Positions 1 to 60,747 of a DNA stretch of 60,747 nt are shown here, one piece after another. Origin of the DNA: Clostridia bacterium (GTDB taxonomy: Bacteria; Bacillota; Clostridia; Oscillospirales; Acutalibacteraceae); the NCBI GenBank assembly GCA_017531385.1, contig JAFXLD010000007.1, forward strand, positions 1 to 60,747, given 5' to 3'. The translations under genes and the position numbers were made by a program. The first letter of the stretch is position 1; each line of letters opens with the position of its first letter. The notes beneath the pieces are model-generated. The model saw only the letters and a program-made list of their open reading frames with translations. It was not told the DNA's origin and did no database searches.

Positions 1-10
1 GTTTGTTTGC

Positions 11-145
11 AAATGGCGGTATATCGCTGAAATTTGAATTTATTTCAGAGCGTAGCGGAACAAGTGCGTAGCACTTCCGACACTCCTAACTTCTAACTCC
101 TAACTCCTCACTTACAATAATTTAGCTCCGCTAAATTATTGTTTA
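11..145. repeat. MITE-like dispersed repeat, copy 1
   Basis: Non-coding copy of a repeat family also present at 43915-44146 and 47325-47507. Its modules in order are a GGCGGTATAT box, a hairpin AAGTGC-gta-GCACTT, a run of degenerate heptamers of the CTCCTAA type, and a terminal hairpin AATAATTTAGC-tcc-GCTAAATTATT at 116-140. The last hairpin touches the stop codon of the leftward gene beginning at 143, so it may also act as that gene's terminator. The left end may lie outside the window. Confidence 0.75.
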
Positions 146-1267
146 CCCTACATATGCACCGCATGAATGACAGAATACATCACCTGACGGTACCGGAGCA
201 TTGCATTCGGGACAGGTTTTGGTCTTTGTATCATTAAGTATCGCATCAAGATCTGCATCCGGTATATCAAGCCCTCTTGTATCGGAAGCATATCGTTCAT
301 TTCCTGTTATATCATTAAGCATTGAGTCTGTTGCTTCAAGAATTTCAGCTGCAGAAACTCCGTCAACACTCATCTGCGAAATGGGTGAAATTCTGACCGG
401 CTCTTCTGTATATTTTCTGATAAGAGGATCGGAATATGAACCAAGCTGACCCATAAGAGCTGCAGCTTTGATTGCAGCCGCTGAATCATCACTTGAAAAA
501 CCGTCAAGACTCACACCGGAAGATCTTTTTTCGGAAGAAGCCGTACCGAGAAGTTCAGCTATTCTCTCCGGAGTTACCACTTCAACAGGCACCGGACCCG
601 ATGGAGCATCAGAATCTGTGTCCGAATCCATACTAATACCACCATAATTATCATTATCGGATCTTTTTCCTCTCTGAACAAGAAGAGCCACAATAAGTGC
701 TGCAAGAATCACGAACAACACAGCCGCAGCAATAAGAACAATCTGCTGCCATTCCATACCGTCATTACCACCGCCGTTATTTACAACAAGACCACCTATT
801 GTATAGTTTTCAGAAGGAGTCTGAACAATAATTGCCGCTGAATCTTCCTCAAGCAGATCAGAAAGTGAGCTTTCATAGGAAAACGAAGAATCTTCTTCAT
901 CTCCTGCCGGTTCAGCAGTTGTCAGCTGAGTGGGCATAGTGTTCGGCTGATATGTATTCTGATTATTGTTCTGTGTTGTCTCCGTAGAAGACGGAACTGT
1001 TCCCGTGCCGGAGTTATTTATTGGATCTGTCGTTGCAGTGGGATCCGTGGTATTATTGGGATTTTCAGTTGTCGCCGTTGTATCTGTCGGATTCGGTTTT
1101 GTTGTGTTATTGGGATTGAGGCTGGGAAGTATACCTTGTATAATTTCCCAATACTTGTCTAACTGACCTTCACCGATACTCGGCGCTGCACTGATATTCA
1201 GCTGTATGCTGCAAGCACATACAACTGCCATTGCAATTATAAGAATTCTTCTTAAGATTCTTTTCAT
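143..1267 (-). CDS. Single-pass membrane protein with Thr-rich ectodomain and C-terminal zinc ribbon
   Basis: Function unknown. The 374-residue protein has a signal peptide (about 1-28), a low-complexity Thr/Asn/Pro linker (about 45-120), one membrane segment (about 175-197) followed by basic residues, and a cytoplasmic tail ending in a CPEC...CHSC zinc ribbon (352-374). The start at 1267 is preferred over the ATG at 1273 because the GGAGG is 9 bases upstream of it but only 3 from the other. It is probably cotranscribed with the next gene upstream, 53 bp away, which has the same layout without the zinc ribbon. The two may be paralogues. Confidence 0.8.
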   Translation of the reverse strand: MKRILRRILIIAMAVVCACSIQLNISAAPSIGEGQLDKYWEIIQGILPSLNPNNTTKPNPTDTTATTENPNNTTDPTATTDPINNSGTGTVPSSTETTQNNNQNTYQPNTMPTQLTTAEPAGDEEDSSFSYESSLSDLLEEDSAAIIVQTPSENYTIGGLVVNNGGGNDGMEWQQIVLIAAAVLFVILAALIVALLVQRGKRSDNDNYGGISMDSDTDSDAPSGPVPVEVVTPERIAELLGTASSEKRSSGVSLDGFSSDDSAAAIKAAALMGQLGSYSDPLIRKYTEEPVRISPISQMSVDGVSAAEILEATDSMLNDITGNERYASDTRGLDIPDADLDAILNDTKTKTCPECNAPVPSGDVFCHSCGAYVG

Positions 1268-1320
1268 GAACATTCTCCTCCGCTGTGGTGTTCTGCACCC
1301 ACACTAAAAGAAAAAATATT

Positions 1321-2043
1321 TTAATCGTTCCAATAAGTTATATTTCCGTAATCATTGCCGTCATTACCGATGTTATCGTTTGTAAACTGAGGCATTGCTC
1401 TGGGCTTTTCAACGCCGGGAATGGTGGATTTGTCCATAACTGTCGAATTATATTCAGTTCTCCTTGTCATGAGAACAAGAACAATTGCACCCACAAGAAT
1501 AAGAATAACTACTGCAGCAATAAATACAAGCAGAGTAAGGGTGCTTCCTGAAATACCTGTATCCTTTTCATTTGCTCCGTTAACAACAAGAACAGAAGGC
1601 AACTCTTCTTCCTTTGGAGCAGTCTCTGTTACGTTCTGTTGCTGGCCTGTATGAGATTCCTCACTCGGCAAGGTCATCTTATCAGCTTGCTGTGACTGGG
1701 TAGGTCTTTCACCACTGTCAAGCACAGGAAGTGACGGCTGTGTTGTGCCTGCAGAATCTGCACCGGGCATCAGCTGATCAAATCCCTGAATCAGCGAATC
1801 TATACCATCACCAAGAAGACCGGAAAATCCGTCAAAATAATCACCGAATGATCCCAGATCACCGAACAGTGAACCGGAAGTGGTTGTTTCAGCGGGAGCT
1901 GTTGTTGTGGTCGTTGTTGTTTGTGTATCGGGAACAAAAACATCTTCACCATCATCAACTATGTAAATATTATCGGCAAAGGACACAACCGAAAACAGCA
2001 CACAAAACAGCAACGTCAATATTACAGCTGTTATCCTTTTCAT
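1321..2043 (-). CDS. Single-pass membrane protein with Thr-rich ectodomain
   Basis: Function unknown. The 240-residue protein has a signal peptide (1-23), a poly-Thr stretch around residues 39-55, a Gly/Asp-rich middle, and one membrane segment (about 168-192) followed by Arg-Arg and a 48-residue acidic, Asn-rich cytoplasmic tail. The reading frame is open upstream to 2109, but the signal peptide fixes the start at 2043. The ribosome binding site is weak (GAGAAAG). It shares with its downstream neighbour the order signal, Thr-rich region, a 'VLVVNG'-like segment, membrane helix and tail, but has no zinc ribbon. Confidence 0.75.
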   Translation of the reverse strand: MKRITAVILTLLFCVLFSVVSFADNIYIVDDGEDVFVPDTQTTTTTTTAPAETTTSGSLFGDLGSFGDYFDGFSGLLGDGIDSLIQGFDQLMPGADSAGTTQPSLPVLDSGERPTQSQQADKMTLPSEESHTGQQQNVTETAPKEEELPSVLVVNGANEKDTGISGSTLTLLVFIAAVVILILVGAIVLVLMTRRTEYNSTVMDKSTIPGVEKPRAMPQFTNDNIGNDGNDYGNITYWND

Positions 2044-2221
2044 TACTTTCTCACTCTTCCAAAAAAATACGTCAGAATTAATTAAAATTCTGCAAATTAT
2101 ATTATACAATAAATATTTTGCTTTTTAATTCCATATAAGAATAATGCTGCTGATTTTCTGTTATTTTTTCATCAATTCCGCATTTTTTGTGTATTGAATC
2201 CATGTTTTTATCAGTACAAAT

Positions 2222-2251
2222 GCGGGATGCCATCATATCACAGCATCCCGC
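2222..2251 (-). terminator. Hairpin downstream of the cohesin-like gene
   Basis: Perfect stem GCGGGATGC / GCATCCCGC with a 12-base loop, directly after the leftward gene ending at 2258. No clear U-run follows on the minus strand, so intrinsic termination is only probable. Confidence 0.5.
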
Positions 2252-2257
2252 TTGCAA

Positions 2258-2998
2258 TTATTCCTGTTTTTCGTCACTGTCGGAATTGTCTTTTTCTTCC
2301 GAATTTTCATTATTATGGCTGCTCTTTATGGCAACAAATGCAATACCTGCAATTGCACCAACAGCAAGCACACCTGCTATAAGGTAAACATACCAGTTTG
2401 AGTTAATTTCCGCCTGAGTGTTAGCTGTACCAGTTTTTTTTGTGGTCTTTTCCTGTGCATCATCAGCCTGCTGCTCTGTTTTCTTTAATGTTACATCTTC
2501 GGTTTTATCTTCCTGCAACATTGTGTTGCCGACAGCCTTTACGGTTTTTACAACATTTACATCATTCACATCAAATGATGATGCCCACAGACAAAACTCA
2601 TTGATATCATATTCGTCGTTGACGGGCTTGAAAGTAAATGTTGCAATATTAAGTCTGCCGTTACTGTCAAGGTCAGATTCAACACACTTTTCAGTAAAAA
2701 TTACGGAACTGGTGCAAAGTCCGGGAGTGTCTTCAATATAACCGCCTACAATCATGAAACCTGTTGTCTCAGCAGCAGTATACTCTTCAAATTTATACAT
2801 ATCCTCGGAGAAGCCCAGATTGAGGTCTGCCGACTGAAGACCTAACGCATTTATTGCATAAACAGAAACAGTAACAAGCCCTGTTTCTGCATTATATGAT
2901 GACTCAAGACCAATCTCCGGAGCTTCCGCAGAAGCTGTTACCGACACGGCAAAAAGCATGGCTATTGCCACAATCAGAGTAATTATTCTCTTTTTCAT
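2258..2998 (-). CDS. Membrane-anchored cohesin-like protein
   Basis: Likely a cell-surface anchored protein. The 246 residues comprise a signal peptide (1-24), a beta-rich domain of about 125 residues with cohesin-like features ('VTVSVYAINALGLQSADLNL' and a later 'IATFTFKPV' strand), a Lys/Thr/Gln-rich linker, one membrane helix (about 202-224) and a very acidic tail. Cohesins bind dockerins, and two dockerin proteins are encoded elsewhere in the window, but pairing is inference. The start at 2998 is chosen because the upstream ATG overlaps the GGAGG ribosome binding site. The cohesin call is by pattern only; another carbohydrate-binding-type beta sandwich is possible. Confidence 0.6.
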   Translation of the reverse strand: MKKRIITLIVAIAMLFAVSVTASAEAPEIGLESSYNAETGLVTVSVYAINALGLQSADLNLGFSEDMYKFEEYTAAETTGFMIVGGYIEDTPGLCTSSVIFTEKCVESDLDSNGRLNIATFTFKPVNDEYDINEFCLWASSFDVNDVNVVKTVKAVGNTMLQEDKTEDVTLKKTEQQADDAQEKTTKKTGTANTQAEINSNWYVYLIAGVLAVGAIAGIAFVAIKSSHNNENSEEKDNSDSDEKQE

Positions 2999-3067
2999 TT
3001 TATATTCCTCCATTATTAAGGCATATTAATAAATTACAATATTATCATAAAAAAGTCAACTGTGAAA

Positions 3068-4240
3068 TTATACAAAAGGTCTGTCAATATTCACCACAGC
3101 ATTGCAATATCTGAATTTTTCCGATACTATACCCCGAACTCTGTCCTTTATTTCACCGTCTGACAATTTTATTTCATGAGGTACGACCACATCAAAAATA
3201 AGATTAGTGTGACTGTCACCGGGAACCATTCTGAAATCATGTATTGTCACATTCTCACCGAGTATTTTAACGGCTTCGGCAACATCGTCTCTGACTTTGC
3301 TTGTTACGGCATTATCGGTTTCAATGGGATCCATATGTATAACAGCCATGCAGCCCAGTTCTTCCGAAAGTTTATGTTCGGCATTGTCAATTATATCATG
3401 AAGCGTATAGATATTCTCATTACCGCCGACTTCTGCATGAAGCGACACAACGACCCTTCCCGGTCCGTAATCATGAACGATAAGGTCATGTATACCAATG
3501 ATTTTATCATATGACAGAACGATTTTTTCCACTTCTTCAATAAACTCCTTTTCGGGAGGCATACCCAGAAGAGGATTCACCGTTTCTTTTACCGAACGGA
3601 TACCTGCATAAACAATGAAAAGTGAAACAAGAATACCGCACCAGCCGTCAATTTTAAGCTCGGTAAAATATGAAATAACTGTGGAAACCAGAACAACAAA
3701 CGTTGCAACAGCATCGCCTATGCAGTCAAGCGCTGTGGCTTTCATGCCTGCTGAATTGATTTTTTTACCCACTTTTCTGTTATAAAGGAACATATATCCT
3801 TTAATAAGAATGGAAGCAACAAGAATCACAATTGCGGCAATGCTTGTGTCCACAGCAGTCGGATTGATAATTTTATCAACCGAGGATCCGAACAGCTCAA
3901 TTCCCACAAGAATGATTATTACGGAAACCGCAAGTCCCGAAAGATACTCCACTCTTCCATGGCCGAAGGGATGATCTTTATCGGGCTTTTTTTCTGCAAG
4001 ACGAAGTCCTGCAAGAGTAATCACTGTTGAACCTGCATCAGAAAGATTATTGAACGCATCGGCAGTTATTGCAATTGAATGACTTATAACACCTGCAAAA
4101 TATTTTATTCCGAACAAAACAAGATTAAGAAAAATTCCCACCACACAGCACAGCGTACCATAGGCACTTCTTATTTTGTTCTCGCTCATATCTTCTTTGT
4201 TTTTTATAAATAATTTACTGAGAATCGATATCATCATCAA
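3068..4240 (-). CDS. Cation diffusion facilitator (CDF) family transporter
   Basis: Probable proton-coupled divalent metal exporter (Zn, Mn, Fe or Co) of the inner membrane. The 390 residues contain six predicted helices, the membrane metal-site region 'ADAFNNLSDAGS', the conserved 'DHPFGHGRVEY' loop, the second metal-site helix 'LDCIGDAV', and a cytoplasmic ferredoxin-like dimerisation domain with 'IHDLIVHDYGPG'. Length and order match the family. The N-terminal 'SILSKLFIKN' segment is typical of clostridial members, so one of the three consecutive Met codons at 4234-4240 is the start. It overlaps the 3' end of the upstream gene by about 26 bp, indicating coupling. The metal cannot be told from sequence. 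Confidence 0.9.
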   Translation of the reverse strand: MMMISILSKLFIKNKEDMSENKIRSAYGTLCCVVGIFLNLVLFGIKYFAGVISHSIAITADAFNNLSDAGSTVITLAGLRLAEKKPDKDHPFGHGRVEYLSGLAVSVIIILVGIELFGSSVDKIINPTAVDTSIAAIVILVASILIKGYMFLYNRKVGKKINSAGMKATALDCIGDAVATFVVLVSTVISYFTELKIDGWCGILVSLFIVYAGIRSVKETVNPLLGMPPEKEFIEEVEKIVLSYDKIIGIHDLIVHDYGPGRVVVSLHAEVGGNENIYTLHDIIDNAEHKLSEELGCMAVIHMDPIETDNAVTSKVRDDVAEAVKILGENVTIHDFRMVPGDSHTNLIFDVVVPHEIKLSDGEIKDRVRGIVSEKFRYCNAVVNIDRPFV

Positions 4241-5777
4241 GCACCGCTTTTTTATTTTTGAGTTTTTTCTGCTTCATCTTTTGGGACTCTTCTTTTTCGG
4301 CAATCTTTTTACCTTCTTCATAAGTTTCACGAAGCACAAACATATTGCGTTTGAATCGTTCAGCATCAGGTCTTTCAAAATCAGATAACGCAGAAAGTGA
4401 ATCTTCATTCAGCAACGAAATAATAAGGTCAAGGGCTGTGTATTTTCCGCCTTTGAAAATATCATCAGAAATTTCTTCGGGCAGTACAAACTCATATCTT
4501 TTTGCAGAAAGTTTTAATTCAAAACATCTGCGTATAACTTTTTTTCCCTCAGAGGTAAAAACAAAGAACGGAGAAACAAAGGGAATTTTCTTATTGAATC
4601 TTTCTGCAATAACAAAGAACTTCTTCGGTTTTGCCACCGTTTTTTGCCATTTTTCCGTACTGAAGAAATCAAGAATCATTTTTTCATTTTTATCAAGAGA
4701 TCTTTCCGGAGTGTCGGTATCGGATATTTCAGAAACGTCAAAGCCATCTGCAGATGCTTTTATATAACCTCTTTCCAGCAGATCAAGAAATGTTAAGATA
4801 AACATATCGGCTCCGCTTACCGTCTGCCCCGATACAATATTGATAATTCTTGCAGGACTGAGTTTTTTAAGTATTCCGTACTGAGCCTCATAGGACGATT
4901 CCGAATGTGCTTTTCTTCTGCACTTTTTCTCCCAGTATTTTCTGAAAAGCTTTCTGTAATTGAAAACATAAAACACACCGAAACCTATAGCCGATGCAAG
5001 AACAACACAAGAAACAACTATAACAGCAATTTCAGCCCTGTTATCATCAATAATAACCGTAAGTGAAGCCGTGTCAAAAAGTGATGACGGCATTGAAAGC
5101 CCCGTTCTGATAAGTCCCACTGCGTTTGTCGCAGAGAAAACAACCTTACTGTCAGACTTTTTCCCTGCAAGAGAACCTGATTCAACGATGCTGAAATCTT
5201 CGGCATAACATTCTGACGGAGTATTTACAGTAACCGTCACATTTCGGCAAAGCAGATTACTCTCTTCATTTGCAACCGTACAGTAAAAATATGCTCTGTC
5301 ATTATAAAGCTTTACAGTTCCGGTCTGAACATAACGAAGTGAAAAAGTCCTTGTTTCGTTTTTTGATGACATAAACCATCTGATTATATATCTGTCTTCT
5401 GTTTTTTTAAGGGAGTATGTGCCGTTTACAACAGAAGTATCATCAGAAACCTCACTGCATCCGTTGCCGTCAACTGCAACAGAAACATCACGGATGTCAT
5501 TGAAAACTTCAAAATTTTCCTGCGGGATGATGATTTCACGACTGAATCCCTCTGATTCAGCATTGAAAGTAACTGTCCATTCTTCCGTTATCAATGCACT
5601 TCCGTCACTTCTGATCTCTGCCGTAAAATCAACCTTATCAACAGAATAATCGGAAGCAGCCAGAGCCGTTGTCGGCATCAGAAACACAGACAACAGCACA
5701 AATATTAAACAAGCCATCAGCTTTTTCATAAAAATCAACGCTTTGATAAATCGCAAAAAAATAACATTCTGCGACAT
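4215..5777 (-). CDS. DUF2207-family membrane protein
   Basis: Function unknown; DUF2207 proteins are predicted membrane proteins of Gram-positive bacteria. The 520 residues show an N-terminal hydrophobic segment, an extracellular beta-rich domain starting at 'YSVDKVDFTAEIRSDGSA', a central membrane helix, then a cytoplasmic region of about 250 residues rich in Lys/Glu with a very basic end. Two starts are possible: 5777, with a GGAG 7 bases upstream, or 5729, which gives a classical signal peptide beginning MKKLMACL but has no good ribosome binding site. A consensus promoter lies at 5872-5900 and the CDF gene is coupled downstream. Confidence 0.8.
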   Translation of the reverse strand: MSQNVIFLRFIKALIFMKKLMACLIFVLLSVFLMPTTALAASDYSVDKVDFTAEIRSDGSALITEEWTVTFNAESEGFSREIIIPQENFEVFNDIRDVSVAVDGNGCSEVSDDTSVVNGTYSLKKTEDRYIIRWFMSSKNETRTFSLRYVQTGTVKLYNDRAYFYCTVANEESNLLCRNVTVTVNTPSECYAEDFSIVESGSLAGKKSDSKVVFSATNAVGLIRTGLSMPSSLFDTASLTVIIDDNRAEIAVIVVSCVVLASAIGFGVFYVFNYRKLFRKYWEKKCRRKAHSESSYEAQYGILKKLSPARIINIVSGQTVSGADMFILTFLDLLERGYIKASADGFDVSEISDTDTPERSLDKNEKMILDFFSTEKWQKTVAKPKKFFVIAERFNKKIPFVSPFFVFTSEGKKVIRRCFELKLSAKRYEFVLPEEISDDIFKGGKYTALDLIISLLNEDSLSALSDFERPDAERFKRNMFVLRETYEEGKKIAEKEESQKMKQKKLKNKKAVLDDDIDSQ

Positions 5778-5871
5778 CCAAGCTCTCCAATCCGTAATTA
5801 TAAAAAACTTCCATCCCTAAAGAGATGAAAGCACACTTCCCATCATAGTCCTTGTGGGATTTTACCTTTGT

Positions 5872-5900
5872 ATTATATGAAAACTTTCTCATTTTGTCAA
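5872..5900 (-). promoter_or_regulatory. Consensus SigA-type promoter with structured leader
   Basis: On the minus strand, TTGACA (5895-5900), a 17-base spacer and TATAAT (5872-5877): a perfect match. The roughly 90-nt leader to 5777 can form two small hairpins (TCCCA/TGGGA and CTTTCATC/GATGGAAG), which might be regulatory. No known riboswitch class was recognised. Confidence 0.8.
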
Positions 5901-5915
5901 GAGTCTGACATTACG

Positions 5916-5948
5916 AAAAAAAGCAGTCGCTGAAAAAAACAGCGACTG
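5916..5948 (-). terminator. Intrinsic terminator of the zinc-ribbon gene
   Basis: Stem CAGTCGCTG / CAGCGACTG with a seven-base loop, followed by a U-run on the minus strand, six bases beyond the stop codon of the gene at 5954-6607. Confidence 0.85.
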
Positions 5949-5953
5949 TGGAA

Positions 5954-6607
5954 TTACTGAATATCAATGTAAAGTGCTGATACACTGGGAATTGTAATAT
6001 TGCTGCCGAGAACCGATTCATATGTATATGTTCCTTCACATACACCATAAAATGTTACAATGTCTTCTTCAAGAATTCTGGGAGCACCTTCAGGTAATTC
6101 ATATGTTACATATACGGTATCATCCCAAAAACCATAATCATCTTTTGTAACATTAATACGATATATAATCTGATCACTCCAGCTGCTCTCCTGTACCTGT
6201 ACAACTTCACCTGTAAAAACAACATTTTTGCCCACATAATCATCAGGCAATCTTGCTATATCTTTATATGCAATTTTTTCACACGATGCTTTATATTCAC
6301 TTTCTGAAACAGTAGTTTTCTCCGTCACCGCAATCGTTGTTGTTTCAGTTGTGGTTTCTGCAGAGTTAGTCGTGCTTACAGCTTGACTCTGGGATGTTCC
6401 TTCACCGTTTGCAGGTGTTGATTCATCATCACTTCCGCCGCCGATTGCACCTATCAAACCAATAAGCACAACAACAATAATCACCCAGAACCACCATTTT
6501 TTAGTTATGGGCTTTTTGGTTTTTTTTGCAGTCTGAGCATCAGCTCCGCAATAGGAACAAAACTGTGTACCTTCGGGAATTTCTTTCTTACAATTTGGAC
6601 ATAACAT
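5954..6607 (-). CDS. Zinc-ribbon membrane protein with extracellular OB-like domain
   Basis: Function unknown. The 217 residues are an N-terminal zinc ribbon (CPNC...CSYC, residues 3-20), a Lys-rich stretch, one membrane helix (about 39-57), a Ser/Thr linker, and a C-terminal domain of about 100 residues ('YVGKNVVFTGEVVQVQE', 'ILEEDIVTFYGVCEGTYTY') that resembles an OB fold. The frame is open upstream, but an AGGAGG eight bases before 6607 sets the start. It is divergent from the small XRE regulator, and two shared palindromes in the gap suggest that regulator controls it. Confidence 0.8.
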   Translation of the reverse strand: MLCPNCKKEIPEGTQFCSYCGADAQTAKKTKKPITKKWWFWVIIVVVLIGLIGAIGGGSDDESTPANGEGTSQSQAVSTTNSAETTTETTTIAVTEKTTVSESEYKASCEKIAYKDIARLPDDYVGKNVVFTGEVVQVQESSWSDQIIYRINVTKDDYGFWDDTVYVTYELPEGAPRILEEDIVTFYGVCEGTYTYESVLGSNITIPSVSALYIDIQ

Positions 6608-6666
6608 AAATATACCTCCTGTAATTTTACACAAAAAATTTGCATTTTTGATTACATTTGATATTT

Positions 6667-6710
6667 TACTGCATTTTGCGGTAATTGTCAATACTGCAAA
6701 ATGCAGTATT
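6667..6710. promoter_or_regulatory. Two operator-like palindromes between divergent genes
   Basis: A perfect inverted repeat AATACTGCA-aaa-TGCAGTATT (6690-6710) and an imperfect copy TACTGCA-ttt-TGCGGTA (6667-6683). They are centred 25 bp apart. They cover the promoter region of the XRE gene and lie upstream of the zinc-ribbon gene, as expected for autoregulation plus control of the neighbour. Confidence 0.7.
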
Positions 6711-6736
6711 TTATAATATTCACGGTGATATTATTT

Positions 6737-6949
6737 ATGTATAAGCACATCCGGGATCTGAGAGAAGACAACGATATTACACAAAGCTTTATTGCGAAAT
6801 ATCTGAACTGTTCACAGCAGGTATACAGTAATTATGAATTAGGGCAAAGAGATATCCCCACAGATATTTTAATCAAACTTGCTGATTTTTACGGTGTTTC
6901 AACAGACTACCTATTAGGGCTAACCGAAAAAAAAGAACGAAATATATAA
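6737..6949 (+). CDS. XRE-family helix-turn-helix regulator (70 aa)
   Basis: Small DNA-binding protein consisting only of a Cro/CI-type helix-turn-helix domain ('ITQSFIAKYLNCSQQVYSNYELGQ', followed by 'LIKLADFYGVSTDYLLG'). The ATG at 6737 is chosen; the frame is open from 6701, but that would place coding sequence over the operator. It probably binds the palindromes at 6667-6710 and represses itself and possibly the divergent zinc-ribbon gene. Confidence 0.85.
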   Translation: MYKHIRDLREDNDITQSFIAKYLNCSQQVYSNYELGQRDIPTDILIKLADFYGVSTDYLLGLTEKKERNI

Positions 6950-6984
6950 ACAAGGGACTGTTTTTTCACAGCCCCTTGTTTTTT
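6950..6984. terminator. Bidirectional terminator
   Basis: Stem CAAGGG-CTG / CAG-CCCTTG with a U-rich loop and a T-run (6979-6984), between the rightward XRE gene and the leftward zinc-ribbon gene ending at 6994. Confidence 0.85.
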
Positions 6985-6993
6985 ATCATACAA

Positions 6994-7347
6994 TTAAAAA
7001 TACCACATAATCTCTTCGATAATTTCGGCGATATACGGTGCAAAAAGCGTTGCGCCGAGAAGCACCAATATAAGAAAACCGAAAAGTCTCAGTATTACAC
7101 CGATAAGAGCTGCCATTCCTACGCCCTTTGCCTTTTTCGGATACTCCATTTTCCATGAAAGGTAAAGAATAAGTCCGATAAAAGGTTTGAAGAAACAAAT
7201 AATATTGAGCAATATCGACGGAACATCATAAGGATTATTCTGATTGATTTGAGGTGTTTCAACAGCATCAAATTCAGTTGCTGCTCCGCAATGAGGACAG
7301 AACTTTGTTGAATCTGCATATTCTCCGTTACATCTACTGCATACCAT
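6994..7347 (-). CDS. Small zinc-ribbon membrane protein
   Basis: Function unknown. The 117 residues are an N-terminal zinc ribbon (CSRC...CPHC, residues 3-20), a short linker, then two hydrophobic segments ('ILLNIICFFKPFIGLILYLSW', continuing, and 'LIGVILRLFGFLILVLLGA') separated by the basic 'EYPKKAKGVG'. An AGAGG precedes the ATG. It is a clear paralogue of the gene just upstream (7375-7788), sharing the zinc ribbon, 'DVPS', 'GLILYL.WK' and 'PKKAK' segments. Confidence 0.8.
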   Translation of the reverse strand: MVCSRCNGEYADSTKFCPHCGAATEFDAVETPQINQNNPYDVPSILLNIICFFKPFIGLILYLSWKMEYPKKAKGVGMAALIGVILRLFGFLILVLLGATLFAPYIAEIIEEIMWYF

Positions 7348-7374
7348 AAACTAAACCTCTTTCAAAAAAATATT

Positions 7375-7788
7375 TTATAATAAATATCCTGAAGATGTTA
7401 CGGTAAACATCGTAATAGCACTGAGCACACCCATAACAATACCCATAACAAAACTGACAACAATCGAAATAAGTGCCCATTTACCGATAGCTTTTGCTTT
7501 TTTCGGTGTTTCATCTTTCCATACAAGATAAAGAATGAGACCTACAATGGGGAAGAAAAACGCAAGTGCATTAAAGCCTGCCGAAGGAACATCTTTGGGA
7601 TTCGGCGCATTATAACCATACTGCGGCTGACCGCCGTAATACTGCCCGTTGCCGTAAGGCTGCTGATAATAATTCTGACCGTTGTTATAATTCTGTGCAT
7701 CCTGCTCATTTTTTAATGCAGGTGCTCCGCAATAAGGACAGAAATTCATTTCATTCTGAAATTCTTTTCCGCAAGAAGTACAAAACAT
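7375..7788 (-). CDS. Small zinc-ribbon membrane protein with Tyr/Gln-rich linker
   Basis: Function unknown. The 137 residues are a zinc ribbon (CTSC...CPYC), an Asn/Gln/Tyr/Gly-rich low-complexity linker (about 30-65), then two hydrophobic segments around a basic 'DETPKKAKAIG' loop. A GGAGG eight bases upstream selects the start at 7788. It is paralogous and probably cotranscribed with the gene at 6994-7347, 27 bp downstream. Confidence 0.8.
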   Translation of the reverse strand: MFCTSCGKEFQNEMNFCPYCGAPALKNEQDAQNYNNGQNYYQQPYGNGQYYGGQPQYGYNAPNPKDVPSAGFNALAFFFPIVGLILYLVWKDETPKKAKAIGKWALISIVVSFVMGIVMGVLSAITMFTVTSSGYLL

Positions 7789-7861
7789 AAATATACCCTC
7801 CATTATAAATGTATTTGCAATTTAATAATATATGATTTTTCTGAAAATGTCAATAAAAAGA

Positions 7862-7890
7862 GAAAAACTGTCGCAAATCGCAACAGTTTA
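7862..7890 (-). terminator. Intrinsic terminator after shikimate kinase gene
   Basis: Stem AAACTGT / ACAGTTT enclosing GCG/CGC pairs, overlapping the stop codon of the shikimate kinase gene and followed by a U-rich tract on the minus strand. Confidence 0.75.
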
Positions 7891-8379
7891 AAGAATTTCC
7901 GTAAGCTTTCTGACGGACTCCTCCACGGAATTTCCCGTGCAGTCAACAACAATATCCGCATATTTGTCATAAAGCGGTTTTCTTTCGTCAAAAGCATCTG
8001 CAAGGCTCCTGCCGTTTTTCAGCACGATACCTCTTGTTGTGATGTTTGTGACTCTTTTTTCAATTTCGGCAAAGTCCACGTGCAGATAAATGATTTTTCC
8101 GTTTTTTCTGAAATGCTCCATCGCCTTTTCGGAATATATTGCACTTCCGCCCGTTGCGATAACGGTGTTTTCTTCATTGACAGTAAGCAGAATTTCTTCT
8201 TCAAGCCTTAAAAATTCATCCGTGCCGTCATTGTCGATTATATCCTGCAGAAGTCTTTTTGTTTTTTGCTGAATGATAATATCCGTGTCAACAAACAGCT
8301 TACCCATTGCCTTTGCAAGAAGTACACCCAGAGTGCTTTTTCCTGCACCGGGCATACCGATAAGTATAATATTTCTCAT
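7888..8379 (-). CDS. aroK: Shikimate kinase
   Basis: Phosphorylates shikimate with ATP in the common aromatic amino-acid pathway. The 163 residues have the P-loop GMPGAGKST (8-16), 'VDTD' with the shikimate-binding Asp, 'EFLRLEE' in the Arg-containing substrate region, the 'ATGGS' loop and the lid region with Arg residues. The length is normal for the family. The start codon overlaps the stop of the preceding gene by one base (TAATG), so it is translationally coupled as the last gene of an operon with an Mrp-type protein and a C_GCAxxG_C_C protein. The third residue of the usual GGG loop is Ser here. Confidence 0.88.
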   Translation of the reverse strand: MRNIILIGMPGAGKSTLGVLLAKAMGKLFVDTDIIIQQKTKRLLQDIIDNDGTDEFLRLEEEILLTVNEENTVIATGGSAIYSEKAMEHFRKNGKIIYLHVDFAEIEKRVTNITTRGIVLKNGRSLADAFDERKPLYDKYADIVVDCTGNSVEESVRKLTEIL

Positions 8380-8831
8380 TATTTGTGCTCCGCAATGAAT
8401 TTTTCAAGAATGTCAGCTGCCTCGCCCACAATCTCCTTGCAGGGACGTTTTTTGTAGTATTCAGCCGTTCGTTTTTCGGGTACAGGACTCTTTTCATCGT
8501 TTTCAGGCAGATTCAGAAGCTCATGACAGACATATGAGCCGTTCCTCTCTTTAAACTCAAGAATGATTGACTGAATATCCTTGTACCAGTTCATTTTTGA
8601 CTCATTATCCGTGGGACTTTCGTAGCCGTAAAGCATATTTGCCACAAGCACCATTCCGCTGACAGCTCCGCAGACTTCACGGAGTCTGCCGAAACCACCG
8701 CCGAATCCCGATGCCATTTTTACCATAGTTTCTTTTGAAACGCCTGTTTCCTCGCAGAAAGCCGCAGAAACAGCCTGTGCACAGTTGAATCCTTCTTCAA
8801 AAAGAGCAATAGCAACTTCTTTCTTGCTCAT
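8379..8831 (-). CDS. C_GCAxxG_C_C family redox-type protein
   Basis: Member of a family of small Cys-rich proteins named for its spaced Cys/Gly pattern and thought to be redox-active; the exact role is unknown. The 150 residues include 'EGFNCAQAVSAAFCEE', 'GFGGGFGRLREVCGAVSGM' and a later Cys near 'YVCHELL', matching the family. The ribosome binding site GGAGGG lies inside the end of the upstream mrp-like gene, and the stop overlaps the start of aroK. The setting with an Fe-S carrier suggests redox or cofactor work, by inference. Confidence 0.85.
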   Translation of the reverse strand: MSKKEVAIALFEEGFNCAQAVSAAFCEETGVSKETMVKMASGFGGGFGRLREVCGAVSGMVLVANMLYGYESPTDNESKMNWYKDIQSIILEFKERNGSYVCHELLNLPENDEKSPVPEKRTAEYYKKRPCKEIVGEAADILEKFIAEHK

Positions 8832-9653
8832 TTATGCACCCTCCACGGCATCTGCAACCTTTTCAAGCCAATCGCCTTCGAAAAGTTCGATAAGTCCCTT
8901 ATCAACCTGAGAAGCAAAATCAGGGTCAATGGGGATTCTTGCAATCTGAGGAATACCGTGTGCAGCGGCAATTCTTTCAAGATTGCTTTCACCGAAAATA
9001 AAGTGCTTTTTACCGCACTCACTGCATTCAAAATATGACATATTCTCAACGATACCCAGAACGGGAATGTTCATCATCTTTGCCATGTTGACAGCCTTTG
9101 TGACAATCATTGAAACAAGGTCCTGAGGTGAAGTGACGATAATTATACCGTCAACGGGAAGCGACTGGAATACAGTCAGGGGCACGTCACCCGTTCCGGG
9201 AGGCATATCCACAAACATGAAGTCGATGTCTTTCCAGATAACATCTGACCAGAACTGCTTTACAACTCCTGCAATAACGGGACCTCTCCACACAACAGGA
9301 TCTGTTTCGTTTTCCATAAGAAGATTTATCGACATAATGTCAATACCTGTCTTTGTTGTGGCAGGGAAAAGCTCTGTTTCCGTGCCTGTTGCTCTTTCGT
9401 GAACGCCGAAAGACTGAGGAATTGAAGGACCTGTGATATCTGCATCAAGAATTGCAGATTTAAAGCCTCTTCTCTGCATTGAAACAGCCATCATTGATGT
9501 AACAAGTGACTTGCCGACACCGCCTTTACCGCTGACAACGCCTATTACTTTTTTTACACTGCTCGCATCATTGAGTTCTTCTTTGGGTATACCGCCTTCA
9601 CGGCTTGAACAGTTCGCTGAACAGGAACTGCAATCATGTGTACATTCGCTCAT
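8832..9653 (-). CDS. Mrp/NBP35-family Fe-S carrier ATPase
   Basis: Likely cytosolic P-loop ATPase that binds and hands over iron-sulfur clusters. The 273 residues have a Cys-rich N-terminus ('CTHDCSSCSANC'), the deviant Walker A 'SGKGGVGKS', the Walker B-like 'FMFVDMPPGTGD', and a C-terminal CxxC ('ECSECGK'), as in Mrp/ApbC. An AGGAGG precedes the ATG. The start lies 21 bp beyond the stop of the leftward B12-binding radical SAM gene, so both are probably cotranscribed. Supplying clusters to that enzyme is a plausible but untested link. Confidence 0.9.
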   Translation of the reverse strand: MSECTHDCSSCSANCSSREGGIPKEELNDASSVKKVIGVVSGKGGVGKSLVTSMMAVSMQRRGFKSAILDADITGPSIPQSFGVHERATGTETELFPATTKTGIDIMSINLLMENETDPVVWRGPVIAGVVKQFWSDVIWKDIDFMFVDMPPGTGDVPLTVFQSLPVDGIIIVTSPQDLVSMIVTKAVNMAKMMNIPVLGIVENMSYFECSECGKKHFIFGESNLERIAAAHGIPQIARIPIDPDFASQVDKGLIELFEGDWLEKVADAVEGA

Positions 9654-9674
9654 ATATATTTTCCTCCGATTAAT

Positions 9675-11588
9675 TTACTTAAATTCACATACTGTGCTGT
9701 TTGACATACGGCTTGAATACCATACAACTTCACGGACATAATCTGCCCAGTTGCTCATTTTCATACAGCTTTGCACAGAAACAAGGGTATGGTTCTTTTC
9801 CAGAATCGCATCTTCATTTCCGCTGAAAAAGTCATTAAAAAATGTTGCAAAATCATACCCGAAATCTTTTTCTTCTTTAATTTTTCCGGGAACATTCATT
9901 ATAAAACTCTGGAAATCTGTTATCTCCTCAATAAATTCATTATCTTCACAGACCGAATAAAGATATTTCTTTATATCTGCAAAAAACGGATTTGCATCAT
10001 GAAGACATTTTGCAAAAAGTATTTCAAACGGCTCATATATAATATGTCCGAATCGGTCATCAATCATGCCGATAGGTCCGTCATTGTTTGCAACTGCAGA
10101 GAAATGGGCTCTGAAATCACACCAGAGATTATGCACAAAAGTATAAGATTCATCACTCAATGCAGCATTTATAAATCCGTTATAAAAATCATAATACTGC
10201 ATATTTTTATATTTACGCATTGCAACTGCAATGTATCTTGTAAGACCCAATGTGTGAAGTGCCTGTGCTGTCACCGCAAACAGATATGCCTTCTCCCAGT
10301 CTGATACACTCATGGTACTTGTGGATACAATCAGTGACGAATACTCATCAACATCCTCTTCTGTTCTGTCAGGATTTATATGATACTGAATAAATTTATT
10401 ATGAACTGTCTTTATTTTATATTTATCAACATATTCTTTACTGCCGAGAAGAGAATTTGGAATCAGCTCACAGGGATAAACATTTATGGCTCTGTGCTGA
10501 CCGCTTTCAATAACACTGCAGATTCCCTTTGCGAAACTTTCATATGTTTCACCGGGCAAACCTAGAATAAGCTCCGTATATGTGGGAATCTTTTCCTTTG
10601 CATAGAAATTGACAAGACCGCTGTAATACTCCATATCAAGATTTTTTCTGCCGATGATTTCAAGCACTTCGGGAGAAACACTCTGCAGAGAAATCGTCTG
10701 AGCCTTACTCATGTTATTATCAACAAGTAACTTGCTTATTTTACCTACGATATCAAATTTATTCTTTGTAAAATTGACTTTAAATTTCTGCGGATAACCT
10801 GTTTTCTGTTTAAGGCTTACCATATACTCCGCAATTTCAAGATCACGGTTGAAAAGACCGAAGTTTGCATCACAACCGTAAATATATTCGATTTTATGTT
10901 CTGCTATCCAGTCAAGCTCTGCATAAACACGTTCTATAGGGAACAGCCTGACCTTACATTTAAGGAATCCCCAGTCACAGAATGCACACTGATTGGGACA
11001 GCCTCTGTTTGTTTCAAGAAGAGCAGAAAATGATATCCCGTCATTCAGAATTCCGTCAAAAACACCTGTAAGATAAGGTGAAGGATAATCAACGGTTTCG
11101 GGATTCTTTTTTTCTGTCGTTATATTTCCGTTTTCGCCTCTGAAAGAAATATTATAAATTTCCGAAAGATCTCTCTTCTCAATCAGAGCTGTAAGTATGG
11201 CTTTGAATGCTTCCTCACCGCCGCCATGTACAAGAATATCAGCAGTAGGAATTTCATCCAGCTGACTGTTATCAGGTCTGATATGATGACCGCCGAATAC
11301 AGTTATGCAGTCGGGATATTTTTGCTTCAGAACTTTTGAAAACTCTATATTATATTCAATATTCCAGATATAACAGGACAATCCGACCAGATACGGATTT
11401 TCAAGCGAATCAACAGCCTTTTCTATATTCTCACGGGTATAGATAAATCTGCCGAGATTATACTCAGCTTTGATTTTTTCATCATCCCAGGCATATGCCG
11501 CAAGGCAACCTGCCGCATACGGAAGATATGCCGTTTTCTTTTCTTCTCCGTATACAGTAGAAACCTGAACAAGATATACATTCTTCAT
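9675..11588 (-). CDS. B12-binding-domain radical SAM protein (copy A)
   Basis: Predicted radical SAM enzyme with an N-terminal cobalamin-binding-like domain (about 20-135, with 'VFGGHH'). It has the cluster motif C197xxxC201xxC204 in 'TNRGCPNQCAFCDWG', a TIM-barrel core with 'ELILGLPGETYESF', and a C-terminal region of about 200 residues specific to this group. The length is 637. The substrate is unknown. It is divergent from a paralogue of the same architecture (11705-13606), separated by a 116-bp gap holding a consensus promoter for each. No precursor peptide or partner biosynthetic gene was recognised; the downstream genes are an Mrp-type carrier, a redox protein and aroK. Confidence 0.85.
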   Translation of the reverse strand: MKNVYLVQVSTVYGEEKKTAYLPYAAGCLAAYAWDDEKIKAEYNLGRFIYTRENIEKAVDSLENPYLVGLSCYIWNIEYNIEFSKVLKQKYPDCITVFGGHHIRPDNSQLDEIPTADILVHGGGEEAFKAILTALIEKRDLSEIYNISFRGENGNITTEKKNPETVDYPSPYLTGVFDGILNDGISFSALLETNRGCPNQCAFCDWGFLKCKVRLFPIERVYAELDWIAEHKIEYIYGCDANFGLFNRDLEIAEYMVSLKQKTGYPQKFKVNFTKNKFDIVGKISKLLVDNNMSKAQTISLQSVSPEVLEIIGRKNLDMEYYSGLVNFYAKEKIPTYTELILGLPGETYESFAKGICSVIESGQHRAINVYPCELIPNSLLGSKEYVDKYKIKTVHNKFIQYHINPDRTEEDVDEYSSLIVSTSTMSVSDWEKAYLFAVTAQALHTLGLTRYIAVAMRKYKNMQYYDFYNGFINAALSDESYTFVHNLWCDFRAHFSAVANNDGPIGMIDDRFGHIIYEPFEILFAKCLHDANPFFADIKKYLYSVCEDNEFIEEITDFQSFIMNVPGKIKEEKDFGYDFATFFNDFFSGNEDAILEKNHTLVSVQSCMKMSNWADYVREVVWYSSRMSNSTVCEFK

Positions 11589-11611
11589 ATCATCACCCTT
11601 TTCAATTTTGA

Positions 11612-11677
11612 ATTATAGCACACTTATATCCCCGTGTCAAACAAACAGTTGAAAAACAATATAAAATGTTATATAAT
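11612..11677. promoter_or_regulatory. Divergent consensus promoters of the radical SAM pair
   Basis: Leftward: TTGACA (11635-11640), 17 bases, TATAAT (11612-11617). Rightward: TTGAAA (11649-11654), 17 bases, TATAAT (11672-11677). The two -35 boxes are only 8 bp apart, so RNA polymerase would probably compete between them. Confidence 0.8.
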
Positions 11678-11704
11678 ATATATTTGTGAAACGAGGTGAA
11701 AACT

Positions 11705-13606
11705 TTGAAGAATATTTATATGGTACAAGTCAGTTTTGCTTTTGACAACTCTGCGGTCTATTTACCTTACAGCGTTGCGGCAATTGCATCATTCTGCAAA
11801 AATATTCCTGAAATAAAAGCTGAATATAATTTTGTAAAACCCATATACAAGCGACATAAAATCGAGGATATCGTTTCTTCATTGGATTCACCCTATATGA
11901 TGGGTTTCTCCTGTTATCTCTGGAACACCGAGTTCAACAAGTCGCTTGCAAAAGCAGTCAAAGAAAAATACCCTGAATGCACAATTGTTTTCGGCGGTCA
12001 TAATGCCGCAGAAGACGGTTCATTGCTTGAAACAGAAGATTATATAGACATCGTTATGACAGGTGAAGGAGAAGAAACTTTTGCCGCACTTCTCAGGGAA
12101 GAAAACAGAGATAACTGTCCTAATATATATTACAGAAAAAACGGTACAATCGTAAAAACTGCAGAAAAATTTTATGATGACATTTCACATTATCCATCGC
12201 CGTTTCTTGACGGTACACTTGATGAAGTCATAGAAAATGATCCCGACACGGAATTTCTTTCCGTTCTCGAAACCAACCGAGGATGTCCGTACAGTTGTGC
12301 ATACTGTGACTGGTGTGCAAAAAATTCATTCCGTCAATTCCCCATGGAAAAAGTCAATGCAGAAATCAAGTGGCTTTCAGATCACAAAATAGAATATATC
12401 TACTGTGCCGATGCAAATTTCGGAATCCTTGACAGGGATGAAGAAATTATTGACACACTTATTTCCTATAAAAAAACAACGGGTTATCCCGATGTATTCC
12501 GTTGTTGCTACACAAAGAACAGCAACGACAGGGTTTTCAGAATGTGCAAAAAGCTCAACGAATACGGCATGGACAAAGGCGCAACTCTTGCCTATCAGTC
12601 GCTGTCACCCGAAGTGCTTGAAAACATCGGCAGAAAGAACCTCTCGATGGAGTATTTCTCCGACCTTCTGAAAAAGTATAACGAAGCAGGTATCCCCTCA
12701 TATTCAGAGCTGATACTCGGTCTGCCCGGTGAAACTAAAGAATCTTTCTGCAAAGGTCTGTGCACTCTCCTTGACTACGGTCAGCACAACTCTATAAGTG
12801 TCTACTATTGCGAAGTATTGCCCAACTCACCTCTTGGCAAAAAAGAGATGCTCGAAAAATACAATATCGAAGTTGCAAAGGTTAAGTTCAACCACATTCA
12901 TTCTGCAAATGATGCAAAAGAAGAAGTTGAGGAATATTCATATATCATCCGATCAACATCCACAATGAGCCGTAACGACTGGGTGGACACAAATATGTTC
13001 TCGGTATGTCTTCAGGCTTTTCATTCCCTCGGTCTTCTCAGGTGCTTTGCTCTTTATCTCCGTTATGAAAAGAATGTGTCATATTATAACTTCTATTCGT
13101 CACTGCTTGACTACATCATGAACACCGACACAGGTTTTCTTCATTCGCTTTTTGCATCTTTCAGGGATAAATATGAAAATTCCAACGACGGCGAATGGAA
13201 TTATTATAACGAAGAGCTGGGCAATATTATATGGTTCTTTGAAGAGGGCGCATTCATTGAGTGTATCAAAAATTACGAAGAATACAAAAAGAGCATAACA
13301 CCGTTCCTGAAAAGTTTTGATATTGATAATGATATTTTTGAAGATATAGAAACATATCAGGATAATATTCTGAAACAACCCTTCAGAACAAACTATAACT
13401 TTTCCTGTGAATATGATATGCACTCATATTTTTCTGCTCTGATGCAAGGTGAAGTCAGAAAGCCCGAAAAGAAAAAAACATTTTATTCATTCAGACAGGA
13501 CAAAACATATGAATCATGGCACGATTTTGCAAAAACTACCGTCTGGTACGGCAGACGCAAAGGTGCATCCACTTTTATGAATGAAACAATAAAGAAAAAC
13601 ACTTAA
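11705..13606 (+). CDS. B12-binding-domain radical SAM protein (copy B)
   Basis: Paralogue of the divergent gene: same B12-binding-like domain, same 'ETNRGCPxxCAxCDW' cluster site (C194, C198, C201 from this start), same 'SELILGLPGET.ESF', and a related but diverged C-terminal third. The frame is open from a GTG at 11696, but that GTG lies inside the GAGGTG ribosome binding site. A TTG at 11705, eight bases after GAGG, aligns with the ATG of copy A (MKNVYLVQVS versus LKNIYMVQVS) and is taken as the start, giving 633 residues. The substrate is unknown; the two may act on related substrates or as partners. Confidence 0.83.
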   Translation: MKNIYMVQVSFAFDNSAVYLPYSVAAIASFCKNIPEIKAEYNFVKPIYKRHKIEDIVSSLDSPYMMGFSCYLWNTEFNKSLAKAVKEKYPECTIVFGGHNAAEDGSLLETEDYIDIVMTGEGEETFAALLREENRDNCPNIYYRKNGTIVKTAEKFYDDISHYPSPFLDGTLDEVIENDPDTEFLSVLETNRGCPYSCAYCDWCAKNSFRQFPMEKVNAEIKWLSDHKIEYIYCADANFGILDRDEEIIDTLISYKKTTGYPDVFRCCYTKNSNDRVFRMCKKLNEYGMDKGATLAYQSLSPEVLENIGRKNLSMEYFSDLLKKYNEAGIPSYSELILGLPGETKESFCKGLCTLLDYGQHNSISVYYCEVLPNSPLGKKEMLEKYNIEVAKVKFNHIHSANDAKEEVEEYSYIIRSTSTMSRNDWVDTNMFSVCLQAFHSLGLLRCFALYLRYEKNVSYYNFYSSLLDYIMNTDTGFLHSLFASFRDKYENSNDGEWNYYNEELGNIIWFFEEGAFIECIKNYEEYKKSITPFLKSFDIDNDIFEDIETYQDNILKQPFRTNYNFSCEYDMHSYFSALMQGEVRKPEKKKTFYSFRQDKTYESWHDFAKTTVWYGRRKGASTFMNETIKKNT

Positions 13607-13612
13607 AATAAC

Positions 13613-13649
13613 GGCGTTGTGCTCATCTGAACACAACGCCTTAATTTTT
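13613..13649. terminator. Bidirectional terminator
   Basis: Stem GGCGTTGTG / ACACAACGCC with a T-run, between the convergent radical SAM gene and the symporter gene. Confidence 0.85.
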
Positions 13650-13657
13650 ACAATTTA

Positions 13658-15235
13658 TTAAACATTTTCCCTCTGCTCTTTTGCAGCCTTTGCAAGTTCT
13701 TCAGTGTCGCCTGAATCAGCTGCTTTCTGAAGCTTTGCACGTCTGACAAGAAGTTCCGCATACATCTGCTCTTTCTTCTTACCGTCAAGATCATAGAAGA
13801 GCATCGGCAAGATACCGAATGAGCCTGTAATTGCAGGAACAATTGTGAACATTGCAAACATATAGAACTTAACGCTGTCTGTCTGTTCTCTGCCTGAAAC
13901 ATAAGCTGTCTGGTCATACTTGACAAGCTTTTTAAGACCTGTACTGATGAGTGATGAGAACTTTGCTGAAACTTTCTGTGCAATATCCTTTGCTACTGAA
14001 GTCATAGCCTCTGTTCTGTAACCGTTCTTCCATTCACAGTAGTCCATAGCTTCGTTGAACATTTCTGTACCGATAACTGAACGTGCACCGTAGAATAGAG
14101 TCCATACAAGTTCATAAATACTCATAACTATAAGCATACCTATTGTGCTCTGGTAAATACCGCCCTTCTTGGTTTTCCAGTTCATACCGACACAACCGAT
14201 ACCGAATACAAATACGTTAAGGAAATTTGAAATATAGTTTGTTGAGATATACAGGAATTTACTTGAGAAGTGTCTGCGCAGCCAGGGAACGTAAGCATAA
14301 GATGCGGGGCTGACGGGTGCTGCGGCAATACCTGTAATCATTGTCATTGAAGCAAGGTGAAGAACATCTATGTAATAGTCACTCTTACTTCCTCCGATAC
14401 CGAAGCTTGAAAGGAAGCCACTGAGTGTAAGCAGCAGCATAGGCTTATTGTTGACAATTGATTTCATACCCTGCATTACACTGGGTGACTCAACCGATTG
14501 CATGATTCTCTCTTTACTGTTTGTAAAGAACCAGAATGACATACCGCTGGCAACGAAGTTTGTAAACATACCCATTCCGACGAATGATGCAAGATACATA
14601 CTCTTCTTGCTTGCACCGCCCTTAAAAACGCTGTTATCGATAAGGTCAAGAATAACAGTCATTATCTGTTCAGGAAGTTTTTCACCGAATGTACCCGATG
14701 CGAAGTTAGCCAACGTAATCAGTCGGGTTCGGTCAACAGGGTGTGGCGTTATGGTAGAAAGAAGACCGTTTCGAGCAATATTCTGGAATGTGCCGATACC
14801 TTCACGGATAAAAGCAAGAAGAACGTAGAATACAAACTTTGTCATATCCATTGAAGTTCTGCCTGCAAAAAGAAGAGGCATAAGCCAATAAAGACATGTA
14901 CCTATAAGTCCTGGTACTGCAAGAGCAAGCAGATACGGTCTGAACTTACCCCAACGTGTACGTGTTTTATCAACAATAGCACCCATAAAGATATCATTAA
15001 CGATATCCCAAACACCGTTGATTGCCTGTTCAATCATCTGAAGAGACAGGTCAACCTGAACAATGTTCGTTATGAAACGATCGGAATACTTATTGATATT
15101 AAAGCTTTGAGCTGCATCCCAAAGAACAAAACCGACAGTTTCTTTTGTGCCGACATACCGTCTGTTTTCATAAACATAATCGGTATTCAGCTCTTCACCG
15201 ACCGGAGTCTGATTTGTATTATTGGAGTCCGCCAA
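13658..15235 (-). CDS. GPH-family (glycoside-pentoside-hexuronide) cation symporter
   Basis: Predicted 12-helix major-facilitator-type sugar symporter of the inner membrane. Evidence is the family loop 'DKTRTRWGKFRPYLL' after helix 2, 'VWDIVNDIFMGAIVDK' before it, and alternating hydrophobic segments to the end. The 525 residues include a longer than usual cytoplasmic stretch around 400-450 and a charged C-terminal tail ('LAKAAKEQREN'). The substrate is unknown; no glycosidase is adjacent. Several motifs of the best-known members (LacS/MelB) are only partly kept, so substrate transfer by homology is unsafe. Confidence 0.8.
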   Translation of the reverse strand: MADSNNTNQTPVGEELNTDYVYENRRYVGTKETVGFVLWDAAQSFNINKYSDRFITNIVQVDLSLQMIEQAINGVWDIVNDIFMGAIVDKTRTRWGKFRPYLLALAVPGLIGTCLYWLMPLLFAGRTSMDMTKFVFYVLLAFIREGIGTFQNIARNGLLSTITPHPVDRTRLITLANFASGTFGEKLPEQIMTVILDLIDNSVFKGGASKKSMYLASFVGMGMFTNFVASGMSFWFFTNSKERIMQSVESPSVMQGMKSIVNNKPMLLLTLSGFLSSFGIGGSKSDYYIDVLHLASMTMITGIAAAPVSPASYAYVPWLRRHFSSKFLYISTNYISNFLNVFVFGIGCVGMNWKTKKGGIYQSTIGMLIVMSIYELVWTLFYGARSVIGTEMFNEAMDYCEWKNGYRTEAMTSVAKDIAQKVSAKFSSLISTGLKKLVKYDQTAYVSGREQTDSVKFYMFAMFTIVPAITGSFGILPMLFYDLDGKKKEQMYAELLVRRAKLQKAADSGDTEELAKAAKEQRENV

Positions 15236-15376
15236 AACTTCAACCCCCTTGCAAATACTTATATTTATAATAACAACGCTATTCTAACACAAAGATGAAT
15301 AAATTGCAACAATATTTTTACATAAGTTGAAATATTTTTTGTCAACTTTTCATCAATATGTATTAACAATAACAAG

Positions 15377-15507
15377 AAAACGGCTTTCGCCGTAACGCGG
15401 CGACCGTTTTCGATTCGTCCATCTCCGAGCACGCGTAGCGGGCGTTCGGAGGGACATATAATCTTTTTTTACTTTATAGGAACGAGTTTCCTATAAAGTA
15501 AAAAAAA
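15377..15507. repeat. GC-rich double hairpin plus perfect 19-bp inverted repeat
   Basis: Non-coding. A branched GC-rich hairpin (AAAACGG...CCGTTTT enclosing TCGCCG/CGGCGA, 15377-15410), a second imperfect GC-rich hairpin (15423-15451), then a perfect inverted repeat with arms 15464-15482 and 15488-15506 and a five-base loop. Base composition is clearly different from the AT-rich surroundings. The last part could be a bidirectional terminator; the first two look like an extragenic palindromic repeat. Confidence 0.7.
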
Positions 15508-15527
15508 CAGAGCAGAAAACTGCTCTG
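15508..15527 (-). terminator. Terminator of the dockerin gene
   Basis: Stem CAGAGCAG / CTGCTCTG with a four-base loop, followed by a U-run on the minus strand, just after the gene ending at 15547. Confidence 0.8.
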
Positions 15528-15546
15528 TAAAAAACTATTTTTTAAA

Positions 15547-15918
15547 TTATGCTGCAATACCGAAATCTGATTCTTTTGCAAGCTTAGCAGAAACTCTGAG
15601 GATAAGTCTTGCATCGTTTGCTTCGATCTTGCCGTCCAAGATAACGTTAGCAACGATGAACTGTTCTGCATTGGGAGTCTCAAGCTTTGCTGAGTAACGA
15701 AGTGCAAGACGAGCATCAGCAGCTGTGATTCTACCGTCGAAGTTTACGTCACCAAGTCTGTAAGTTACTTCTGCATCAGATGATTCTTCTTCTGTAACAG
15801 AAACTGCTTCAGCACCCTTAATAGCACTATTGCTGTCAGCAAAAACTGCAATAACAGTACCGGAAACGAAGAGAAGAGCAAGTATACAGCAGATAAGTGA
15901 TTTCAGATTTTTACTCAT
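15547..15918 (-). CDS. Secreted stand-alone dockerin protein
   Basis: The 123 residues are a signal peptide (about 1-27), a short acidic linker, and a type I dockerin-like module (about 54-115), with no catalytic domain. The first calcium-binding repeat is intact ('GDVNFDGRITAADARLALRYSAKL'-type, residues 56-79). The second ('NVILDGKIEANDAR', 91-104) lacks the usual Asp and Asn at loop positions 1 and 3. AAGGAGG precedes the ATG. Dockerins dock onto cohesins; a cohesin-like surface protein is encoded at 2258-2998, but pairing is inference. A short palindrome, GGATTC-caa-GAATCC (15944-15958), lies in its leader. Confidence 0.85.
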   Translation of the reverse strand: MSKNLKSLICCILALLFVSGTVIAVFADSNSAIKGAEAVSVTEEESSDAEVTYRLGDVNFDGRITAADARLALRYSAKLETPNAEQFIVANVILDGKIEANDARLILRVSAKLAKESDFGIAA

Positions 15919-16125
15919 GATAAAATTCCTCCTTGAATATTTTGGATTCCAAGAATCCTAAGTATTTTCTTCTTGCCTTGTGAAACTAAAATACAAGAAC
16001 GCTATTATAATAGCATACTGTACAACATAAATCAAGTCTTTTTGATTTTTTTTATCCGTTAATATTCACAAAAAAAAGAAAAAAATGGCTGTTTTTACTT
16101 TGTATTCACAAAAAAACGCTCTGAC

Positions 16126-16866
16126 TCAATTATATATATGATAACTTACAAGATTCATATTATTGTTGCTTAGCTGAATTTTTGCTTCACCGTCAGCATA
16201 TTTTTCATCTCCCGTATAAACAGAAAACCGAACGATAACATGATTATTTCTGTATTCAACGGAATCAACAACCGCGGTGTTTTCATAAGCCAGTCCGTCG
16301 GCAGCAGGTGTATAGAAATATCCGTTACTGTAGCTGAAAAATGCATAATCATTTTCCGTGTATACACTTTCTTCCGGTATCTGCACTCCAAAATACTTTT
16401 CAACAACGTCCTTAACACTGTCAGAAGGCACACCGTAATAATACATAATGCTGTCATCACGCTGTTCAAGTATTACAGACTCGCTGTCCGTATTACGTAT
16501 GTGCAGATATGCAAACTGTATCAACTCATAATCACTGCACTTCTGAATATCAAACCCGCTTCCCTGTTCTGCAAAATATACATTTGCAAAAGCAGAAAGA
16601 AACTCATTTATTTCAGTTTCATCAACTTCTTTTACAGTTTCTGCAGTTGTCTGCTGAACTTCGGTCTGTTCTTCGTCGTTATTATCTTCAAAAGAATTAT
16701 TATCTTCAATATTTCCGCCGTCATTATTATTGTTTTCATCAATATAGGTTTCGGTGGTATTCCCGTTATGCAAAATTCCGCTGTCATTAAGATACCACAT
16801 CGCAGCAGACAGTCCTGCCACAACAACAATTACGCCTGCAGCAAACAATGCTTTTGCTTTTTTCAT
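16126..16866 (-). CDS. Hypothetical membrane-anchored or secreted protein
   Basis: Not recognised. The 246 residues have an N-terminal hydrophobic anchor (about 5-26, no lipobox), an Asn/Asp/Glu-rich low-complexity linker (about 35-80), and a folded domain of about 150 residues. Alternating hydrophobic strands near the end ('NNHVIVRFSVYTGDEKYADG', 'EAKIQLSNNNMNLVSYHIY') suggest a beta sheet. A near-perfect AAGGAGGAG precedes the ATG. It is monocistronic by spacing. Confidence 0.75.
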   Translation of the reverse strand: MKKAKALFAAGVIVVVAGLSAAMWYLNDSGILHNGNTTETYIDENNNNDGGNIEDNNSFEDNNDEEQTEVQQTTAETVKEVDETEINEFLSAFANVYFAEQGSGFDIQKCSDYELIQFAYLHIRNTDSESVILEQRDDSIMYYYGVPSDSVKDVVEKYFGVQIPEESVYTENDYAFFSYSNGYFYTPAADGLAYENTAVVDSVEYRNNHVIVRFSVYTGDEKYADGEAKIQLSNNNMNLVSYHIYN

Positions 16867-16919
16867 TTCAACTCCTCCTTTTTTTGATTATATCACTTTA
16901 AGGTTTTTTTTGCAACAAC

Positions 16920-16960
16920 AAAAAAAAGCCGTGTCTTGCTTAATTGCAAAACACGGTTTT
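16920..16960 (-). terminator. Terminator of the secreted phosphoesterase gene
   Basis: Stem CCGTGTcTTGC / GCAAaACACGG with U-rich sequence on the minus strand. A very similar hairpin follows the PI-PLC-like gene (22405-22442). Confidence 0.75.
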
Positions 16961-17016
16961 CAACGATCTGTGCAGTCATTTCCTCAATGAAAACGACTGC
17001 GTTATAATTAATTTTA

Positions 17017-18174
17017 TCAGAAACTGAACATACCGCTGAGGCTGCCGAAAAATGCACTGAATACTGCGATAAAATTACTGAAGAATGCAAAGAAATCATG
17101 CATGAGCATTGCCATTGCATCATCAGCAAAAAGATCCTGATACTTAACGATATATGTTTCATATGAAGCAGGGTTGGATTCATCAAGAGTGAACACTCTG
17201 ATACCTCTTACTTCTGTCATACCGTATGACTGGAAGCCACATGTGGGAGAATTGATAAGATCAATGCCTTTGTAAGGAACAATAAATGAGTTTGAGTGAT
17301 CGTGACCTGTAACGATACCGAGAACATCACCGCCCTCAACAAGAGCATCAAACTGACCGTCATTCACAGCTGAGGGACAGGGGGGTTCACCCATAAAACT
17401 GCCTTCTGCTGCAGTTTCGGGAAGAGCATAGAACTTGCCGTACTTGGAAATTGCACCGGGTGTACCTACAGAAACTTCATCAAGAGCCTCGAAGATTTCG
17501 GGAACAATGATGTGCTGGAATGCGAGTGAAGGAACAACTTCGCCGCCGTTTGCAGCTTTGAGTTCAGCAGACTTTGCCTTGTACCAGTCAATCTGACTCT
17601 GTCTTACACGGTCATATCCGCCGTTTTCGTCATAGCTGCCTGAGTCGAAAAGCCAGCAGTTAAAAACGATATCGCTGTCATCTGTTGATGAGAAGATGGG
17701 CACATTGTATGTACCTACGCCGTCAAGTGCTTCGCCTTCATCGAAACCGATAAAACAGCTGTATTCTTCGTAGACCTTCATCTGGTCTTCCTTGCTCATC
17801 TTTCCGCCGTCATCATCGTGATTGCCGAAAACCATAGCAACGGGAATACCGTAGGGCTCAAGAATGTCCATAAATTTTCTGATAGCAGTTGCGCTTTTTG
17901 CAGCTGATGCAGTAAGATGACCTGCGATATTGTCACCTGTAAGGATGATAAGGTCAGGCTGCTCTGAAGCAACAGCAGCATCAATGAATTTTGCTGTAAC
18001 ACTCAGCAGTAAAGCATCGTCCTGAATGTCTGCAAGAGTCAGAATTTTAAATGTACCGTCTTCGTTAAACTGAAGCTTTGCCTCTTCAGCAGGTGTCAGT
18101 GCAGAAACCATAGAAATGCTTGCGCAGCAAAGCATTACAACTGCAAGAAATACTGCAATAATTTTTTTCATCAT
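17017..18174 (-). CDS. Secreted calcineurin-like metallophosphoesterase
   Basis: Predicted exported phosphoesterase using a two-metal centre. The 385 residues have a signal peptide (about 1-25) and the ordered family motifs 'LADIQDD', 'LTGDNIAG', 'FGNHDDD', 'FQHIIV' and 'TGHDHSNS', so the active site appears complete. The first motif has Gln where His is usual. The C-terminal 40 residues are strongly hydrophobic and Phe-rich ('FFAFFSNFIAVFSAFFGSL'), possibly a membrane tether. GGAGG precedes the start (ATG at 18174 or 18171). Confidence 0.87.
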   Translation of the reverse strand: MMKKIIAVFLAVVMLCCASISMVSALTPAEEAKLQFNEDGTFKILTLADIQDDALLLSVTAKFIDAAVASEQPDLIILTGDNIAGHLTASAAKSATAIRKFMDILEPYGIPVAMVFGNHDDDGGKMSKEDQMKVYEEYSCFIGFDEGEALDGVGTYNVPIFSSTDDSDIVFNCWLFDSGSYDENGGYDRVRQSQIDWYKAKSAELKAANGGEVVPSLAFQHIIVPEIFEALDEVSVGTPGAISKYGKFYALPETAAEGSFMGEPPCPSAVNDGQFDALVEGGDVLGIVTGHDHSNSFIVPYKGIDLINSPTCGFQSYGMTEVRGIRVFTLDESNPASYETYIVKYQDLFADDAMAMLMHDFFAFFSNFIAVFSAFFGSLSGMFSF

Positions 18175-18318
18175 TAATAACCTCCAGGATATTATTTCAT
18201 TTTAATTATAATTAATTTTTCGTTTTTGTCAACCACATTCAACAAACAAAATGCAGCTATAATATTTAAAACCCAAAAAGTGTATATTTCAACAAAAAAG
18301 GATTTAATTCACAAAGTG

Positions 18319-18347
18319 TTGACTATTTCGCATTTTTAAGTTATACT
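18319..18347 (+). promoter_or_regulatory. Promoter of the TetR-type gene
   Basis: TTGACT (18319-18324), 17-base spacer, TATACT (18342-18347), then a 31-base leader with AAAGGTG before the ATG at 18379. Confidence 0.7.
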
Positions 18348-18378
18348 AATACATGTAATAAATAAAAAAGGTGAAAAT

Positions 18379-18978
18379 ATGGACAAAATAGAAACAGCAC
18401 TTTACTACAGCGAAAACTATGACAGACGGCAGATAAAAACAAAAAAAGCCATTATCGGTGCGTTTTTTGCATTACTGCAGGAAAAAAATATTTCAAAAAT
18501 CACCATAACAGAATTGGCAAAAATTGCAAACATAGACAGAAAAACTTTCTATTTGCATTACGGAAGCATTGCTGACCTCTATAATGATCTGGGAAACATG
18601 CTTGTAACACTGATAAAGGACGAAATCATTGATTATTCAACAAACAACAGATCACCGTATTCTCTTTTTGCAAATGTAAATGATATAATAAGCGAAAAAA
18701 TAGATTTGTTCAAAAGAATTGCAATCAACAACGACTTTTCCGACTTTATGCTGAACATAAAGGATATTCTCTGCAACGAACTCATAAATCTTTACGGCAG
18801 AGCAAACACTTCTGCCAGTGAAAGATTCAAACTTACCGCAGAATTTATTGCATCGGGAACAATTGCGATGTATCTCAGATGGCTCAAAGGTGACACAAAC
18901 CTCACGATGGATGAACTGGCACTGCTTGCATCCGAAATGATAATAAACGGCGCCAGCGGTCTGCTTGATATAATATAG
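18379..18978 (+). CDS. TetR/AcrR-family transcriptional regulator
   Basis: The 199 residues have an N-terminal TetR helix-turn-helix (about 20-65, 'ISKITITELAKIANIDRKTFYLHYG') and a helical C-terminal ligand or dimerisation domain. AAAGGTG precedes the ATG. It is divergent from the secreted phosphoesterase gene at 17017-18174, across a 204-bp gap, and may regulate it or itself. No clear palindrome was found there. Confidence 0.88.
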   Translation: MDKIETALYYSENYDRRQIKTKKAIIGAFFALLQEKNISKITITELAKIANIDRKTFYLHYGSIADLYNDLGNMLVTLIKDEIIDYSTNNRSPYSLFANVNDIISEKIDLFKRIAINNDFSDFMLNIKDILCNELINLYGRANTSASERFKLTAEFIASGTIAMYLRWLKGDTNLTMDELALLASEMIINGASGLLDII

Positions 18979-19031
18979 TATAGTATAGTATAAAAGGTGG
19001 TCTTTCTCAAAACGAGTAAAGCCACCTTTTT
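18972..19031. terminator. TATAG microsatellite and bidirectional terminator
   Basis: Four tandem TATAG units (18972-18992) abut a strong hairpin, AAAGGTGG...CCACCTTT, with flanking A and T runs (18992-19031), between convergent genes. Confidence 0.8.
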
Positions 19032-19066
19032 TATTATTTTATACTAAGCAACAAAAGATATATCAA

Positions 19067-19915
19067 TCAGAATACCGAAGCAAAAAAATCATAAACCAAT
19101 GACAGCACATGGAAAAAGTATCCGTAAACATCAAGCATCATTGTCATGATTGCGGGAACTTGTATATCCACACCTTTTTCTGCAATAACAGGTTCAGTGC
19201 TCTCGCCAAGTTCAAGTTCATAAAGTTTTGCAAGCACTTCTTTTGCAATTATCTCATTACCTTTTGTGCTGGGATGTATTTCGTCACTTGCAAAGTTTTC
19301 AAGGTCATCACCGAGAGCAGTACCAACATCAACAATCACGATTTCACCGGGGTTTTCCTCATTATAGCGAGCAATAGCAGCGTTGATTCTGTCTGCACCT
19401 GCCTGATAAGGTGCTCTGAGATAGCCGGACTGCGGATTATAAAGAGTCTGCATAAGGATAACCGCATCTTCATTATTCTCATTTATGATATCAACGATTT
19501 TACCGAGATTCACATAAACATTATCTGCTATTGCATCATATTGTGTATGATCATTCTTCACGATCGAATCAAACATAAGCCCGATAAGGTTATTCAGAAG
19601 AAAATCGTTTCCGCCGATTGAGATGCTGATAATATCAGCCTTTTCAAGGTCTGCAATTACAGTTTCATTTGAAAGACGGCTTATAAGATTTGCCGTTGTA
19701 TGACCGGGCACGGAATGATTTACATACTCATAACCGTTGGTGTCTGCAACTATCTTGCCGTAACAGGCTGCCTTTGAATTTGCAAGGCCTGAGCCGTAAG
19801 CAATGGAGTCACCAAGCACCAGATAAAACGGTTTTTCATCCTGAGCAAAGGCAACAACACTTAATGAGCAAAAGAGCATTGCCAGACTGAGAATAATTGC
19901 TGTGATTTTTTTCAT
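19067..19915 (-). CDS. Secreted SGNH/GDSL hydrolase
   Basis: Predicted extracellular esterase or lipase-type enzyme. The 282 residues have a signal peptide (1-24), block I 'LGDSIAYGSG' with the nucleophile Ser, block III 'IGGNDF', and block V 'DEIHPSTKG' with the catalytic Asp and His. The C-terminus is hydrophobic ('YGYFFHVLSLVYDFFASVF'), as in the phosphoesterase two genes to the left. The frame is open to 19963, but the signal peptide indicates the ATG at 19915. The substrate is unknown. Confidence 0.88.
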   Translation of the reverse strand: MKKITAIILSLAMLFCSLSVVAFAQDEKPFYLVLGDSIAYGSGLANSKAACYGKIVADTNGYEYVNHSVPGHTTANLISRLSNETVIADLEKADIISISIGGNDFLLNNLIGLMFDSIVKNDHTQYDAIADNVYVNLGKIVDIINENNEDAVILMQTLYNPQSGYLRAPYQAGADRINAAIARYNEENPGEIVIVDVGTALGDDLENFASDEIHPSTKGNEIIAKEVLAKLYELELGESTEPVIAEKGVDIQVPAIMTMMLDVYGYFFHVLSLVYDFFASVF

Positions 19916-20062
19916 TTCAATTCCACTTCTTTCCTTTTTTGAATATTGTAACACATATTGCACAAATTTTCAACCAAATTAAAATATTTTATATTAATAA
20001 TACACACAATATATATTGTACACACAAAAGTTTTATGATATAATCATTTCGGAGATGATTAT

Positions 20063-20848
20063 ATGCGATTTGTTGCTGACCATGATTTTCATATTCATTC
20101 TACTGTTTCACCCTGCTGTCATGATGAAAACCAGACACCTGAAGCAATATTAAATTATGCAAAACAAAATAATTTAAAGAAAATATGTCTTACCAATCAT
20201 TTGTGGGATGAAAATGTTACAAGTGAAGCTGAATGGCATGACGGACAGAGATTTGAATGTGTATCTTCCGTTTTGCCTTTACCGCAGGATCCTGATGTGG
20301 AATTCCTTTTCGGAGCAGAAGCAGATATGGACTATAATTATGTATTAGGCATCAGTAAAGAAAGGTTTGATACTTTTGATTTTATCGCAATACCGACAAC
20401 TCATCTGCATCTGGTCGGAAACACCGTAAAAACAAAAATACAAACGCCTGAAGAATGTGCTGATATCTGGCTCAACAGAATTACCGAGCTGTTGAAAAAA
20501 GATTTACCGTGGCATAAAATCGGCATTGCACATTTAACCTGCGGTCATATTTTAAAAGACAGAACTCCAGAGGTTATCAAACTTCTTACAGATGAGAAAT
20601 TATATTCAGTTTTTTCCGATTGTGCTGCTAAAGGTGTTGGCATCGAACTGAATATGAAAACTCTTTCAATGTCGGAAGAACTGAAAAATATTATGCTCAG
20701 ACCTTATTTGATAGCCAAGGACTGCGGATGTAAATTCTATCTGGGCAGTGATTCACATAAAACTTCAGCACTGGAAACAGCAAAAGAAAACTTTGAACAT
20801 ATAATTACATCACTTGATTTAAAAGAATCGGATAAATTCGTTTTATAG
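20063..20848 (+). CDS. PHP-domain phosphoesterase
   Basis: Predicted cytosolic metal-dependent phosphatase of the polymerase and histidinol phosphatase (PHP) superfamily. The 261 residues carry 'DFHIHS', 'CLTNHLWDE', 'HLTCGH', 'GIELNMK' and 'GSDSH', the expected metal-ligand motifs. An ATGATTATATG context with a GGAGATG stretch precedes the start. The substrate is unknown; a role in histidine biosynthesis is not supported by neighbours. Confidence 0.8.
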   Translation: MRFVADHDFHIHSTVSPCCHDENQTPEAILNYAKQNNLKKICLTNHLWDENVTSEAEWHDGQRFECVSSVLPLPQDPDVEFLFGAEADMDYNYVLGISKERFDTFDFIAIPTTHLHLVGNTVKTKIQTPEECADIWLNRITELLKKDLPWHKIGIAHLTCGHILKDRTPEVIKLLTDEKLYSVFSDCAAKGVGIELNMKTLSMSEELKNIMLRPYLIAKDCGCKFYLGSDSHKTSALETAKENFEHIITSLDLKESDKFVL

Positions 20849-20873
20849 CTACTATATTTTCATAAAACAAGCA

Positions 20874-20918
20874 AAAAAATCCTCACCTGTGCTTTAACAA
20901 CTACAGGTGAGGATTTTT
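20874..20918. terminator. Strong bidirectional terminator
   Basis: Stem CCTCACCTGT / ACAGGTGAGG flanked by A and T runs, between the PHP gene and the convergent XRE gene. Confidence 0.9.
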
Positions 20919-20932
20919 GTCTTATCAACAAG

Positions 20933-21193
20933 TTAATCGTTTTCATTTTTTTGAGTGTTTAATAATTCTTCATAAGTTATATTGAATACTTTGACGAATG
21001 CAATTATTTCTATATCCGTAACAAACCGTTTACCGCACTCAATGCGTTGAATGGCATTTTTATCAATATTAATACCCACCAGTTGCATTTTGTCTGCGAG
21101 TTGTCTTTGAGAAATATTTAAAGCTGTACGAAAATAAGCTATATTTTTTCCGCAAACATTATTTAATCCGTCATTAGTTTTGTTTATAAACAT
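20933..21193 (-). CDS. XRE-family regulator (86 aa)
   Basis: Helix-turn-helix protein with little beyond the DNA-binding domain ('LNISQRQLADKMQLVGINIDKNAIQRIE'-type, shown here across residues 28-53; then 'FVKVFNITYEELLN'). It is divergent from the PI-PLC-like gene. The gap contains a perfect TGACATT-n5-AATGTCA palindrome next to the PI-PLC start and a weaker copy next to its own start, so control of both is likely by inference. Confidence 0.85.
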   Translation of the reverse strand: MFINKTNDGLNNVCGKNIAYFRTALNISQRQLADKMQLVGINIDKNAIQRIECGKRFVTDIEIIAFVKVFNITYEELLNTQKNEND

Positions 21194-21210
21194 AAAACAT
21201 CCTCTTTTTT

Positions 21211-21282
21211 TGACATTTAGTGCTTGTCAATATGAAGATTATATGTTACAATCTAAAACAATATGACATTCACTGAATGTCA
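21211..21282. promoter_or_regulatory. Two TGACA-type operators between XRE and PI-PLC genes
   Basis: Perfect inverted repeat TGACATT-cactg-AATGTCA (21264-21282) and imperfect TGACA...TGTCA (21211-21229), centred 53 bp apart, in the divergent gap. Confidence 0.65.
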
Positions 21283-21301
21283 AAATCAGGAGGGATAAAA
21301 A

Positions 21302-22399
21302 ATGTCAAAAAAAATCTTAGCGTTTATTTGTATTTTCTTGTTTTTATCTGTTTCTCTTTTCAGTGTTTCTGCTGCTGAGCTCGATTCAAAAACAGACGGC
21401 TCTAACTGGATGAGTGCCGTTGACGGTTCTTCTTACATAACTTCCATCAACATTCCCGGAACTCACGACAGTGCAACTGCTTACTGTACATTCGGGTTGA
21501 TCTCTCAGACACAGTTTTTGAATATTGAAGCACAGCTTTATGCAGGTGTACGATATTTAGATATGCGATTCGAGTTAAAAAATGAAAATTTCTATGCCAT
21601 GCACGGTATTTCAAGCTGTCACGTTTCAGACGGACTGTTTGCTCCTAAATTGACAGCCGAAGATACTATTGATGCTTGCAAACGTTTTCTTGACAACAAT
21701 CCCGGAGAAACAATTCTTTTCCAGTTAAAGGAAGTAAACAGCACTGCAGGAGACAGCTTCTTTGACTTGTTCTACTCAAAGCATATTCAGGGTGATGAAG
21801 ATTCCTGGTATCTTGAAAACAAAACTCCCACTCTTGATGAAGCAAGAGGAAAAATAGTTCTTCTTCGTGTAGTCGGTGCTTCAGCCGAAAAGTTCAATGA
21901 TTCCAACAGCGGAATTAATTTCGGCAGCTATCCTTATGTGGAAGGAACAGAAATAATTGATTTCCGTCTCGGAAACATCTGGGCATTGAAAAACGGAAAT
22001 AATGTATATTCTCATACATTTGTACAGGATTCTTATAAGCTTGCTCCCCGTCAGAAATGGGAAGCTGTATCTGCATTCTGGAATGAAGACCTCAGCAAGG
22101 ATAATTACAATATTAATATGACTAACTGTACCGGCGGTCTTCCGTTCCCGATTTATACAGCCTGTGAAGTTAATGCAAAAATATCCGAATATGAATTTGT
22201 AAAAGGCGAATATTACGGAATCGTAGGATTGGAATTTGCAAACGAAGAGCTTTGCGAAAAAATTTACATGAGCAACAACTTAACAGAAGCTGCTTATGAA
22301 CCGACTGAAGCTCCTGCATCCGCTCAGCTGACAGCATCACAGGCAAACAGAAATTCAATAATGTGTTTTATCTTTAATACGCTTGCAAAAATTATATAA
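21302..22399 (+). CDS. Secreted PI-PLC X-domain phosphodiesterase
   Basis: Likely exported phosphatidylinositol-type phospholipase C. The 365 residues have a signal peptide (about 1-24), 'NIPGTHDSAT' with the first catalytic His, 'GVRYLDMRFE', and 'FYAMHG' with the second His, as in bacterial PI-PLC. The last 40 residues (Ala/Pro/Thr-rich, ending in a short hydrophobic segment) may anchor it. GGAGGG precedes the ATG. Lipid specificity and whether it acts on host or own lipids are unknown. Confidence 0.87.
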   Translation: MSKKILAFICIFLFLSVSLFSVSAAELDSKTDGSNWMSAVDGSSYITSINIPGTHDSATAYCTFGLISQTQFLNIEAQLYAGVRYLDMRFELKNENFYAMHGISSCHVSDGLFAPKLTAEDTIDACKRFLDNNPGETILFQLKEVNSTAGDSFFDLFYSKHIQGDEDSWYLENKTPTLDEARGKIVLLRVVGASAEKFNDSNSGINFGSYPYVEGTEIIDFRLGNIWALKNGNNVYSHTFVQDSYKLAPRQKWEAVSAFWNEDLSKDNYNINMTNCTGGLPFPIYTACEVNAKISEYEFVKGEYYGIVGLEFANEELCEKIYMSNNLTEAAYEPTEAPASAQLTASQANRNSIMCFIFNTLAKII

Positions 22400-22404
22400 A
22401 AATG

Positions 22405-22442
22405 AAAAAACGTGTTTTACTTAATTGTAAAGCACGTTTTTA
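22405..22442 (+). terminator. Terminator of the PI-PLC-like gene
   Basis: Stem ACGTGtTTTAC / GTAAAgCACGT followed by a T-run. Confidence 0.8.
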
Positions 22443-22558
22443 ATATTTGCTGAAAATTATAATATTATGTTTCAAAAAATTCTCAATAATAAAAGTGTCG
22501 CAAAAGTTCAAAATAGTATTGCAAACGCAAACTTAATCCGAAAGGAGTGCGAAAACTC

Positions 22559-22819
22559 ATGGCAAGCAGCAACAAGCAGAGCCTTGTACCCGAAGCAAGA
22601 GAAGCTCTTAACAGATTCAAGATGGAAGCAGCTTCTGAAGTAGGTGTTAACCTCAAGCAGGGCTACAACGGTGACCTCACATCAAGACAGGCAGGTTCAG
22701 TAGGCGGTCAGATGGTCAATATCATATGTCCCGGAGTCCGTTTTGACTTCATAAGGAAAAACCGCAATACCCAGGGACATCAGCAGACTATTACATACAA
22801 TGTAACAGTAGGTATATAA
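22559..22819 (+). CDS. Alpha/beta-type small acid-soluble spore protein, 3' end replaced by element insertion
   Basis: SASPs coat and protect DNA in dormant spores. Residues 1-53 are a normal alpha/beta SASP ('LVPEAREALNRFKMEAASE' containing the germination-protease region; 'LTSRQAGSVGGQMV'). After residue 53 the sequence switches to 33 unrelated residues ('NIICPGVRFDF...TYNVTVGI') that belong to the mobile element. The natural ending, KKMIEAYENGMK, is found 19.7 kb away at 42388-42424 fused to the recombinase. Rejoining gives a 65-residue protein of usual family length. The C-terminal DNA-binding helix is lost in the chimera, so this copy is probably non-functional while the element is present. 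AAGGAG precedes the ATG; an upstream in-frame GTG (22547) is rejected. Confidence 0.93.
   Translation: MASSNKQSLVPEAREALNRFKMEAASEVGVNLKQGYNGDLTSRQAGSVGGQMVNIICPGVRFDFIRKNRNTQGHQQTITYNVTVGI
22712..22719 (+). other. attL core
   Basis: ATGGTCAA, shared exactly with the right junction; the flanking bases differ on both sides (G/T before, T/G after). It lies at codons 52-54 of the SASP gene. Confidence 0.88.
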
Positions 22820-22858
22820 TAAAAATCTACACAAAAACGAGTTCGTGTAGATTTTTTA
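22820..22858 (+). terminator. Terminator for the recombinase gene in the circular form
   Basis: Stem AATCTACAC / GTGTAGATT plus T-run, directly after the stop codon. In the integrated state it ends the chimeric SASP transcript; in an excised circle it would follow the recombinase gene. It also faces the convergent PIN gene. Confidence 0.85.
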
Positions 22859-22861
22859 TTG

Positions 22862-23536
22862 TTACAATATTTTTTTTAGTTCTTTTTTTAGAGTCTTTAT
22901 TTCTTTTGTAAAGTCAACCGATATGCTTTTACAATAATCACTCATCCATTGCTTTTCTCTTTCACTATAAGGAGAAAGAGAAAAACGTTTTACAAACTTT
23001 TCGAATTCAGATTTTAGTGAAACAAAAAAATCATTTGATTTTTCTATAACAGCATTGTATGTTGACAGTATCTCATTTATGGTTACTTTGTTCTCTAAAA
23101 ACAAAAGAAATAAAACCTCACAAAAAGAAAAAGGAATGACATCACTGCTTGGAAGTCGCATTAATGTTGCATGAGGACCTCCAATTTTTGTGTCATCAGT
23201 TACTATAGACATAGCTCCCAATGTTCTGGCCAATGCAATGGCATAAACCTCACCTGTATCACCAGTGTTGTAAAGAGGTCTGTCTTCTTGGTAGTAACTT
23301 TTAAATAAAAAATAGATGCCACATTCTTTTAAATAATCATCTGTTATGATGGTTATTTTTCCATCAGCAACATCATCCATGAATTTTTGCATTATATCTT
23401 GTCCATGAGTTTTGAGTTCTTGATTGACCAAAAATTCGTAAACAAAGATATTCTTGCCAAAAAGAGAAAATAAAATGTGCTGTTGATTGGCTTTATATAA
23501 ATGTATTATTACATTTGTATCTAATGATGCTTTCAT
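22862..23536 (-). CDS. PIN-domain protein (predicted ribonuclease)
   Basis: The first 130 residues fit a PIN-type nuclease: D6 in 'SLDTNVI', E96 in 'GDTGEVYAIALA' and D114/D115 in 'IVTDDTK' are candidate metal ligands. About 90 helical, Lys/Glu-rich residues follow, making it longer (224) than most VapC toxins. The ATG overlaps the stop of the ImmA/IrrE gene by 4 bp. With XRE and ImmA genes upstream it forms a three-gene cassette resembling predicted toxin-antitoxin systems with an Xre-COG2856 pair; which part neutralises which is not known. Confidence 0.78.
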   Translation of the reverse strand: MKASLDTNVIIHLYKANQQHILFSLFGKNIFVYEFLVNQELKTHGQDIMQKFMDDVADGKITIITDDYLKECGIYFLFKSYYQEDRPLYNTGDTGEVYAIALARTLGAMSIVTDDTKIGGPHATLMRLPSSDVIPFSFCEVLFLLFLENKVTINEILSTYNAVIEKSNDFFVSLKSEFEKFVKRFSLSPYSEREKQWMSDYCKSISVDFTKEIKTLKKELKKIL

Positions 23537-24336
23537 TCGTCGTCATCCTCCCAGAAAGCATCAAAATCAAAATCATCATCAGAATTAACTGGTTCAATGT
23601 CAATGGAGTCAATAGAAATATCTAAATATCCTAATGCTTTTTCTGCTGTTGCTTTTGAAATGAGATTGTTGGAGTAATTAAACTGTATCCATTTTAAATA
23701 ATCCATTGATATAGCTTTTACATTCGAAGGAATGCACAGATTTGCATCATTACCTATTGACTTTAAAATAGAACTAATTGTTTGCTCTTTTTTTTGAAGT
23801 TTTAATAATTCCAATTTTTGCTCATTTATGATAGATAAATAATTCAATCTGTTTATTGTTGTTTCAAAACTTGTATTAAATACACTTTGTAATCTAACAA
23901 TGTCCAATATTGAAAAATTAACAATATCAAATACTTCTATGATTTTCAAAAGTGCATCTTTCGGTATTAAAAAACAGGCTGCAAAAAAATTTGCTTCTAC
24001 TTCCTTTTCATCATTGCTACTTATTGTATGATTAGTATCTTCCATTGTTTGTGTTTCTGAATTCAAATGACCTAATCGGATATGACCAATTTCGTGTGCG
24101 AGAGTAAATATTTCTCTTGAATAAACAACTGATGAATTAGAAAAAATTATATATTCGGCATCTCTTTTTATTACAGCCCCTAACACTCCGTCCATAAGAG
24201 GATATCTTAGATAATAATAATTTAAAGACTGGCATGCGTCAAAAATATCATTAATACCATATGTTGAAATACCTGCAAGTCTACGAGTTTGGTCCGCAAT
24301 CTCTGCAATTTCTCTTTTTCTTCTACTACTAACCAT
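23533..24336 (-). CDS. ImmA/IrrE-family metallopeptidase
   Basis: Predicted zinc peptidase of the COG2856 type, which in ICEBs1 and Deinococcus cleaves a partner repressor. Here 'FTLAHEIGHIRLGH' provides the HExxH site (H81, E82, H85). The 267 residues include a C-terminal helical region with an acidic end ('DDDFDFDAFWEDDDE'). The ATG at 24336 is six bases after GGAGG; it overlaps the XRE gene by 8 bp. The likely target is the XRE protein encoded upstream, by analogy. Confidence 0.87.
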   Translation of the reverse strand: MVSSRRKREIAEIADQTRRLAGISTYGINDIFDACQSLNYYYLRYPLMDGVLGAVIKRDAEYIIFSNSSVVYSREIFTLAHEIGHIRLGHLNSETQTMEDTNHTISSNDEKEVEANFFAACFLIPKDALLKIIEVFDIVNFSILDIVRLQSVFNTSFETTINRLNYLSIINEQKLELLKLQKKEQTISSILKSIGNDANLCIPSNVKAISMDYLKWIQFNYSNNLISKATAEKALGYLDISIDSIDIEPVNSDDDFDFDAFWEDDDE

Positions 24337-24667
24337 TATCATCCTCCAAAATCATTCGATTATAAAGGCTTTTATTTGCAAAAAACATATCAATAATTTC
24401 CTCAATCTCTGAGAATGATGTTGATGCATTACCACCCGTGCGAAAAACTTCAACTGTTTGTTGTTCTACAACAAATGTTATGCTTGATGATGAAACACCT
24501 AAGATATCTGCAATTTTTACAATCAAATCAAAAGAAATGTCATTTTGACCTTTCTCAATTCGAGCCAATTTTTGGCGACTGATATTAAGTTGTTGAGCTA
24601 TAAATTCTTGAGTAAAGCCTTTCTGTTCACGAATTTCACGAATTCTTCCACCAATAGTTTTTTTCAT
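24329..24667 (-). CDS. XRE-family regulator of the PIN cassette
   Basis: The 112 residues have an N-terminal helix-turn-helix ('FTQEFIAQQLNISRQKLARIE', positions about 16-36 including flanks) and a C-terminal tail with 'VFRTGGNASTSFSEIEEIID'. It is the first gene of the XRE-ImmA-PIN operon. The frame is open upstream, but the promoter at 24690-24718 and AGGATGA spacing support 24667. It is a candidate substrate of the adjacent ImmA-like protease. Confidence 0.85.
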   Translation of the reverse strand: MKKTIGGRIREIREQKGFTQEFIAQQLNISRQKLARIEKGQNDISFDLIVKIADILGVSSSSITFVVEQQTVEVFRTGGNASTSFSEIEEIIDMFFANKSLYNRMILEDDNG

Positions 24668-24689
24668 AAAACTCATCCTTTCTGTTTTT

Positions 24690-24718
24690 ATTATATAACA
24701 CATTTTACTCAAAATCAA
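24690..24718 (-). promoter_or_regulatory. Promoter of the XRE-ImmA-PIN operon
   Basis: Minus strand: TTGATT (24713-24718), 17 bases, TATAAT (24690-24695). Confidence 0.75.
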
Positions 24719-24777
24719 TACATAATGTTACAAAATTATAACATTCTGTATTAAAAAATATAGAAAAATATAGGAAA

Positions 24778-24813
24778 ATAATATTTATAGAACATATGTT
24801 CTATAAATATTAT
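24778..24813. promoter_or_regulatory. 36-bp perfect palindrome with SOS-box-like core
   Basis: Every position pairs about a centre between 24795 and 24796. The core GAACATATGTTC fits the Firmicutes LexA box GAAC-n4-GTTC. It lies 60-95 bp upstream of the -35 box of the XRE operon. A LexA site, an XRE operator or a replication/recombination site are possible. Confidence 0.6.
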
Positions 24814-24984
24814 ATATAGAAAAACATAAAAAGTCAAGTGCTTTATTGAATTAAAAATAATGTCTTCTATTATAGTCTATCATAACTGTTGTATCCAAAA
24901 GACGTCAGCACATCGGACAAATTTTGCTTTTTTTGTATTACGGTAGTTCTTTTTTTGCATAATACAACTATACAAGAAGTATAT

Positions 24985-25126
24985 ATTATTACAAAATGTC
25001 CCGAAGTCCGTTTTGACTTTATACGGAAAAACCGCAATATTGCGGGACATCAACAGACTGTTACATATAACGTAACTGTAGGTATATAGCATAAATCCCC
25101 ACTTTCCCTCACGGGATGGTGGGGAT
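24985..25126 (+). pseudogene. Relic of a second recombinase 3' end with terminator hairpin
   Basis: From about 24993 the DNA is closely similar to the element's left end (22727-22819), encoding 'VRFDFIRKNRNIAGHQQTVTYNVTVGI' in parts against the tail at the left junction; a stop at 25087-25089 and an ATCCCCAC/GTGGGGAT hairpin follow (25095-25126). No recombinase body or ATGGTCAA core precedes it. It is probably the left end of an earlier, related element or a duplicated end. No promoter or start codon of its own was recognised. Confidence 0.75.
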
Positions 25127-25187
25127 AATTCAATTATGACGGTTTTTCAGGGAAAAATTTTTATATTACAAAATTTTCTCACATAAA

Positions 25188-25440
25188 ACAAAAACAGCCC
25201 TTTTTAATGAAAGGACTGTTTCTGCGGGGTCAGCATCCGGGAAAAACAAATATCAAAACCCAGATACAAACAGGAGAATTCCAAAATATCGATGCTATGA
25301 AATAATTATGATTGTTACAGTTTCAGATAAAAGCAAAACAGCCCTCTTTTTTTCAAGAGAGCTGTTTCGCATAACAAACATAGAAATGGAGAGTTAAAAA
25401 ATACCAACATATCAAGAAGAACTAAAATAATTATGATTTC
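25188..25440. repeat. Two related non-coding units, each hairpin plus conserved tail
   Basis: Both units start with an AAACAGCCCT-type hairpin (25191-25222 and 25337-25371), contain a GGAGA stretch and end with ATAATTATGATT (near 25301-25313 and 25427-25439). Similarity is strong at the ends and weak in the middle. They contain no open frame. They could be terminator plus small RNA units or origin-linked repeats. This fills most of the gene-free stretch 25127-25561. Confidence 0.45.
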
Positions 25441-25561
25441 TAAACATTAATATAAAAGAATTTTTTCAGTTTTTTATATACAAAAAAAATTTAATCAAAT
25501 TTTCTCTCATAATTTCTTTGCGATTTGAATGGTATCGTAAATAAATTATAGGAGTGTTCAT

Positions 25562-26149
25562 ATGAACCGTAACATTATTATCAGAAAAAGCATCACAGAA
25601 GACAAGATTTTCAAAGAGCCCAAGACAATGCAGGTAATGTGGTATGTTCTGCTCAACGCTGATAAGGAGCAGAAACTGAAAACTACATATTTGCAGATAA
25701 CTTGCATCACAGGACTTTCAAAGCCTGCGACAGAAAAAGCATTGGAAAGCCTTAAAAACTCGGGATATATTTCAAAAAGAGTATCCGGTAAAGAGATATC
25801 CTTGAAAATCAAGAAGGATTTTCCCTATCTTATGAAGAGGAAAACTCAGGATTGTTTCAAAGTCGATGGAAACACACTTCATTTTGACTGGTTCAATGAA
25901 TATCAGACCAGACATCTGTGGGTTTACCTTTTACTCAAAGCAAATACAGAACCCGTTGCCTTTAAGTCAACTGTAATTGATAAGGGCGAATTGATGACAA
26001 AATTATCAATTCTATCAACCGCAACAGGACTTACTGTAAGTCAGGTCCGAACTGCACTTAAAAAGTTTGCAGACAGTAATTGCATTGAAGTAAAAACTAC
26101 GAATAAATACTCAATCATCAAGATTGTTGCTTATGAATCATACATATAA
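25562..26149 (+). CDS. Winged-helix protein, probable replication initiator or regulator
   Basis: The 195 residues contain two winged-helix-like segments: 'LQITCITGLSKPATEKALESL...GYISKR' (about 48-80) and 'LSILSTATGLTVSQVRTALKKF' (about 150-180). The arrangement recalls DnaD-like or plasmid initiator proteins. An AGGAGTG precedes the ATG. One TTTGCGATTTG motif lies 35 bp upstream, and three like it lie before the primase-like gene, which suggests it binds them. The exact family was not identified. Confidence 0.6.
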   Translation: MNRNIIIRKSITEDKIFKEPKTMQVMWYVLLNADKEQKLKTTYLQITCITGLSKPATEKALESLKNSGYISKRVSGKEISLKIKKDFPYLMKRKTQDCFKVDGNTLHFDWFNEYQTRHLWVYLLLKANTEPVAFKSTVIDKGELMTKLSILSTATGLTVSQVRTALKKFADSNCIEVKTTNKYSIIKIVAYESYI

Positions 26150-26152
26150 GTT

Positions 26153-26182
26153 CAGCACCCATTTAATGTAGGTGCTGTTTTT
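26153..26182 (+). terminator. Terminator after the winged-helix gene
   Basis: Stem CAGCACC / GGTGCTG with T-run; overlaps the stop of the convergent gene by two bases. Confidence 0.8.
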
Positions 26183-27419
26183 ATGCCGATTTGCGGTTAT
26201 ATCCTCTTGTAACGCCTGCTGCTTTCAGAATGTACTGAACTTTTCGTTTTGATATGCCGACTGTATCTGCAATTGTCTGATGATTCATACCGTTTGCCGC
26301 AAGCTCAATAACCTGCATTGCCTGTTCTTGCTTGTCCTGCTTGTTCTTCTGTTTTTTCAGTTCTCGTTTCGAAAGCTGAAACATACCAAGCTCAGCAATT
26401 TCATCGGGTGTAATTTCAAGTTTTTGAACAAACCAGTCATTTCTGAGCTTGTAAAAAGATTCATAATTACTGCATTTGTTACGGTCGATGCAGTTGGCTA
26501 ATGCTTTTAACTGACAATCCGGCACAGCACGAACATCATTGAACTTGTCTCTGAAAGCTTTAAGCTTGTTGTATGCAGTCTCTTTGTCATATATCTGAAC
26601 AGCAGCATTGTAATAAGAAAAACACATATACTCTCTGTATCCCGTGCAATCAAAATTCCTTAATTCCTGAAGCTTTTCAAGCGAAGCAAGTCTGCTGATG
26701 TGAAGAGCCTGTCCGAATTCGATATTTTTTGTCTTCTTTTTCGGAGCAGACTTCTTTTTCTGTGTTTTTGGCTTCAGCAGCTCTTCAAAAGTATAATAAT
26801 CAAAATCGTAATCAATAATCTTCGTTACTGTTTTGGTGTTTGAGTTTATTGTTCCGGGAATTCTTGCCAAACGAGCTATATCTGATACTTTTGAATCAAG
26901 TCCAAGTATGCAATTCGCACCGCTAAGTACCGCTTGTATATCATCGCTGATAGATTTGATTATGCTGTCTCTGATTTTAAGACCTTTTTCATTTACAGAA
27001 TTATCTGACAGACGATAAGGAATGCTATTTTTAAAGATGTAGTACAAATGCAGACCTCTTCCTGTATTGATAATCAGATTAGGTTTTTTTAGTCGATTTG
27101 ATTCAATTGCGTCCTTTAATGATAAATATGTATGGTCAACACCCCAGCCTACTGCTTTAGTATATTCCTCATCATGGAAATCCAGGTCAAAGAAAAGAGC
27201 ATTTATCTGACGACACTTACCTGATTTTCTTCTTCGCCCGCAAAAACCGTTTATTGTTACGTAAATATCCTCATCAGATGATAGTTTTGTATCAAGAAAA
27301 TCCTTTGCCTTTACAACTTCGTATATCTTATCGGTTTCGGGTTTAAATTTCTGAATAATGTAATTACTGTTTTTGTCATCGTGAAAGAGCATTGCTGAAA
27401 AAAGTTCTTTATCGGTCAT
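26181..27419 (-). CDS. Primase-like replication protein with C-terminal helix-turn-helix
   Basis: Probably starts replication of the element. The 412 residues contain segments typical of archaeo-eukaryotic primase-type plasmid and ICE replication proteins ('INALFFDLDFHDEEY' with acidic DxD, 'LIINTGRGLHLYYIF', 'ARLARIPGTINSN'), a Lys-rich linker near 220-235, and a C-terminal helix-turn-helix ('NHQTIADTVGISKRKVQYIL'). The start at 27419 follows AAGGTGTGAATAA. Three iteron-like repeats lie 85-130 bp upstream. A catalytic polymerase function is inferred from motifs only. Confidence 0.75.
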   Translation of the reverse strand: MTDKELFSAMLFHDDKNSNYIIQKFKPETDKIYEVVKAKDFLDTKLSSDEDIYVTINGFCGRRRKSGKCRQINALFFDLDFHDEEYTKAVGWGVDHTYLSLKDAIESNRLKKPNLIINTGRGLHLYYIFKNSIPYRLSDNSVNEKGLKIRDSIIKSISDDIQAVLSGANCILGLDSKVSDIARLARIPGTINSNTKTVTKIIDYDFDYYTFEELLKPKTQKKKSAPKKKTKNIEFGQALHISRLASLEKLQELRNFDCTGYREYMCFSYYNAAVQIYDKETAYNKLKAFRDKFNDVRAVPDCQLKALANCIDRNKCSNYESFYKLRNDWFVQKLEITPDEIAELGMFQLSKRELKKQKNKQDKQEQAMQVIELAANGMNHQTIADTVGISKRKVQYILKAAGVTRGYNRKSA

Positions 27420-27503
27420 TTTTATTCACACCTTTCGGATTAATGATGAAAGATGTGAACTGAAAACTTTTTTTTGTACAGTTTTTTCAGGAATATTTTT
27501 TTG

Positions 27504-27546
27504 TTTGCGATTTCCTTGATATTTGTTTGCGATTTGATTGCGATTT
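27504..27546. repeat. Iteron-like TTTGCGATTT repeats
   Basis: Copies at 27504-27513, 27526-27535 and 27537-27546 (ATTGCGATTT), starting 22 and 11 bp apart, so on one helix face. A further copy is at 25517-25527 before the winged-helix gene. Confidence 0.65.
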
Positions 27547-27596
27547 GTTTGTTATCTGTTTGTGATGATGAAAAATAATTGCTTTCAGCAAAAAAA

Positions 27597-27632
27597 ATGC
27601 TCAGAATTCCTGAATAAAAGAATTCTAAGCAT
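27597..27632 (-). terminator. Hairpin terminator for leftward transcripts
   Basis: Stem ATGCTcAGAATTC / GAATTCTaAGCAT, U-run on the minus strand. Confidence 0.65.
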
Positions 27633-27719
27633 AAAAAACAGCCATAAGACATTATAAAAAATGTATTTCTGAAAGTGCAAAAAATTGCACATGAGTATAG
27701 GTGTGAAGTGATTTGATGG

Positions 27720-27830
27720 CAAGGGCTTTAAGTTTTATATTTATTATAATATTATAGTATTAAAGTATAATATATAATATAAAGCTTAAGTAGAAAGAAT
27801 AAATATATAACATAAGCTTAAGTAATTATG
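27720..27830. other. AT-rich tract with AAGCTTAAGTA direct repeats (candidate origin)
   Basis: The tract is almost pure A+T and holds two exact AAGCTTAAGTA copies (27782-27792, 27814-27824), 32 bp apart. With nearby iterons and replication genes it may be a DNA-unwinding region. No gene was seen in 27633-27850. Confidence 0.45.
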
Positions 27831-27850
27831 AAAGATGTTTTGCAATAAAA

Positions 27851-27900
27851 ACAAAGACAAAGAGATACAACTTCATTTGAAGTGTATCCCTTTGCTTTTT
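27851..27900 (-). terminator. Terminator of the small-gene operon
   Basis: Long imperfect stem pairing CAAAGAGATACA with TGTATCCCTTTG, flanked by A and T runs, just after the gene ending at 27905. Confidence 0.7.
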
Positions 27901-27904
27901 AATA

Positions 27905-28162
27905 TTACAGTGTCCTCGGATAGGCTTGCATATACAAGTCTAACAATGTGGACAACTTTTCTACTTCGCATCTGAGACATTCATATTCATAAATGTCAAG
28001 TTTTTCTTCAAGTGCTTTTACACCGGAAAACTCAGTACCATTGAAGATAACCTTGTTTTCAGCAATGGAACGAAATTTACTTTCCTCTGCAATACGTGTT
28101 TCTATTCTGAGAATGCCCACCGAAGTATTGAATTCCTGAATATCGACTATTTTTGTTTTCAT
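27905..28162 (-). CDS. Hypothetical small protein (85 aa)
   Basis: Not recognised. It starts MKTKIVDIQEFN, with strands in the first half and a helical, acidic second half. AGGAGGATATGTT precedes the ATG. Third of three closely packed small leftward genes (11-bp gap to the upstream one). Confidence 0.65.
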   Translation of the reverse strand: MKTKIVDIQEFNTSVGILRIETRIAEESKFRSIAENKVIFNGTEFSGVKALEEKLDIYEYECLRCEVEKLSTLLDLYMQAYPRTL

Positions 28163-28173
28163 AACATATCCTC

Positions 28174-28464
28174 CTAAATAAACATCAGCTCGTCCGGGTT
28201 GTCGAATATATCAAACATTATTCGTGCTCCTATTTTAAAGCCTCTGATGAATGCCTCTTTGTCATTAAGTGTAAATGCGCGACCGAATGAATCTGCATAT
28301 TCACGAAAAAGCTTGTGTTCTTCTCCTGTCAGTATCTTTGAAAGTATTTCTTCGTTTTTTGAAAGTTTATCCCATGCAGTTTTAAAATCATTATCTTTGC
28401 TGAAAGACTGGCTTTGTGGTGCAATGTTACCGTGATAGAATTCTTCAAGGAAATTATTCCTCAT
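28174..28464 (-). CDS. DUF6809-like small protein
   Basis: The 96 residues start MRNNFLEEFYHGNIAPQ and continue with 'EEHKLFREYADSFGRA' and 'FIRGFKIGARIMFDIF', a pattern I associate with the DUF6809 group of small clostridial mobile-element proteins. No function is known. The start is taken at 28464, not at the upstream end of the open frame; it overlaps the previous gene by 11 bp. Confidence 0.65.
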   Translation of the reverse strand: MRNNFLEEFYHGNIAPQSQSFSKDNDFKTAWDKLSKNEEILSKILTGEEHKLFREYADSFGRAFTLNDKEAFIRGFKIGARIMFDIFDNPDELMFI

Positions 28465-28708
28465 CACATTCTTCCTCCTCATCATCACAAAAGTAGCAAT
28501 CAAGTGCCTCAAAGTCTTCGATAGCTTCAAAAATCTCTGCAAGATTTTCTATGCCGGAAGGATAGCTCTGATGAATATATCTCTGCCATCCGTTTCTGCC
28601 GTCATGGAATCTTACAAGAGCATGCTTGTTCTCAAAGATTATGCTGTAAAATGAGCCATTTTCATCTTTTTCTGTAGAAAGTTTGATTCGTCTGATTTTT
28701 TTGTCCAT
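28454..28708 (-). CDS. Hypothetical acidic small protein (84 aa)
   Basis: Not recognised. A basic N-terminus (MDKKIRRIKLS), a central 'FHDGRNGWQRYIHQSYPSG' segment and a very acidic C-terminus (DDEEEECDEE). AAGGAG precedes the ATG. It is first in a set with the two small genes downstream. Confidence 0.65.
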   Translation of the reverse strand: MDKKIRRIKLSTEKDENGSFYSIIFENKHALVRFHDGRNGWQRYIHQSYPSGIENLAEIFEAIEDFEALDCYFCDDEEEECDEE

Positions 28709-28825
28709 TTATAAAACTCCTTAAATAAAGAATTTAAGCGAAGTCTGTGTAATCCAGGCTTCGCTTTGTCGATTTAATTATGATGTTTATTGAAAAATGA
28801 TAATAAAAAATATTTTTGTCTTTTG

Positions 28826-29506
28826 TTATTCAGAAAGTTTTATTATTTCATTATATAATATGTGTTGCTTATTTGCGATTGTTTTATCGACATGATAATG
28901 TCCGCAAAACCATTTATCGTATGTCAGTTTTGATTTGATATTTTCAAAAAAGTCAGTAAGTTCATTTGTTTTTAAATTTGATGCTACTTCCTGCTGAATT
29001 GATGTAGCACAGCAATGAGTAATAACATAATCAACTTCCCACTTATATCTGTTCAGATTTGAAATGGCATTTTTATATTCATCAGCAGATGGCATTTCGT
29101 CTGTCCACCAGGTTTTTCCGGAAGTTCTGTATTCCTTATCGTGAGATTCAGCACCACCAAAAGCAAAAAAGCTTTTACCGTTGATTTGAAAAATTTCACC
29201 TCGCATTAGATGATATATTTTATCAGCGATTTTGTGTGCTTTTCCTCCGCAGAAATCAACAAGTTCATATGTGTTCAATAACTCAAAATTCTCATGATTC
29301 CCATCCACAAAAAGTGTGGTAAAATTCCGTGTATTAAGCCATTTGAGCCAATATAAGTCCGAGGGACTATTTTCCCAGACTCCGCCAAAATCTCCGCATA
29401 TAATGACATAGTCATTTTCGGACAGTTCCCGTTGTTCAGGAAACTTTTTAGAATTCAGTTTTTTGATATCCACCGGAATATGAGTATCACCAGTTATGTA
29501 TATCAT
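28826..29506 (-). CDS. Cytosolic calcineurin-like metallophosphoesterase
   Basis: The 226 residues have a complete metal-ligand set: GDTH (near the start), 'CGDFGGVW', 'GNHEN', 'ITHC' and 'CGHYH'. There is no signal peptide. The ATG at 29506, six bases after AGGTGA, is preferred to a GTG at 29515. Located in the element between small genes and the restriction operon; substrate unknown. Such proteins are common cargo of clostridial elements and might act on nucleic acid or nucleotides, but nothing here decides this. Confidence 0.85.
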   Translation of the reverse strand: MIYITGDTHIPVDIKKLNSKKFPEQRELSENDYVIICGDFGGVWENSPSDLYWLKWLNTRNFTTLFVDGNHENFELLNTYELVDFCGGKAHKIADKIYHLMRGEIFQINGKSFFAFGGAESHDKEYRTSGKTWWTDEMPSADEYKNAISNLNRYKWEVDYVITHCCATSIQQEVASNLKTNELTDFFENIKSKLTYDKWFCGHYHVDKTIANKQHILYNEIIKLSE

Positions 29507-29610
29507 ATTTATCACCTTAAATACTTATGTTTTGGCATCATTAACTACAACTGCAAATTTCTGTTTTTATAATAGCATACTACCGTTATACAATTCAATC
29601 TTAAAAACGA

Positions 29611-29636
29611 AAACTGCCCTCAGATGAGAGCAGTTT
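29611..29636. terminator. Terminator-like hairpin, copy 1
   Basis: Stem AAACTGC / GCAGTTT. Nearly the same sequence (CTGCC-TCAGATGAGAGCAG) recurs at 30002-30022. Confidence 0.65.
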
Positions 29637-29664
29637 GAATTCGGTTCGGCAAATTGGAAATTGG

Positions 29665-29799
29665 CTATATTCCTAAAATATAAAAACCATTGTGGTGCTT
29701 GGTTTCATTAAGCCAAGTTGCTAACTGTTCGTAATCTGTAGGTTTATCTGTGTTTAATTTTACAAGTATAGAATCGATTGATGAATGTGCATCGGATAT
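29665..29799 (-). pseudogene. 3' fragment of a decayed gene
   Basis: A 44-codon open stretch without a start, ending '...DYEQLATWLNETKHHNGFYILGI' in parts, has protein-like composition and a stop at 29665-29667; stops lie directly upstream. It looks like the C-terminus of a lost gene at the end of the restriction operon. Family not identified. Confidence 0.5.
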
Positions 29800-29827
29800 T
29801 TATTTTTATTTTATAACTAAGACCGTC

Positions 29828-29928
29828 CTCATAAAGCACATCGAATAAAGTCAGGCGAAAAAGAATTCGTATATATACTATATTTGACTCTGGAGTCTGA
29901 TTAACTGATGACCGATGTGCCTTATGAG
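29828..29928. other. Non-coding region with 16-bp inverted repeat
   Basis: CTCATAAAGCACATCG (29828-29843) pairs with CGATGTGCCTTATGAG (29913-29928) with one mismatch; inside are smaller hairpins such as GACTC-tg-GAGTC. It could be a structured RNA, a mini-element or a recombination scar. No gene in 29800-29997. Confidence 0.45.
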
Positions 29929-29997
29929 AATTCATTCTCTTCATCCTGACAATACAATTATGACAGACTGTCTTCGAAAACAACCATATAAAGCAAC

Positions 29998-30026
29998 AAA
30001 CCCTGCCATCAGATGAGAGCAGGGTG
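29998..30026 (-). terminator. Terminator of the type I restriction operon
   Basis: Stem CCCTGC / GCAGGG right after the hsdR stop codon; near-duplicate of the hairpin at 29611-29636. Confidence 0.7.
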
Positions 30027-30032
30027 ATGTTC

Positions 30033-33000
30033 TTAAGCCGCAATTGCATTTGCATTGATAGATTTGATAATTTTCATAATGCCTGTCCATACAACTGCAT
30101 CTGTAAAGATATCGACAATCGTACCGTTATCGGTAAACGGAGCTTCCTGCATAACTGACATATCTTTCATCATACCATTCTGAACAATGTAATTGATAAT
30201 CTGATTGACAAAATAAATCTGTCTGTCATCAAGATTGACATCATTGAGATACTTTGAAAATGCTTCTTTTGCCGTGTTCATATCAAGACCGACAATTTCT
30301 CTTACAAGTTCTCCGAGAGGCTTATCCTGATATTCGTTTGCATAATCATCCTTTGTGCCAAGCTCTGACCAGAGGATTTTTTCAAGAGATTTGATATCTT
30401 CTGCAGTCAGGGGCTGATTTGTGTGCAGTTTTGCAATAGCAGGGCTGTCCATATGGTTTCTGATGTAGTGATTTACCTTCATTTTGTAATTCACCAAATC
30501 ATCACTGCCAAGCTCTGATTCATTCCAGTCAATATTGATAATATAATCATCCATATCAATATCAATCGGCGGAGCTACATAATCAGGAATATATTTTATA
30601 AGGTCACGGAGTTTTTCTCTGATGATTTCAAAATCATTGATATCGGCAGTTTCGAGATAATCCGTATGCAGAATTTTCTCAAATATTTCACTCTGTTCCA
30701 CAACTTCGGGAATAGTTGCAATCTTTGTCAGCTCTCTGACCTTCTTTTTAAGGTCCTTTTTGCCTCTTTTGTATGTATTACCTATGATATAGCCCAGTTC
30801 GATTGCATAAATAAGAGCATCAAAACGGACAGCATTGATTTCGTCATTATAGGGCAGAATCAGCGGTGCAACTTCATCTTTGAGCTGTTGAAGGTCTGCG
30901 GGTGTGAGAACATTCAGCTTTTCTGCATCGGCATACATATCAATATATTTCAGATGCTGTTTAACTGAGAAATTATCACGATTCAGCTCCTTGATTTTGT
31001 AAATGACATCTTCTTTGAGTGCAGTTCTGAATACTTTCAGAGCATCAGTCTGATAAGCCAAATCCTGCAGTTTATAGAGCATTGTTGTTTTAATGTTGAA
31101 GATTCTTTCCTGAACGGACAGCGTTGCAGGAACTTCCTTACCGGGAGGATTCATTCTGAAAAACTCAAAGTTTCCGCAGAAATCGAAGATATAGAAAATA
31201 TCCTTGTCCTTTCCGTCAATAAGCCCCTTGCAAAGACGGGTACCTCTGCCAATCATCTGCCAGAATTTTGCCTTGCTCATAACCTTTTTGAAGAATACAA
31301 GATTCACAACTTCGGGCACGTCAATACCTGTATCCATCATATCGACGGATACAACAATCTGAGGCATTTTCTTCGGGTCTGAAAATTCATCAATAAGGCT
31401 CTGAGCATAATTTGTGTAATTATCAATCACACGACAGAAACCGTTTTTGCTGTAATTCGGGTATTCCTTATTGAATATCTCGCAAATCTTCTCTGCATGA
31501 CGGTGATTCTTTGCAAAAATAATCGTTTTGCCGATTTTACTGCCTGAATCAATCTTAATTCCCTTTTCCATAAGGATTGAAAGGACTTTTTTGATTGTGT
31601 CTTCATTGAAAATTTTTTCATTAAGGGCAGAGCTTTCAATTGAATCGGGGATTTCACCGTCTTCGAGAGCAAACATTTCTTCATAAGTGGCTTTATCTTC
31701 TTCTGAAAGGTCGTCATAGACAATACCTTCACTCATAAATTTAAGAGTTGTTTCAACACTCATAAAATCAACAAGATAACCGTCCTGAACAGCCTGAGCA
31801 AGTTCATAACCGTAAGTGGGAACACCGCTTTCAAGCTCAAAAATGCCGTAAGTGTTCTTATCGATTTCATCTCTGGGAGTCGCAGTGAGTCCCACAAGAT
31901 GAGCATCGAAATAATTGAAAATATCTCTGTATTTGTTGTAAATGCTTCGGTGAGCTTCGTCGCAGATGATAAGGTCAAAGTGACCTACAGTGTAGAGCTT
32001 TCCGCCGTCTTCGTCCTTTGCATCGTCAATGCAGTTCATCATGGTCTGATATGTGGAGAAAACACCACGGGCATTGTAGTTTTCTTTATCTTCGCAGAGA
32101 TTCACAACAGACAGATTGGGAAGCAGGTTCACAAAAGACCTTTTTGCCTGAGTGACAAGTGAATTTCTGTCCGCAAGGAAAAGTACATTCTTGACCCAAC
32201 CGTGTCTGAGCAGTACATCGACGATTGAGATAACTGTTCTTGTTTTACCTGAACCTGTTGCCATAACAAGCAGAGCCTTGCGACGGTTTTCATCGTCAAA
32301 AGCACGGCAGACAGCCTTGATTGCTTCTTTCTGATAATATCTGCCTGAAATATCGTCACTGATACGGACATTATTAAGGTGTGTCCGCATAGTGAGTTTG
32401 TTGAATTCCTTTTCGAGGTCACGCTTTGAATAAAAACCGCTGACTTTGTGTTCGGGATAATAATTATCGTTCCAGATTCGTGTGTCAAAGCCGTTTGTAA
32501 GGAAGATTATCGGTCTTCTGCCGAATTTCTGTTCAAGCAGGTCTGCATAAAGTTTTGCCTGCTGTCTGCCGACAGCAACATCCTTGCAGGTGCGTTTTGC
32601 TTCAATAACGGCAAGAGGTCTGCCGTCATCACCGAAAAGGACATAATCGGCAAAACCGACTTCGGATTTATTGGGCATACCGGGAAGTTCATATTCATTT
32701 ATCCAGTCTTTGCCCTCGGTCCAGCCTGCATCAATGAGCATTGTGTCTATATAGAGCTTTCGTGTCTGATATTCCGAAATATCAAGAGGCTTGGGAACAT
32801 AAGTCTGCTGCTGTTCCTCACGGCGGGCAGTAAGCTCCTCTTTGAGAGCCTTGTTTTCTGCCATTAATTGCTCGAGATTAAGCTCCATTGCGTGGTCAAC
32901 AACAGTTTCGTTCTGTTTATGTACAAGAGAAGCATCAAAATGCTGTTCGGTGTAATTTGCACCGTAAAAATATGCAACGAGGTCAAGAAAAACGTGAAGG

Positions 33001-33338
33001 TTTTCAAGACAGAGCATAGCCTGTTCTTCTGTGATTTTACGACCTGTATGAGCGGCAATGTTGCCTGATTTTCTTATAAAGTCAAGACGGCGGAATACAT
33101 CATCGCCGACAATATCACGGAATGATGCATCTGACATAAGAGCCTGCAGATTATCGGCATAGGGCATTACAAGGAACTTGTCCACGGAGTACATCCATTT
33201 TATGGCAAACTCCATTGCCCGACGACAAGCAATGATTGAAGACGCCGGGTCAATATGTAATATTCTTTCTGCAGTTATCGCCACATCAGAAAATGTATCA
33301 AATTGATTGTCTTGCTTTAAGAAATCAAAGTTGGTCAT
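30033..33338 (-). CDS. hsdR: Type I restriction enzyme R subunit
   Basis: Translocase-nuclease subunit that cuts unmodified DNA together with HsdM and HsdS. The 1101 residues have an N-terminal DUF4145-like domain (1-140, 'FIRKSGNIAAH'), a PD-(D/E)xK nuclease core with 'VIEAKRT' near residue 245, Walker A 'ATGSGKT' near 361, DEAH box 'ICDEAHRS' near 457, 'GLTATPRDE', and the helicase motif 'MIGRGTRLCKG'. All key motifs appear intact. It is the last gene of the leftward operon hsdM, membrane gene, hsdS, HEPN-like gene, hsdR. Confidence 0.95.
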   Translation of the reverse strand: MTNFDFLKQDNQFDTFSDVAITAERILHIDPASSIIACRRAMEFAIKWMYSVDKFLVMPYADNLQALMSDASFRDIVGDDVFRRLDFIRKSGNIAAHTGRKITEEQAMLCLENLHVFLDLVAYFYGANYTEQHFDASLVHKQNETVVDHAMELNLEQLMAENKALKEELTARREEQQQTYVPKPLDISEYQTRKLYIDTMLIDAGWTEGKDWINEYELPGMPNKSEVGFADYVLFGDDGRPLAVIEAKRTCKDVAVGRQQAKLYADLLEQKFGRRPIIFLTNGFDTRIWNDNYYPEHKVSGFYSKRDLEKEFNKLTMRTHLNNVRISDDISGRYYQKEAIKAVCRAFDDENRRKALLVMATGSGKTRTVISIVDVLLRHGWVKNVLFLADRNSLVTQAKRSFVNLLPNLSVVNLCEDKENYNARGVFSTYQTMMNCIDDAKDEDGGKLYTVGHFDLIICDEAHRSIYNKYRDIFNYFDAHLVGLTATPRDEIDKNTYGIFELESGVPTYGYELAQAVQDGYLVDFMSVETTLKFMSEGIVYDDLSEEDKATYEEMFALEDGEIPDSIESSALNEKIFNEDTIKKVLSILMEKGIKIDSGSKIGKTIIFAKNHRHAEKICEIFNKEYPNYSKNGFCRVIDNYTNYAQSLIDEFSDPKKMPQIVVSVDMMDTGIDVPEVVNLVFFKKVMSKAKFWQMIGRGTRLCKGLIDGKDKDIFYIFDFCGNFEFFRMNPPGKEVPATLSVQERIFNIKTTMLYKLQDLAYQTDALKVFRTALKEDVIYKIKELNRDNFSVKQHLKYIDMYADAEKLNVLTPADLQQLKDEVAPLILPYNDEINAVRFDALIYAIELGYIIGNTYKRGKKDLKKKVRELTKIATIPEVVEQSEIFEKILHTDYLETADINDFEIIREKLRDLIKYIPDYVAPPIDIDMDDYIINIDWNESELGSDDLVNYKMKVNHYIRNHMDSPAIAKLHTNQPLTAEDIKSLEKILWSELGTKDDYANEYQDKPLGELVREIVGLDMNTAKEAFSKYLNDVNLDDRQIYFVNQIINYIVQNGMMKDMSVMQEAPFTDNGTIVDIFTDAVVWTGIMKIIKSINANAIAA

Positions 33339-33394
33339 AATATCACCTGTAATTTAAAATTTATTATAAGTCATTCTTATCAAATCAGTAGTCA

Positions 33395-34054
33395 CTACCA
33401 ATGGGAAACTTGCGGAATATCGGTAAATACTTCAATTAAATCAGGTTTTGATGAAGCTGAATTATATCGTTCTATAATCTTAGTTTCTACATCCAAACAT
33501 TGTTTTTCCACATAAGATTTTGCAATATCAATTAATTTCATTAGTATATCTTTATTTTGTTTATACAAGTAATTGGTTCTGATAGTTAGATTTGTAACAT
33601 CGATACATTCACCTGTAATTGCATTTACTGATATAGCAACAATATTCTCTTTATGGTCTGATTGGTCATGTGCAAGCACATTATTTCGAGCATCATAAAA
33701 TTTTTGAAATTGTGCAGACATGTCTTCAAATCCATGACTTGGTGCATATTTAGAAAAAACTTTATAACTATCAAGCTTTTTTCGTCCACTTTTTTTCGGA
33801 GATGAAAAACATTTTATTAATAACTGTATTGCACTATTAATCAATGCTCCGTCTATTAATGTTGTACCAGATTTAAAAAACATCTGTTTTAAATATTCTT
33901 TTGCATAATCCAAATCTCTATTATGTGCACAAAGTGATTGATAGTACATAGTAAGTTCGGGGTATTCATTTTTTAAATCTAAAACTTGCGTTGGAATATC
34001 TGTATTTGTAGGAATCAATTTTCCATTTTGTAGTTCATATTCATATTTGCTCAT
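33395..34054 (-). CDS. HEPN-like protein, candidate abortive-infection factor
   Basis: The 219-residue helical protein has R123-N-N-V-L-A-H129, an Rx5H motif fitting the RX4-6H signature of HEPN ribonucleases, in 'FYDARNNVLAHDQSDH'. Position 18 bp after hsdS and 57 bp before hsdR makes it part of the restriction operon. A back-up RNA-cleaving defence or a scaffold role are both possible. Composition is more AT-rich than hsdR and hsdM. Assignment to a named Abi family is not certain. Confidence 0.65.
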   Translation of the reverse strand: MSKYEYELQNGKLIPTNTDIPTQVLDLKNEYPELTMYYQSLCAHNRDLDYAKEYLKQMFFKSGTTLIDGALINSAIQLLIKCFSSPKKSGRKKLDSYKVFSKYAPSHGFEDMSAQFQKFYDARNNVLAHDQSDHKENIVAISVNAITGECIDVTNLTIRTNYLYKQNKDILMKLIDIAKSYVEKQCLDVETKIIERYNSASSKPDLIEVFTDIPQVSHW

Positions 34055-34071
34055 TATAAAATATCATTACC

Positions 34072-35160
34072 TCACCCAAAATATTCCTGCATCAGACTGT
34101 CGAATAATGTCTGTGCTTCGTCAAGTGCCTTCTGCACGGCAAATTTTGATTTGTCGACCTGTTCGACGAAGGCATAGTAGCTTTCCTGAACTTCAATAGG
34201 AGGTTTTATTATTTGAAAACTTGATACAATAGGAACATTTAAGTTGGGCATTGTCTGACCAACCGCCATTTCCTCAATGGTTTTCTTGAACGACGGAAAA
34301 GATATTACCTTTTGAATATAATCTGCCGTGACCTCACCTTTTGTTCTTATCAACAAACTACCAGTACCACACAAATAACCATCACAAGGAACGACTGCAC
34401 ATCTTCCCATTTCTCCTCGTCTACCCAATACAACATCACCTGTTTTTAAGTGATATGCTGATAATTCTTCATACTTTTGAGTTGAAACAGTCAATTTGCT
34501 GTCTGGAGCAATCTTCCCGTCAATAATATGGGATGGGTTTAATAACGCATAACCACCTTCAATATAGTCTTCCTTGTGCAGTAATGAACCAAACGGGCCA
34601 ATTTTAATATCTGCCAATTCAGACAAGGCAACCTTATCAAAGCCATGCGGATTAGAAACCGGGTCACCAAACATCTCGACAAATCGGGCTTTCACTAATT
34701 CATCAAGTTGTTGGAGTTGCTGTTTGCGATTTGTTATTATCTGATTAACCTTATCAATAATATCAACAATTCTTTCTTGTTCTTCAAGACTAAACAATGG
34801 AATCTGTGCTTCTGTCAAATTCCCCAACTTAATATATTTAATAACCCCGCCAATAGCTTGTTTACGAAGAGTTTCAACATACTTGTTCAAGAAACAATAT
34901 AAATATGGAACAGATAAAATAGATTTATCAATACTTTCAATGATATATGTTCGTTGATAAGCATCAAATTTGCCGTTGTAGTATTTTACATTTAAATCAC
35001 CGTTTCCGGCAACCAACACACATTCACAGTCATAACTATATGTATCAATTTTTAAAGGTTCAACTGAACAAGTAAAAAACGGATATTGACCGTTTTCACT
35101 TGAGGCATTTGCATCAAGCCTGCCTGTTCTTATTTTTACATAATCACCAAGTCTTGCCAT
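34072..35160 (-). CDS. hsdS: Type I restriction specificity subunit
   Basis: DNA-recognition subunit. The 362 residues have two target-recognition domains (about 1-115 and 175-325), each followed by helical spacer segments ('EEQERIVDIIDKVNQIITNRKQQL' region, shown at about 125-150; and the C-terminal 'VEQVDKSKFAVQKALDEAQ'). The second spacer is near the C-terminus as usual. The recognised sequence cannot be read from the protein. The C-terminal 'LFDSLMQEYFG' is typical. Confidence 0.93.
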   Translation of the reverse strand: MARLGDYVKIRTGRLDANASSENGQYPFFTCSVEPLKIDTYSYDCECVLVAGNGDLNVKYYNGKFDAYQRTYIIESIDKSILSVPYLYCFLNKYVETLRKQAIGGVIKYIKLGNLTEAQIPLFSLEEQERIVDIIDKVNQIITNRKQQLQQLDELVKARFVEMFGDPVSNPHGFDKVALSELADIKIGPFGSLLHKEDYIEGGYALLNPSHIIDGKIAPDSKLTVSTQKYEELSAYHLKTGDVVLGRRGEMGRCAVVPCDGYLCGTGSLLIRTKGEVTADYIQKVISFPSFKKTIEEMAVGQTMPNLNVPIVSSFQIIKPPIEVQESYYAFVEQVDKSKFAVQKALDEAQTLFDSLMQEYFG

Positions 35161-35175
35161 TATATCACCTCTTCA

Positions 35176-35757
35176 CTATTTTACAATTAAAATAGATATA
35201 ACAGAAACAATTAAAGACATTATTGAAATTAATCCGGAAAATATAGCCATTGCATATTCTCGATTACTCATATTTTCAACTTCATTTTCTGCAATTCTTA
35301 TCAATTGAGCAACTGTAAATGATACAAAAACTACTGCAATACATATAACAAAATTCGTATTAAAGAAAATTAAAATAATAGAAAATAATGCAACAAGATA
35401 TAATGTTAATCGAATCAAACGGAATATCAAAGAATTGGCAATATTTATCAATGAGTCTACTGCTGAAAAATATTTAATATTTTTCTTCGATACAAATAGC
35501 ATATTTTTAAAAACTCTTAATGTGTTAAAAAAGATTCTTGCCTGTTTCCAAATCTTACAATTTATATGTGAAAAATCTTTTTCCTTCAATATCTCTTTTC
35601 GCTTTTGAATTACTTCTTCTCTTTGGATTGTTTCTGATTGTTTTTTATCAATTTCTTTTTTTGTATCTGCATCTTGTTCTGCTCTTACGATTGCCTCTGC
35701 TAATTTATCATAATCAAATTCTTGTTTTTCGATTTTTATAACAATTTTTTTACTCAC
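35176..35757 (-). CDS. Hypothetical membrane protein inside the restriction operon
   Basis: Not recognised. From a GTG at 35757, 193 residues: a Lys/Glu-rich, probably coiled-coil cytoplasmic N-terminus (about 1-75), then about three hydrophobic helices ('LIRLTLYLVALFSIILIFF', 'FVICIAVVFVSFTVAQLI', 'IFSGLISIMSLIVSVISILI'). The GTG lies nine bases after GGAGG and overlaps the hsdM stop by 8 bp, so it is translationally coupled. A membrane protein is not a normal part of type I systems; defence-associated roles are inference. Confidence 0.75.
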   Translation of the reverse strand: MSKKIVIKIEKQEFDYDKLAEAIVRAEQDADTKKEIDKKQSETIQREEVIQKRKEILKEKDFSHINCKIWKQARIFFNTLRVFKNMLFVSKKNIKYFSAVDSLINIANSLIFRLIRLTLYLVALFSIILIFFNTNFVICIAVVFVSFTVAQLIRIAENEVENMSNREYAMAIFSGLISIMSLIVSVISILIVK

Positions 35758-37222
35758 TGAGCATCTCCTCCAACTCTGCAAGTTCTTTTGAAATTTCCAT
35801 TTGCAACTCGTTTAACTCAGCAAGAATCTCGCTTGTAGGCGGATATTCCACAGCAATATACTCCGTCTTTTTATACTTATTGATTGAAAGGTCATAGTCA
35901 TTGCTGATTATTTCATCCTTAGGCACAAAGAATGATTTTTCTGTTCTTTCTCTGTCCTTTTCGGTTTCAAGGTTTCTGAATCTTTCAATTATATCGTGAA
36001 TATCATTCTCGCTGACTGCTGTTCTCTTATCGTCAAGGCTGTAGCCGTCTGCCTGCATATCATAGAACCATACATTATCCGTACCGCCGTGACCCGTCTT
36101 TGTGAAAATCAGAATACCTGTTGAAACTCCCGCATAGGGCTTGAACACACCCGATGGCATTGAAATAACAGCCTCAAGTCTGTTGTTTTCAATCAACTCC
36201 TTACGGATAGCCTTGTGTGCAGTTGACGAACCGAAAAGAACTCCGTCGGGAACGATACATGCACATCTTCCGCCGATTTTAAGCATACGCAGGAACAGAG
36301 CAAGGAACAAAAGCTCCGTTTTCTTTGTTTTGCAGACTTTCAGCAAATCTGCAGATACGGTATCAGCATCAAGACTGCCCTTGAAAGGCGGATTTGCAAG
36401 AATTATTGAGTATCTGCCTGTGTCAGTATTTCTGTCAGAAAGGCTGTCACGGTAGTCGATATTGGGATTGTCAACACCGTGTGTCATCATATTCATTGCC
36501 CCCACACGGAGCATTGTTCTGTCCATATCGTAGCCGAAAAACATATGATTGTTGTAATGGTCCTTTTTCTCACGGTTATAGAAAATCTCATTGCGATACT
36601 TTTCCTTGAGATATTCACCCGATGCAACAAGGAATCCCGATGTGCCGCATGCAGGGTCACAGATTGTATCGTCGGGCTTCGGGTCAAGAAGCTCAACCAT
36701 CATTCTGATAATATGTCTGGGAGTTCTGAACTGACCGTTTACACCTGCAGTTGCAAGTTTTGAAAGAAGGCTTTCGTAAACATCGCCCTTGGTGTCGTTC
36801 TCAATTTCTTTTGCCATATCAATATACAGACTGTCAAGGGCATCGACAATCTTTGAAAGAAGCTGAGGTGTGGGAATCTTGAAAATGGCATCACTCATAT
36901 ATTTTGCATAAGTGCTTTCCTTGTTGCCGTGAAGATTCTTGATAAACGGAAAAATCTCCGTCTGCATAAGCTCATACATCTTCTCCGCAGGCAAATCACG
37001 GAATACGGACCACTTATACTGGTCGTGTCCCTCAAACATAGATGTATAGGGCAACTCGAGCATCATGCTGCTCTTTGCCTTCTTCGCATCTGTTTCATCC
37101 AAATCGTGAATGAACATAAGATATGTCATCTGTTCAACAACATCAAGGGGGTTTGTGATACCGCCTGTCCAGAACATTTCCCATATCGCATCAATTTTAT
37201 TTTTAAGTTCACCTGTTAACAT
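35750..37222 (-). CDS. hsdM: Type I DNA methyltransferase (M subunit)
   Basis: Adenine-N6 methyltransferase. The 490 residues have an N-terminal helical domain, the SAM motif 'DPACGTSGF' (about 188-196), the catalytic 'NPPF' (about 277-280) and a C-terminal helix bundle that contacts HsdS. First gene of the operon; it starts at 37222. Motifs complete, so modification should be active. Confidence 0.95.
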   Translation of the reverse strand: MLTGELKNKIDAIWEMFWTGGITNPLDVVEQMTYLMFIHDLDETDAKKAKSSMMLELPYTSMFEGHDQYKWSVFRDLPAEKMYELMQTEIFPFIKNLHGNKESTYAKYMSDAIFKIPTPQLLSKIVDALDSLYIDMAKEIENDTKGDVYESLLSKLATAGVNGQFRTPRHIIRMMVELLDPKPDDTICDPACGTSGFLVASGEYLKEKYRNEIFYNREKKDHYNNHMFFGYDMDRTMLRVGAMNMMTHGVDNPNIDYRDSLSDRNTDTGRYSIILANPPFKGSLDADTVSADLLKVCKTKKTELLFLALFLRMLKIGGRCACIVPDGVLFGSSTAHKAIRKELIENNRLEAVISMPSGVFKPYAGVSTGILIFTKTGHGGTDNVWFYDMQADGYSLDDKRTAVSENDIHDIIERFRNLETEKDRERTEKSFFVPKDEIISNDYDLSINKYKKTEYIAVEYPPTSEILAELNELQMEISKELAELEEMLSE

Positions 37223-37395
37223 AGTGACGCCTCCGAGTATATTACTTCATCGTAATTTTATCAGAATAACTGTCCAATAAACCGTACATTACAACCATTT
37301 TCTGACAAAAACTGTTTTTATTTCTATTTATTCCATAATATAATACCATAATATATAATAAAATTCAACGAAGAATGTAACACAAAAAAACAAAA

Positions 37396-37413
37396 CTCCC
37401 GAAAATTCGGGAG
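37396..37413 (-). terminator. Terminator of the tyrosine recombinase gene
   Basis: Stem CTCCCGAA / TTCGGGAG with U-rich tail on the minus strand. Confidence 0.85.
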
Positions 37414-37417
37414 CGAT

Positions 37418-38395
37418 TTATGTTTGCCAGAGGTAGTGGTCAGCTACGACAGAAGGTCGATTGTGTCCGAGGTTTTGAGAGCATTTTAATAATGCTAATC
37501 TGTCATAGCAGACATGTTTTTTGTCGTCACGGCAATGATATGCAGAGCGGACATCTGTGAAACCTTTCTTCAGAGTACCGTCCGGGTTGTAATATTGCTG
37601 AACTTCGGATTTATCGGTATATGTTATTACAAGACGGTTGTGATAGAGAATCATTCTTTCGTTTTTATAGTCGTTTCTGTTTCGGGCGTATTTTTCATAA
37701 ACTGATTTTGCATATTCAGCCCTCAACGAGTGAATGTCGATATCGGGTATTTTATCAAACACTTTGTTTTGTTGAGCTTCTTGCATTTTTTCAATGACAA
37801 AGGCTATATCATCTTCACTGCCGACAATTTCACTTATTCTTTTTCGACCGCCTTTACCATTCTTGACAAAAATATAGTATTTACCGTCTTTCATTTGCAA
37901 GCAATCGCCCCGTAATGCGGTTATTTCTCTTCGGCGCAATCCGGTGCATCGGCAAAATCTGATAAAGTCATCATTTTTACCTGTTTTATACCTGCCGTCC
38001 CTCTTAGCAGAATGACGGCTTCTTTTTATATTCTTTCTCACCCGGGGTGGAGTGGGAATGAATTCTTTTGTACTGCAGTGAAATAGTTTTGCAAGTGCAG
38101 AAGCCTGCAGTTTGATTGTGTAAGCAGAATAATTTTTGTCGATATTGTATTTTAGGTATTCATTTACATACTGTCTGCAGTCTGCAAGATTCTTTGCTTT
38201 ATGTTGATTCTTACAGTAAACAGCAAAGGCAATGCACTGTTGCTGGTATGCATCAAAAGTTCCGTATGAATATATCTTATCTGATGTTTCACCGATTACT
38301 TTGTCCACATGTTTGCTCTGACCGATAGCAAGCATACTGCGAAGCTCTTCATCCACCTGCTGTTTAAGACTCTTTTTGTTCTTGTGTCCCATCAT
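37418..38395 (-). CDS. Tyrosine recombinase/integrase
   Basis: Site-specific recombinase of the phage-integrase family. The 325 residues have an N-terminal SAM-like DNA-binding half and a catalytic half with R154 ('GLRRRE'), K181 ('NGKGGRKR'), H222/R225 ('HSLR'), H311 ('LGH') and Y321 ('DHY'), so a complete catalytic set. The Tyr is only five residues from the end. It is not at an element boundary, unlike the serine recombinase, so it may resolve multimers, invert a segment or belong to an older element. No inverted sites were recognised beside it. Confidence 0.88.
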   Translation of the reverse strand: MMGHKNKKSLKQQVDEELRSMLAIGQSKHVDKVIGETSDKIYSYGTFDAYQQQCIAFAVYCKNQHKAKNLADCRQYVNEYLKYNIDKNYSAYTIKLQASALAKLFHCSTKEFIPTPPRVRKNIKRSRHSAKRDGRYKTGKNDDFIRFCRCTGLRRREITALRGDCLQMKDGKYYIFVKNGKGGRKRISEIVGSEDDIAFVIEKMQEAQQNKVFDKIPDIDIHSLRAEYAKSVYEKYARNRNDYKNERMILYHNRLVITYTDKSEVQQYYNPDGTLKKGFTDVRSAYHCRDDKKHVCYDRLALLKCSQNLGHNRPSVVADHYLWQT

Positions 38396-38577
38396 TTCAA
38401 CCCCTTTCTATATAGAATAATATGTTAAGTAAAATCACCCACATTTTTAATTCAGGTTATGGTTCCTGATAAATATCCTGACCTTGTTTTGTTTAGCTTT
38501 TCTCCTTTCTTGTGCTGCTACCACATCATCTATATATCAACATAATTATGCATATTCGCCTTCTCAAGCAAAGAAAA

Positions 38578-38599
38578 AATCCCGACATCAGTCGGGATT
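38578..38599. terminator. Terminator between ATPase and tyrosine recombinase genes
   Basis: Stem AATCCCGAC / GTCGGGATT with a four-base loop. Sequence 38396-38577 shows no gene. Confidence 0.75.
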
Positions 38600-38672
38600 C
38601 CGTATACAGTTTCGGACATCGCCGTTTATTCGGAGGAAAATCCCCGAATAACCGTCAACAAGTCTTTGCTAT

Positions 38673-40010
38673 TCAATTATACTTTTCTTTCAGATATCTT
38701 TTGAACAGGAATGTGCAGTAGTAAGGGAATGTGTACACATTATCATTGTGTCCGATATTGCCTGCACAGAATTTTATGCCAAATGCAATATCCTCATATT
38801 TTTCACTTTCGACAAGTGCTTTCAGAGATTTTGTTTTATTGTTCGATGACTTGACTTCAACCGGTACAAGATTGTTTGCGGTTCTTACAAAGAAATCCTG
38901 TTCAAGGGTAGCATTTTCCTTTTTGTAATAGTATAAGCCATAACCTGATTTTACAAGTGCTTCACCAACAATGCTTTCGTACAATGCACCTTTATAAATA
39001 TCAAGATTCTTATTTGCTCTCAGGTCTTCCTGTGCTTCATCGTCAAGTAACGAGACGAATAATCCTGTATCACAGAAGTAAACCTTGAATTTATCGGGGT
39101 CATAATTTCCTTTCAACGGAAGGTCAGGACTGTTGAGGCAATAGCAGAGATGTATCATACCTGCATCCTGCAGCCATTCAATACATCCACGGTAATCCTT
39201 AAATCTTGCACCTTTTTCAACCTTGGAAAGCTGGAATTTTTTATTCTCCTTTGAAAGTTGGAAAGGAATACTGTTGAATACATTCATTATTCTTGCCTGG
39301 TCAAGACCTGTTGCATATTTTCTTATATCTTCTTCGTAGTCTGCTATAAGCTGACGCTGAATTTCAAGAGTTCCTTCAAAGGTATTGTTCTCAATATATG
39401 TTTTTACAACAGCAGGCATACCGCCAAGAATGCAATAATCCAGAAACAGGGAAGAAAATATTGAATGCTGAAGCTGTGAGAACGGTTTTTCTTCAAGCAT
39501 ATGAGCAAGCATATCATCAATCACATCTGAAGAATAACCTTTTGCCCACAAGAATTCTTCAAAGTCAAGTGAATACATAGAATAGTCTGTTTTATTGCCG
39601 ACACTATTACTTTCAATTCTGTTGTAATTGATACCGAGAAGAGACCCTGAACAGATAACATCAAATCGACCGTCAATATTAAAGAATTTCAACGAAGTGG
39701 CAATTTCGGGGAATTCCTGAATTTCATCAAAAAATATAAGTGTTTCACCGGGGATGAATCTGAATGAAGGCTCTATCATTGAGATGTTTTTAATAACAGA
39801 TGCGGCATCATATCCGTCCGATATTATCATTTTATATTTTTCTGCAGTCACGAAATTGATTTCGATTACGCTGGTATAATTCTCTTTTGCAAACTTTCGG
39901 ATAGATTCTGTTTTTCCAATCTGACGGGGACCTTTGACAATCAAAGGCATTCTTTTTTTGTTGTTTTTCCAGTCAGTAAGAAAAAGGTCAATCTTTCGTT
40001 TAAGATACAT
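38673..40010 (-). CDS. AAA-type ATPase with DUF4143 domain
   Basis: Function unknown; common in mobile regions. The 445 residues have Walker A 'GPRQIGKTE' and Walker B 'LIFFDEIQE' in an AAA_14-type domain, then DUF4143 with 'VPVEVKSSNN', which resembles a PD-(D/E)xK nuclease strand. AAGGAGGCGATTTT precedes the ATG. The promoter region carries three repeats spaced exactly 33 bp. Confidence 0.87.
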   Translation of the reverse strand: MYLKRKIDLFLTDWKNNKKRMPLIVKGPRQIGKTESIRKFAKENYTSVIEINFVTAEKYKMIISDGYDAASVIKNISMIEPSFRFIPGETLIFFDEIQEFPEIATSLKFFNIDGRFDVICSGSLLGINYNRIESNSVGNKTDYSMYSLDFEEFLWAKGYSSDVIDDMLAHMLEEKPFSQLQHSIFSSLFLDYCILGGMPAVVKTYIENNTFEGTLEIQRQLIADYEEDIRKYATGLDQARIMNVFNSIPFQLSKENKKFQLSKVEKGARFKDYRGCIEWLQDAGMIHLCYCLNSPDLPLKGNYDPDKFKVYFCDTGLFVSLLDDEAQEDLRANKNLDIYKGALYESIVGEALVKSGYGLYYYKKENATLEQDFFVRTANNLVPVEVKSSNNKTKSLKALVESEKYEDIAFGIKFCAGNIGHNDNVYTFPYYCTFLFKRYLKEKYN

Positions 40011-40041
40011 AAAATCGCCTCCTTAGAATGGTTGCAATATT

Positions 40042-40153
40042 ATTATACACAAATCATAGCGAATATTCAACTATATTTTACACTTTTATGAGGGAATATT
40101 TGCCCTTTTGTTACACTTTTATGAGCGAATGATGGGTGTATTTTTACACTTTT
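40042..40153 (-). promoter_or_regulatory. ATPase-gene promoter with three 33-bp-spaced repeats
   Basis: Minus strand: TTGAAT (40065-40070), 17 bases, TATAAT (40042-40047). Upstream are TTACACTTTTATGAG at 40078-40092 and 40111-40125 and TTACACTTTT at 40144-40153, exactly 33 bp apart (three helical turns). Likely binding sites for a regulator. Confidence 0.7.
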
Positions 40154-40180
40154 CATTTTTTTGACACAAAAATACAGAAA

Positions 40181-40310
40181 AACCGACTGATTTCTGACAA
40201 TTCAGATTCAGTCAGTTTTTGCTTTTGTATCGTTGGAACGATAGTTTTATGAAAAATTGAATGATTTTAATGGTTTTTAGCCGTCGGAAGTGAGATTTCG
40301 ACGGTTTTTG
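40181..40310 (+). terminator. Two terminator-like hairpins in the 40.0-40.6 kb gap
   Basis: An imperfect CCGACTGA/TCAGTCAG stem with T-run (40181-40220) and CCGTCG/CGACGG with T-run (40281-40310). The rest of 40311-40532 holds no gene I can support. Confidence 0.6.
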
Positions 40311-40532
40311 TAATATATGTACAAGAAAAATCCTGAAAGTTTGTGCAATATTTTTTCAAAAATTCTGTAGGAGAGAATTTTACCCCATTTTGAACTTTCA
40401 TCATTAGTCCGACAAGAACGAGAAAGATTCTGAAATTCCAAAAAATCTGTTCAGAAAATTATCATTGCTATCCGGCAATCATAATTACTTTAAATTTGAT
40501 GATTTGGATTTTTATGAATTGAACATCGGATT

Positions 40533-40554
40533 TTGTTAAAAATATTTTTAACAA
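40533..40554. promoter_or_regulatory. 22-bp perfect palindrome before the 43-aa gene
   Basis: Arms TTGTTAAAAAT / ATTTTTAACAA. It ends just before the AAGGAGG ribosome binding site and overlaps a possible -10 region, so it could be an operator or an RNA hairpin controlling translation. Confidence 0.65.
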
Positions 40555-40566
40555 GGAGGACTTAAT

Positions 40567-40698
40567 ATGAAGTCTACAAAAGAAATGAATCAGGTTGCAG
40601 AAAACATCTGGATTAAATACTTCTCTGAAGTGCTTGTAGAAAGCTCATTGCTCACTCAGGAAGAGGCAGACTTAATCATATCAACCTGTGCGGCATAA
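40567..40698 (+). CDS. 43-residue protein upstream of the serine recombinase
   Basis: Not recognised. A single helical, acidic protein ('MNQVAENIWIKYFSEVLVE', 'LTQEEADLIISTCAA') with a strong AAGGAGG seven bases before the ATG. It is 88 bp before the recombinase gene in the same direction, with no terminator seen between. Small proteins beside serine integrases often act as directionality factors; this role is inference. Confidence 0.7.
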   Translation: MKSTKEMNQVAENIWIKYFSEVLVESSLLTQEEADLIISTCAA

Positions 40699-40786
40699 TT
40701 GCCGTTACATATCGGAAAAATTTATACATTGTATTCATTAAAAAAAGTAATTTATAATTTAACTAAATAACAAAGGAGTTTTTATA

Positions 40787-42424
40787 ATGAATTTATTATC
40801 AGTACAGAACGATTTCGCAAAAGGTATTACAATCAATCAGATGAATTGCAGAGTTGCATATTACTGCAGAGTTTCAACAGAAAAAGGTGACCAGCTTAAC
40901 TCACTTGAAAATCAGAAGCAATATTTTGAAAATTATATAAAAGAGAGTGAAAACTGGAAGCTTGCAGGTGCATACATTGATAAGGGCAAGTCAGGTACAT
41001 CATTGAAGAACCGTGTTGAATTCAACAGAATGATTGCAGATGCAAAAAGAGGCAAGTTTGATTTGATTGTTACAAAAGAAGCTTCAAGATGGGCAAGAAA
41101 TATCGTTGATGCAATCAGCGTTGTCCGTGAATTGCTGCAGTACGGTGTAGGTGTAATTTTCCAGAATGACGGAATCTGTACATTTGATAAAGATGCTGAA
41201 ATGTATCTTTCAATTATGAGTACCATGGCTCAGAATGAATCAAGAAAGATTTCTACACGAGTTGCATGGGGACACAAAATGGCAATCAAGAACAAGCACG
41301 TTCTCGGCAAGGCACCTTTCGGATATGCAAACGATGACAGAAAACTGAAAATCAATCCCACAGAGGCTGAAATCGTAAAAAAGCTTTACACAATGTACTC
41401 AACAGGGAATTACAGTCTTAAGGACCTTGAAAGATATTTCTATGAACAGGGCTACCGTAACAGAAACGGTAACAAGCTTGCCCACAACACTCTCGGTAAT
41501 ATAATCTGCAATCCTAAGAATATGGGTTATTATGTAGGCGGAAAAGTTGTTATCGTTGATATGTTCACAAAGAAACAGCAATTCCTTCCCGAAGAAGAAT
41601 GGAAGATGGAATATGCTCCCGACATTGTTCCTCCCATCGTTGATGAGGATACATGGCGAAAGGCTTTTGATATTTTCAAGGAAAGAAGTGAAGATGTCAA
41701 AACATACCGAAATGTATGCAACAAGGATAATCTCCTCACAGGTAAAATGTATTGTGCACACTGCGGAGCACCTTATTATAAAAGAGAACGTGGCAGATGG
41801 GTATGCTCCTACAAAAAAGAGCACGGCAAGGATTCATGTCCCTCACTTATAATCAGTGAAGATGAAATCAGACCTATTCTGCTTGATGTGTTCAGACAGA
41901 CATCTTCTGCATCCGAAATGGCTATCAGAAAAATGATGCAGGCATTTGAAAAGATGCTTCAGGACGATGACACCGAGAAAATAATCAGGGCCTATCAGAA
42001 AGACCTTGATACGCTCAGAGAAAGACAATCAGTTCTTCTTGACAAGTATCTTGACGGAGAAATTCCCAAGTCCCTTTATGACACTAAGAATGGCGAAATT
42101 AATGAAAAAATCGGTGAACTTGAAAATTCAATCGGTGAAATTGAAGGAAGCCGCTTGACTAAAGAAGCGTATGCTGATAAACTTAATACTATAAGAAAAA
42201 GACTTGTTCAGGCAGAAAAGGATGTTGACAGCGGCATCATTACTCCTGACTTCGTAAAGCACTATATCGACAGAATCAATGTATCAACCGAGGGCAACAT
42301 TATCAACCTTGAAATCACACTTTTTTCAGGAATCAAGCTCAATTCGGTAATTGAAAAGAACGGATGTCGTCCGGGTACTATGGTCAAGAAGATGATCGAG
42401 GCTTACGAAAACGGCATGAAATAA
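40787..42424 (+). CDS. Large serine recombinase (integrase) with C-terminus supplied by the host gene
   Basis: Catalyses integration and probably excision of the element. The 545 residues have the resolvase domain with nucleophile Ser30 ('YYCRVSTEKGDQ'), a recombinase domain, a zinc ribbon (about 321-352, CAHC...C...C), and a coiled coil (about 385-475). Residues 534-545 (KKMIEAYENGMK) are not its own: they are the 3' end of the SASP gene. In the excised circle the frame continues instead into the 33 residues now fused to the SASP, giving 566 residues. AAGGAG precedes the ATG. The attP core thus lies inside this gene. Confidence 0.93.
   Translation: MNLLSVQNDFAKGITINQMNCRVAYYCRVSTEKGDQLNSLENQKQYFENYIKESENWKLAGAYIDKGKSGTSLKNRVEFNRMIADAKRGKFDLIVTKEASRWARNIVDAISVVRELLQYGVGVIFQNDGICTFDKDAEMYLSIMSTMAQNESRKISTRVAWGHKMAIKNKHVLGKAPFGYANDDRKLKINPTEAEIVKKLYTMYSTGNYSLKDLERYFYEQGYRNRNGNKLAHNTLGNIICNPKNMGYYVGGKVVIVDMFTKKQQFLPEEEWKMEYAPDIVPPIVDEDTWRKAFDIFKERSEDVKTYRNVCNKDNLLTGKMYCAHCGAPYYKRERGRWVCSYKKEHGKDSCPSLIISEDEIRPILLDVFRQTSSASEMAIRKMMQAFEKMLQDDDTEKIIRAYQKDLDTLRERQSVLLDKYLDGEIPKSLYDTKNGEINEKIGELENSIGEIEGSRLTKEAYADKLNTIRKRLVQAEKDVDSGIITPDFVKHYIDRINVSTEGNIINLEITLFSGIKLNSVIEKNGCRPGTMVKKMIEAYENGMK
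42380..42387 (+). other. attR core
   Basis: ATGGTCAA, identical to 22712-22719; followed at once by the SASP codons for KKMIEAYENGMK (42386-42424). Confidence 0.88.
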
Positions 42425-42440
42425 TCGATGGCCTTTTATA

Positions 42441-42486
42441 AATGCGGATGCAGTTCGTCAAACGGATTGCGTCTGTATTTTTTTTG
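42441..42486 (+). terminator. Native terminator of the SASP gene
   Basis: Stem pairing AATGCGGATGCA with TGCGTCTGTATT followed by an eight-base T-run; it now follows the recombinase frame. Confidence 0.7.
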
Positions 42487-42507
42487 CAAATAATTTTCAA
42501 TTTTATA

Positions 42508-42536
42508 GTGACAAAAAGATTTTACGGGTGTATACT
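42508..42536 (+). promoter_or_regulatory. Promoter of the MATE gene
   Basis: GTGACA (42508-42513), 17 bases, TATACT (42531-42536). Confidence 0.65.
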
Positions 42537-42573
42537 GTTTTTTGTAAAATTTTTTTGAAATCCGGTGTAAATA

Positions 42574-43926
42574 ATGGGAAAAAGAAAAAATCTTGATATG
42601 ACAAACGGGCCGTTTCTGAAAAAAATATTCATATTTGCAATCCCCCTTGTTTTTACGGGACTTCTGCAGTTGTTATACAATTCGGCAGACACTGCAATTG
42701 TAGGAAAATTTGCAGGCTCAGAGGCTCTTGCGGCAGTAGGTTCAACAGGATCGCTTATCAACCTTATAATAAATGTTTTTATGGGAATGTCGATGGGTGC
42801 CGGAGTTATGGCAGCAAGACATATCGGTGCAGGTGACGAAAAAAGAGTTTCAAAATGCGTTCACACAGCAATTCCTCTCGGACTTATAAGCGGAATTATC
42901 GTTGCTGTTATCGGTTTTTTCTTTTCCGAATCAATGCTCCGTCTTATGCAGGTACCCGAAGAAGTCATCGGTCTTTCGTCGGTATATCTCAAAATCTACT
43001 TTATGGGTGCGCCCGGTTCTATAGTTTACAACTTCGGTGCTTCCATTCTCAGAGCATCAGGCGACACAAAACGTCCGTTATATATACTTGCGGTATCGGG
43101 AATTATAAATGTTATACTCAATCTCATTCTTGTCATACCGTTCAAGCTGAGTGTTGCAGGCGTTGCGATTGCGACGATTGTATCACAGTACATAACTGCA
43201 ATAGTTGTTATTATTCATATGCTGAAAACCGGCAGTGTTATCAGGCTGAATTTCAAAAAAATCAGATTTGACAAAAGAGAACTCATCTGCATTATCCGTA
43301 TCGGTATCCCTGCAGGACTTCAGAACTCACTTTTCTCCATTTCAAACGTTCTTATTCAGTCAGCAGTCAATTCATTCGGCGATATTGCTATGGCAGGTAT
43401 TGCAGCAGGTTCACAGTTTGACGGTTATATCTACACCTGCACAAACGCAATTGCTCAGACAGCAATGACATTCACGTCGCAGAATATCGGTGCGGTAAAA
43501 TACAAAAATGTGGGCAAGGTCTACCGTTATTGTTTCGCAATAACCACAATAGTTGCCGTTATAATGTCTGCATTCGGATACTTCTTCCGCGAGCAGGTTG
43601 TCTGGATTTTTGCGGACAATCCCGATGTTATTGCAATCGGTGCCGAAAGACTGGCACTTGTTATTCCGTTCTATGTTTTCTGTTCGTTACAGGATGTGAC
43701 GGCATCACAGATAAGAGGAATGGGAAAATCATTGGAGCCGATGATAATTTCGCTTGTGGGTGTGTGCGGTGTAAGGCTTATGTGGATTTTTGTGATTTTA
43801 CCTGATAATTATTCTCTCATAGATCTCTACTGGGCATATCCCATTTCATGGGCGATAGCATTCTTTGCTCTGTTTGCACTTTATCTTATCCTGAAAGCAA
43901 GAATGATAAAAAAGGATAAACAATAA
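42574..43926 (+). CDS. MATE-family multidrug/organic cation exporter
   Basis: Predicted 12-helix membrane exporter driven by Na+ or H+. The 450 residues start 'LDMTNGPFLKKIFIFAIPLV' in parts and carry the MATE pattern 'QLLYNSADTAIVGKFAGSEA' and 'GAGVMAARHIGAGDEK'. The last codons and the stop lie within the terminal repeat of the MITE-like element that follows. The substrate is unknown. It is the first chromosomal gene right of the element. Confidence 0.92.
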   Translation: MGKRKNLDMTNGPFLKKIFIFAIPLVFTGLLQLLYNSADTAIVGKFAGSEALAAVGSTGSLINLIINVFMGMSMGAGVMAARHIGAGDEKRVSKCVHTAIPLGLISGIIVAVIGFFFSESMLRLMQVPEEVIGLSSVYLKIYFMGAPGSIVYNFGASILRASGDTKRPLYILAVSGIINVILNLILVIPFKLSVAGVAIATIVSQYITAIVVIIHMLKTGSVIRLNFKKIRFDKRELICIIRIGIPAGLQNSLFSISNVLIQSAVNSFGDIAMAGIAAGSQFDGYIYTCTNAIAQTAMTFTSQNIGAVKYKNVGKVYRYCFAITTIVAVIMSAFGYFFREQVVWIFADNPDVIAIGAERLALVIPFYVFCSLQDVTASQIRGMGKSLEPMIISLVGVCGVRLMWIFVILPDNYSLIDLYWAYPISWAIAFFALFALYLILKARMIKKDKQ

Positions 43927-44146
43927 TTTAGCTCCGCTAAATTATTGTTCAGTTAAGAGTGAGAAGTGAGGAGTTTATGAAGAGGCTTTGCCCCTTACCC
44001 CATTATAATGCAGATAAAGCAAAAATGGCGGTATATAGCAAAAACTTCAATTTCTTTAATAGAGCGAAGCGGAACAAGTGCGTAGCACTTCCGACACTCC
44101 TAACTCCTAACTTCTAACTTCTCACTCTCAAATAAATTATTGTTTA
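43915..44146. repeat. MITE-like dispersed repeat, copy 2
   Basis: Bounded by AAACAATAATTT (left) and AAATTATTGTTTA (right), i.e. inverted ends. It contains the AATAATTTAGC hairpin, a GGGGCTTTGCCCC-like box, GGCGGTATAT, AAGTGC-gta-GCACTT and heptamers. The left end overlaps the stop codon of the MATE gene. Confidence 0.75.
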
Positions 44147-44166
44147 TCTTTGCTCCCCATATCTAC

Positions 44167-44209
44167 AAAAAAAGACTGTGCACTTCACCGGCACAGTCTT
44201 AATTTTTTA
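44167..44209. terminator. Bidirectional terminator
   Basis: Stem GACTGTGC / GCACAGTC flanked by A and T runs. Confidence 0.85.
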
Positions 44210-44214
44210 TTTAC

Positions 44215-45942
44215 TTACTGCCACATTTTTGCAAAGATTGTGAACATCATTTCTGCATAGAATTTAAGCTTTTTGAAGAAATTTGTGATGTTTTCAATAA
44301 CATTTTCAAACTGTGTTTTTGATGTGACGGTGCCGTAGCCCTCAAGTGTGCCGTAGTTATCGTTTACACCGTCTTCATCGTTTGCAAATTTGTAAAGAAG
44401 AGGTGAAACAAGAGATACAACAAAATATTCAAGAGGAGTAATGCCTGTGCCGAAAACACTTTCACCGATGTTTGCAAGCTCGGGCTTGAATGATGTGAGA
44501 TCGTTGTCTTTAATCATAGCATCTGCTGAAGCTGTGAGTGTATCGCCTGAAAGAAGCCCCAGCTCTTCACGAAGAACAAAAGCAACTGTTCTCAGAAGTA
44601 TTGCAACTTCATCACCGTATACCGAGTAATGCTCCTCACCTGCATAATGATCGCTTACAAGGTCAGTAGCAAGATCCCAGCCGTTTACGTAATCACTTTC
44701 GGGAATTGTTATTCCGTATTTTGCCATCTGCTGTGCAATTCCACCCTCACCGTAGAAAGGAGTTTCAAGAGCAGATGTGAGTTTGCCCATGACTGTTTCC
44801 ATAAGACCGTAGTAAATCGCACCTTCTTCAATGCCCATTTTTTCCAATGAAAGAGAAAGTGCAAGTCTGTACTGAACACCCACTTTAAGGAATCCCTTTG
44901 CATAAGCATTAAGACCTGCATTCATAAGTGCAATCTGTTCTTCGGAATAACCCTTTACGGTTGAAGTAAGTGCATCAGTATCGATTGAATCAATTGTTCT
45001 TGCTTCATATCTGATTTCATCTTCGTTGAATGCGAAAACTCTGTACTGAAGAGGATACATTGAAAGAGCTGTTGTTGCAAAATCATATATCTTGTTGCCA
45101 AGAGAGCTTATCTGCACAGCAGCATCACTGCAATGCTCGTGACCTGAAAAAACAACTTTGATGCCTGCGTTTGCAAACTTATCAGCAGTTATGAGATGGT
45201 TTCTTACAATAAAGTTTCTGCTGATGATTCTCTGCATGGGAAGATGGTCAATAAGGTTATGGTGCATCATAAGAATGGGATGTCTGCCCTCATTTGTTGC
45301 CTTTTTTGCCATATCGCAGACCCAATTGACTTTTGCTGTTGTCATACCGTCTTCTGTTGAGTAGTTTGCATGACATGAATCAAGTGCAATAAGTCTGTAC
45401 TTTTCACCAAGGTCTGCAGTGTATGAACATGTACCCGGGAGAGTATCAATAGCCTTATCGTAACCGAAATCAGCATAGATTGTCATAAAATCTTCAAACG
45501 TTGTGTCATTATTATTAAGAGAAGCATCATGATTTCCGTTTATAACAAAAACAGATTTGCCTGTTGCTTCTTCAAAAGCTCTGAACTTTTCCGCAACGTC
45601 AAGATGCTCCTGAACAACGACTCTGCCGTTATCTGCAAGGTCACCGGGAATGAGAACATATTCTATTGAATCGTCCTCAGCACACTGACGAAGAAATTCA
45701 TCTATAATAAATCCGCTTTCGTCATCCATGGAAGCTCTTCTGTTTGCATACCAATAGATAGGGTCGTCAATCTCAAAGGGTTGATCGGGATTACCTTTAA
45801 GTTCTTCATTGGGAACATTGTAATGAAGATCGGAAGCGATTGCAATTTTAAAATCATCTTTTTCATCAACTGCAAAAACAGCAACTGAAAGCGATGACAT
45901 AACAATAACTACTGTCAACAGAATGCTTATAAATTTTTTCAT
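44215..45942 (-). CDS. Secreted metallophosphoesterase (575 aa)
   Basis: Predicted exported phosphoesterase. A signal peptide (1-24) is followed by a complete ligand set: 'ASDLHY', 'IPGDLADNGR', 'INGNHDAS', 'MMHHN' and 'SGHEHCSD'. A helical region of about 250 residues and an amphipathic Phe/Met-rich C-terminus follow. It is the intact counterpart of the N-terminal domain of the dockerin protein at 54383-57892, whose equivalent motifs are lost. The substrate is unknown. Confidence 0.88.
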   Translation of the reverse strand: MKKFISILLTVVIVMSSLSVAVFAVDEKDDFKIAIASDLHYNVPNEELKGNPDQPFEIDDPIYWYANRRASMDDESGFIIDEFLRQCAEDDSIEYVLIPGDLADNGRVVVQEHLDVAEKFRAFEEATGKSVFVINGNHDASLNNNDTTFEDFMTIYADFGYDKAIDTLPGTCSYTADLGEKYRLIALDSCHANYSTEDGMTTAKVNWVCDMAKKATNEGRHPILMMHHNLIDHLPMQRIISRNFIVRNHLITADKFANAGIKVVFSGHEHCSDAAVQISSLGNKIYDFATTALSMYPLQYRVFAFNEDEIRYEARTIDSIDTDALTSTVKGYSEEQIALMNAGLNAYAKGFLKVGVQYRLALSLSLEKMGIEEGAIYYGLMETVMGKLTSALETPFYGEGGIAQQMAKYGITIPESDYVNGWDLATDLVSDHYAGEEHYSVYGDEVAILLRTVAFVLREELGLLSGDTLTASADAMIKDNDLTSFKPELANIGESVFGTGITPLEYFVVSLVSPLLYKFANDEDGVNDNYGTLEGYGTVTSKTQFENVIENITNFFKKLKFYAEMMFTIFAKMWQ

Positions 45943-46015
45943 AAAAACAGCACCTCTCTTTAATATAAATATAATAATGCGTTATGAAAAATTTGTCAAG
46001 GTTTTACAGAAACAA

Positions 46016-46046
46016 AAAAAAACAGCACTGAGTGTAATCAGTGCTG
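46016..46046 (-). terminator. Terminator of the sugar ABC operon
   Basis: Stem CAGCACTGA / TCAGTGCTG with U-run on the minus strand. Confidence 0.88.
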
Positions 46047-46052
46047 AGAATC

Positions 46053-46226
46053 TTAATTAAAATCTGCTATTGAATGACTTTCATCAGCAATTTCTGCCGA
46101 TGTTTTTTCTGCACTGACAACTGCAATGCAGAAACAGAAAACCAACAAACCTATTGCCACAAGCACCATAAAATTCGCCGTTGCGAGAGTCATTTTTACA
46201 TTTTTATAAAGTCCGCCATTGTTCAT
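46053..46226 (-). CDS. Small membrane protein at the end of the mgl-type operon
   Basis: 57 residues with one membrane helix ('FMVLVAIGLLVFCFCIAVV') between a short basic N-terminus and an acidic C-terminus. The ATG at 46226 lies one base after the permease stop codon and uses a GAGGA within the permease gene, so translation is coupled. It may be an accessory subunit or regulator of the transporter; no family recognised. Confidence 0.7.
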   Translation of the reverse strand: MNNGGLYKNVKMTLATANFMVLVAIGLLVFCFCIAVVSAEKTSAEIADESHSIADFN

Positions 46227-46227
46227 A

Positions 46228-47301
46228 TTATTTCCTCGCAAGATATTTTCTCATATCGACTGCACAGGCTGCAAGAATTATCGCACCCTTGATGATATAA
46301 AGCATATTTGCCGAAACAGACAGGAAATTAAGTCCCACAAATATAATCTGAAGCAGGAACACACCTATCACAACACCGCTTATTTTACCCGTACCGCCGA
46401 CAAAGGATACACCACCGATAACACAGGCTGCAATGGCGTCACTTTCGTAGTTGATACCCGTACTCGCAGAGCTTGATGCGATTCTTGCACCCTCAATAAA
46501 ACCTGTTATACCGTACATTATACCTGCAAGAATAAACACGGATACTATTGTCAGAAACACATTTACACCCGACACATTTGCAGCTTCTTCGTTTGAACCG
46601 ACAGCAAACATATTCTTTCCGAATTTTGTCTTATTCCAGATTATCCACATCAATATTGTTATAATCAGAGAATAAAGAATATATTTCGGTACTGCAACAC
46701 CGCCGATTGTAAAAAGCGTACCTCTTATAAAATCGGTATAGGATTCATCAAGTCCCGAAAGAGTCTGACCGTTGTTTGTGCCTATCATAAGATACATAAG
46801 AATTGTACCGAAAATAATAAGCTGTGTTGAAAGGGTAACGATAAAGGGGTGCAGTTTGAACTTTGCAACAAAAAATCCGTTTACCAGTCCCACAACAGCA
46901 CCGATTGCTATAACGATAAGAAAAACTGCCCATAAAGGCATAACGCCAAGGTCGGGAAACATTTTGTTGGGATAACCTGCAATCTGCAGAAGCGATGCAG
47001 ATACACAGGCTGTAAGTCCTACTGCACGTCCTGCCGAAATATCAGTACCCGTAAGCACAATACATCCTGCAATACCAAGAGCTATGGGAAGCTTTGACGC
47101 TGTAAGCGATATGATATTCACAACCGACGACAACGACAAAAACGCAGGTACTCTTATCGTTATAAAAATAATCGCAAAGGCAATTATTATATACATCGCA
47201 TTATTGAATAAAGCATCCGTCAATATGCGTTTTCTGTCTTTTCCCGGCAACTCCCTGAATGCGGAAAATTTGCCTTGCGGCATAATGGAATTATCTGACA
47301 T
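46228..47301 (-). CDS. mglC: Galactose/methyl-galactoside-type ABC permease
   Basis: Membrane component of a CUT2-family sugar ABC importer. The 357 residues include about 8-10 helices, 'GIAGCIVLTGTDISAGRAVG', 'GLVNGFFVAKFKLHPFIVTL' and 'GVSFVGGTGKISGVVIGVF', all characteristic of RbsC/MglC. It is separated from the ATPase gene by 203 bp that contain a MITE-like repeat, unusual within this operon type. The gene symbol follows the likely galactose-type binding protein. Confidence 0.88.
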   Translation of the reverse strand: MSDNSIMPQGKFSAFRELPGKDRKRILTDALFNNAMYIIIAFAIIFITIRVPAFLSLSSVVNIISLTASKLPIALGIAGCIVLTGTDISAGRAVGLTACVSASLLQIAGYPNKMFPDLGVMPLWAVFLIVIAIGAVVGLVNGFFVAKFKLHPFIVTLSTQLIIFGTILMYLMIGTNNGQTLSGLDESYTDFIRGTLFTIGGVAVPKYILYSLIITILMWIIWNKTKFGKNMFAVGSNEEAANVSGVNVFLTIVSVFILAGIMYGITGFIEGARIASSSASTGINYESDAIAACVIGGVSFVGGTGKISGVVIGVFLLQIIFVGLNFLSVSANMLYIIKGAIILAACAVDMRKYLARK

Positions 47302-47324
47302 AAAATCACCCCGTAAAAAAATAA

Positions 47325-47507
47325 TTTATTGAAGAGTTAGGAGTTAAAAGTTAGGAGTTAGGAGTGTCGGAAGTGCTGACGCACTTGTTCCGCTACGCTC
47401 TATATAACACAAATGGGGTAAGGGGCAAAGCCCCTTCATAAACTCCTCACTCCTCATTCCTCACTCCTCACTAAACAATAAATTTAGCTCCGCAAAATTA
47501 TTGTTTA
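47325..47507. repeat. MITE-like dispersed repeat, copy 3, inside the mgl-type operon
   Basis: Same modules as the other copies in the opposite order (heptamers, AAGTGC...GCACTT-like hairpin, GGGGCAAAGCCCC, heptamers, AATAATTT(T)GC hairpin). It begins 24 bp from the permease start and ends at the stop codon of the ATPase gene, so its hairpins would be part of the operon mRNA. Confidence 0.75.
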
Positions 47508-49025
47508 TGCATATTTTGCCGCAAGAGTCATAATTTCCTCCTGCGTTGCTGTTTTGGCATCCACTTCACCGGCTTTTCTGCCTCCTGACATAACAATTAT
47601 ACGGTCGCATACACCCAGAAGCTCGGGCATCTCGGAAGAAACCATTATAACTGTTTTTCCCTTTGCAGCAAGATCAAGAATAAGCTGATATATTTCATAT
47701 TTCGCACCCACATCAATACCTCTTGTGGGCTCGTCAAGAAGAAGAACCTCAGGTTCGGTCAGAAGCCATCTGCCGAGAATGACTTTCTGCTGATTTCCGC
47801 CCGAAAGCGAACGGATTTTTGTTTCCTGATTCGGAGTTTTTATCCTCATGGCTTCAATTGACCATTTTGTGCTCTCACGCATTTTCTTTTTGCTTAAAAA
47901 CAGGCCTGTCCTGTATCTGTCAAGGCTTGAAATTGAAGTATTTTCAAGAATGTCAAGAATACCGAATATCCCCGTTGCCCTGCGTTCTTCCGTAAGAAGA
48001 GCAAATCCGTTTCTGATTGATTCCCGTGCATTACGGTTGCGTGCTTCTTTTCCGTCAAGGGTTATTTTTCCGCTGCGTCTTGCAGATATTCCGAAAATAT
48101 TTTCAAGAAGCTCCGTTCTGCCCGAACCGTCAAGACCTGCAACGCCGAGAATTTCACCTTTACGGGCTGTAAAAGAAACATCATTGAGCCTTGTGTATTC
48201 TGCCGTAAGCCCCTCCACTTTCAGCCACTCTTCACCGATTTCATGTGCTTTTTCGGGATAACGGTTTGTCAGCTCTCTGCCAACCATAAGACGGATGATT
48301 TCATCCATGGTTATTTCCTTTGCAGACTTCGTTGCAATGTGTTTTCCGTCACGCATAACGGTCACTTCATCGGAAATGCGCAGAATTTCCTCCATTTTGT
48401 GAGAAATATAAATAATTCCGCAGCCTCTGTCACGAAGCATATTTATAATTCTGAAAAGATGTTCAACTTCTGTTTCGGTAAGCGATGAAGTGGGCTCGTC
48501 AAAGACTATAATTTTTGAATCATAAGACACAGCCTTTGCAATTTCCACCATCTGTCGCTGTGAAACAGGCATTTTTGCCATAACCGTTCTCGGGTCAACA
48601 TTTATATGAAGCTCCGAAAGCAGTTTTTTTGTTTCGTCATACATTTTCTTTTCACTTGTAAAGGGCAGAAAACGGGCAACTTTCGGAAATCTTCCCAGCC
48701 ACATATTTTCCATAACACTTCTTTTAAGTGCCTGATTGAGCTCCTGATGTACCATTGCAACGCCGTTTTCAAGGGCTTCTTTTGAATTTCTGAAGCTGAC
48801 TTCCCTGCCCTCAAGAAAAATTTTTCCTCCGTCTTTTGCATAAACGCCAAAAAGACATTTCATAAGAGTCGATTTTCCTGCACCGTTTTCACCCATAAGT
48901 GCATGAACGGTGCCTTTTCTGACAGTGAGCAATACTCCGTCAAGTGCCTTTACTCCGGGAAAATTCTTATCGATATTCTCCATGCGGAGCAGAATATCAG
49001 AGTTTTTGTTATTTTTCTTATTCAT
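47505..49025 (-). CDS. mglA: Sugar ABC transporter ATP-binding protein
   Basis: Energises sugar import. The 506 residues have two nucleotide-binding domains: the first with Walker A 'GENGAGKST' and 'PVSQRQMVEIAKA'; the second with degenerate P-loop 'GLDGSGRTE', signature 'LSGGNQQK' and 'LLLDEPTRGIDVG', as in MglA/RbsA. The ATG is three bases after the binding-protein stop, with GGATGA as ribosome binding site. Confidence 0.92.
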   Translation of the reverse strand: MNKKNNKNSDILLRMENIDKNFPGVKALDGVLLTVRKGTVHALMGENGAGKSTLMKCLFGVYAKDGGKIFLEGREVSFRNSKEALENGVAMVHQELNQALKRSVMENMWLGRFPKVARFLPFTSEKKMYDETKKLLSELHINVDPRTVMAKMPVSQRQMVEIAKAVSYDSKIIVFDEPTSSLTETEVEHLFRIINMLRDRGCGIIYISHKMEEILRISDEVTVMRDGKHIATKSAKEITMDEIIRLMVGRELTNRYPEKAHEIGEEWLKVEGLTAEYTRLNDVSFTARKGEILGVAGLDGSGRTELLENIFGISARRSGKITLDGKEARNRNARESIRNGFALLTEERRATGIFGILDILENTSISSLDRYRTGLFLSKKKMRESTKWSIEAMRIKTPNQETKIRSLSGGNQQKVILGRWLLTEPEVLLLDEPTRGIDVGAKYEIYQLILDLAAKGKTVIMVSSEMPELLGVCDRIIVMSGGRKAGEVDAKTATQEEIMTLAAKYA

Positions 49026-49028
49026 AGC

Positions 49029-50123
49029 TCATCCTGTATATTTCTCATAAGGAATATTTATTCTCCAGTTGCCCACGATATTTTCTTCATCAATACCGTC
49101 AAACACACTGTCACCCTCAATAAAGTTTTCTGTAACGTCAACAAGTGCATCTGCCATACCCTCTGCATCCTGTTTGATTGTGCCTGTCATTGTACCGTCT
49201 GCGATTCTTGCCTGTGCCGCCTGAGTTGCATCAACACCGAATACAGGAATCGTCTTGCCTGTTCCGTTATTGTATCCTGCTGCCTGAAGTGCTGCAATCG
49301 CACCGAGAGCCATTTCGTCATTGTTTGCGATAACAAGCTCAACCATATTGTTTGAATTTTCGCTGTACTGAGCAAGAATTGTTCCCATATAGTCTGTTGC
49401 GGCAGCAGATGACCATGTTCCGTCCTGATCAACAAGATATCTGTTCTGATTCGCTTCATCATAGAACAGAAGCTCGGGCTTTCCTGCCTGTGTCAGAATT
49501 TTGTCGGCATCCTCCACACCGTACTGTGTTCGCGCAATGGCTTCAAGATTGCCTTCCTGTCCCTTGAACATTACATAGCTGATTTTTCCGTCACCGTTAA
49601 GGTCAACGGAATTATAATTATCAACAAGATAATTTCCGATCATTTCACCCTGCATATGACCTGCCATTTCATAGTCTGTTCCGACCATAAGGCATTTGTC
49701 ATAGCTTTTTATAACAGATTCATCAACTGAACGGTTAAAGAAAATTACGGGAATATTTTTTGCTTTTGCGAGATTTACAATATTCTGTGCCGCATCATTG
49801 GAACCTGTATCAACTATATTTACCGCAAGAACAGAAGCTCCCTTTGCAATTGCCGTCTGAACCTGTTCGGTCTGGGTGGTCTGGTTACCGTTTGCATCGT
49901 AATTCTGATATTTCAGCCCTGCATCTTTGAGTTCTTTGTCCATTGCAGAACGGACAGATGAAATATATGTGTCGCTGTAAGTGTAATAAAACACCGACAC
50001 ATCCCCTATCTTTGCAGAGTTGTTATTACCTGAATCGGAATTCTGCTGTGCATTATTCTGTGTACAGCCTGTAAATCCTGTAACAATCAATAAAGACAAA
50101 AAAAGTGATGTCAATTTTTTCAT
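49029..50123 (-). CDS. mglB: Galactose/glucose-type sugar-binding lipoprotein
   Basis: Substrate receptor of the transporter. The 364 residues from 50123 have a lipobox ('TGFTGC', lipidation Cys about 20), a periplasmic-binding fold with 'NIVDTGSNDAAQNI', 'VGTDYEMAGHMQGE', an EF-hand-like calcium loop 'DLNGDGKISY' and 'NNDEMALGAIAAL', typical of MglB. AGGAGG precedes the ATG at 50123; the longer frame to 50165 is rejected. Confidence 0.9.
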   Translation of the reverse strand: MKKLTSLFLSLLIVTGFTGCTQNNAQQNSDSGNNNSAKIGDVSVFYYTYSDTYISSVRSAMDKELKDAGLKYQNYDANGNQTTQTEQVQTAIAKGASVLAVNIVDTGSNDAAQNIVNLAKAKNIPVIFFNRSVDESVIKSYDKCLMVGTDYEMAGHMQGEMIGNYLVDNYNSVDLNGDGKISYVMFKGQEGNLEAIARTQYGVEDADKILTQAGKPELLFYDEANQNRYLVDQDGTWSSAAATDYMGTILAQYSENSNNMVELVIANNDEMALGAIAALQAAGYNNGTGKTIPVFGVDATQAAQARIADGTMTGTIKQDAEGMADALVDVTENFIEGDSVFDGIDEENIVGNWRINIPYEKYTG

Positions 50124-50203
50124 TTCTTTTCCTCCTGAAAAGTTCTCTCTATTATTGTTTTCCATAAAACCAAAACTTAACCGAAAAATATAAAATTTTT
50201 TAA

Positions 50204-50234
50204 CATAAAAAAATCACTGCCCGGAGACAGTGAT
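50204..50234 (-). terminator. Terminator of the second MATE gene
   Basis: Stem ATCACTG / CAGTGAT with U-run on the minus strand. Confidence 0.88.
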
Positions 50235-50248
50235 CTGATTATAAAAAA

Positions 50249-51622
50249 TTATTCTTCTTTCATGATTTTGTTTGCTTTTTTCATTGTTTTACCAAGGAAT
50301 ATTGAACTGAGAGTGAACGAGACAAGTTCGGCAATCGGAAATGCAAGCCAGACAAGTTCAAGTCTGCCAGTTTTTGAAAGGAGCCATGCAGCAGGCAAAA
50401 GTGCAACAAGCTGTCGGCATACCGACACAATAAGACTGTAGAACGGATTGCCGATAGCCTGACAGACAGAACCGGCAATAATACAGAAGCCTGCCAGGAA
50501 AAAGTGTGTGGCAATAATTCTGAGTGCAGGCACGCCGATGGCAAGCATATTTTCAGAAGCATTGAAAAACGACAGAAGCACATGGGGAATTGTTTCAAAA
50601 GTGACAGCACCAACCACCATAATCGCAACAGCCGATATGATTGTAATTTTAACAGTGCTCTTTACTCTGTCAGGTTTTTTTGCACCGAAGTTATATGCAA
50701 TAATGGGCACCATTCCGTTATTAAGACCGAATATGGGCATAAAGATAAAGCTCTGAAGTTTGAAATATGCACCGAAAACTGCTGTTGCCGTTTCGGTAAA
50801 CGACATTAGAATATTATTAAGAGTGAATGTCATAACAGAGCCGATGGACTGCATTATAATTGACGGAAAACCGACTTTGTATATAGCCTTTGCAGTTTCG
50901 GTATGCCAACGGATATCCTTTAAACGGATATGAATTTCATGATTGAATTTTATATTCATGAAAAGAGCAAGAATTGCGGCAACTATCTGTCCCGTTACCG
51001 TTGCAACAGCTGCACCTTTTACACCCATTGCAGGCATTCCGAACTTTCCGAAAATAAAAATCGGGTCAAGAATTATGTTGATAATTGCACCAACAAGCTG
51101 TGTAACCATCGTAAGTGCCGTTCTGCCCGTGGACTGAAGCAGTCTTTCAAAACAGAACTGAAAAAATATACCGAATGAAAAGCCCAGACAAACGGATGCG
51201 TAATCAGTGCCGTTTGTTATGATTTCTTCGATATCCGTCTGCACAAGAAAAAACGGCTTGGAAAGAAATATTCCGACAAGTGCAAACACCACCGCACAAC
51301 AAAGCGAAAGGAATATACCAGTATTTGCAACTCTGTCTGCCTCGTCCTGCTTTTTTGCACCGAGAGCACGGGAGAGAATTGCGTTGATACCGACTGTTGT
51401 TCCCGCACCGAATGCTATCATAAGATTCTGCAGAGGGAATGCAAGAGAAACAGCATTGAGTGCATTCTCACTTATCTGCGAAACAAACACGCTGTCAACT
51501 ATGTTATAAAACGCCTGTACGAGCATTGAAATCATCATGGGGACTGCCATGGCAAAAAGCAGTTTTCCTGTGGAAACAATGCCCATTTTATTCTCGCCGG
51601 TAAACTTTTCTTTATCTTTCAT
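50249..51622 (-). CDS. MATE-family exporter (second copy)
   Basis: 457 residues, 12 predicted helices, with 'QAFYNIVDSVFVSQISENA' and 'GAGTTVGINAILSRALGAKK'. Only distantly similar to the MATE protein at 42574-43926. The ATG at 51622 (AGAGGG five bases upstream) is chosen; the frame is open further up but runs through the promoter and leader hairpin. The leader hairpin at 51649-51680 may regulate it. Confidence 0.9.
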   Translation of the reverse strand: MKDKEKFTGENKMGIVSTGKLLFAMAVPMMISMLVQAFYNIVDSVFVSQISENALNAVSLAFPLQNLMIAFGAGTTVGINAILSRALGAKKQDEADRVANTGIFLSLCCAVVFALVGIFLSKPFFLVQTDIEEIITNGTDYASVCLGFSFGIFFQFCFERLLQSTGRTALTMVTQLVGAIINIILDPIFIFGKFGMPAMGVKGAAVATVTGQIVAAILALFMNIKFNHEIHIRLKDIRWHTETAKAIYKVGFPSIIMQSIGSVMTFTLNNILMSFTETATAVFGAYFKLQSFIFMPIFGLNNGMVPIIAYNFGAKKPDRVKSTVKITIISAVAIMVVGAVTFETIPHVLLSFFNASENMLAIGVPALRIIATHFFLAGFCIIAGSVCQAIGNPFYSLIVSVCRQLVALLPAAWLLSKTGRLELVWLAFPIAELVSFTLSSIFLGKTMKKANKIMKEE

Positions 51623-51648
51623 TTTTACCCTCTCTTTTTCAAACACAA

Positions 51649-51714
51649 ACCGGGTGAAAACACCACTGTCTTCACCCGGTATTGTATGATAACACATTAA
51701 ATTTTCCGTGTCAA
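51649..51714 (-). promoter_or_regulatory. Promoter and 5'-end hairpin of the MATE gene
   Basis: Minus strand: TTGACA (51709-51714), 17 bases, TATCAT (51686-51691). The mRNA would begin near 51680, exactly where a perfect 10-bp stem starts (ACCGGGTGAA / TTCACCCGGT, 51649-51680, 12-base loop). A 5' stem of this kind may stabilise the mRNA or act as an attenuator; no known riboswitch was recognised. Confidence 0.7.
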
Positions 51715-51723
51715 TATTTTCAA

Positions 51724-52599
51724 TCAATCATAATAGCCTTTTGCAATCATTTCTTCAATTGCAGCCACAACCTGCGGTTTATCCTCTTTGTATGTAACAC
51801 CGTACCATTTATCCTCAGCAGTAAGAACACGGACTTTCTTTATATCTTTTTCAATAAGCTCCGAAACAACCAAAGGAAGATAATACTCGGACTTGGGTAC
51901 ATTGATTTTTTCTGTAAGGAAGTTTCTGAATCCTTCTTCAATGTAACCGAAAACATCGGGCTTGAAGCCCCAGAGATTCATTGATACAAGTGTATCGGGA
52001 GAAAGCTCTGTCCATGTTGCGCCATCATCTTCCGTAAATTTACAATCCTTTATTTTTGTTCTCTCAACAACAGAAGTAAGATAACCGTCAACTACATCGC
52101 AGACACCTCTTGAAACAGTACCGTTTTCGGTAAGAGTGTTTTTAAGTCTGAATCCTGCCATACAGTAATCGGATGTATCATTGACAAGCTCCTTATAGAT
52201 TTTGTCAAAAGCATTTCTGCCGTAATAGTCATCTGCATTGACAACGGCAAAAGGCTCTTTTACGGCATCTTTACAGCAAAGAATAGCATGAGCCGTACCC
52301 CAGGGTTTCTGTCTGCCTTCGGGACAAACAAAACCATCTGGAAGTTTGTCAAGCTCCTGATAAACATATTCAACATCTATTATTTCTGCAATCCTGTTGC
52401 CGACGATAGAAATAAAATCTTCAGCAATTGCTTCTTTTATAACAAAAACAATTTTGGTAAATCCTGCTCTTTTTGCATCATAAGCAGAAAAGTCAAGAAG
52501 AACTCTTCCGTCTGCTGAAATGGGCTCCATCTGCTTAAGACCGCCGAAACGACTGCCCATGCCTGCCGCCATTACTACAAGTGTTGCATCTTTTGACAT
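51724..52599 (-). CDS. Sugar-phosphate nucleotidyltransferase-like protein
   Basis: 291 residues with the nucleotidyltransferase start 'VVMAAGMGSRFGGLKQ' (pyrophosphorylase signature), 'KPWGTAHAIL' and 'AVVNADDYYGRNAF' with the metal-binding Asp. It probably joins a nucleotide to a sugar phosphate or cofactor precursor. The sugar is unknown. Its stop codon is 10 bp from the -35 box of the downstream MATE gene. Confidence 0.87.
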   Translation of the reverse strand: MSKDATLVVMAAGMGSRFGGLKQMEPISADGRVLLDFSAYDAKRAGFTKIVFVIKEAIAEDFISIVGNRIAEIIDVEYVYQELDKLPDGFVCPEGRQKPWGTAHAILCCKDAVKEPFAVVNADDYYGRNAFDKIYKELVNDTSDYCMAGFRLKNTLTENGTVSRGVCDVVDGYLTSVVERTKIKDCKFTEDDGATWTELSPDTLVSMNLWGFKPDVFGYIEEGFRNFLTEKINVPKSEYYLPLVVSELIEKDIKKVRVLTAEDKWYGVTYKEDKPQVVAAIEEMIAKGYYD

Positions 52600-52677
52600 A
52601 ACATTACCCTCTTATCAAAAATTATTGTAACCCAAGTATAACACATTTTTATTATTTATTCAATAACAAAATAAAAG

Positions 52678-52702
52678 GTCTGACATCAGATGACATCAGA
52701 CC
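52678..52702 (-). terminator. Terminator of the ceramidase-like gene
   Basis: Stem GGTCTGA / TCAGACC with direct CATCAGATGA-type repeats in the loop and U-rich tail on the minus strand. Confidence 0.75.
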
Positions 52703-52714
52703 CTGAAAATCGAT

Positions 52715-54313
52715 TTATTTTACAGAAGCGATAAGAGCTTCGAAGTCCTCAACCATTGTTGAAGCAGTTTTGCTGCCTGTTGCAACAAGCTCAAGGCTCT
52801 TGTTTGAAGGCTCAAGAAGTGCCATATAATCGTTATCGGGGATAATGTAACCGATCTGGTCATTGATGATACCGAAAACGATCATCTTTCTGCCTTCTGC
52901 AGCATCTTCAAGAGGCGCATATGTCCACTCTGTACCTGTCCATGACTTGTCTGCAGAAAGTGCGCCGCCGTAGAAGAGTTCTGCTGCAGCTTCACCGGGA
53001 ACAAGAGCTACTGCAAGATCTTCGCCAAGCTCCATGTAACCGATTTCTGATACAACCTGATAATTGTTGCCGTCTACAACACATCTGTTTGTGATAAGAC
53101 CCATCTTACCTGCAAAAACAAGAATCTGGTTTGAAATTGTGTAGAAAACTTCTTCACTTCTGATATTAAGAAGAGGAGCAACCTCTTTTTCATTGTCAAT
53201 AGAAGCAAATCTGTCTGCAAGAGCTTTACCGTAAGCATCAAGTCTTTCGGGAGTTGTAGCTTCTTCGGGGAACGTAAAAGAATCGTGGTCCTGAGTTGTG
53301 CCCTGTTCTGCGCCGAGAATCATAAGGAATTCAGCATCATATTTTTCGTTGATATACTGTTCCATATAATAGGGATAGTCGCCTGTGATTTCTGTACCGC
53401 CTGCACCGTTACCTACGCAGTGTGCAGCACTTGTTGTGAACCAGATTTCTTTTCCATCTTCGGGAACGAAACGGAAACGGTCAAAGTCTACATCAAGAAC
53501 CTGAGGATCACGCTTGTCTGTTACATATTCTGAGAAATCTGCTGTACCGTGATAAAGAGTACCGGCTGTCATTGAATCAACAGCCTCTGTAACTGTTGCT
53601 TCGATAACATTGTAAAGATTTTCCATGTATTCAGCGTTAAGACCATTCTTGGGTTCGCTTCTGAAAGGATTGAGGAGAGCACCGAAGATGCTGCCGTTAA
53701 GACCGAATGTATCAACAGCGCTGTGCTGATGAAGAACAGCGATATTAAGGCTTACGATTCCTGCTTCTTTGAAGTAATCAGCCATCTTTGCACGGATCTC
53801 TCTTGCCTGTGTGCTTGAGATACCGTAAGAGTCAACAACAACAAACACAGCAGTGCCTCTGCCGCTGTTATCGCTCATAGCAACTGTTCTTACTTTAAGA
53901 TCGTCATAAATCTCGCTAACAGTCTTGTCTGTTACTGAAAGAGAACCGCCCACGAAATGTTTGCCGTCCATAACATTTTCTGTAAGAATTGACTCATTTG
54001 CATAACCCATTGACCAGTATGCACCGTCAGCAGGAGCATCAAGGAATTCATCAGTTCCCTTCATAACACCTTCTGAAACATAGTCAGCCTTATCAACCCA
54101 TGCTTTCGGAGTGGGGATGAATCTGTTAATAACACCGACAACAGCGTCAATAACCTTATCAAGTGCGTTGTAAAGCACTTTGTTGAACATACTTACTTCT
54201 TCATTTACGGATACTTCGGGATCAAATGCTGCGTAAGTTGCTGGAGCCATAGCAGCACTCATAAGCATTACGCAAAGAACAACCGAAAGAACCTTTCTGA
54301 AAGTTTTTGTCAT
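52715..54313 (-). CDS. Secreted neutral/alkaline ceramidase-like protein
   Basis: 532 residues with a signal peptide (about 1-28), 'VVDSYGISSTQAREIRAKM', 'NIAVLHQHSAVDTFG' (His-rich loop like the zinc site of neutral ceramidases), 'HCVGNGAGGTEITGDYP' and 'LGAEQGTTQDHD'. It probably hydrolyses an amide or ester in a lipid-like molecule, but specificity is unknown. GGAAGG seven bases before the ATG at 54313 selects the start. It is 60 bp downstream of the large dockerin protein, possibly cotranscribed. Confidence 0.72.
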   Translation of the reverse strand: MTKTFRKVLSVVLCVMLMSAAMAPATYAAFDPEVSVNEEVSMFNKVLYNALDKVIDAVVGVINRFIPTPKAWVDKADYVSEGVMKGTDEFLDAPADGAYWSMGYANESILTENVMDGKHFVGGSLSVTDKTVSEIYDDLKVRTVAMSDNSGRGTAVFVVVDSYGISSTQAREIRAKMADYFKEAGIVSLNIAVLHQHSAVDTFGLNGSIFGALLNPFRSEPKNGLNAEYMENLYNVIEATVTEAVDSMTAGTLYHGTADFSEYVTDKRDPQVLDVDFDRFRFVPEDGKEIWFTTSAAHCVGNGAGGTEITGDYPYYMEQYINEKYDAEFLMILGAEQGTTQDHDSFTFPEEATTPERLDAYGKALADRFASIDNEKEVAPLLNIRSEEVFYTISNQILVFAGKMGLITNRCVVDGNNYQVVSEIGYMELGEDLAVALVPGEAAAELFYGGALSADKSWTGTEWTYAPLEDAAEGRKMIVFGIINDQIGYIIPDNDYMALLEPSNKSLELVATGSKTASTMVEDFEALIASVK

Positions 54314-54382
54314 AGAGAACACCTTCCAATATTTAGTATAAATATTATATTATTTTGCCTTAGTGTTGTCAATAGTGAAAAA

Positions 54383-57300
54383 TCACTCAAGTTTTGCAGC
54401 AATACGAAGAGCTTTTCTTGCATCACTTGCGGTAACTTTTGTATCGCCGTTGAGGTCTGCAACCTGAAGCTGTGCACTTGTGAGTAGTTCAAGCTGTGCC
54501 GAAGCTCTGAGGATAAGTCTTGCATCCGCTGCTGTCACACTGCCGTCAAAATTAACATCGCCAAAAAGTGTTGCGCCCTTCCTGATCGATACGCTGTCCA
54601 CTTTTTTTGCCACATTACCGCTGAGGGTATATGTTGTAAGGTAAATTGTGTCGCCAAGAACTTCGATTGCCGTAAACATGGGACGATCGGGATTGAGATT
54701 AAAACCCGTTGTCGGGAAAAGCTTTGATACATTATATATATCGTGTAATTCCGTACCCTTTGAACCTGAAGATCCGAGTGATGAATATACCGTACCCTGG
54801 GGATCGGGAATTGTTTTGTAGTAAACGGAATCATTCAGCTGATGCGGAAATGCAACCTTCGGTGTATCGGTGATTTCATTGTCTTTCATGCCGTCAGTTC
54901 TGTAATACACTCCGTCACTGCCTGTAAAAACAAGGTCAACATCATACTGTTCCATAAGGTCTGTAATCTGCTGCATATAATTTTTATAGTTCTTGTTCTG
55001 TGAAAATGTTCCGTTTGTGTAAACAGGATTATGAATCGCAACAAACTTCCATCTTGCAGTGACTTTCTTCATGTCATTTTCGAACCATTCAAGCTGTTCA
55101 TCAGTAAGGGTGCCGTCTGCCTTGACGCAATTGGAGTCAAGTACCGTAACATGAATGAAATTATAATCAAATGAATAATATACACCTGTTTTTTCTGATT
55201 CACCGAGAAGTGAACCCACAGCGAAGTTGTTTTTTATTGACTCAACGCTGTCGTTACTGCCTGCAACGGGAACAAGGTATGATGAAAGAAGATTTTCTGA
55301 AATACCGTCAAGCATCGTCTGCCACTGGTTAAGGTCATTGTTATCATCAACATAGTTACCTGTGTGCAGAACAAAATCCGTATCGGGATAAAGGTATTCA
55401 GAGCAATCAAGAATGTTATTGAAAACATCAAAGTCAGATGCAGTGTTGCCCATGGTGTCAGAAACATGAATAAATGTTACGCTTTCATTGTCTGCAGCTG
55501 TTGTAGCAGTTATGGTATCACTCCACCAGCCCTTTGCGCTGTCACCGACTCTGAAGAAATATGTGGATCCGGGCTTAAGACCTGTGATCTTCATTGTGTG
55601 ACGTTTGTATGTGTTGGTGCTGTTACCAAAAGAGATAAATCCAAGGTCGAGAACAACTGAGCTTCTCTCTATATCCTCAGTTGCCGTTGCATAATCAGCA
55701 CCGTCAACACCGACGAAATGTTTGCCGTAGAATGTGCTGTTTTCATCGTCATAGATTTCTATGTTTGTTCCTGTAACTGTGGACTTTGTGTACCATGTCA
55801 CATAAACTTCAGATGTTGTTTTGTTACCGGGAGTAACGGTAATCATTGTAGGAAGTCTGAAATTTTCCTTTGTTGCATAGGATATAGCACCCTGTGCACC
55901 GTCATATTCCACATCATAGTCACCGTTTGCAACGGGGTCTGTATCGTTTACATAACCGCCGAGAATCTTTGCAAGCTGTTCACCGATTATAACAATATCC
56001 TCTTCGGAATATGTTTTTGCAATAAAGTTATCAATAACTTCGTCTATCGATTTACCGTATTCGCTGAAAAATCCGTCTTTAAGAATGCTGTTTACCGCAC
56101 CCGTAACACTTGATGCTTCACCGTGAAGTGCGATATATGCCTTGAATGCAATCTGAAGATAATAACCGAGTGAATCCTGAGTATCATCAAGGAAAAGAAG
56201 ATACTGAGGCTTCATTTCTACCTGAGAAAGAATATCCTCAAAAAGAAGATCTCTGATAATTGTTTCACCGAGAAGATTGAAAAGTTCCGATACAAGTTTA
56301 CCGGATTTGAGCTGTTTCAGAACATCGTTCACAAATTTATCGTCTGCAGAGTTTTCATTTCCGCACTTTGAATATACAATTGCAGAAAAAATAAAGTCAC
56401 CGAGTGTACCGCCGTATTCATCATTTCCGAAACCGTATGTATCAAGAAATGCCGAACAGGATTCGGAAGAAATTTTTGTTTCAAATACTGTCTTGAGTCT
56501 TTCATAGCAGATATCTGCAAGAGTATCATCATCCTGCAGGAAGCTTGTCTGTGCCTGCTGGAAAATATCCTCGACCATATTCATGATATTGGTAGCATCA
56601 AAAATAACTATAACATCAAGAATGTTAAGTCCGCCGCCGATAAGCTCATTGATTGTATCCTTGACGGAAATTCCGTGCTGCAGATAAACAAAACTCTCAA
56701 GAGTTCCGTTTTTGCCGACTCCGGGAATAAGAACACTGCCCACATAATTTTTGATTACGTCCGCACAGTATCTCGCAAGATCGAAATCTGCATACTGAAT
56801 TTTAAGGGAAGCTGTTTCTCTGTAAGGTTTATCATATACTGTGCCGTCATATGAAACAATGTTTTTAACTTCGTCAGCATCAACTATATCAAATGATGCC
56901 TTTTCGCCGTTAAAAGTTGAAACTCTGTAAGTATTCGGGAAACTCACAATATCTGCCGACTGAACGTCATAAATAACGTTACCCTTATCGGAAATAACGG
57001 CAGAAATATCGTTTTTATTTGTACCGGAAGTGAAGATGTAGTGCATTCCTGCATCGGCAAGAGTATTTGCGAAGGCATCCGCATCAAAAAGAATATCTGC
57101 AGAACCGGTTATATCCTGACCGGCAAGACTCCATGCACACATACCGATAAGCGTCTGACCTGCGTGTCTTGCGATTGTGCATTCTGTCTTTATCCAACTC
57201 AGAAGATTTGAAGAAATTTTGCCTGTTACGCTTGTGTGACCGTTTTTGTATTCAAAATATGAAGCATCGATAACAATGAGTCTGTATCCGCCGTCAAGTT

Positions 57301-57892
57301 CAACGGAATATGAAAGACCTGCACTGTTCTGATCATATGCGTTATATTTATTTGCAGCAAGATCATAGCCGAGTTCTGCATAAAGTGTTCTGAACTGACT
57401 TGCAGTTGCGGGCACAACATATTCTCTCTTGCCGTTTGCAAAAGATGAAGCAGAAGCGCTGTTCACATCTGTCACACCGCTATTTACAATAACCTGCACA
57501 CCTGTATCAGCCTCAAGTTTTTTGAGCATCTCTGCAACGGCTGCATGGTTGCTGTACTCTCCGCTGTATGTAAGAGGTCCGTTTATAAGCAGATATTTAA
57601 GATTTTCATTTTCCACCTTTGCTTTCAATGATTCAAAAGCAGAGTCAAGTATACCGTCTATCTGTTTATACTGATAGCCGTTTGCAACTGCATCAAGCAG
57701 AAAAGCTTCATTGTAATCGCCTCTGTTTGATTCCGAAACATATGAAAGTCCGGAAACAGTTGCGAAGCTGAGCTCACTTTGGTTATTCGTTTCTATTGCA
57801 AAAACTTCTGCAGAAACTGCAGTAAACATCATTGCAACAGAAAGCATAAATGCAATAATTTTCATACAGGGATGAGAATATCTGAATTTCAT
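54383..57892 (-). CDS. Large secreted dockerin protein with two degenerate phosphoesterase-like domains
   Basis: 1169 residues: signal peptide (about 1-32); a metallophosphoesterase-like domain (about 40-340) in which all ligand motifs are altered (43-52 'ATVSGLSYV', 104-112 'NGPLTYSGE', 136-144 'VNSGVTDVN', 251-256 'MCAWSL', 288-295 'TSGTNKND'); a helical region (about 360-650); a purple-acid-phosphatase-type N domain (about 680-797); a second phosphoesterase-like domain (about 803-1090) with D811 and H954 kept but 'TGNYVDD' (844-850), 'AGSNDS' (877-882) and 'TGSDGVYY' (990-997) replacing GD, GNH and GHxH; and a dockerin (1111-1169) with two calcium loops. Enzymatic activity is doubtful; a binding or scaffold role is likelier. 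GGGAGG precedes the ATG. Confidence 0.85.
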   Translation of the reverse strand: MKFRYSHPCMKIIAFMLSVAMMFTAVSAEVFAIETNNQSELSFATVSGLSYVSESNRGDYNEAFLLDAVANGYQYKQIDGILDSAFESLKAKVENENLKYLLINGPLTYSGEYSNHAAVAEMLKKLEADTGVQVIVNSGVTDVNSASASSFANGKREYVVPATASQFRTLYAELGYDLAANKYNAYDQNSAGLSYSVELDGGYRLIVIDASYFEYKNGHTSVTGKISSNLLSWIKTECTIARHAGQTLIGMCAWSLAGQDITGSADILFDADAFANTLADAGMHYIFTSGTNKNDISAVISDKGNVIYDVQSADIVSFPNTYRVSTFNGEKASFDIVDADEVKNIVSYDGTVYDKPYRETASLKIQYADFDLARYCADVIKNYVGSVLIPGVGKNGTLESFVYLQHGISVKDTINELIGGGLNILDVIVIFDATNIMNMVEDIFQQAQTSFLQDDDTLADICYERLKTVFETKISSESCSAFLDTYGFGNDEYGGTLGDFIFSAIVYSKCGNENSADDKFVNDVLKQLKSGKLVSELFNLLGETIIRDLLFEDILSQVEMKPQYLLFLDDTQDSLGYYLQIAFKAYIALHGEASSVTGAVNSILKDGFFSEYGKSIDEVIDNFIAKTYSEEDIVIIGEQLAKILGGYVNDTDPVANGDYDVEYDGAQGAISYATKENFRLPTMITVTPGNKTTSEVYVTWYTKSTVTGTNIEIYDDENSTFYGKHFVGVDGADYATATEDIERSSVVLDLGFISFGNSTNTYKRHTMKITGLKPGSTYFFRVGDSAKGWWSDTITATTAADNESVTFIHVSDTMGNTASDFDVFNNILDCSEYLYPDTDFVLHTGNYVDDNNDLNQWQTMLDGISENLLSSYLVPVAGSNDSVESIKNNFAVGSLLGESEKTGVYYSFDYNFIHVTVLDSNCVKADGTLTDEQLEWFENDMKKVTARWKFVAIHNPVYTNGTFSQNKNYKNYMQQITDLMEQYDVDLVFTGSDGVYYRTDGMKDNEITDTPKVAFPHQLNDSVYYKTIPDPQGTVYSSLGSSGSKGTELHDIYNVSKLFPTTGFNLNPDRPMFTAIEVLGDTIYLTTYTLSGNVAKKVDSVSIRKGATLFGDVNFDGSVTAADARLILRASAQLELLTSAQLQVADLNGDTKVTASDARKALRIAAKLE

Positions 57893-58028
57893 TTACTTTT
57901 TGCCTCCCGAGTATATATATACATTTTATATTATAGTTATTGTGTACTGAAAAGTAAAGCATAAATGTGATTTTTCCTCTATTTTGTTAAAAACATTACG
58001 GATTTTTTAACTTTTTTTGAATAAAAAA

Positions 58029-58057
58029 TTGACAAATTAATAATAGTTTGTTATAAT
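58029..58057 (+). promoter_or_regulatory. Promoter of the inhibitor-like gene
   Basis: TTGACA (58029-58034), 17 bases, TATAAT (58052-58057): perfect consensus. Confidence 0.85.
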
Positions 58058-58086
58058 TCCGATATATAAAATGAAAGGGGTTTAAT

Positions 58087-58458
58087 ATGATTGCATTATT
58101 TTCTCTTCTGCGTCAGCTGGTTTCACTTATGATAGCAGTTATAAGTCTGCTCGGGCTTAACAAAAATACCGTAACAGTGGAATTATACACAAACCCCGCA
58201 TCAGGCTATTCATGGGAGTATTCATACGATGATACAGGAATACTCACCCTTTCAAAAAGTTATTATATTCCCGATTCATCTGCAATACTTTCAGGCGGCG
58301 GAGGAACACAGAATTTTAATTTCAGCGCAATAACAAGCGGAACAGTGAATATAACATTCAGATATGTAAATAAAGATGACGGTTCTGTTGCTTCTGAATA
58401 TATTTACACATATATTGTTGACGACACTGGAAACATAACGCTGCAAAGTATACAATAA
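58087..58458 (+). CDS. Chagasin-like (I42) cysteine-protease inhibitor
   Basis: 123 residues. After a hydrophobic N-terminus (about 1-24, probable signal or anchor) comes a beta domain with the inhibitor loops 'NPASGYSWEY' (family NPTTGYxW), 'SGGGGTQNF' (GGxG loop) and 'ITFRYVNKDDGS' (third loop, where the usual PW is absent). It may block cysteine proteases outside the cell. AAAGGGG precedes the ATG. Confidence 0.72.
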   Translation: MIALFSLLRQLVSLMIAVISLLGLNKNTVTVELYTNPASGYSWEYSYDDTGILTLSKSYYIPDSSAILSGGGGTQNFNFSAITSGTVNITFRYVNKDDGSVASEYIYTYIVDDTGNITLQSIQ

Positions 58459-58469
58459 AAAACGAAAAA

Positions 58470-58507
58470 TCCGGGATTCACTTTTGTGTGAGTCTCGGAA
58501 ATTTTTT
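58470..58507 (+). terminator. Terminator of the inhibitor-like gene
   Basis: Imperfect 12-bp stem TCCGGGATTCAC / GTGAGTCTCGGA with T-run. Confidence 0.85.
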
Positions 58508-58539
58508 GTCGCAAAAGCAATCAAAATATACAAAATATA

Positions 58540-58568
58540 TTGAAAAGTGCTACAAAATTATATATAAT
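58540..58568 (+). promoter_or_regulatory. Promoter of the purine permease gene
   Basis: TTGAAA (58540-58545), 17 bases, TATAAT (58563-58568). The leader of about 45 nt is too short for a purine riboswitch. Confidence 0.75.
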
Positions 58569-58617
58569 ATTAACGTGGTTTTCCATAAAATATAAAAAAG
58601 CAAAGAGAGGTAGAAAA

Positions 58618-60024
58618 ATGGACAAGTTCTTTAAAATTTCAGAACGCGGTTCAAACGTAAGAACTGAAATCATTGCAGGTCTTACAACATTCTTCGCAAT
58701 GGCTTACATTGTCATTGTCAACCCCAACCAGATTGTCGGTTTCAGCTTTGATGTTCCCGGCATTCAGCCAATCTGGAATGCAGTTTACATTGCATCAATC
58801 ATTTCCGCAGTTGTGGGTACACTCCTTTATGCGTTTTATGCAAAAATGCCTTTCGCACAGGCTTGCGGTATGGGTCTTAACTCATTCTTCTTTGTATCTT
58901 TCGTTCTTCCCCAGATTCTTAACGGCGGTGACGTAATCAAGGGTTATCAGGCAGGTCTTGTTATTATCCTTCTTTCAGGTCTTGTTTTCCTGATTCTCTC
59001 CGTAACAGGCGCAAGAGCTTACATTGCAAAGGCTATGCCCGAATGTATCAAGAAGTCAATTTCTGCAGGCATCGGACTCTTTATTGCATTCATCGGTTTC
59101 CAGAATGTAGGTATAATTCAGGCTAACGAATATACACTTGTTCAGTTTGTTAAAATCAACGGTGCTGCATGGGCAGATATTGCTCCCGCAGTTATCGCTC
59201 TTCTCGGCTTTATCATTATTGCTGTTCTTACAAAGCTCAATGTCAAGGGTTCTGTTCTTATCGGTATTCTTATCACAACAGTTATTTATTATGTTGCAAC
59301 ATGGCAGTTACCCGCTTTCGAGCTTAACCTCGATACAATTGCTCAGCCCTTCAAGGATTTCGCAGAAATCGGTCTTTTCGCAGCATTCAAGCCTGAAGCA
59401 TGGAAGAATGCTTTTTCAGGCGAAATGATCGGAAGCATTTTCTCAGTTATCATGCTTATCGTTACTTTCTGTCTGGTTGATATGTTCGACACAATCGGTA
59501 CACTCTACGGCACAGCAGCAGAAGCCGATATGCTTGACAAAAACGGCGACCCCATCGAACTTGACAAGTCAATGGCATGTGACTCAGTTGCAACTCTTGC
59601 AGGTTCAGTTTTCGGTACATCAACTGTCACAACATTTGTTGAAAGTGCATCAGGCGTTGCAGCAGGCGGCAGAACAGGTCTTACAAGCCTTGTAACATCA
59701 CTCTGCTTCTTCGTTTGTCTTTTCCTTTCACCTGTTGCAAGCATCATTCCTGCAGCAGCTACAGCTCCTGCTCTTATCTTTGTCGGCGTTCTTATGCTCA
59801 AGAACTTCGCAAAGGTTGATATGACTGATATGAGAAGTGCAGTTCCTGCATTCCTTACACTCATCATGATGCCTCTTACCTATTCAATTGCAAACGGTAT
59901 CGGTATCGGCGCTATTGCGTACACACTCCTTACTCTGTTTACGGGCAAATTTACAAAGAAAGACATTGCAGTTACAGTTATTGCAATTCTCTTCGTCTGC
60001 AAGTTCGTATTCGGTGCTATCTGA
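58618..60024 (+). CDS. NCS2-family purine (adenine/guanine/hypoxanthine) permease
   Basis: Imports nucleobases with protons. The 468 residues match the AzgA-like branch: N-terminal 'RTEIIAGLTTFFAMAYIVIVNP', 'ACGMGLNSFF', 'CLVDMFDTIGTLYGTA' and 'GTSTVTTFVESASGVAAGGRTGLT', with about 13 helices. AGAGGT precedes the ATG. Codon use is more biased than in neighbours, suggesting good expression. Confidence 0.93.
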   Translation: MDKFFKISERGSNVRTEIIAGLTTFFAMAYIVIVNPNQIVGFSFDVPGIQPIWNAVYIASIISAVVGTLLYAFYAKMPFAQACGMGLNSFFFVSFVLPQILNGGDVIKGYQAGLVIILLSGLVFLILSVTGARAYIAKAMPECIKKSISAGIGLFIAFIGFQNVGIIQANEYTLVQFVKINGAAWADIAPAVIALLGFIIIAVLTKLNVKGSVLIGILITTVIYYVATWQLPAFELNLDTIAQPFKDFAEIGLFAAFKPEAWKNAFSGEMIGSIFSVIMLIVTFCLVDMFDTIGTLYGTAAEADMLDKNGDPIELDKSMACDSVATLAGSVFGTSTVTTFVESASGVAAGGRTGLTSLVTSLCFFVCLFLSPVASIIPAAATAPALIFVGVLMLKNFAKVDMTDMRSAVPAFLTLIMMPLTYSIANGIGIGAIAYTLLTLFTGKFTKKDIAVTVIAILFVCKFVFGAI

Positions 60025-60035
60025 AATCGCAACAA

Positions 60036-60078
60036 GAAAAGAGGTTATACGGGTCAATCCGTATAACCTCTATTTTTT
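60036..60078. terminator. Bidirectional terminator
   Basis: Stem GAGGTTATACGG / CCGTATAACCTC with T-run between convergent genes. Confidence 0.9.
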
Positions 60079-60086
60079 ATGTACTT

Positions 60087-60458
60087 TTAAACTTCTGCAA
60101 TGACTTCAACTTCACATTTAACTCCCTTGGGAAGTTCTTTTGCGGCTACACATGAACGTGCAGGCTTGCCTGTGAAGTATTCACCGTAAACTGCATTGAA
60201 TGCAGCAAAATCTGCCATGTCAGCAAGGAAGCAAGTTGTCTTTACTGCCTTTTCAAGTGAAGAACCTGCAGCTTCAAGAACAGCTTTAAGATTTTCGCAC
60301 ACCTGCTTAGCCTGATCTTCGATTGTTTCTGTTTCAACATTACCTGTTGCGGGATTTATTGCTATCTGTCCCGAAGTAAAAACGAGATTTCCTGTTATCA
60401 TTGCCTGACTGTAAGGTCCGATTGCACCGGGTGCATTTGTTGTAGCGACTATTTTCAT
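60087..60458 (-). CDS. ridA: RidA-family imine/enamine deaminase
   Basis: Hydrolyses reactive enamine/imine intermediates such as 2-aminoacrylate. 123 residues from 60458, with 'GPYSQAMI', 'VFTSGQIAINPATG' and 'ARSCVAAKELPKG' containing the conserved Arg that binds the carboxylate. AAAGGAAA fits the ATG at 60458 better than the one at 60464. Confidence 0.92.
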   Translation of the reverse strand: MKIVATTNAPGAIGPYSQAMITGNLVFTSGQIAINPATGNVETETIEDQAKQVCENLKAVLEAAGSSLEKAVKTTCFLADMADFAAFNAVYGEYFTGKPARSCVAAKELPKGVKCEVEVIAEV

Positions 60459-60499
60459 ATTCATTTTCCTTTCTTATAGCATCTGACTATCGACTATGT

Positions 60500-60600
60500 A
60501 AATTATCAATTTGCAATTATCAATGTGCAATTTCGGAAAAGGCTCCGCCTTTGAACCATTATAAAAGGGGTAAGGGGTGATACCCCTTCATCAATTGCGA
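60500..60600. repeat. Dispersed repeat of a related type
   Basis: Contains TTGCAATTATCAATG-type heptamers, a GGGGTAAGGGGTGATACCCC block and a GGCTCCGCC box. The GGGGTAAGGGG block matches those in copies 2 and 3 of the MITE-like family, but the AATAATTTAGC hairpin is absent. It abuts the transposase end. Confidence 0.55.
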
Positions 60601-60623
60601 ATTGCGAATGATAGATTGTCAAG

Positions 60624-60747
60624 TTAAGTGCAACACTTTAATAATTCAAGAGTAAGAATCTCAGCAGGAGATTTAAAACCAAATCGTTTTCTTGGTCTGT
60701 TATTGATTAAATCAACAACAAAAGATAAAAGGTCATCTGAAATATCA
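60624..60747 (-). mobile_element. IS30-family transposase, C-terminal end (cut by window edge)
   Basis: Forty codons and a stop read 'LINNRPRKRFGFKSPAEIL' followed by 'TLELLKCCT'. The NNRPRKRFGFKSP segment is the hallmark of the C-terminus of IS30-type DDE transposases. The upstream part and left end are outside the window, so intactness and terminal repeats cannot be judged. Confidence 0.85.

What the first reader, a model, noticed from the sequence alone, without database searches (positions are those of the whole stretch)
22559..42424. A 19.7-kb element has split an alpha/beta SASP spore gene and can be removed precisely on paper
The sequence shows the same 8-bp core (ATGGTCAA) at both ends. 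Joining the outer sides gives an uninterrupted 65-residue SASP ending GGQMVKKMIEAYENGMK, a family-typical ending. This fixes attL, attR, attB and the target gene. SASP genes as insertion targets of serine-recombinase elements are, to my knowledge, not a standard described case.
Basis: partly seen in the sequence, partly recalled or inferred. Interest (0 to 1): 0.9.

Follow-up and report, generated by a model that had tools for sequence, protein, structure and literature searches.

The report
Recombinase element splits lone spore gene
A mobile DNA element has cut a bacterium's only detected gene for a spore DNA-protecting protein and borrows the end of that gene to finish its own cutting enzyme; related elements sit at the same spot in many related bacteria.

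Summary
Confirmed, and wider than reported. A 19,668-bp element (crossover AA at 22718-22719 and 42386-42387) splits a 65-codon alpha/beta SASP gene, the only PF00269 match in this 83%-complete genome. Four genus members have the gene whole, two of them beside the same MATE gene. The true core is 2 bp: 13 attP palindromes centre on the AA of the first KKM lysine codon. At attR the large serine recombinase (LSR) ends on the SASP's last 12 codons. At attL the SASP stub reads in frame into a conserved tail, 33 codons in 23 of 24 complete cases. Excision on paper restores SASP and swaps the LSR's C-terminus. Of 398 family genomes sampled, 23 (18 of 135 genera) carry this attL. Seventeen SASP-tailed LSRs plus one inverted relative form a clade (support 0.95); sisters sit in sigK (skin-like) and spoIVA. 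Published intervening elements in the passages I read lie in mother-cell genes where the cell is stated; SASP is classically a forespore gene. Against: no intact circle was found, 7 of 20 attL genomes searched showed no LSR, and sporulation-linked excision is unproven. New variant of a known kind.

The parts
22559..22717 (+). SASP 5' part, codons 1-53, ending GGQMV
   Evidence: PF00269 E=8e-24; only PF00269 match in own genome
22718..22719 (+). attL crossover dinucleotide AA
   Evidence: centre of attP palindromes, 175 of 286 pairs over 13 elements against 102 for the next-best centre; similarity to empty-site genomes G005 and G010 ends at 22719; AA in 25 of 25 attL sites
22718..22819 (+). in-frame 33-codon tail plus stop (element side of attL); predicted C-terminus of the LSR in the excised circle
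   Evidence: 33 codons in 23 of 24 complete attL sites, 36 in G386; low pN/pS in near pairs
22862..23536 (-). 224-aa protein, no Pfam match (PIN-like by eye only)
23533..24342 (-). ImmA/IrrE-type protein (Peptidase_M78)
   Evidence: PF06114 E=4.9e-16
24329..24676 (-). XRE-type helix-turn-helix regulator
   Evidence: PF01381 E=6.4e-15
24988..25089 (+). second, diverged copy of the tail; sequence after it matches the left end of the elements in G001 and G004
   Evidence: 84% repeat
25562..26149 (+). RepL/winged-helix-like protein, possible replication initiator (marginal)
   Evidence: PF05732 20.5 bits, cut-off 20.3
26181..27419 (-). primase-like protein with C-terminal HTH (weak, both matches below cut-off)
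   Evidence: NF001641 E=0.0022, PF13384 E=1.4e-4
27500..27554 (.). iteron-like short direct repeats, possible replication origin
   Evidence: the repeat finder D2/D5
30033..33338 (-). type I restriction subunit HsdR
   Evidence: PF04851 E=8.4e-39, PF08463
34072..35160 (-). type I specificity subunit HsdS
   Evidence: PF01420 E=5.5e-24
35750..37222 (-). type I methylase HsdM
   Evidence: PF02384 E=1.9e-66
37418..38395 (-). tyrosine-recombinase-like protein (weak)
   Evidence: PF00589 21 bits, below cut-off 27.1
38673..40010 (-). AAA_14/DUF4143 ATPase
   Evidence: PF13173 E=5.9e-23, PF13635 E=2.4e-37
40567..40698 (+). 43-aa ORF upstream of the LSR; similar small ORFs (judged by eye) precede 10 of 16 other clade LSRs; accessory or directionality-factor candidate by position only
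   Evidence: no Pfam match over cut-off
40787..42424 (+). large serine recombinase, 545 aa; last 12 residues encoded by SASP codons
   Evidence: PF00239, PF07508, PF13408; clade
42386..42387 (+). attR crossover dinucleotide AA
42386..42424 (+). SASP 3' part, codons 54-65 plus stop (KKMIEAYENGMK), in frame with the LSR

Best explanation
This is a site-specific, LSR-driven integrative element (about 5.2, 7.1, 15.7 and 19.7 kb in four examples measured) whose attB is the AA of the first Lys codon of the conserved GGQMV-KKM motif of the alpha/beta SASP gene, which is usually single in this bacterial family. SHOWN by sequence: the cut gene, the empty sites, the 2-bp centre, one LSR clade at one codon, the SASP-encoded LSR end at attR, the conserved in-frame tail at attL, and an LSR more alike between hosts than the host flank is. 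INFERRED: attP lies inside the LSR's own 3' end, so integration replaces the LSR's 33-residue tail by 12 SASP residues and excision reverses this while restoring SASP. Which product the two LSR forms favour is unknown; I think it most likely that the C-terminus marks the integrated or excised state and so biases activity or stability, as attP inside the BPs repressor gene does for that repressor. INFERRED and less certain: excision is coupled to sporulation, and because SASP is classically made in the forespore, whose chromosome is inherited, the excised circle would have to be kept (plasmid-type replication genes occur in some elements) or re-integrate after germination.
For: Empty sites in G005, G008, G009, G010. 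attL in 23 of 398 family genomes, 18 of 135 genera. SASP-tail LSRs in 16 of 300 family genomes, 13 genera, 30 of 41 LSR matches having been read. Clade of 17 SASP-tail LSRs plus L010, support 0.952, with the last 14 residues of the SASP-tail LSRs removed first. L010 sits at the same AA in the opposite orientation, as central-dinucleotide polarity predicts (PMC3783163, passages). attP symmetry. Tail 33 codons in 23 of 24 complete sites, pN/pS 0.04-0.59 in the nine pairs at most 17% diverged. A natural, decayed LSR-into-tail junction in G388. LSR 98.9% against MATE 83.5% nucleotide identity, G000 against G004. Tails identical in three genera, G226, G277, G059. Sister LSRs in sigK and spoIVA, joint clade 23 of 23, support 0.995. 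GPR family in 20 of 24 and a full-length sigma-G-like protein in 20 of 23 genomes. RepA_N E=6.4e-18 in G154, Mob_Pre E=1.5e-7 in G230.
Against: No intact circular form or long LSR-plus-tail ORF in 398 genomes, and no attP match to two patterns in viral contigs. The tail alone found nothing in plasmid or phage records. Of 24 attL genomes, 20 were searched for the LSR and 7 (G028, G059, G155, G177, G197, G226, G256) showed none at E<=1e-60. Of 17 SASP-tail LSR genomes, 4 (G098, G103, G138, G205) had no attL or SASP match. In 8 of the 13 paired elements attL and attR are on different contigs, so pairing is assumed. Sigma-G hits are all below the curated cut-off. Strict sigma-G promoter pattern in 0 of 58 SASP upstreams. 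More diverged tail pairs give pN/pS up to 0.74. The sigK sister elements show no conserved tail in the LSR frame. The genome is 83% complete, so a second SASP could be missing. No directionality factor identified.
Confidence: 0.8

Rival explanations
1. Passive parasite: the LSR only uses a highly conserved codon stretch of spore formers as a landing site. Insertion simply knocks out SASP; there is no programmed excision, and spores are weaker or the host hardly sporulates.
For: No circular form seen; attL without a detected LSR in 7 of 20 genomes searched; several LSR upstream regions show an ordinary TATAAT-like -10 box by eye. Similar pN/pS in 16 cut and 16 intact SASP genes may only mean recent insertion. 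Sigma-G hits are below the curated cut-off.
Against: The GPR family and a sigma-G-like factor are kept in most bearers tested. Both SASP halves stay open and conserved. Sister LSRs sit in sigK, where excision is programmed in other bacteria (PMC5025042, passages).
Confidence: 0.4
2. The attL product, SASP residues 1-53 plus the 33-residue tail, is itself the functional and selected protein (a modified SASP), and the tail is not an LSR segment.
For: The tail is in frame with SASP in 25 of 25 attL sites read, and is conserved. No LSR-plus-tail ORF was seen intact.
Against: LSR sequence runs directly into the tail in the G388 relic. Diverged tail copies not fused to SASP exist in the window, G155, G108 and G156. 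In-frame reading is equally forced if the tail belongs to the co-linear LSR frame. The test meant to separate the two readings was inconclusive.
Confidence: 0.12
3. Assembly or binning artefact.
For: The window is from a fragmented, 83%-complete genome of unnamed origin.
Against: Five elements have attL and attR on one contig (G000, G154, G230, G238, G225). The same junctions recur in many genomes and in human faecal records MT837325.1 and MT838687.1. A related empty site exists.
Confidence: 0.02

Closest known systems
skin element of sigK (B. subtilis SpoIVCA; C. difficile CD1231/CD1234)
   Same: LSR element splitting a sporulation gene; the sister LSRs in this same bacterial family sit in sigK
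   Different: sigK acts in the terminal mother cell (PMC4191935, PMC5025042, passages); SASP is classically a forespore product. Target, site and LSR tail differ. CD1231 and SpoIVCA were not aligned here.
SP-beta prophage in spsM (SprA/SprB)
   Same: precise LSR excision restores a sporulation gene (PMC4191935, passages)
   Different: Full prophage; mother-cell-only excision was shown there. No virion gene was recognised among the 19 window-element ORFs scanned with Pfam.
gin element in gerE (B. cereus) and yin in yabG (C. botulinum)
   Same: element in a sporulation gene; gin lacks phage genes (PMC5595907, PMC10747680, passages)
   Different: yin is said to be unique to one strain; the SASP element recurs in many genera. 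No host-encoded recombinase C-terminus is mentioned in the passages read.
Mycobacteriophage BPs integration-dependent immunity
   Same: attP lies inside a phage coding sequence, so integration changes a protein's C-terminus, by 33 residues (PMC4557955, abstract and passages)
   Different: There the repressor is changed; here the recombinase would be, and the host target gene supplies the replacement end.

Membership tests
Large serine recombinase (LSR) | Resolvase, Recombinase and zinc beta-ribbon domains | tested here: met
   PF00239, PF07508, PF13408 all over cut-off
Large serine recombinase (LSR) | attP palindrome centred on a 2-bp crossover | tested here: met
   13 elements, AA centre 175 of 286 pairs against 102 for the next of 41 centres; best centre in 12 of 13; crossover chemistry itself not tested
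Sporulation-gene intervening element | splits a sporulation gene; removal restores the frame | tested here: met
Sporulation-gene intervening element | excision during sporulation restores the gene | not testable with these tools
   needs culture; no circular form found
Sporulation-gene intervening element | target expressed in the mother cell (published cases where the cell is stated in the passages read) | not testable with these tools
   the alpha/beta SASP of SP-beta is SigG/forespore controlled (PMC8270828, passage); expression in this host unknown
Sporulation-gene intervening element | element-encoded recombination directionality factor | tested here: inconclusive
   43-aa ORF upstream of the LSR, similar by eye in 10 of 16 other clade members; function unknown
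Prophage | virion structural genes | tested here: not met
   none among the 19 window-element ORFs scanned with Pfam; PHROGs not run, other short ORFs not scanned
Integrative and mobilizable element | relaxase | tested here: not met
   none among the 19 window-element ORFs scanned; a relative, G230, has Mob_Pre E=1.5e-7

The most novel reading that the evidence does not exclude
A lineage of serine recombinases has specialised on sporulation genes and, in the SASP branch, built a state-reading switch. Integrated, the enzyme ends with the host's SASP residues; excised, it ends with its own conserved 33-residue tail (last residue uncharged in 24 of 24 complete tails; perhaps a stability or directionality tag). 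Excision restores the cell's only alpha/beta SASP in the forespore, and the element survives in the spore as a replicating circle that re-integrates after germination: an inheritable, reversible rearrangement rather than the terminal mother-cell one of skin.
Probability: 0.3. Interest if true: 0.92.

Novelty: new variant of a known kind. Interest (0 to 1): 0.76.

Why it matters
[quoted passage not shown] A recurrent element in the single detected SASP gene breaks that logic and makes a sharp question testable: how can a forespore gene be interrupted and still serve? The recombinase C-terminus exchange would be a simple way for an integrase to know whether it is integrated. The conserved SASP attB also gives a defined landing site, and a naturally matched set of LSR and att pairs, in this family.

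Tried and rejected
Considered and dropped: (a) the 8-bp repeat as the core: by itself not above chance, and the only bases common to all elements at the junction are AA. (b) Search for an excised circle: tail profile in 398 genomes, two attP patterns in viral contigs, tail alone in plasmids and phages; nothing intact found. (c) Test whether sigK sister elements carry the same tail out of the sigK frame, which would separate LSR use from fusion-protein use: three attL sites read, tails not alike, inconclusive. (d) The other end of the inverted relative L010: no tail found in its genome, best E 1.28. (e) Strict sigma-G promoter pattern upstream of SASP: 0 of 58 (shuffled mean 0.44); a different conserved block is visible by eye in many, not all, of them. 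(f) MT837325.1, filed as a bacteriophage, as an excised element: rejected; it is an attR with chromosome-like genes beyond, judged by eye. (g) Selection compared between 16 cut and 16 intact SASP genes that I chose: alike (pooled pN/pS 0.128 and 0.122), but insertion age unknown, so weak. (h) LSR relatives in viral contigs: 13 loci, all about 30-34% identical and not of this clade by identity; not followed. (i) Two scripts printed nothing because of bad patterns and were rewritten. One search picked a wrong ORF for L039 and found none for L040; one search read both. Limits of the counts: one search scored at most 4 LSR candidates a genome and at most 20, so genome counts are lower bounds.
Full report
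CHECK OF THE OBSERVATION. The window holds the first 53 codons of an alpha/beta SASP gene at 22559-22717 and its last 12 codons plus stop at 42386-42424. The 8-bp repeat ATGGTCAA is present at both ends but occurs five times in the window against 3.2 expected, so it proves nothing alone. The proof is comparative. Of 11 genomes of the genus, 7 have a SASP match: four whole (G005, G008, G009, G010) and three cut at the same profile position 48 (G000, G001, G004); G002, G003, G006 and G007 have none. In G010 the two flanks of the window element lie about 200 bp apart, with the MATE gene beside them; G009 also has MATE there. In the window's own genome this is the only PF00269 match, at 83% completeness. 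In the family sample, 233 of 300 genomes have a match and, by my count of the table, 212 of these have exactly one.

THE SITE. The only bases that attL and attR share at the junction in every element are the AA of the first Lys codon in GGQMV-KKM. For 13 elements with both ends, the attP halves form an inverted repeat centred on that AA: 175 of 286 scored pairs, against 102 for the next-best of 41 centres; AA is the best centre in 12 of 13 (G154: 9 against 10). In 8 of these 13 the two ends are on different contigs and their pairing is assumed. Four examples on one contig measure about 5.2 kb (G154), 7.1 kb (G230), 15.7 kb (G238) and 19.7 kb (window), worked out and the window coordinates. A fifth, G225, also has both ends on one contig.

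THE RECOMBINASE BORROWS THE END OF ITS TARGET. The window LSR (40787-42424) has the three LSR domains and ends ...GTMV-KKMIEAYENGMK: its last 12 residues are SASP codons. In 300 family genomes, 39 had an LSR match at E<=1e-60. Of the 41 matches, 30 were given loci and read; 16 of these 30 (16 genomes, 13 genera) end on a SASP C-terminus. On the other side, the cut SASP reads in frame into a tail in 25 of 25 attL sites read (24 genomes and MT838687.1); 24 tails are complete, of which 23 have 33 codons and one (G386) has 36. In the 15 tails aligned, P and R are invariant at two columns and R, H and Y nearly so at three. Beyond the attP arm, near pairs mostly show few amino-acid changes: G000-G004, 6 synonymous against 1 non-synonymous; G028-G157, 7 against 1; but G000-G001, 2 against 4; pN/pS reaches 0.74 in diverged pairs. 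Excision would give the LSR this tail. I saw no intact circular form in 398 genomes. G388 holds a decayed LSR fragment (89.5% identical to the G238 LSR over 86 residues) that runs, through a frameshift, straight into a tail; this is direct evidence that the two can be contiguous.

DISTRIBUTION AND TRANSFER. The tail profile hit 33 of 398 genomes at E<=0.01: 23 are SASP-plus-tail (18 of 135 genera), 3 are tails without SASP (G388, G108, G156), and 7 are weak hits that I did not count as attL. G225 is counted though its SASP is also cut near codon 28. With G001 there are 24 attL genomes; 20 were searched for the LSR, 13 have it and 7 do not at E<=1e-60, and 4 of 17 SASP-tail LSR genomes show no attL. 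Between G000 and G004 the LSR is 98.9% identical in DNA while the neighbouring MATE and metallophosphoesterase-like genes are 83.5% and 86.2%, and much of the cargo does not match. Tails in G226, G277 and G059, three genera, are identical. Human faecal cases are MT837325.1 (attR) and MT838687.1 (attL), both filed as bacteriophage.

WHAT IT IS RELATED TO. With the last 14 residues of the SASP-tail LSRs removed, 17 of them plus L010 form one clade, support 0.952. L010 ends at the same AA but on the reverse strand of a SASP gene, as expected if the central dinucleotide sets orientation (PMC3783163, passages). The sister group is L042-L045, whose 3' ends run into a sigma-factor gene (best SigK, SigE next; fragments below the whole-protein cut-offs), plus L046, which runs into spoIVA (PF20439 E=1.2e-37); the joint clade holds 23 of 23 terminals, support 0.995. 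More distant LSRs L048 and L050-L054 lie in a Mn-catalase-family gene that I read as cotJC, L048 beside a CotJB gene (the name cotJC is recalled). L047, L049 and L055, also in that wider group, adjoin non-sporulation genes (L049 by eye). So SASP is one target of an LSR group that repeatedly, though not always, settled in sporulation genes. An LSR of another lineage (nearest L021, about 31%) lies beside the SASP gene near codon 28 in G194, G195 and G225.

HOW IT MAY WORK. The GPR family PF03418 (recalled as the protease that degrades SASPs) is present in 20 of 24 genomes tested (missing G001, G006, G007, G225). A full-length sigma-G-like protein is present in 20 of 23 (weaker hits only in G006, G018, G277), none over NCBI's cut-off. 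This fits a sporulating host but does not prove it. Published excision of skin and SP-beta is confined to the mother cell, whose DNA is not inherited (PMC4191935, PMC5025042, passages). SP-beta's own SASP gene is under forespore SigG (PMC8270828, passage). If the same holds here, useful excision must happen in the forespore and be reversible or accompanied by maintenance of the circle. Elements carry plasmid-type genes that could allow this: RepA_N in G154 (E=6.4e-18), Mob_Pre (1.5e-7) and a below-cut-off Rep_OBD match (1.4e-4) in G230, a marginal RepL match and iteron-like repeats in the window. A short ORF, similar by eye, precedes the LSR in the window and in G004, G001, G268, G225, G154, G018, G157, G238, G230 and MT837325.1 (11 of 17 examined, some with short upstream sequence). 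I call it a directionality-factor candidate by position only. The main rival is simple knock-out by a parasite, and the missing circles and the attL genomes without an LSR count for it.

NOVELTY. No held paper found in five searches describes a SASP gene split by a recombinase element; most subscription papers and preprints are not covered. The large LSR survey PMC10083194 has no 'acid-soluble' in its main text (passages; supplements not read). The C-terminus exchange resembles BPs integration-dependent immunity (PMC4557955, abstract and passages), but with the recombinase as the altered protein and the host gene as donor. I file it as a new variant of sporulation-gene intervening elements.

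Noticed in passing
window 22718-24987: An extra 2.27-kb segment (ImmA/IrrE-type, XRE and an unidentified gene) lies between two tail copies; in G001 and G004 the single tail is followed directly by what follows the second copy here. G155 has a similar double-tail arrangement about 3 kb apart.
   Followed up: partly
L185, L181, L184: A second LSR lineage lies beside the SASP gene near codon 28 in G194, G225 and G195, so the gene has at least two insertion sites.
   Followed up: partly
L127 1286-7399; G298:C26 58686, 63653, 71218: The SASP 5' end (upstream region and codons 1-28) is repeated around islands in G154 and G298, as if an island carries its own replacement 5' end.
   Followed up: no
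L048, L050, L051, L052, L053, L054; L046: LSRs adjoin halves of a cotJC-like gene and of spoIVA in family members.
   Followed up: partly
L230 4001-4198 (PV036440.1 7271-7468): Ruminococcus phage NatCom_28775 carries an intact alpha/beta SASP gene annotated as hypothetical; SP-beta sspC is a known precedent.
   Followed up: no
L148, L231 (MT837325.1, MT838687.1): Two human faecal records filed as bacteriophage are chromosome-element junctions of this element family.
   Followed up: yes
G270:C56 66162, 72382, 78776: sigK-profile matches lie in three consecutive pieces on one contig, suggesting two insertions in one sigK gene.
   Followed up: no
G000 contigs, e.g. L020-L026: The own genome holds 12 further serine-recombinase matches at E<=0.001 besides the window LSR.
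   Followed up: no
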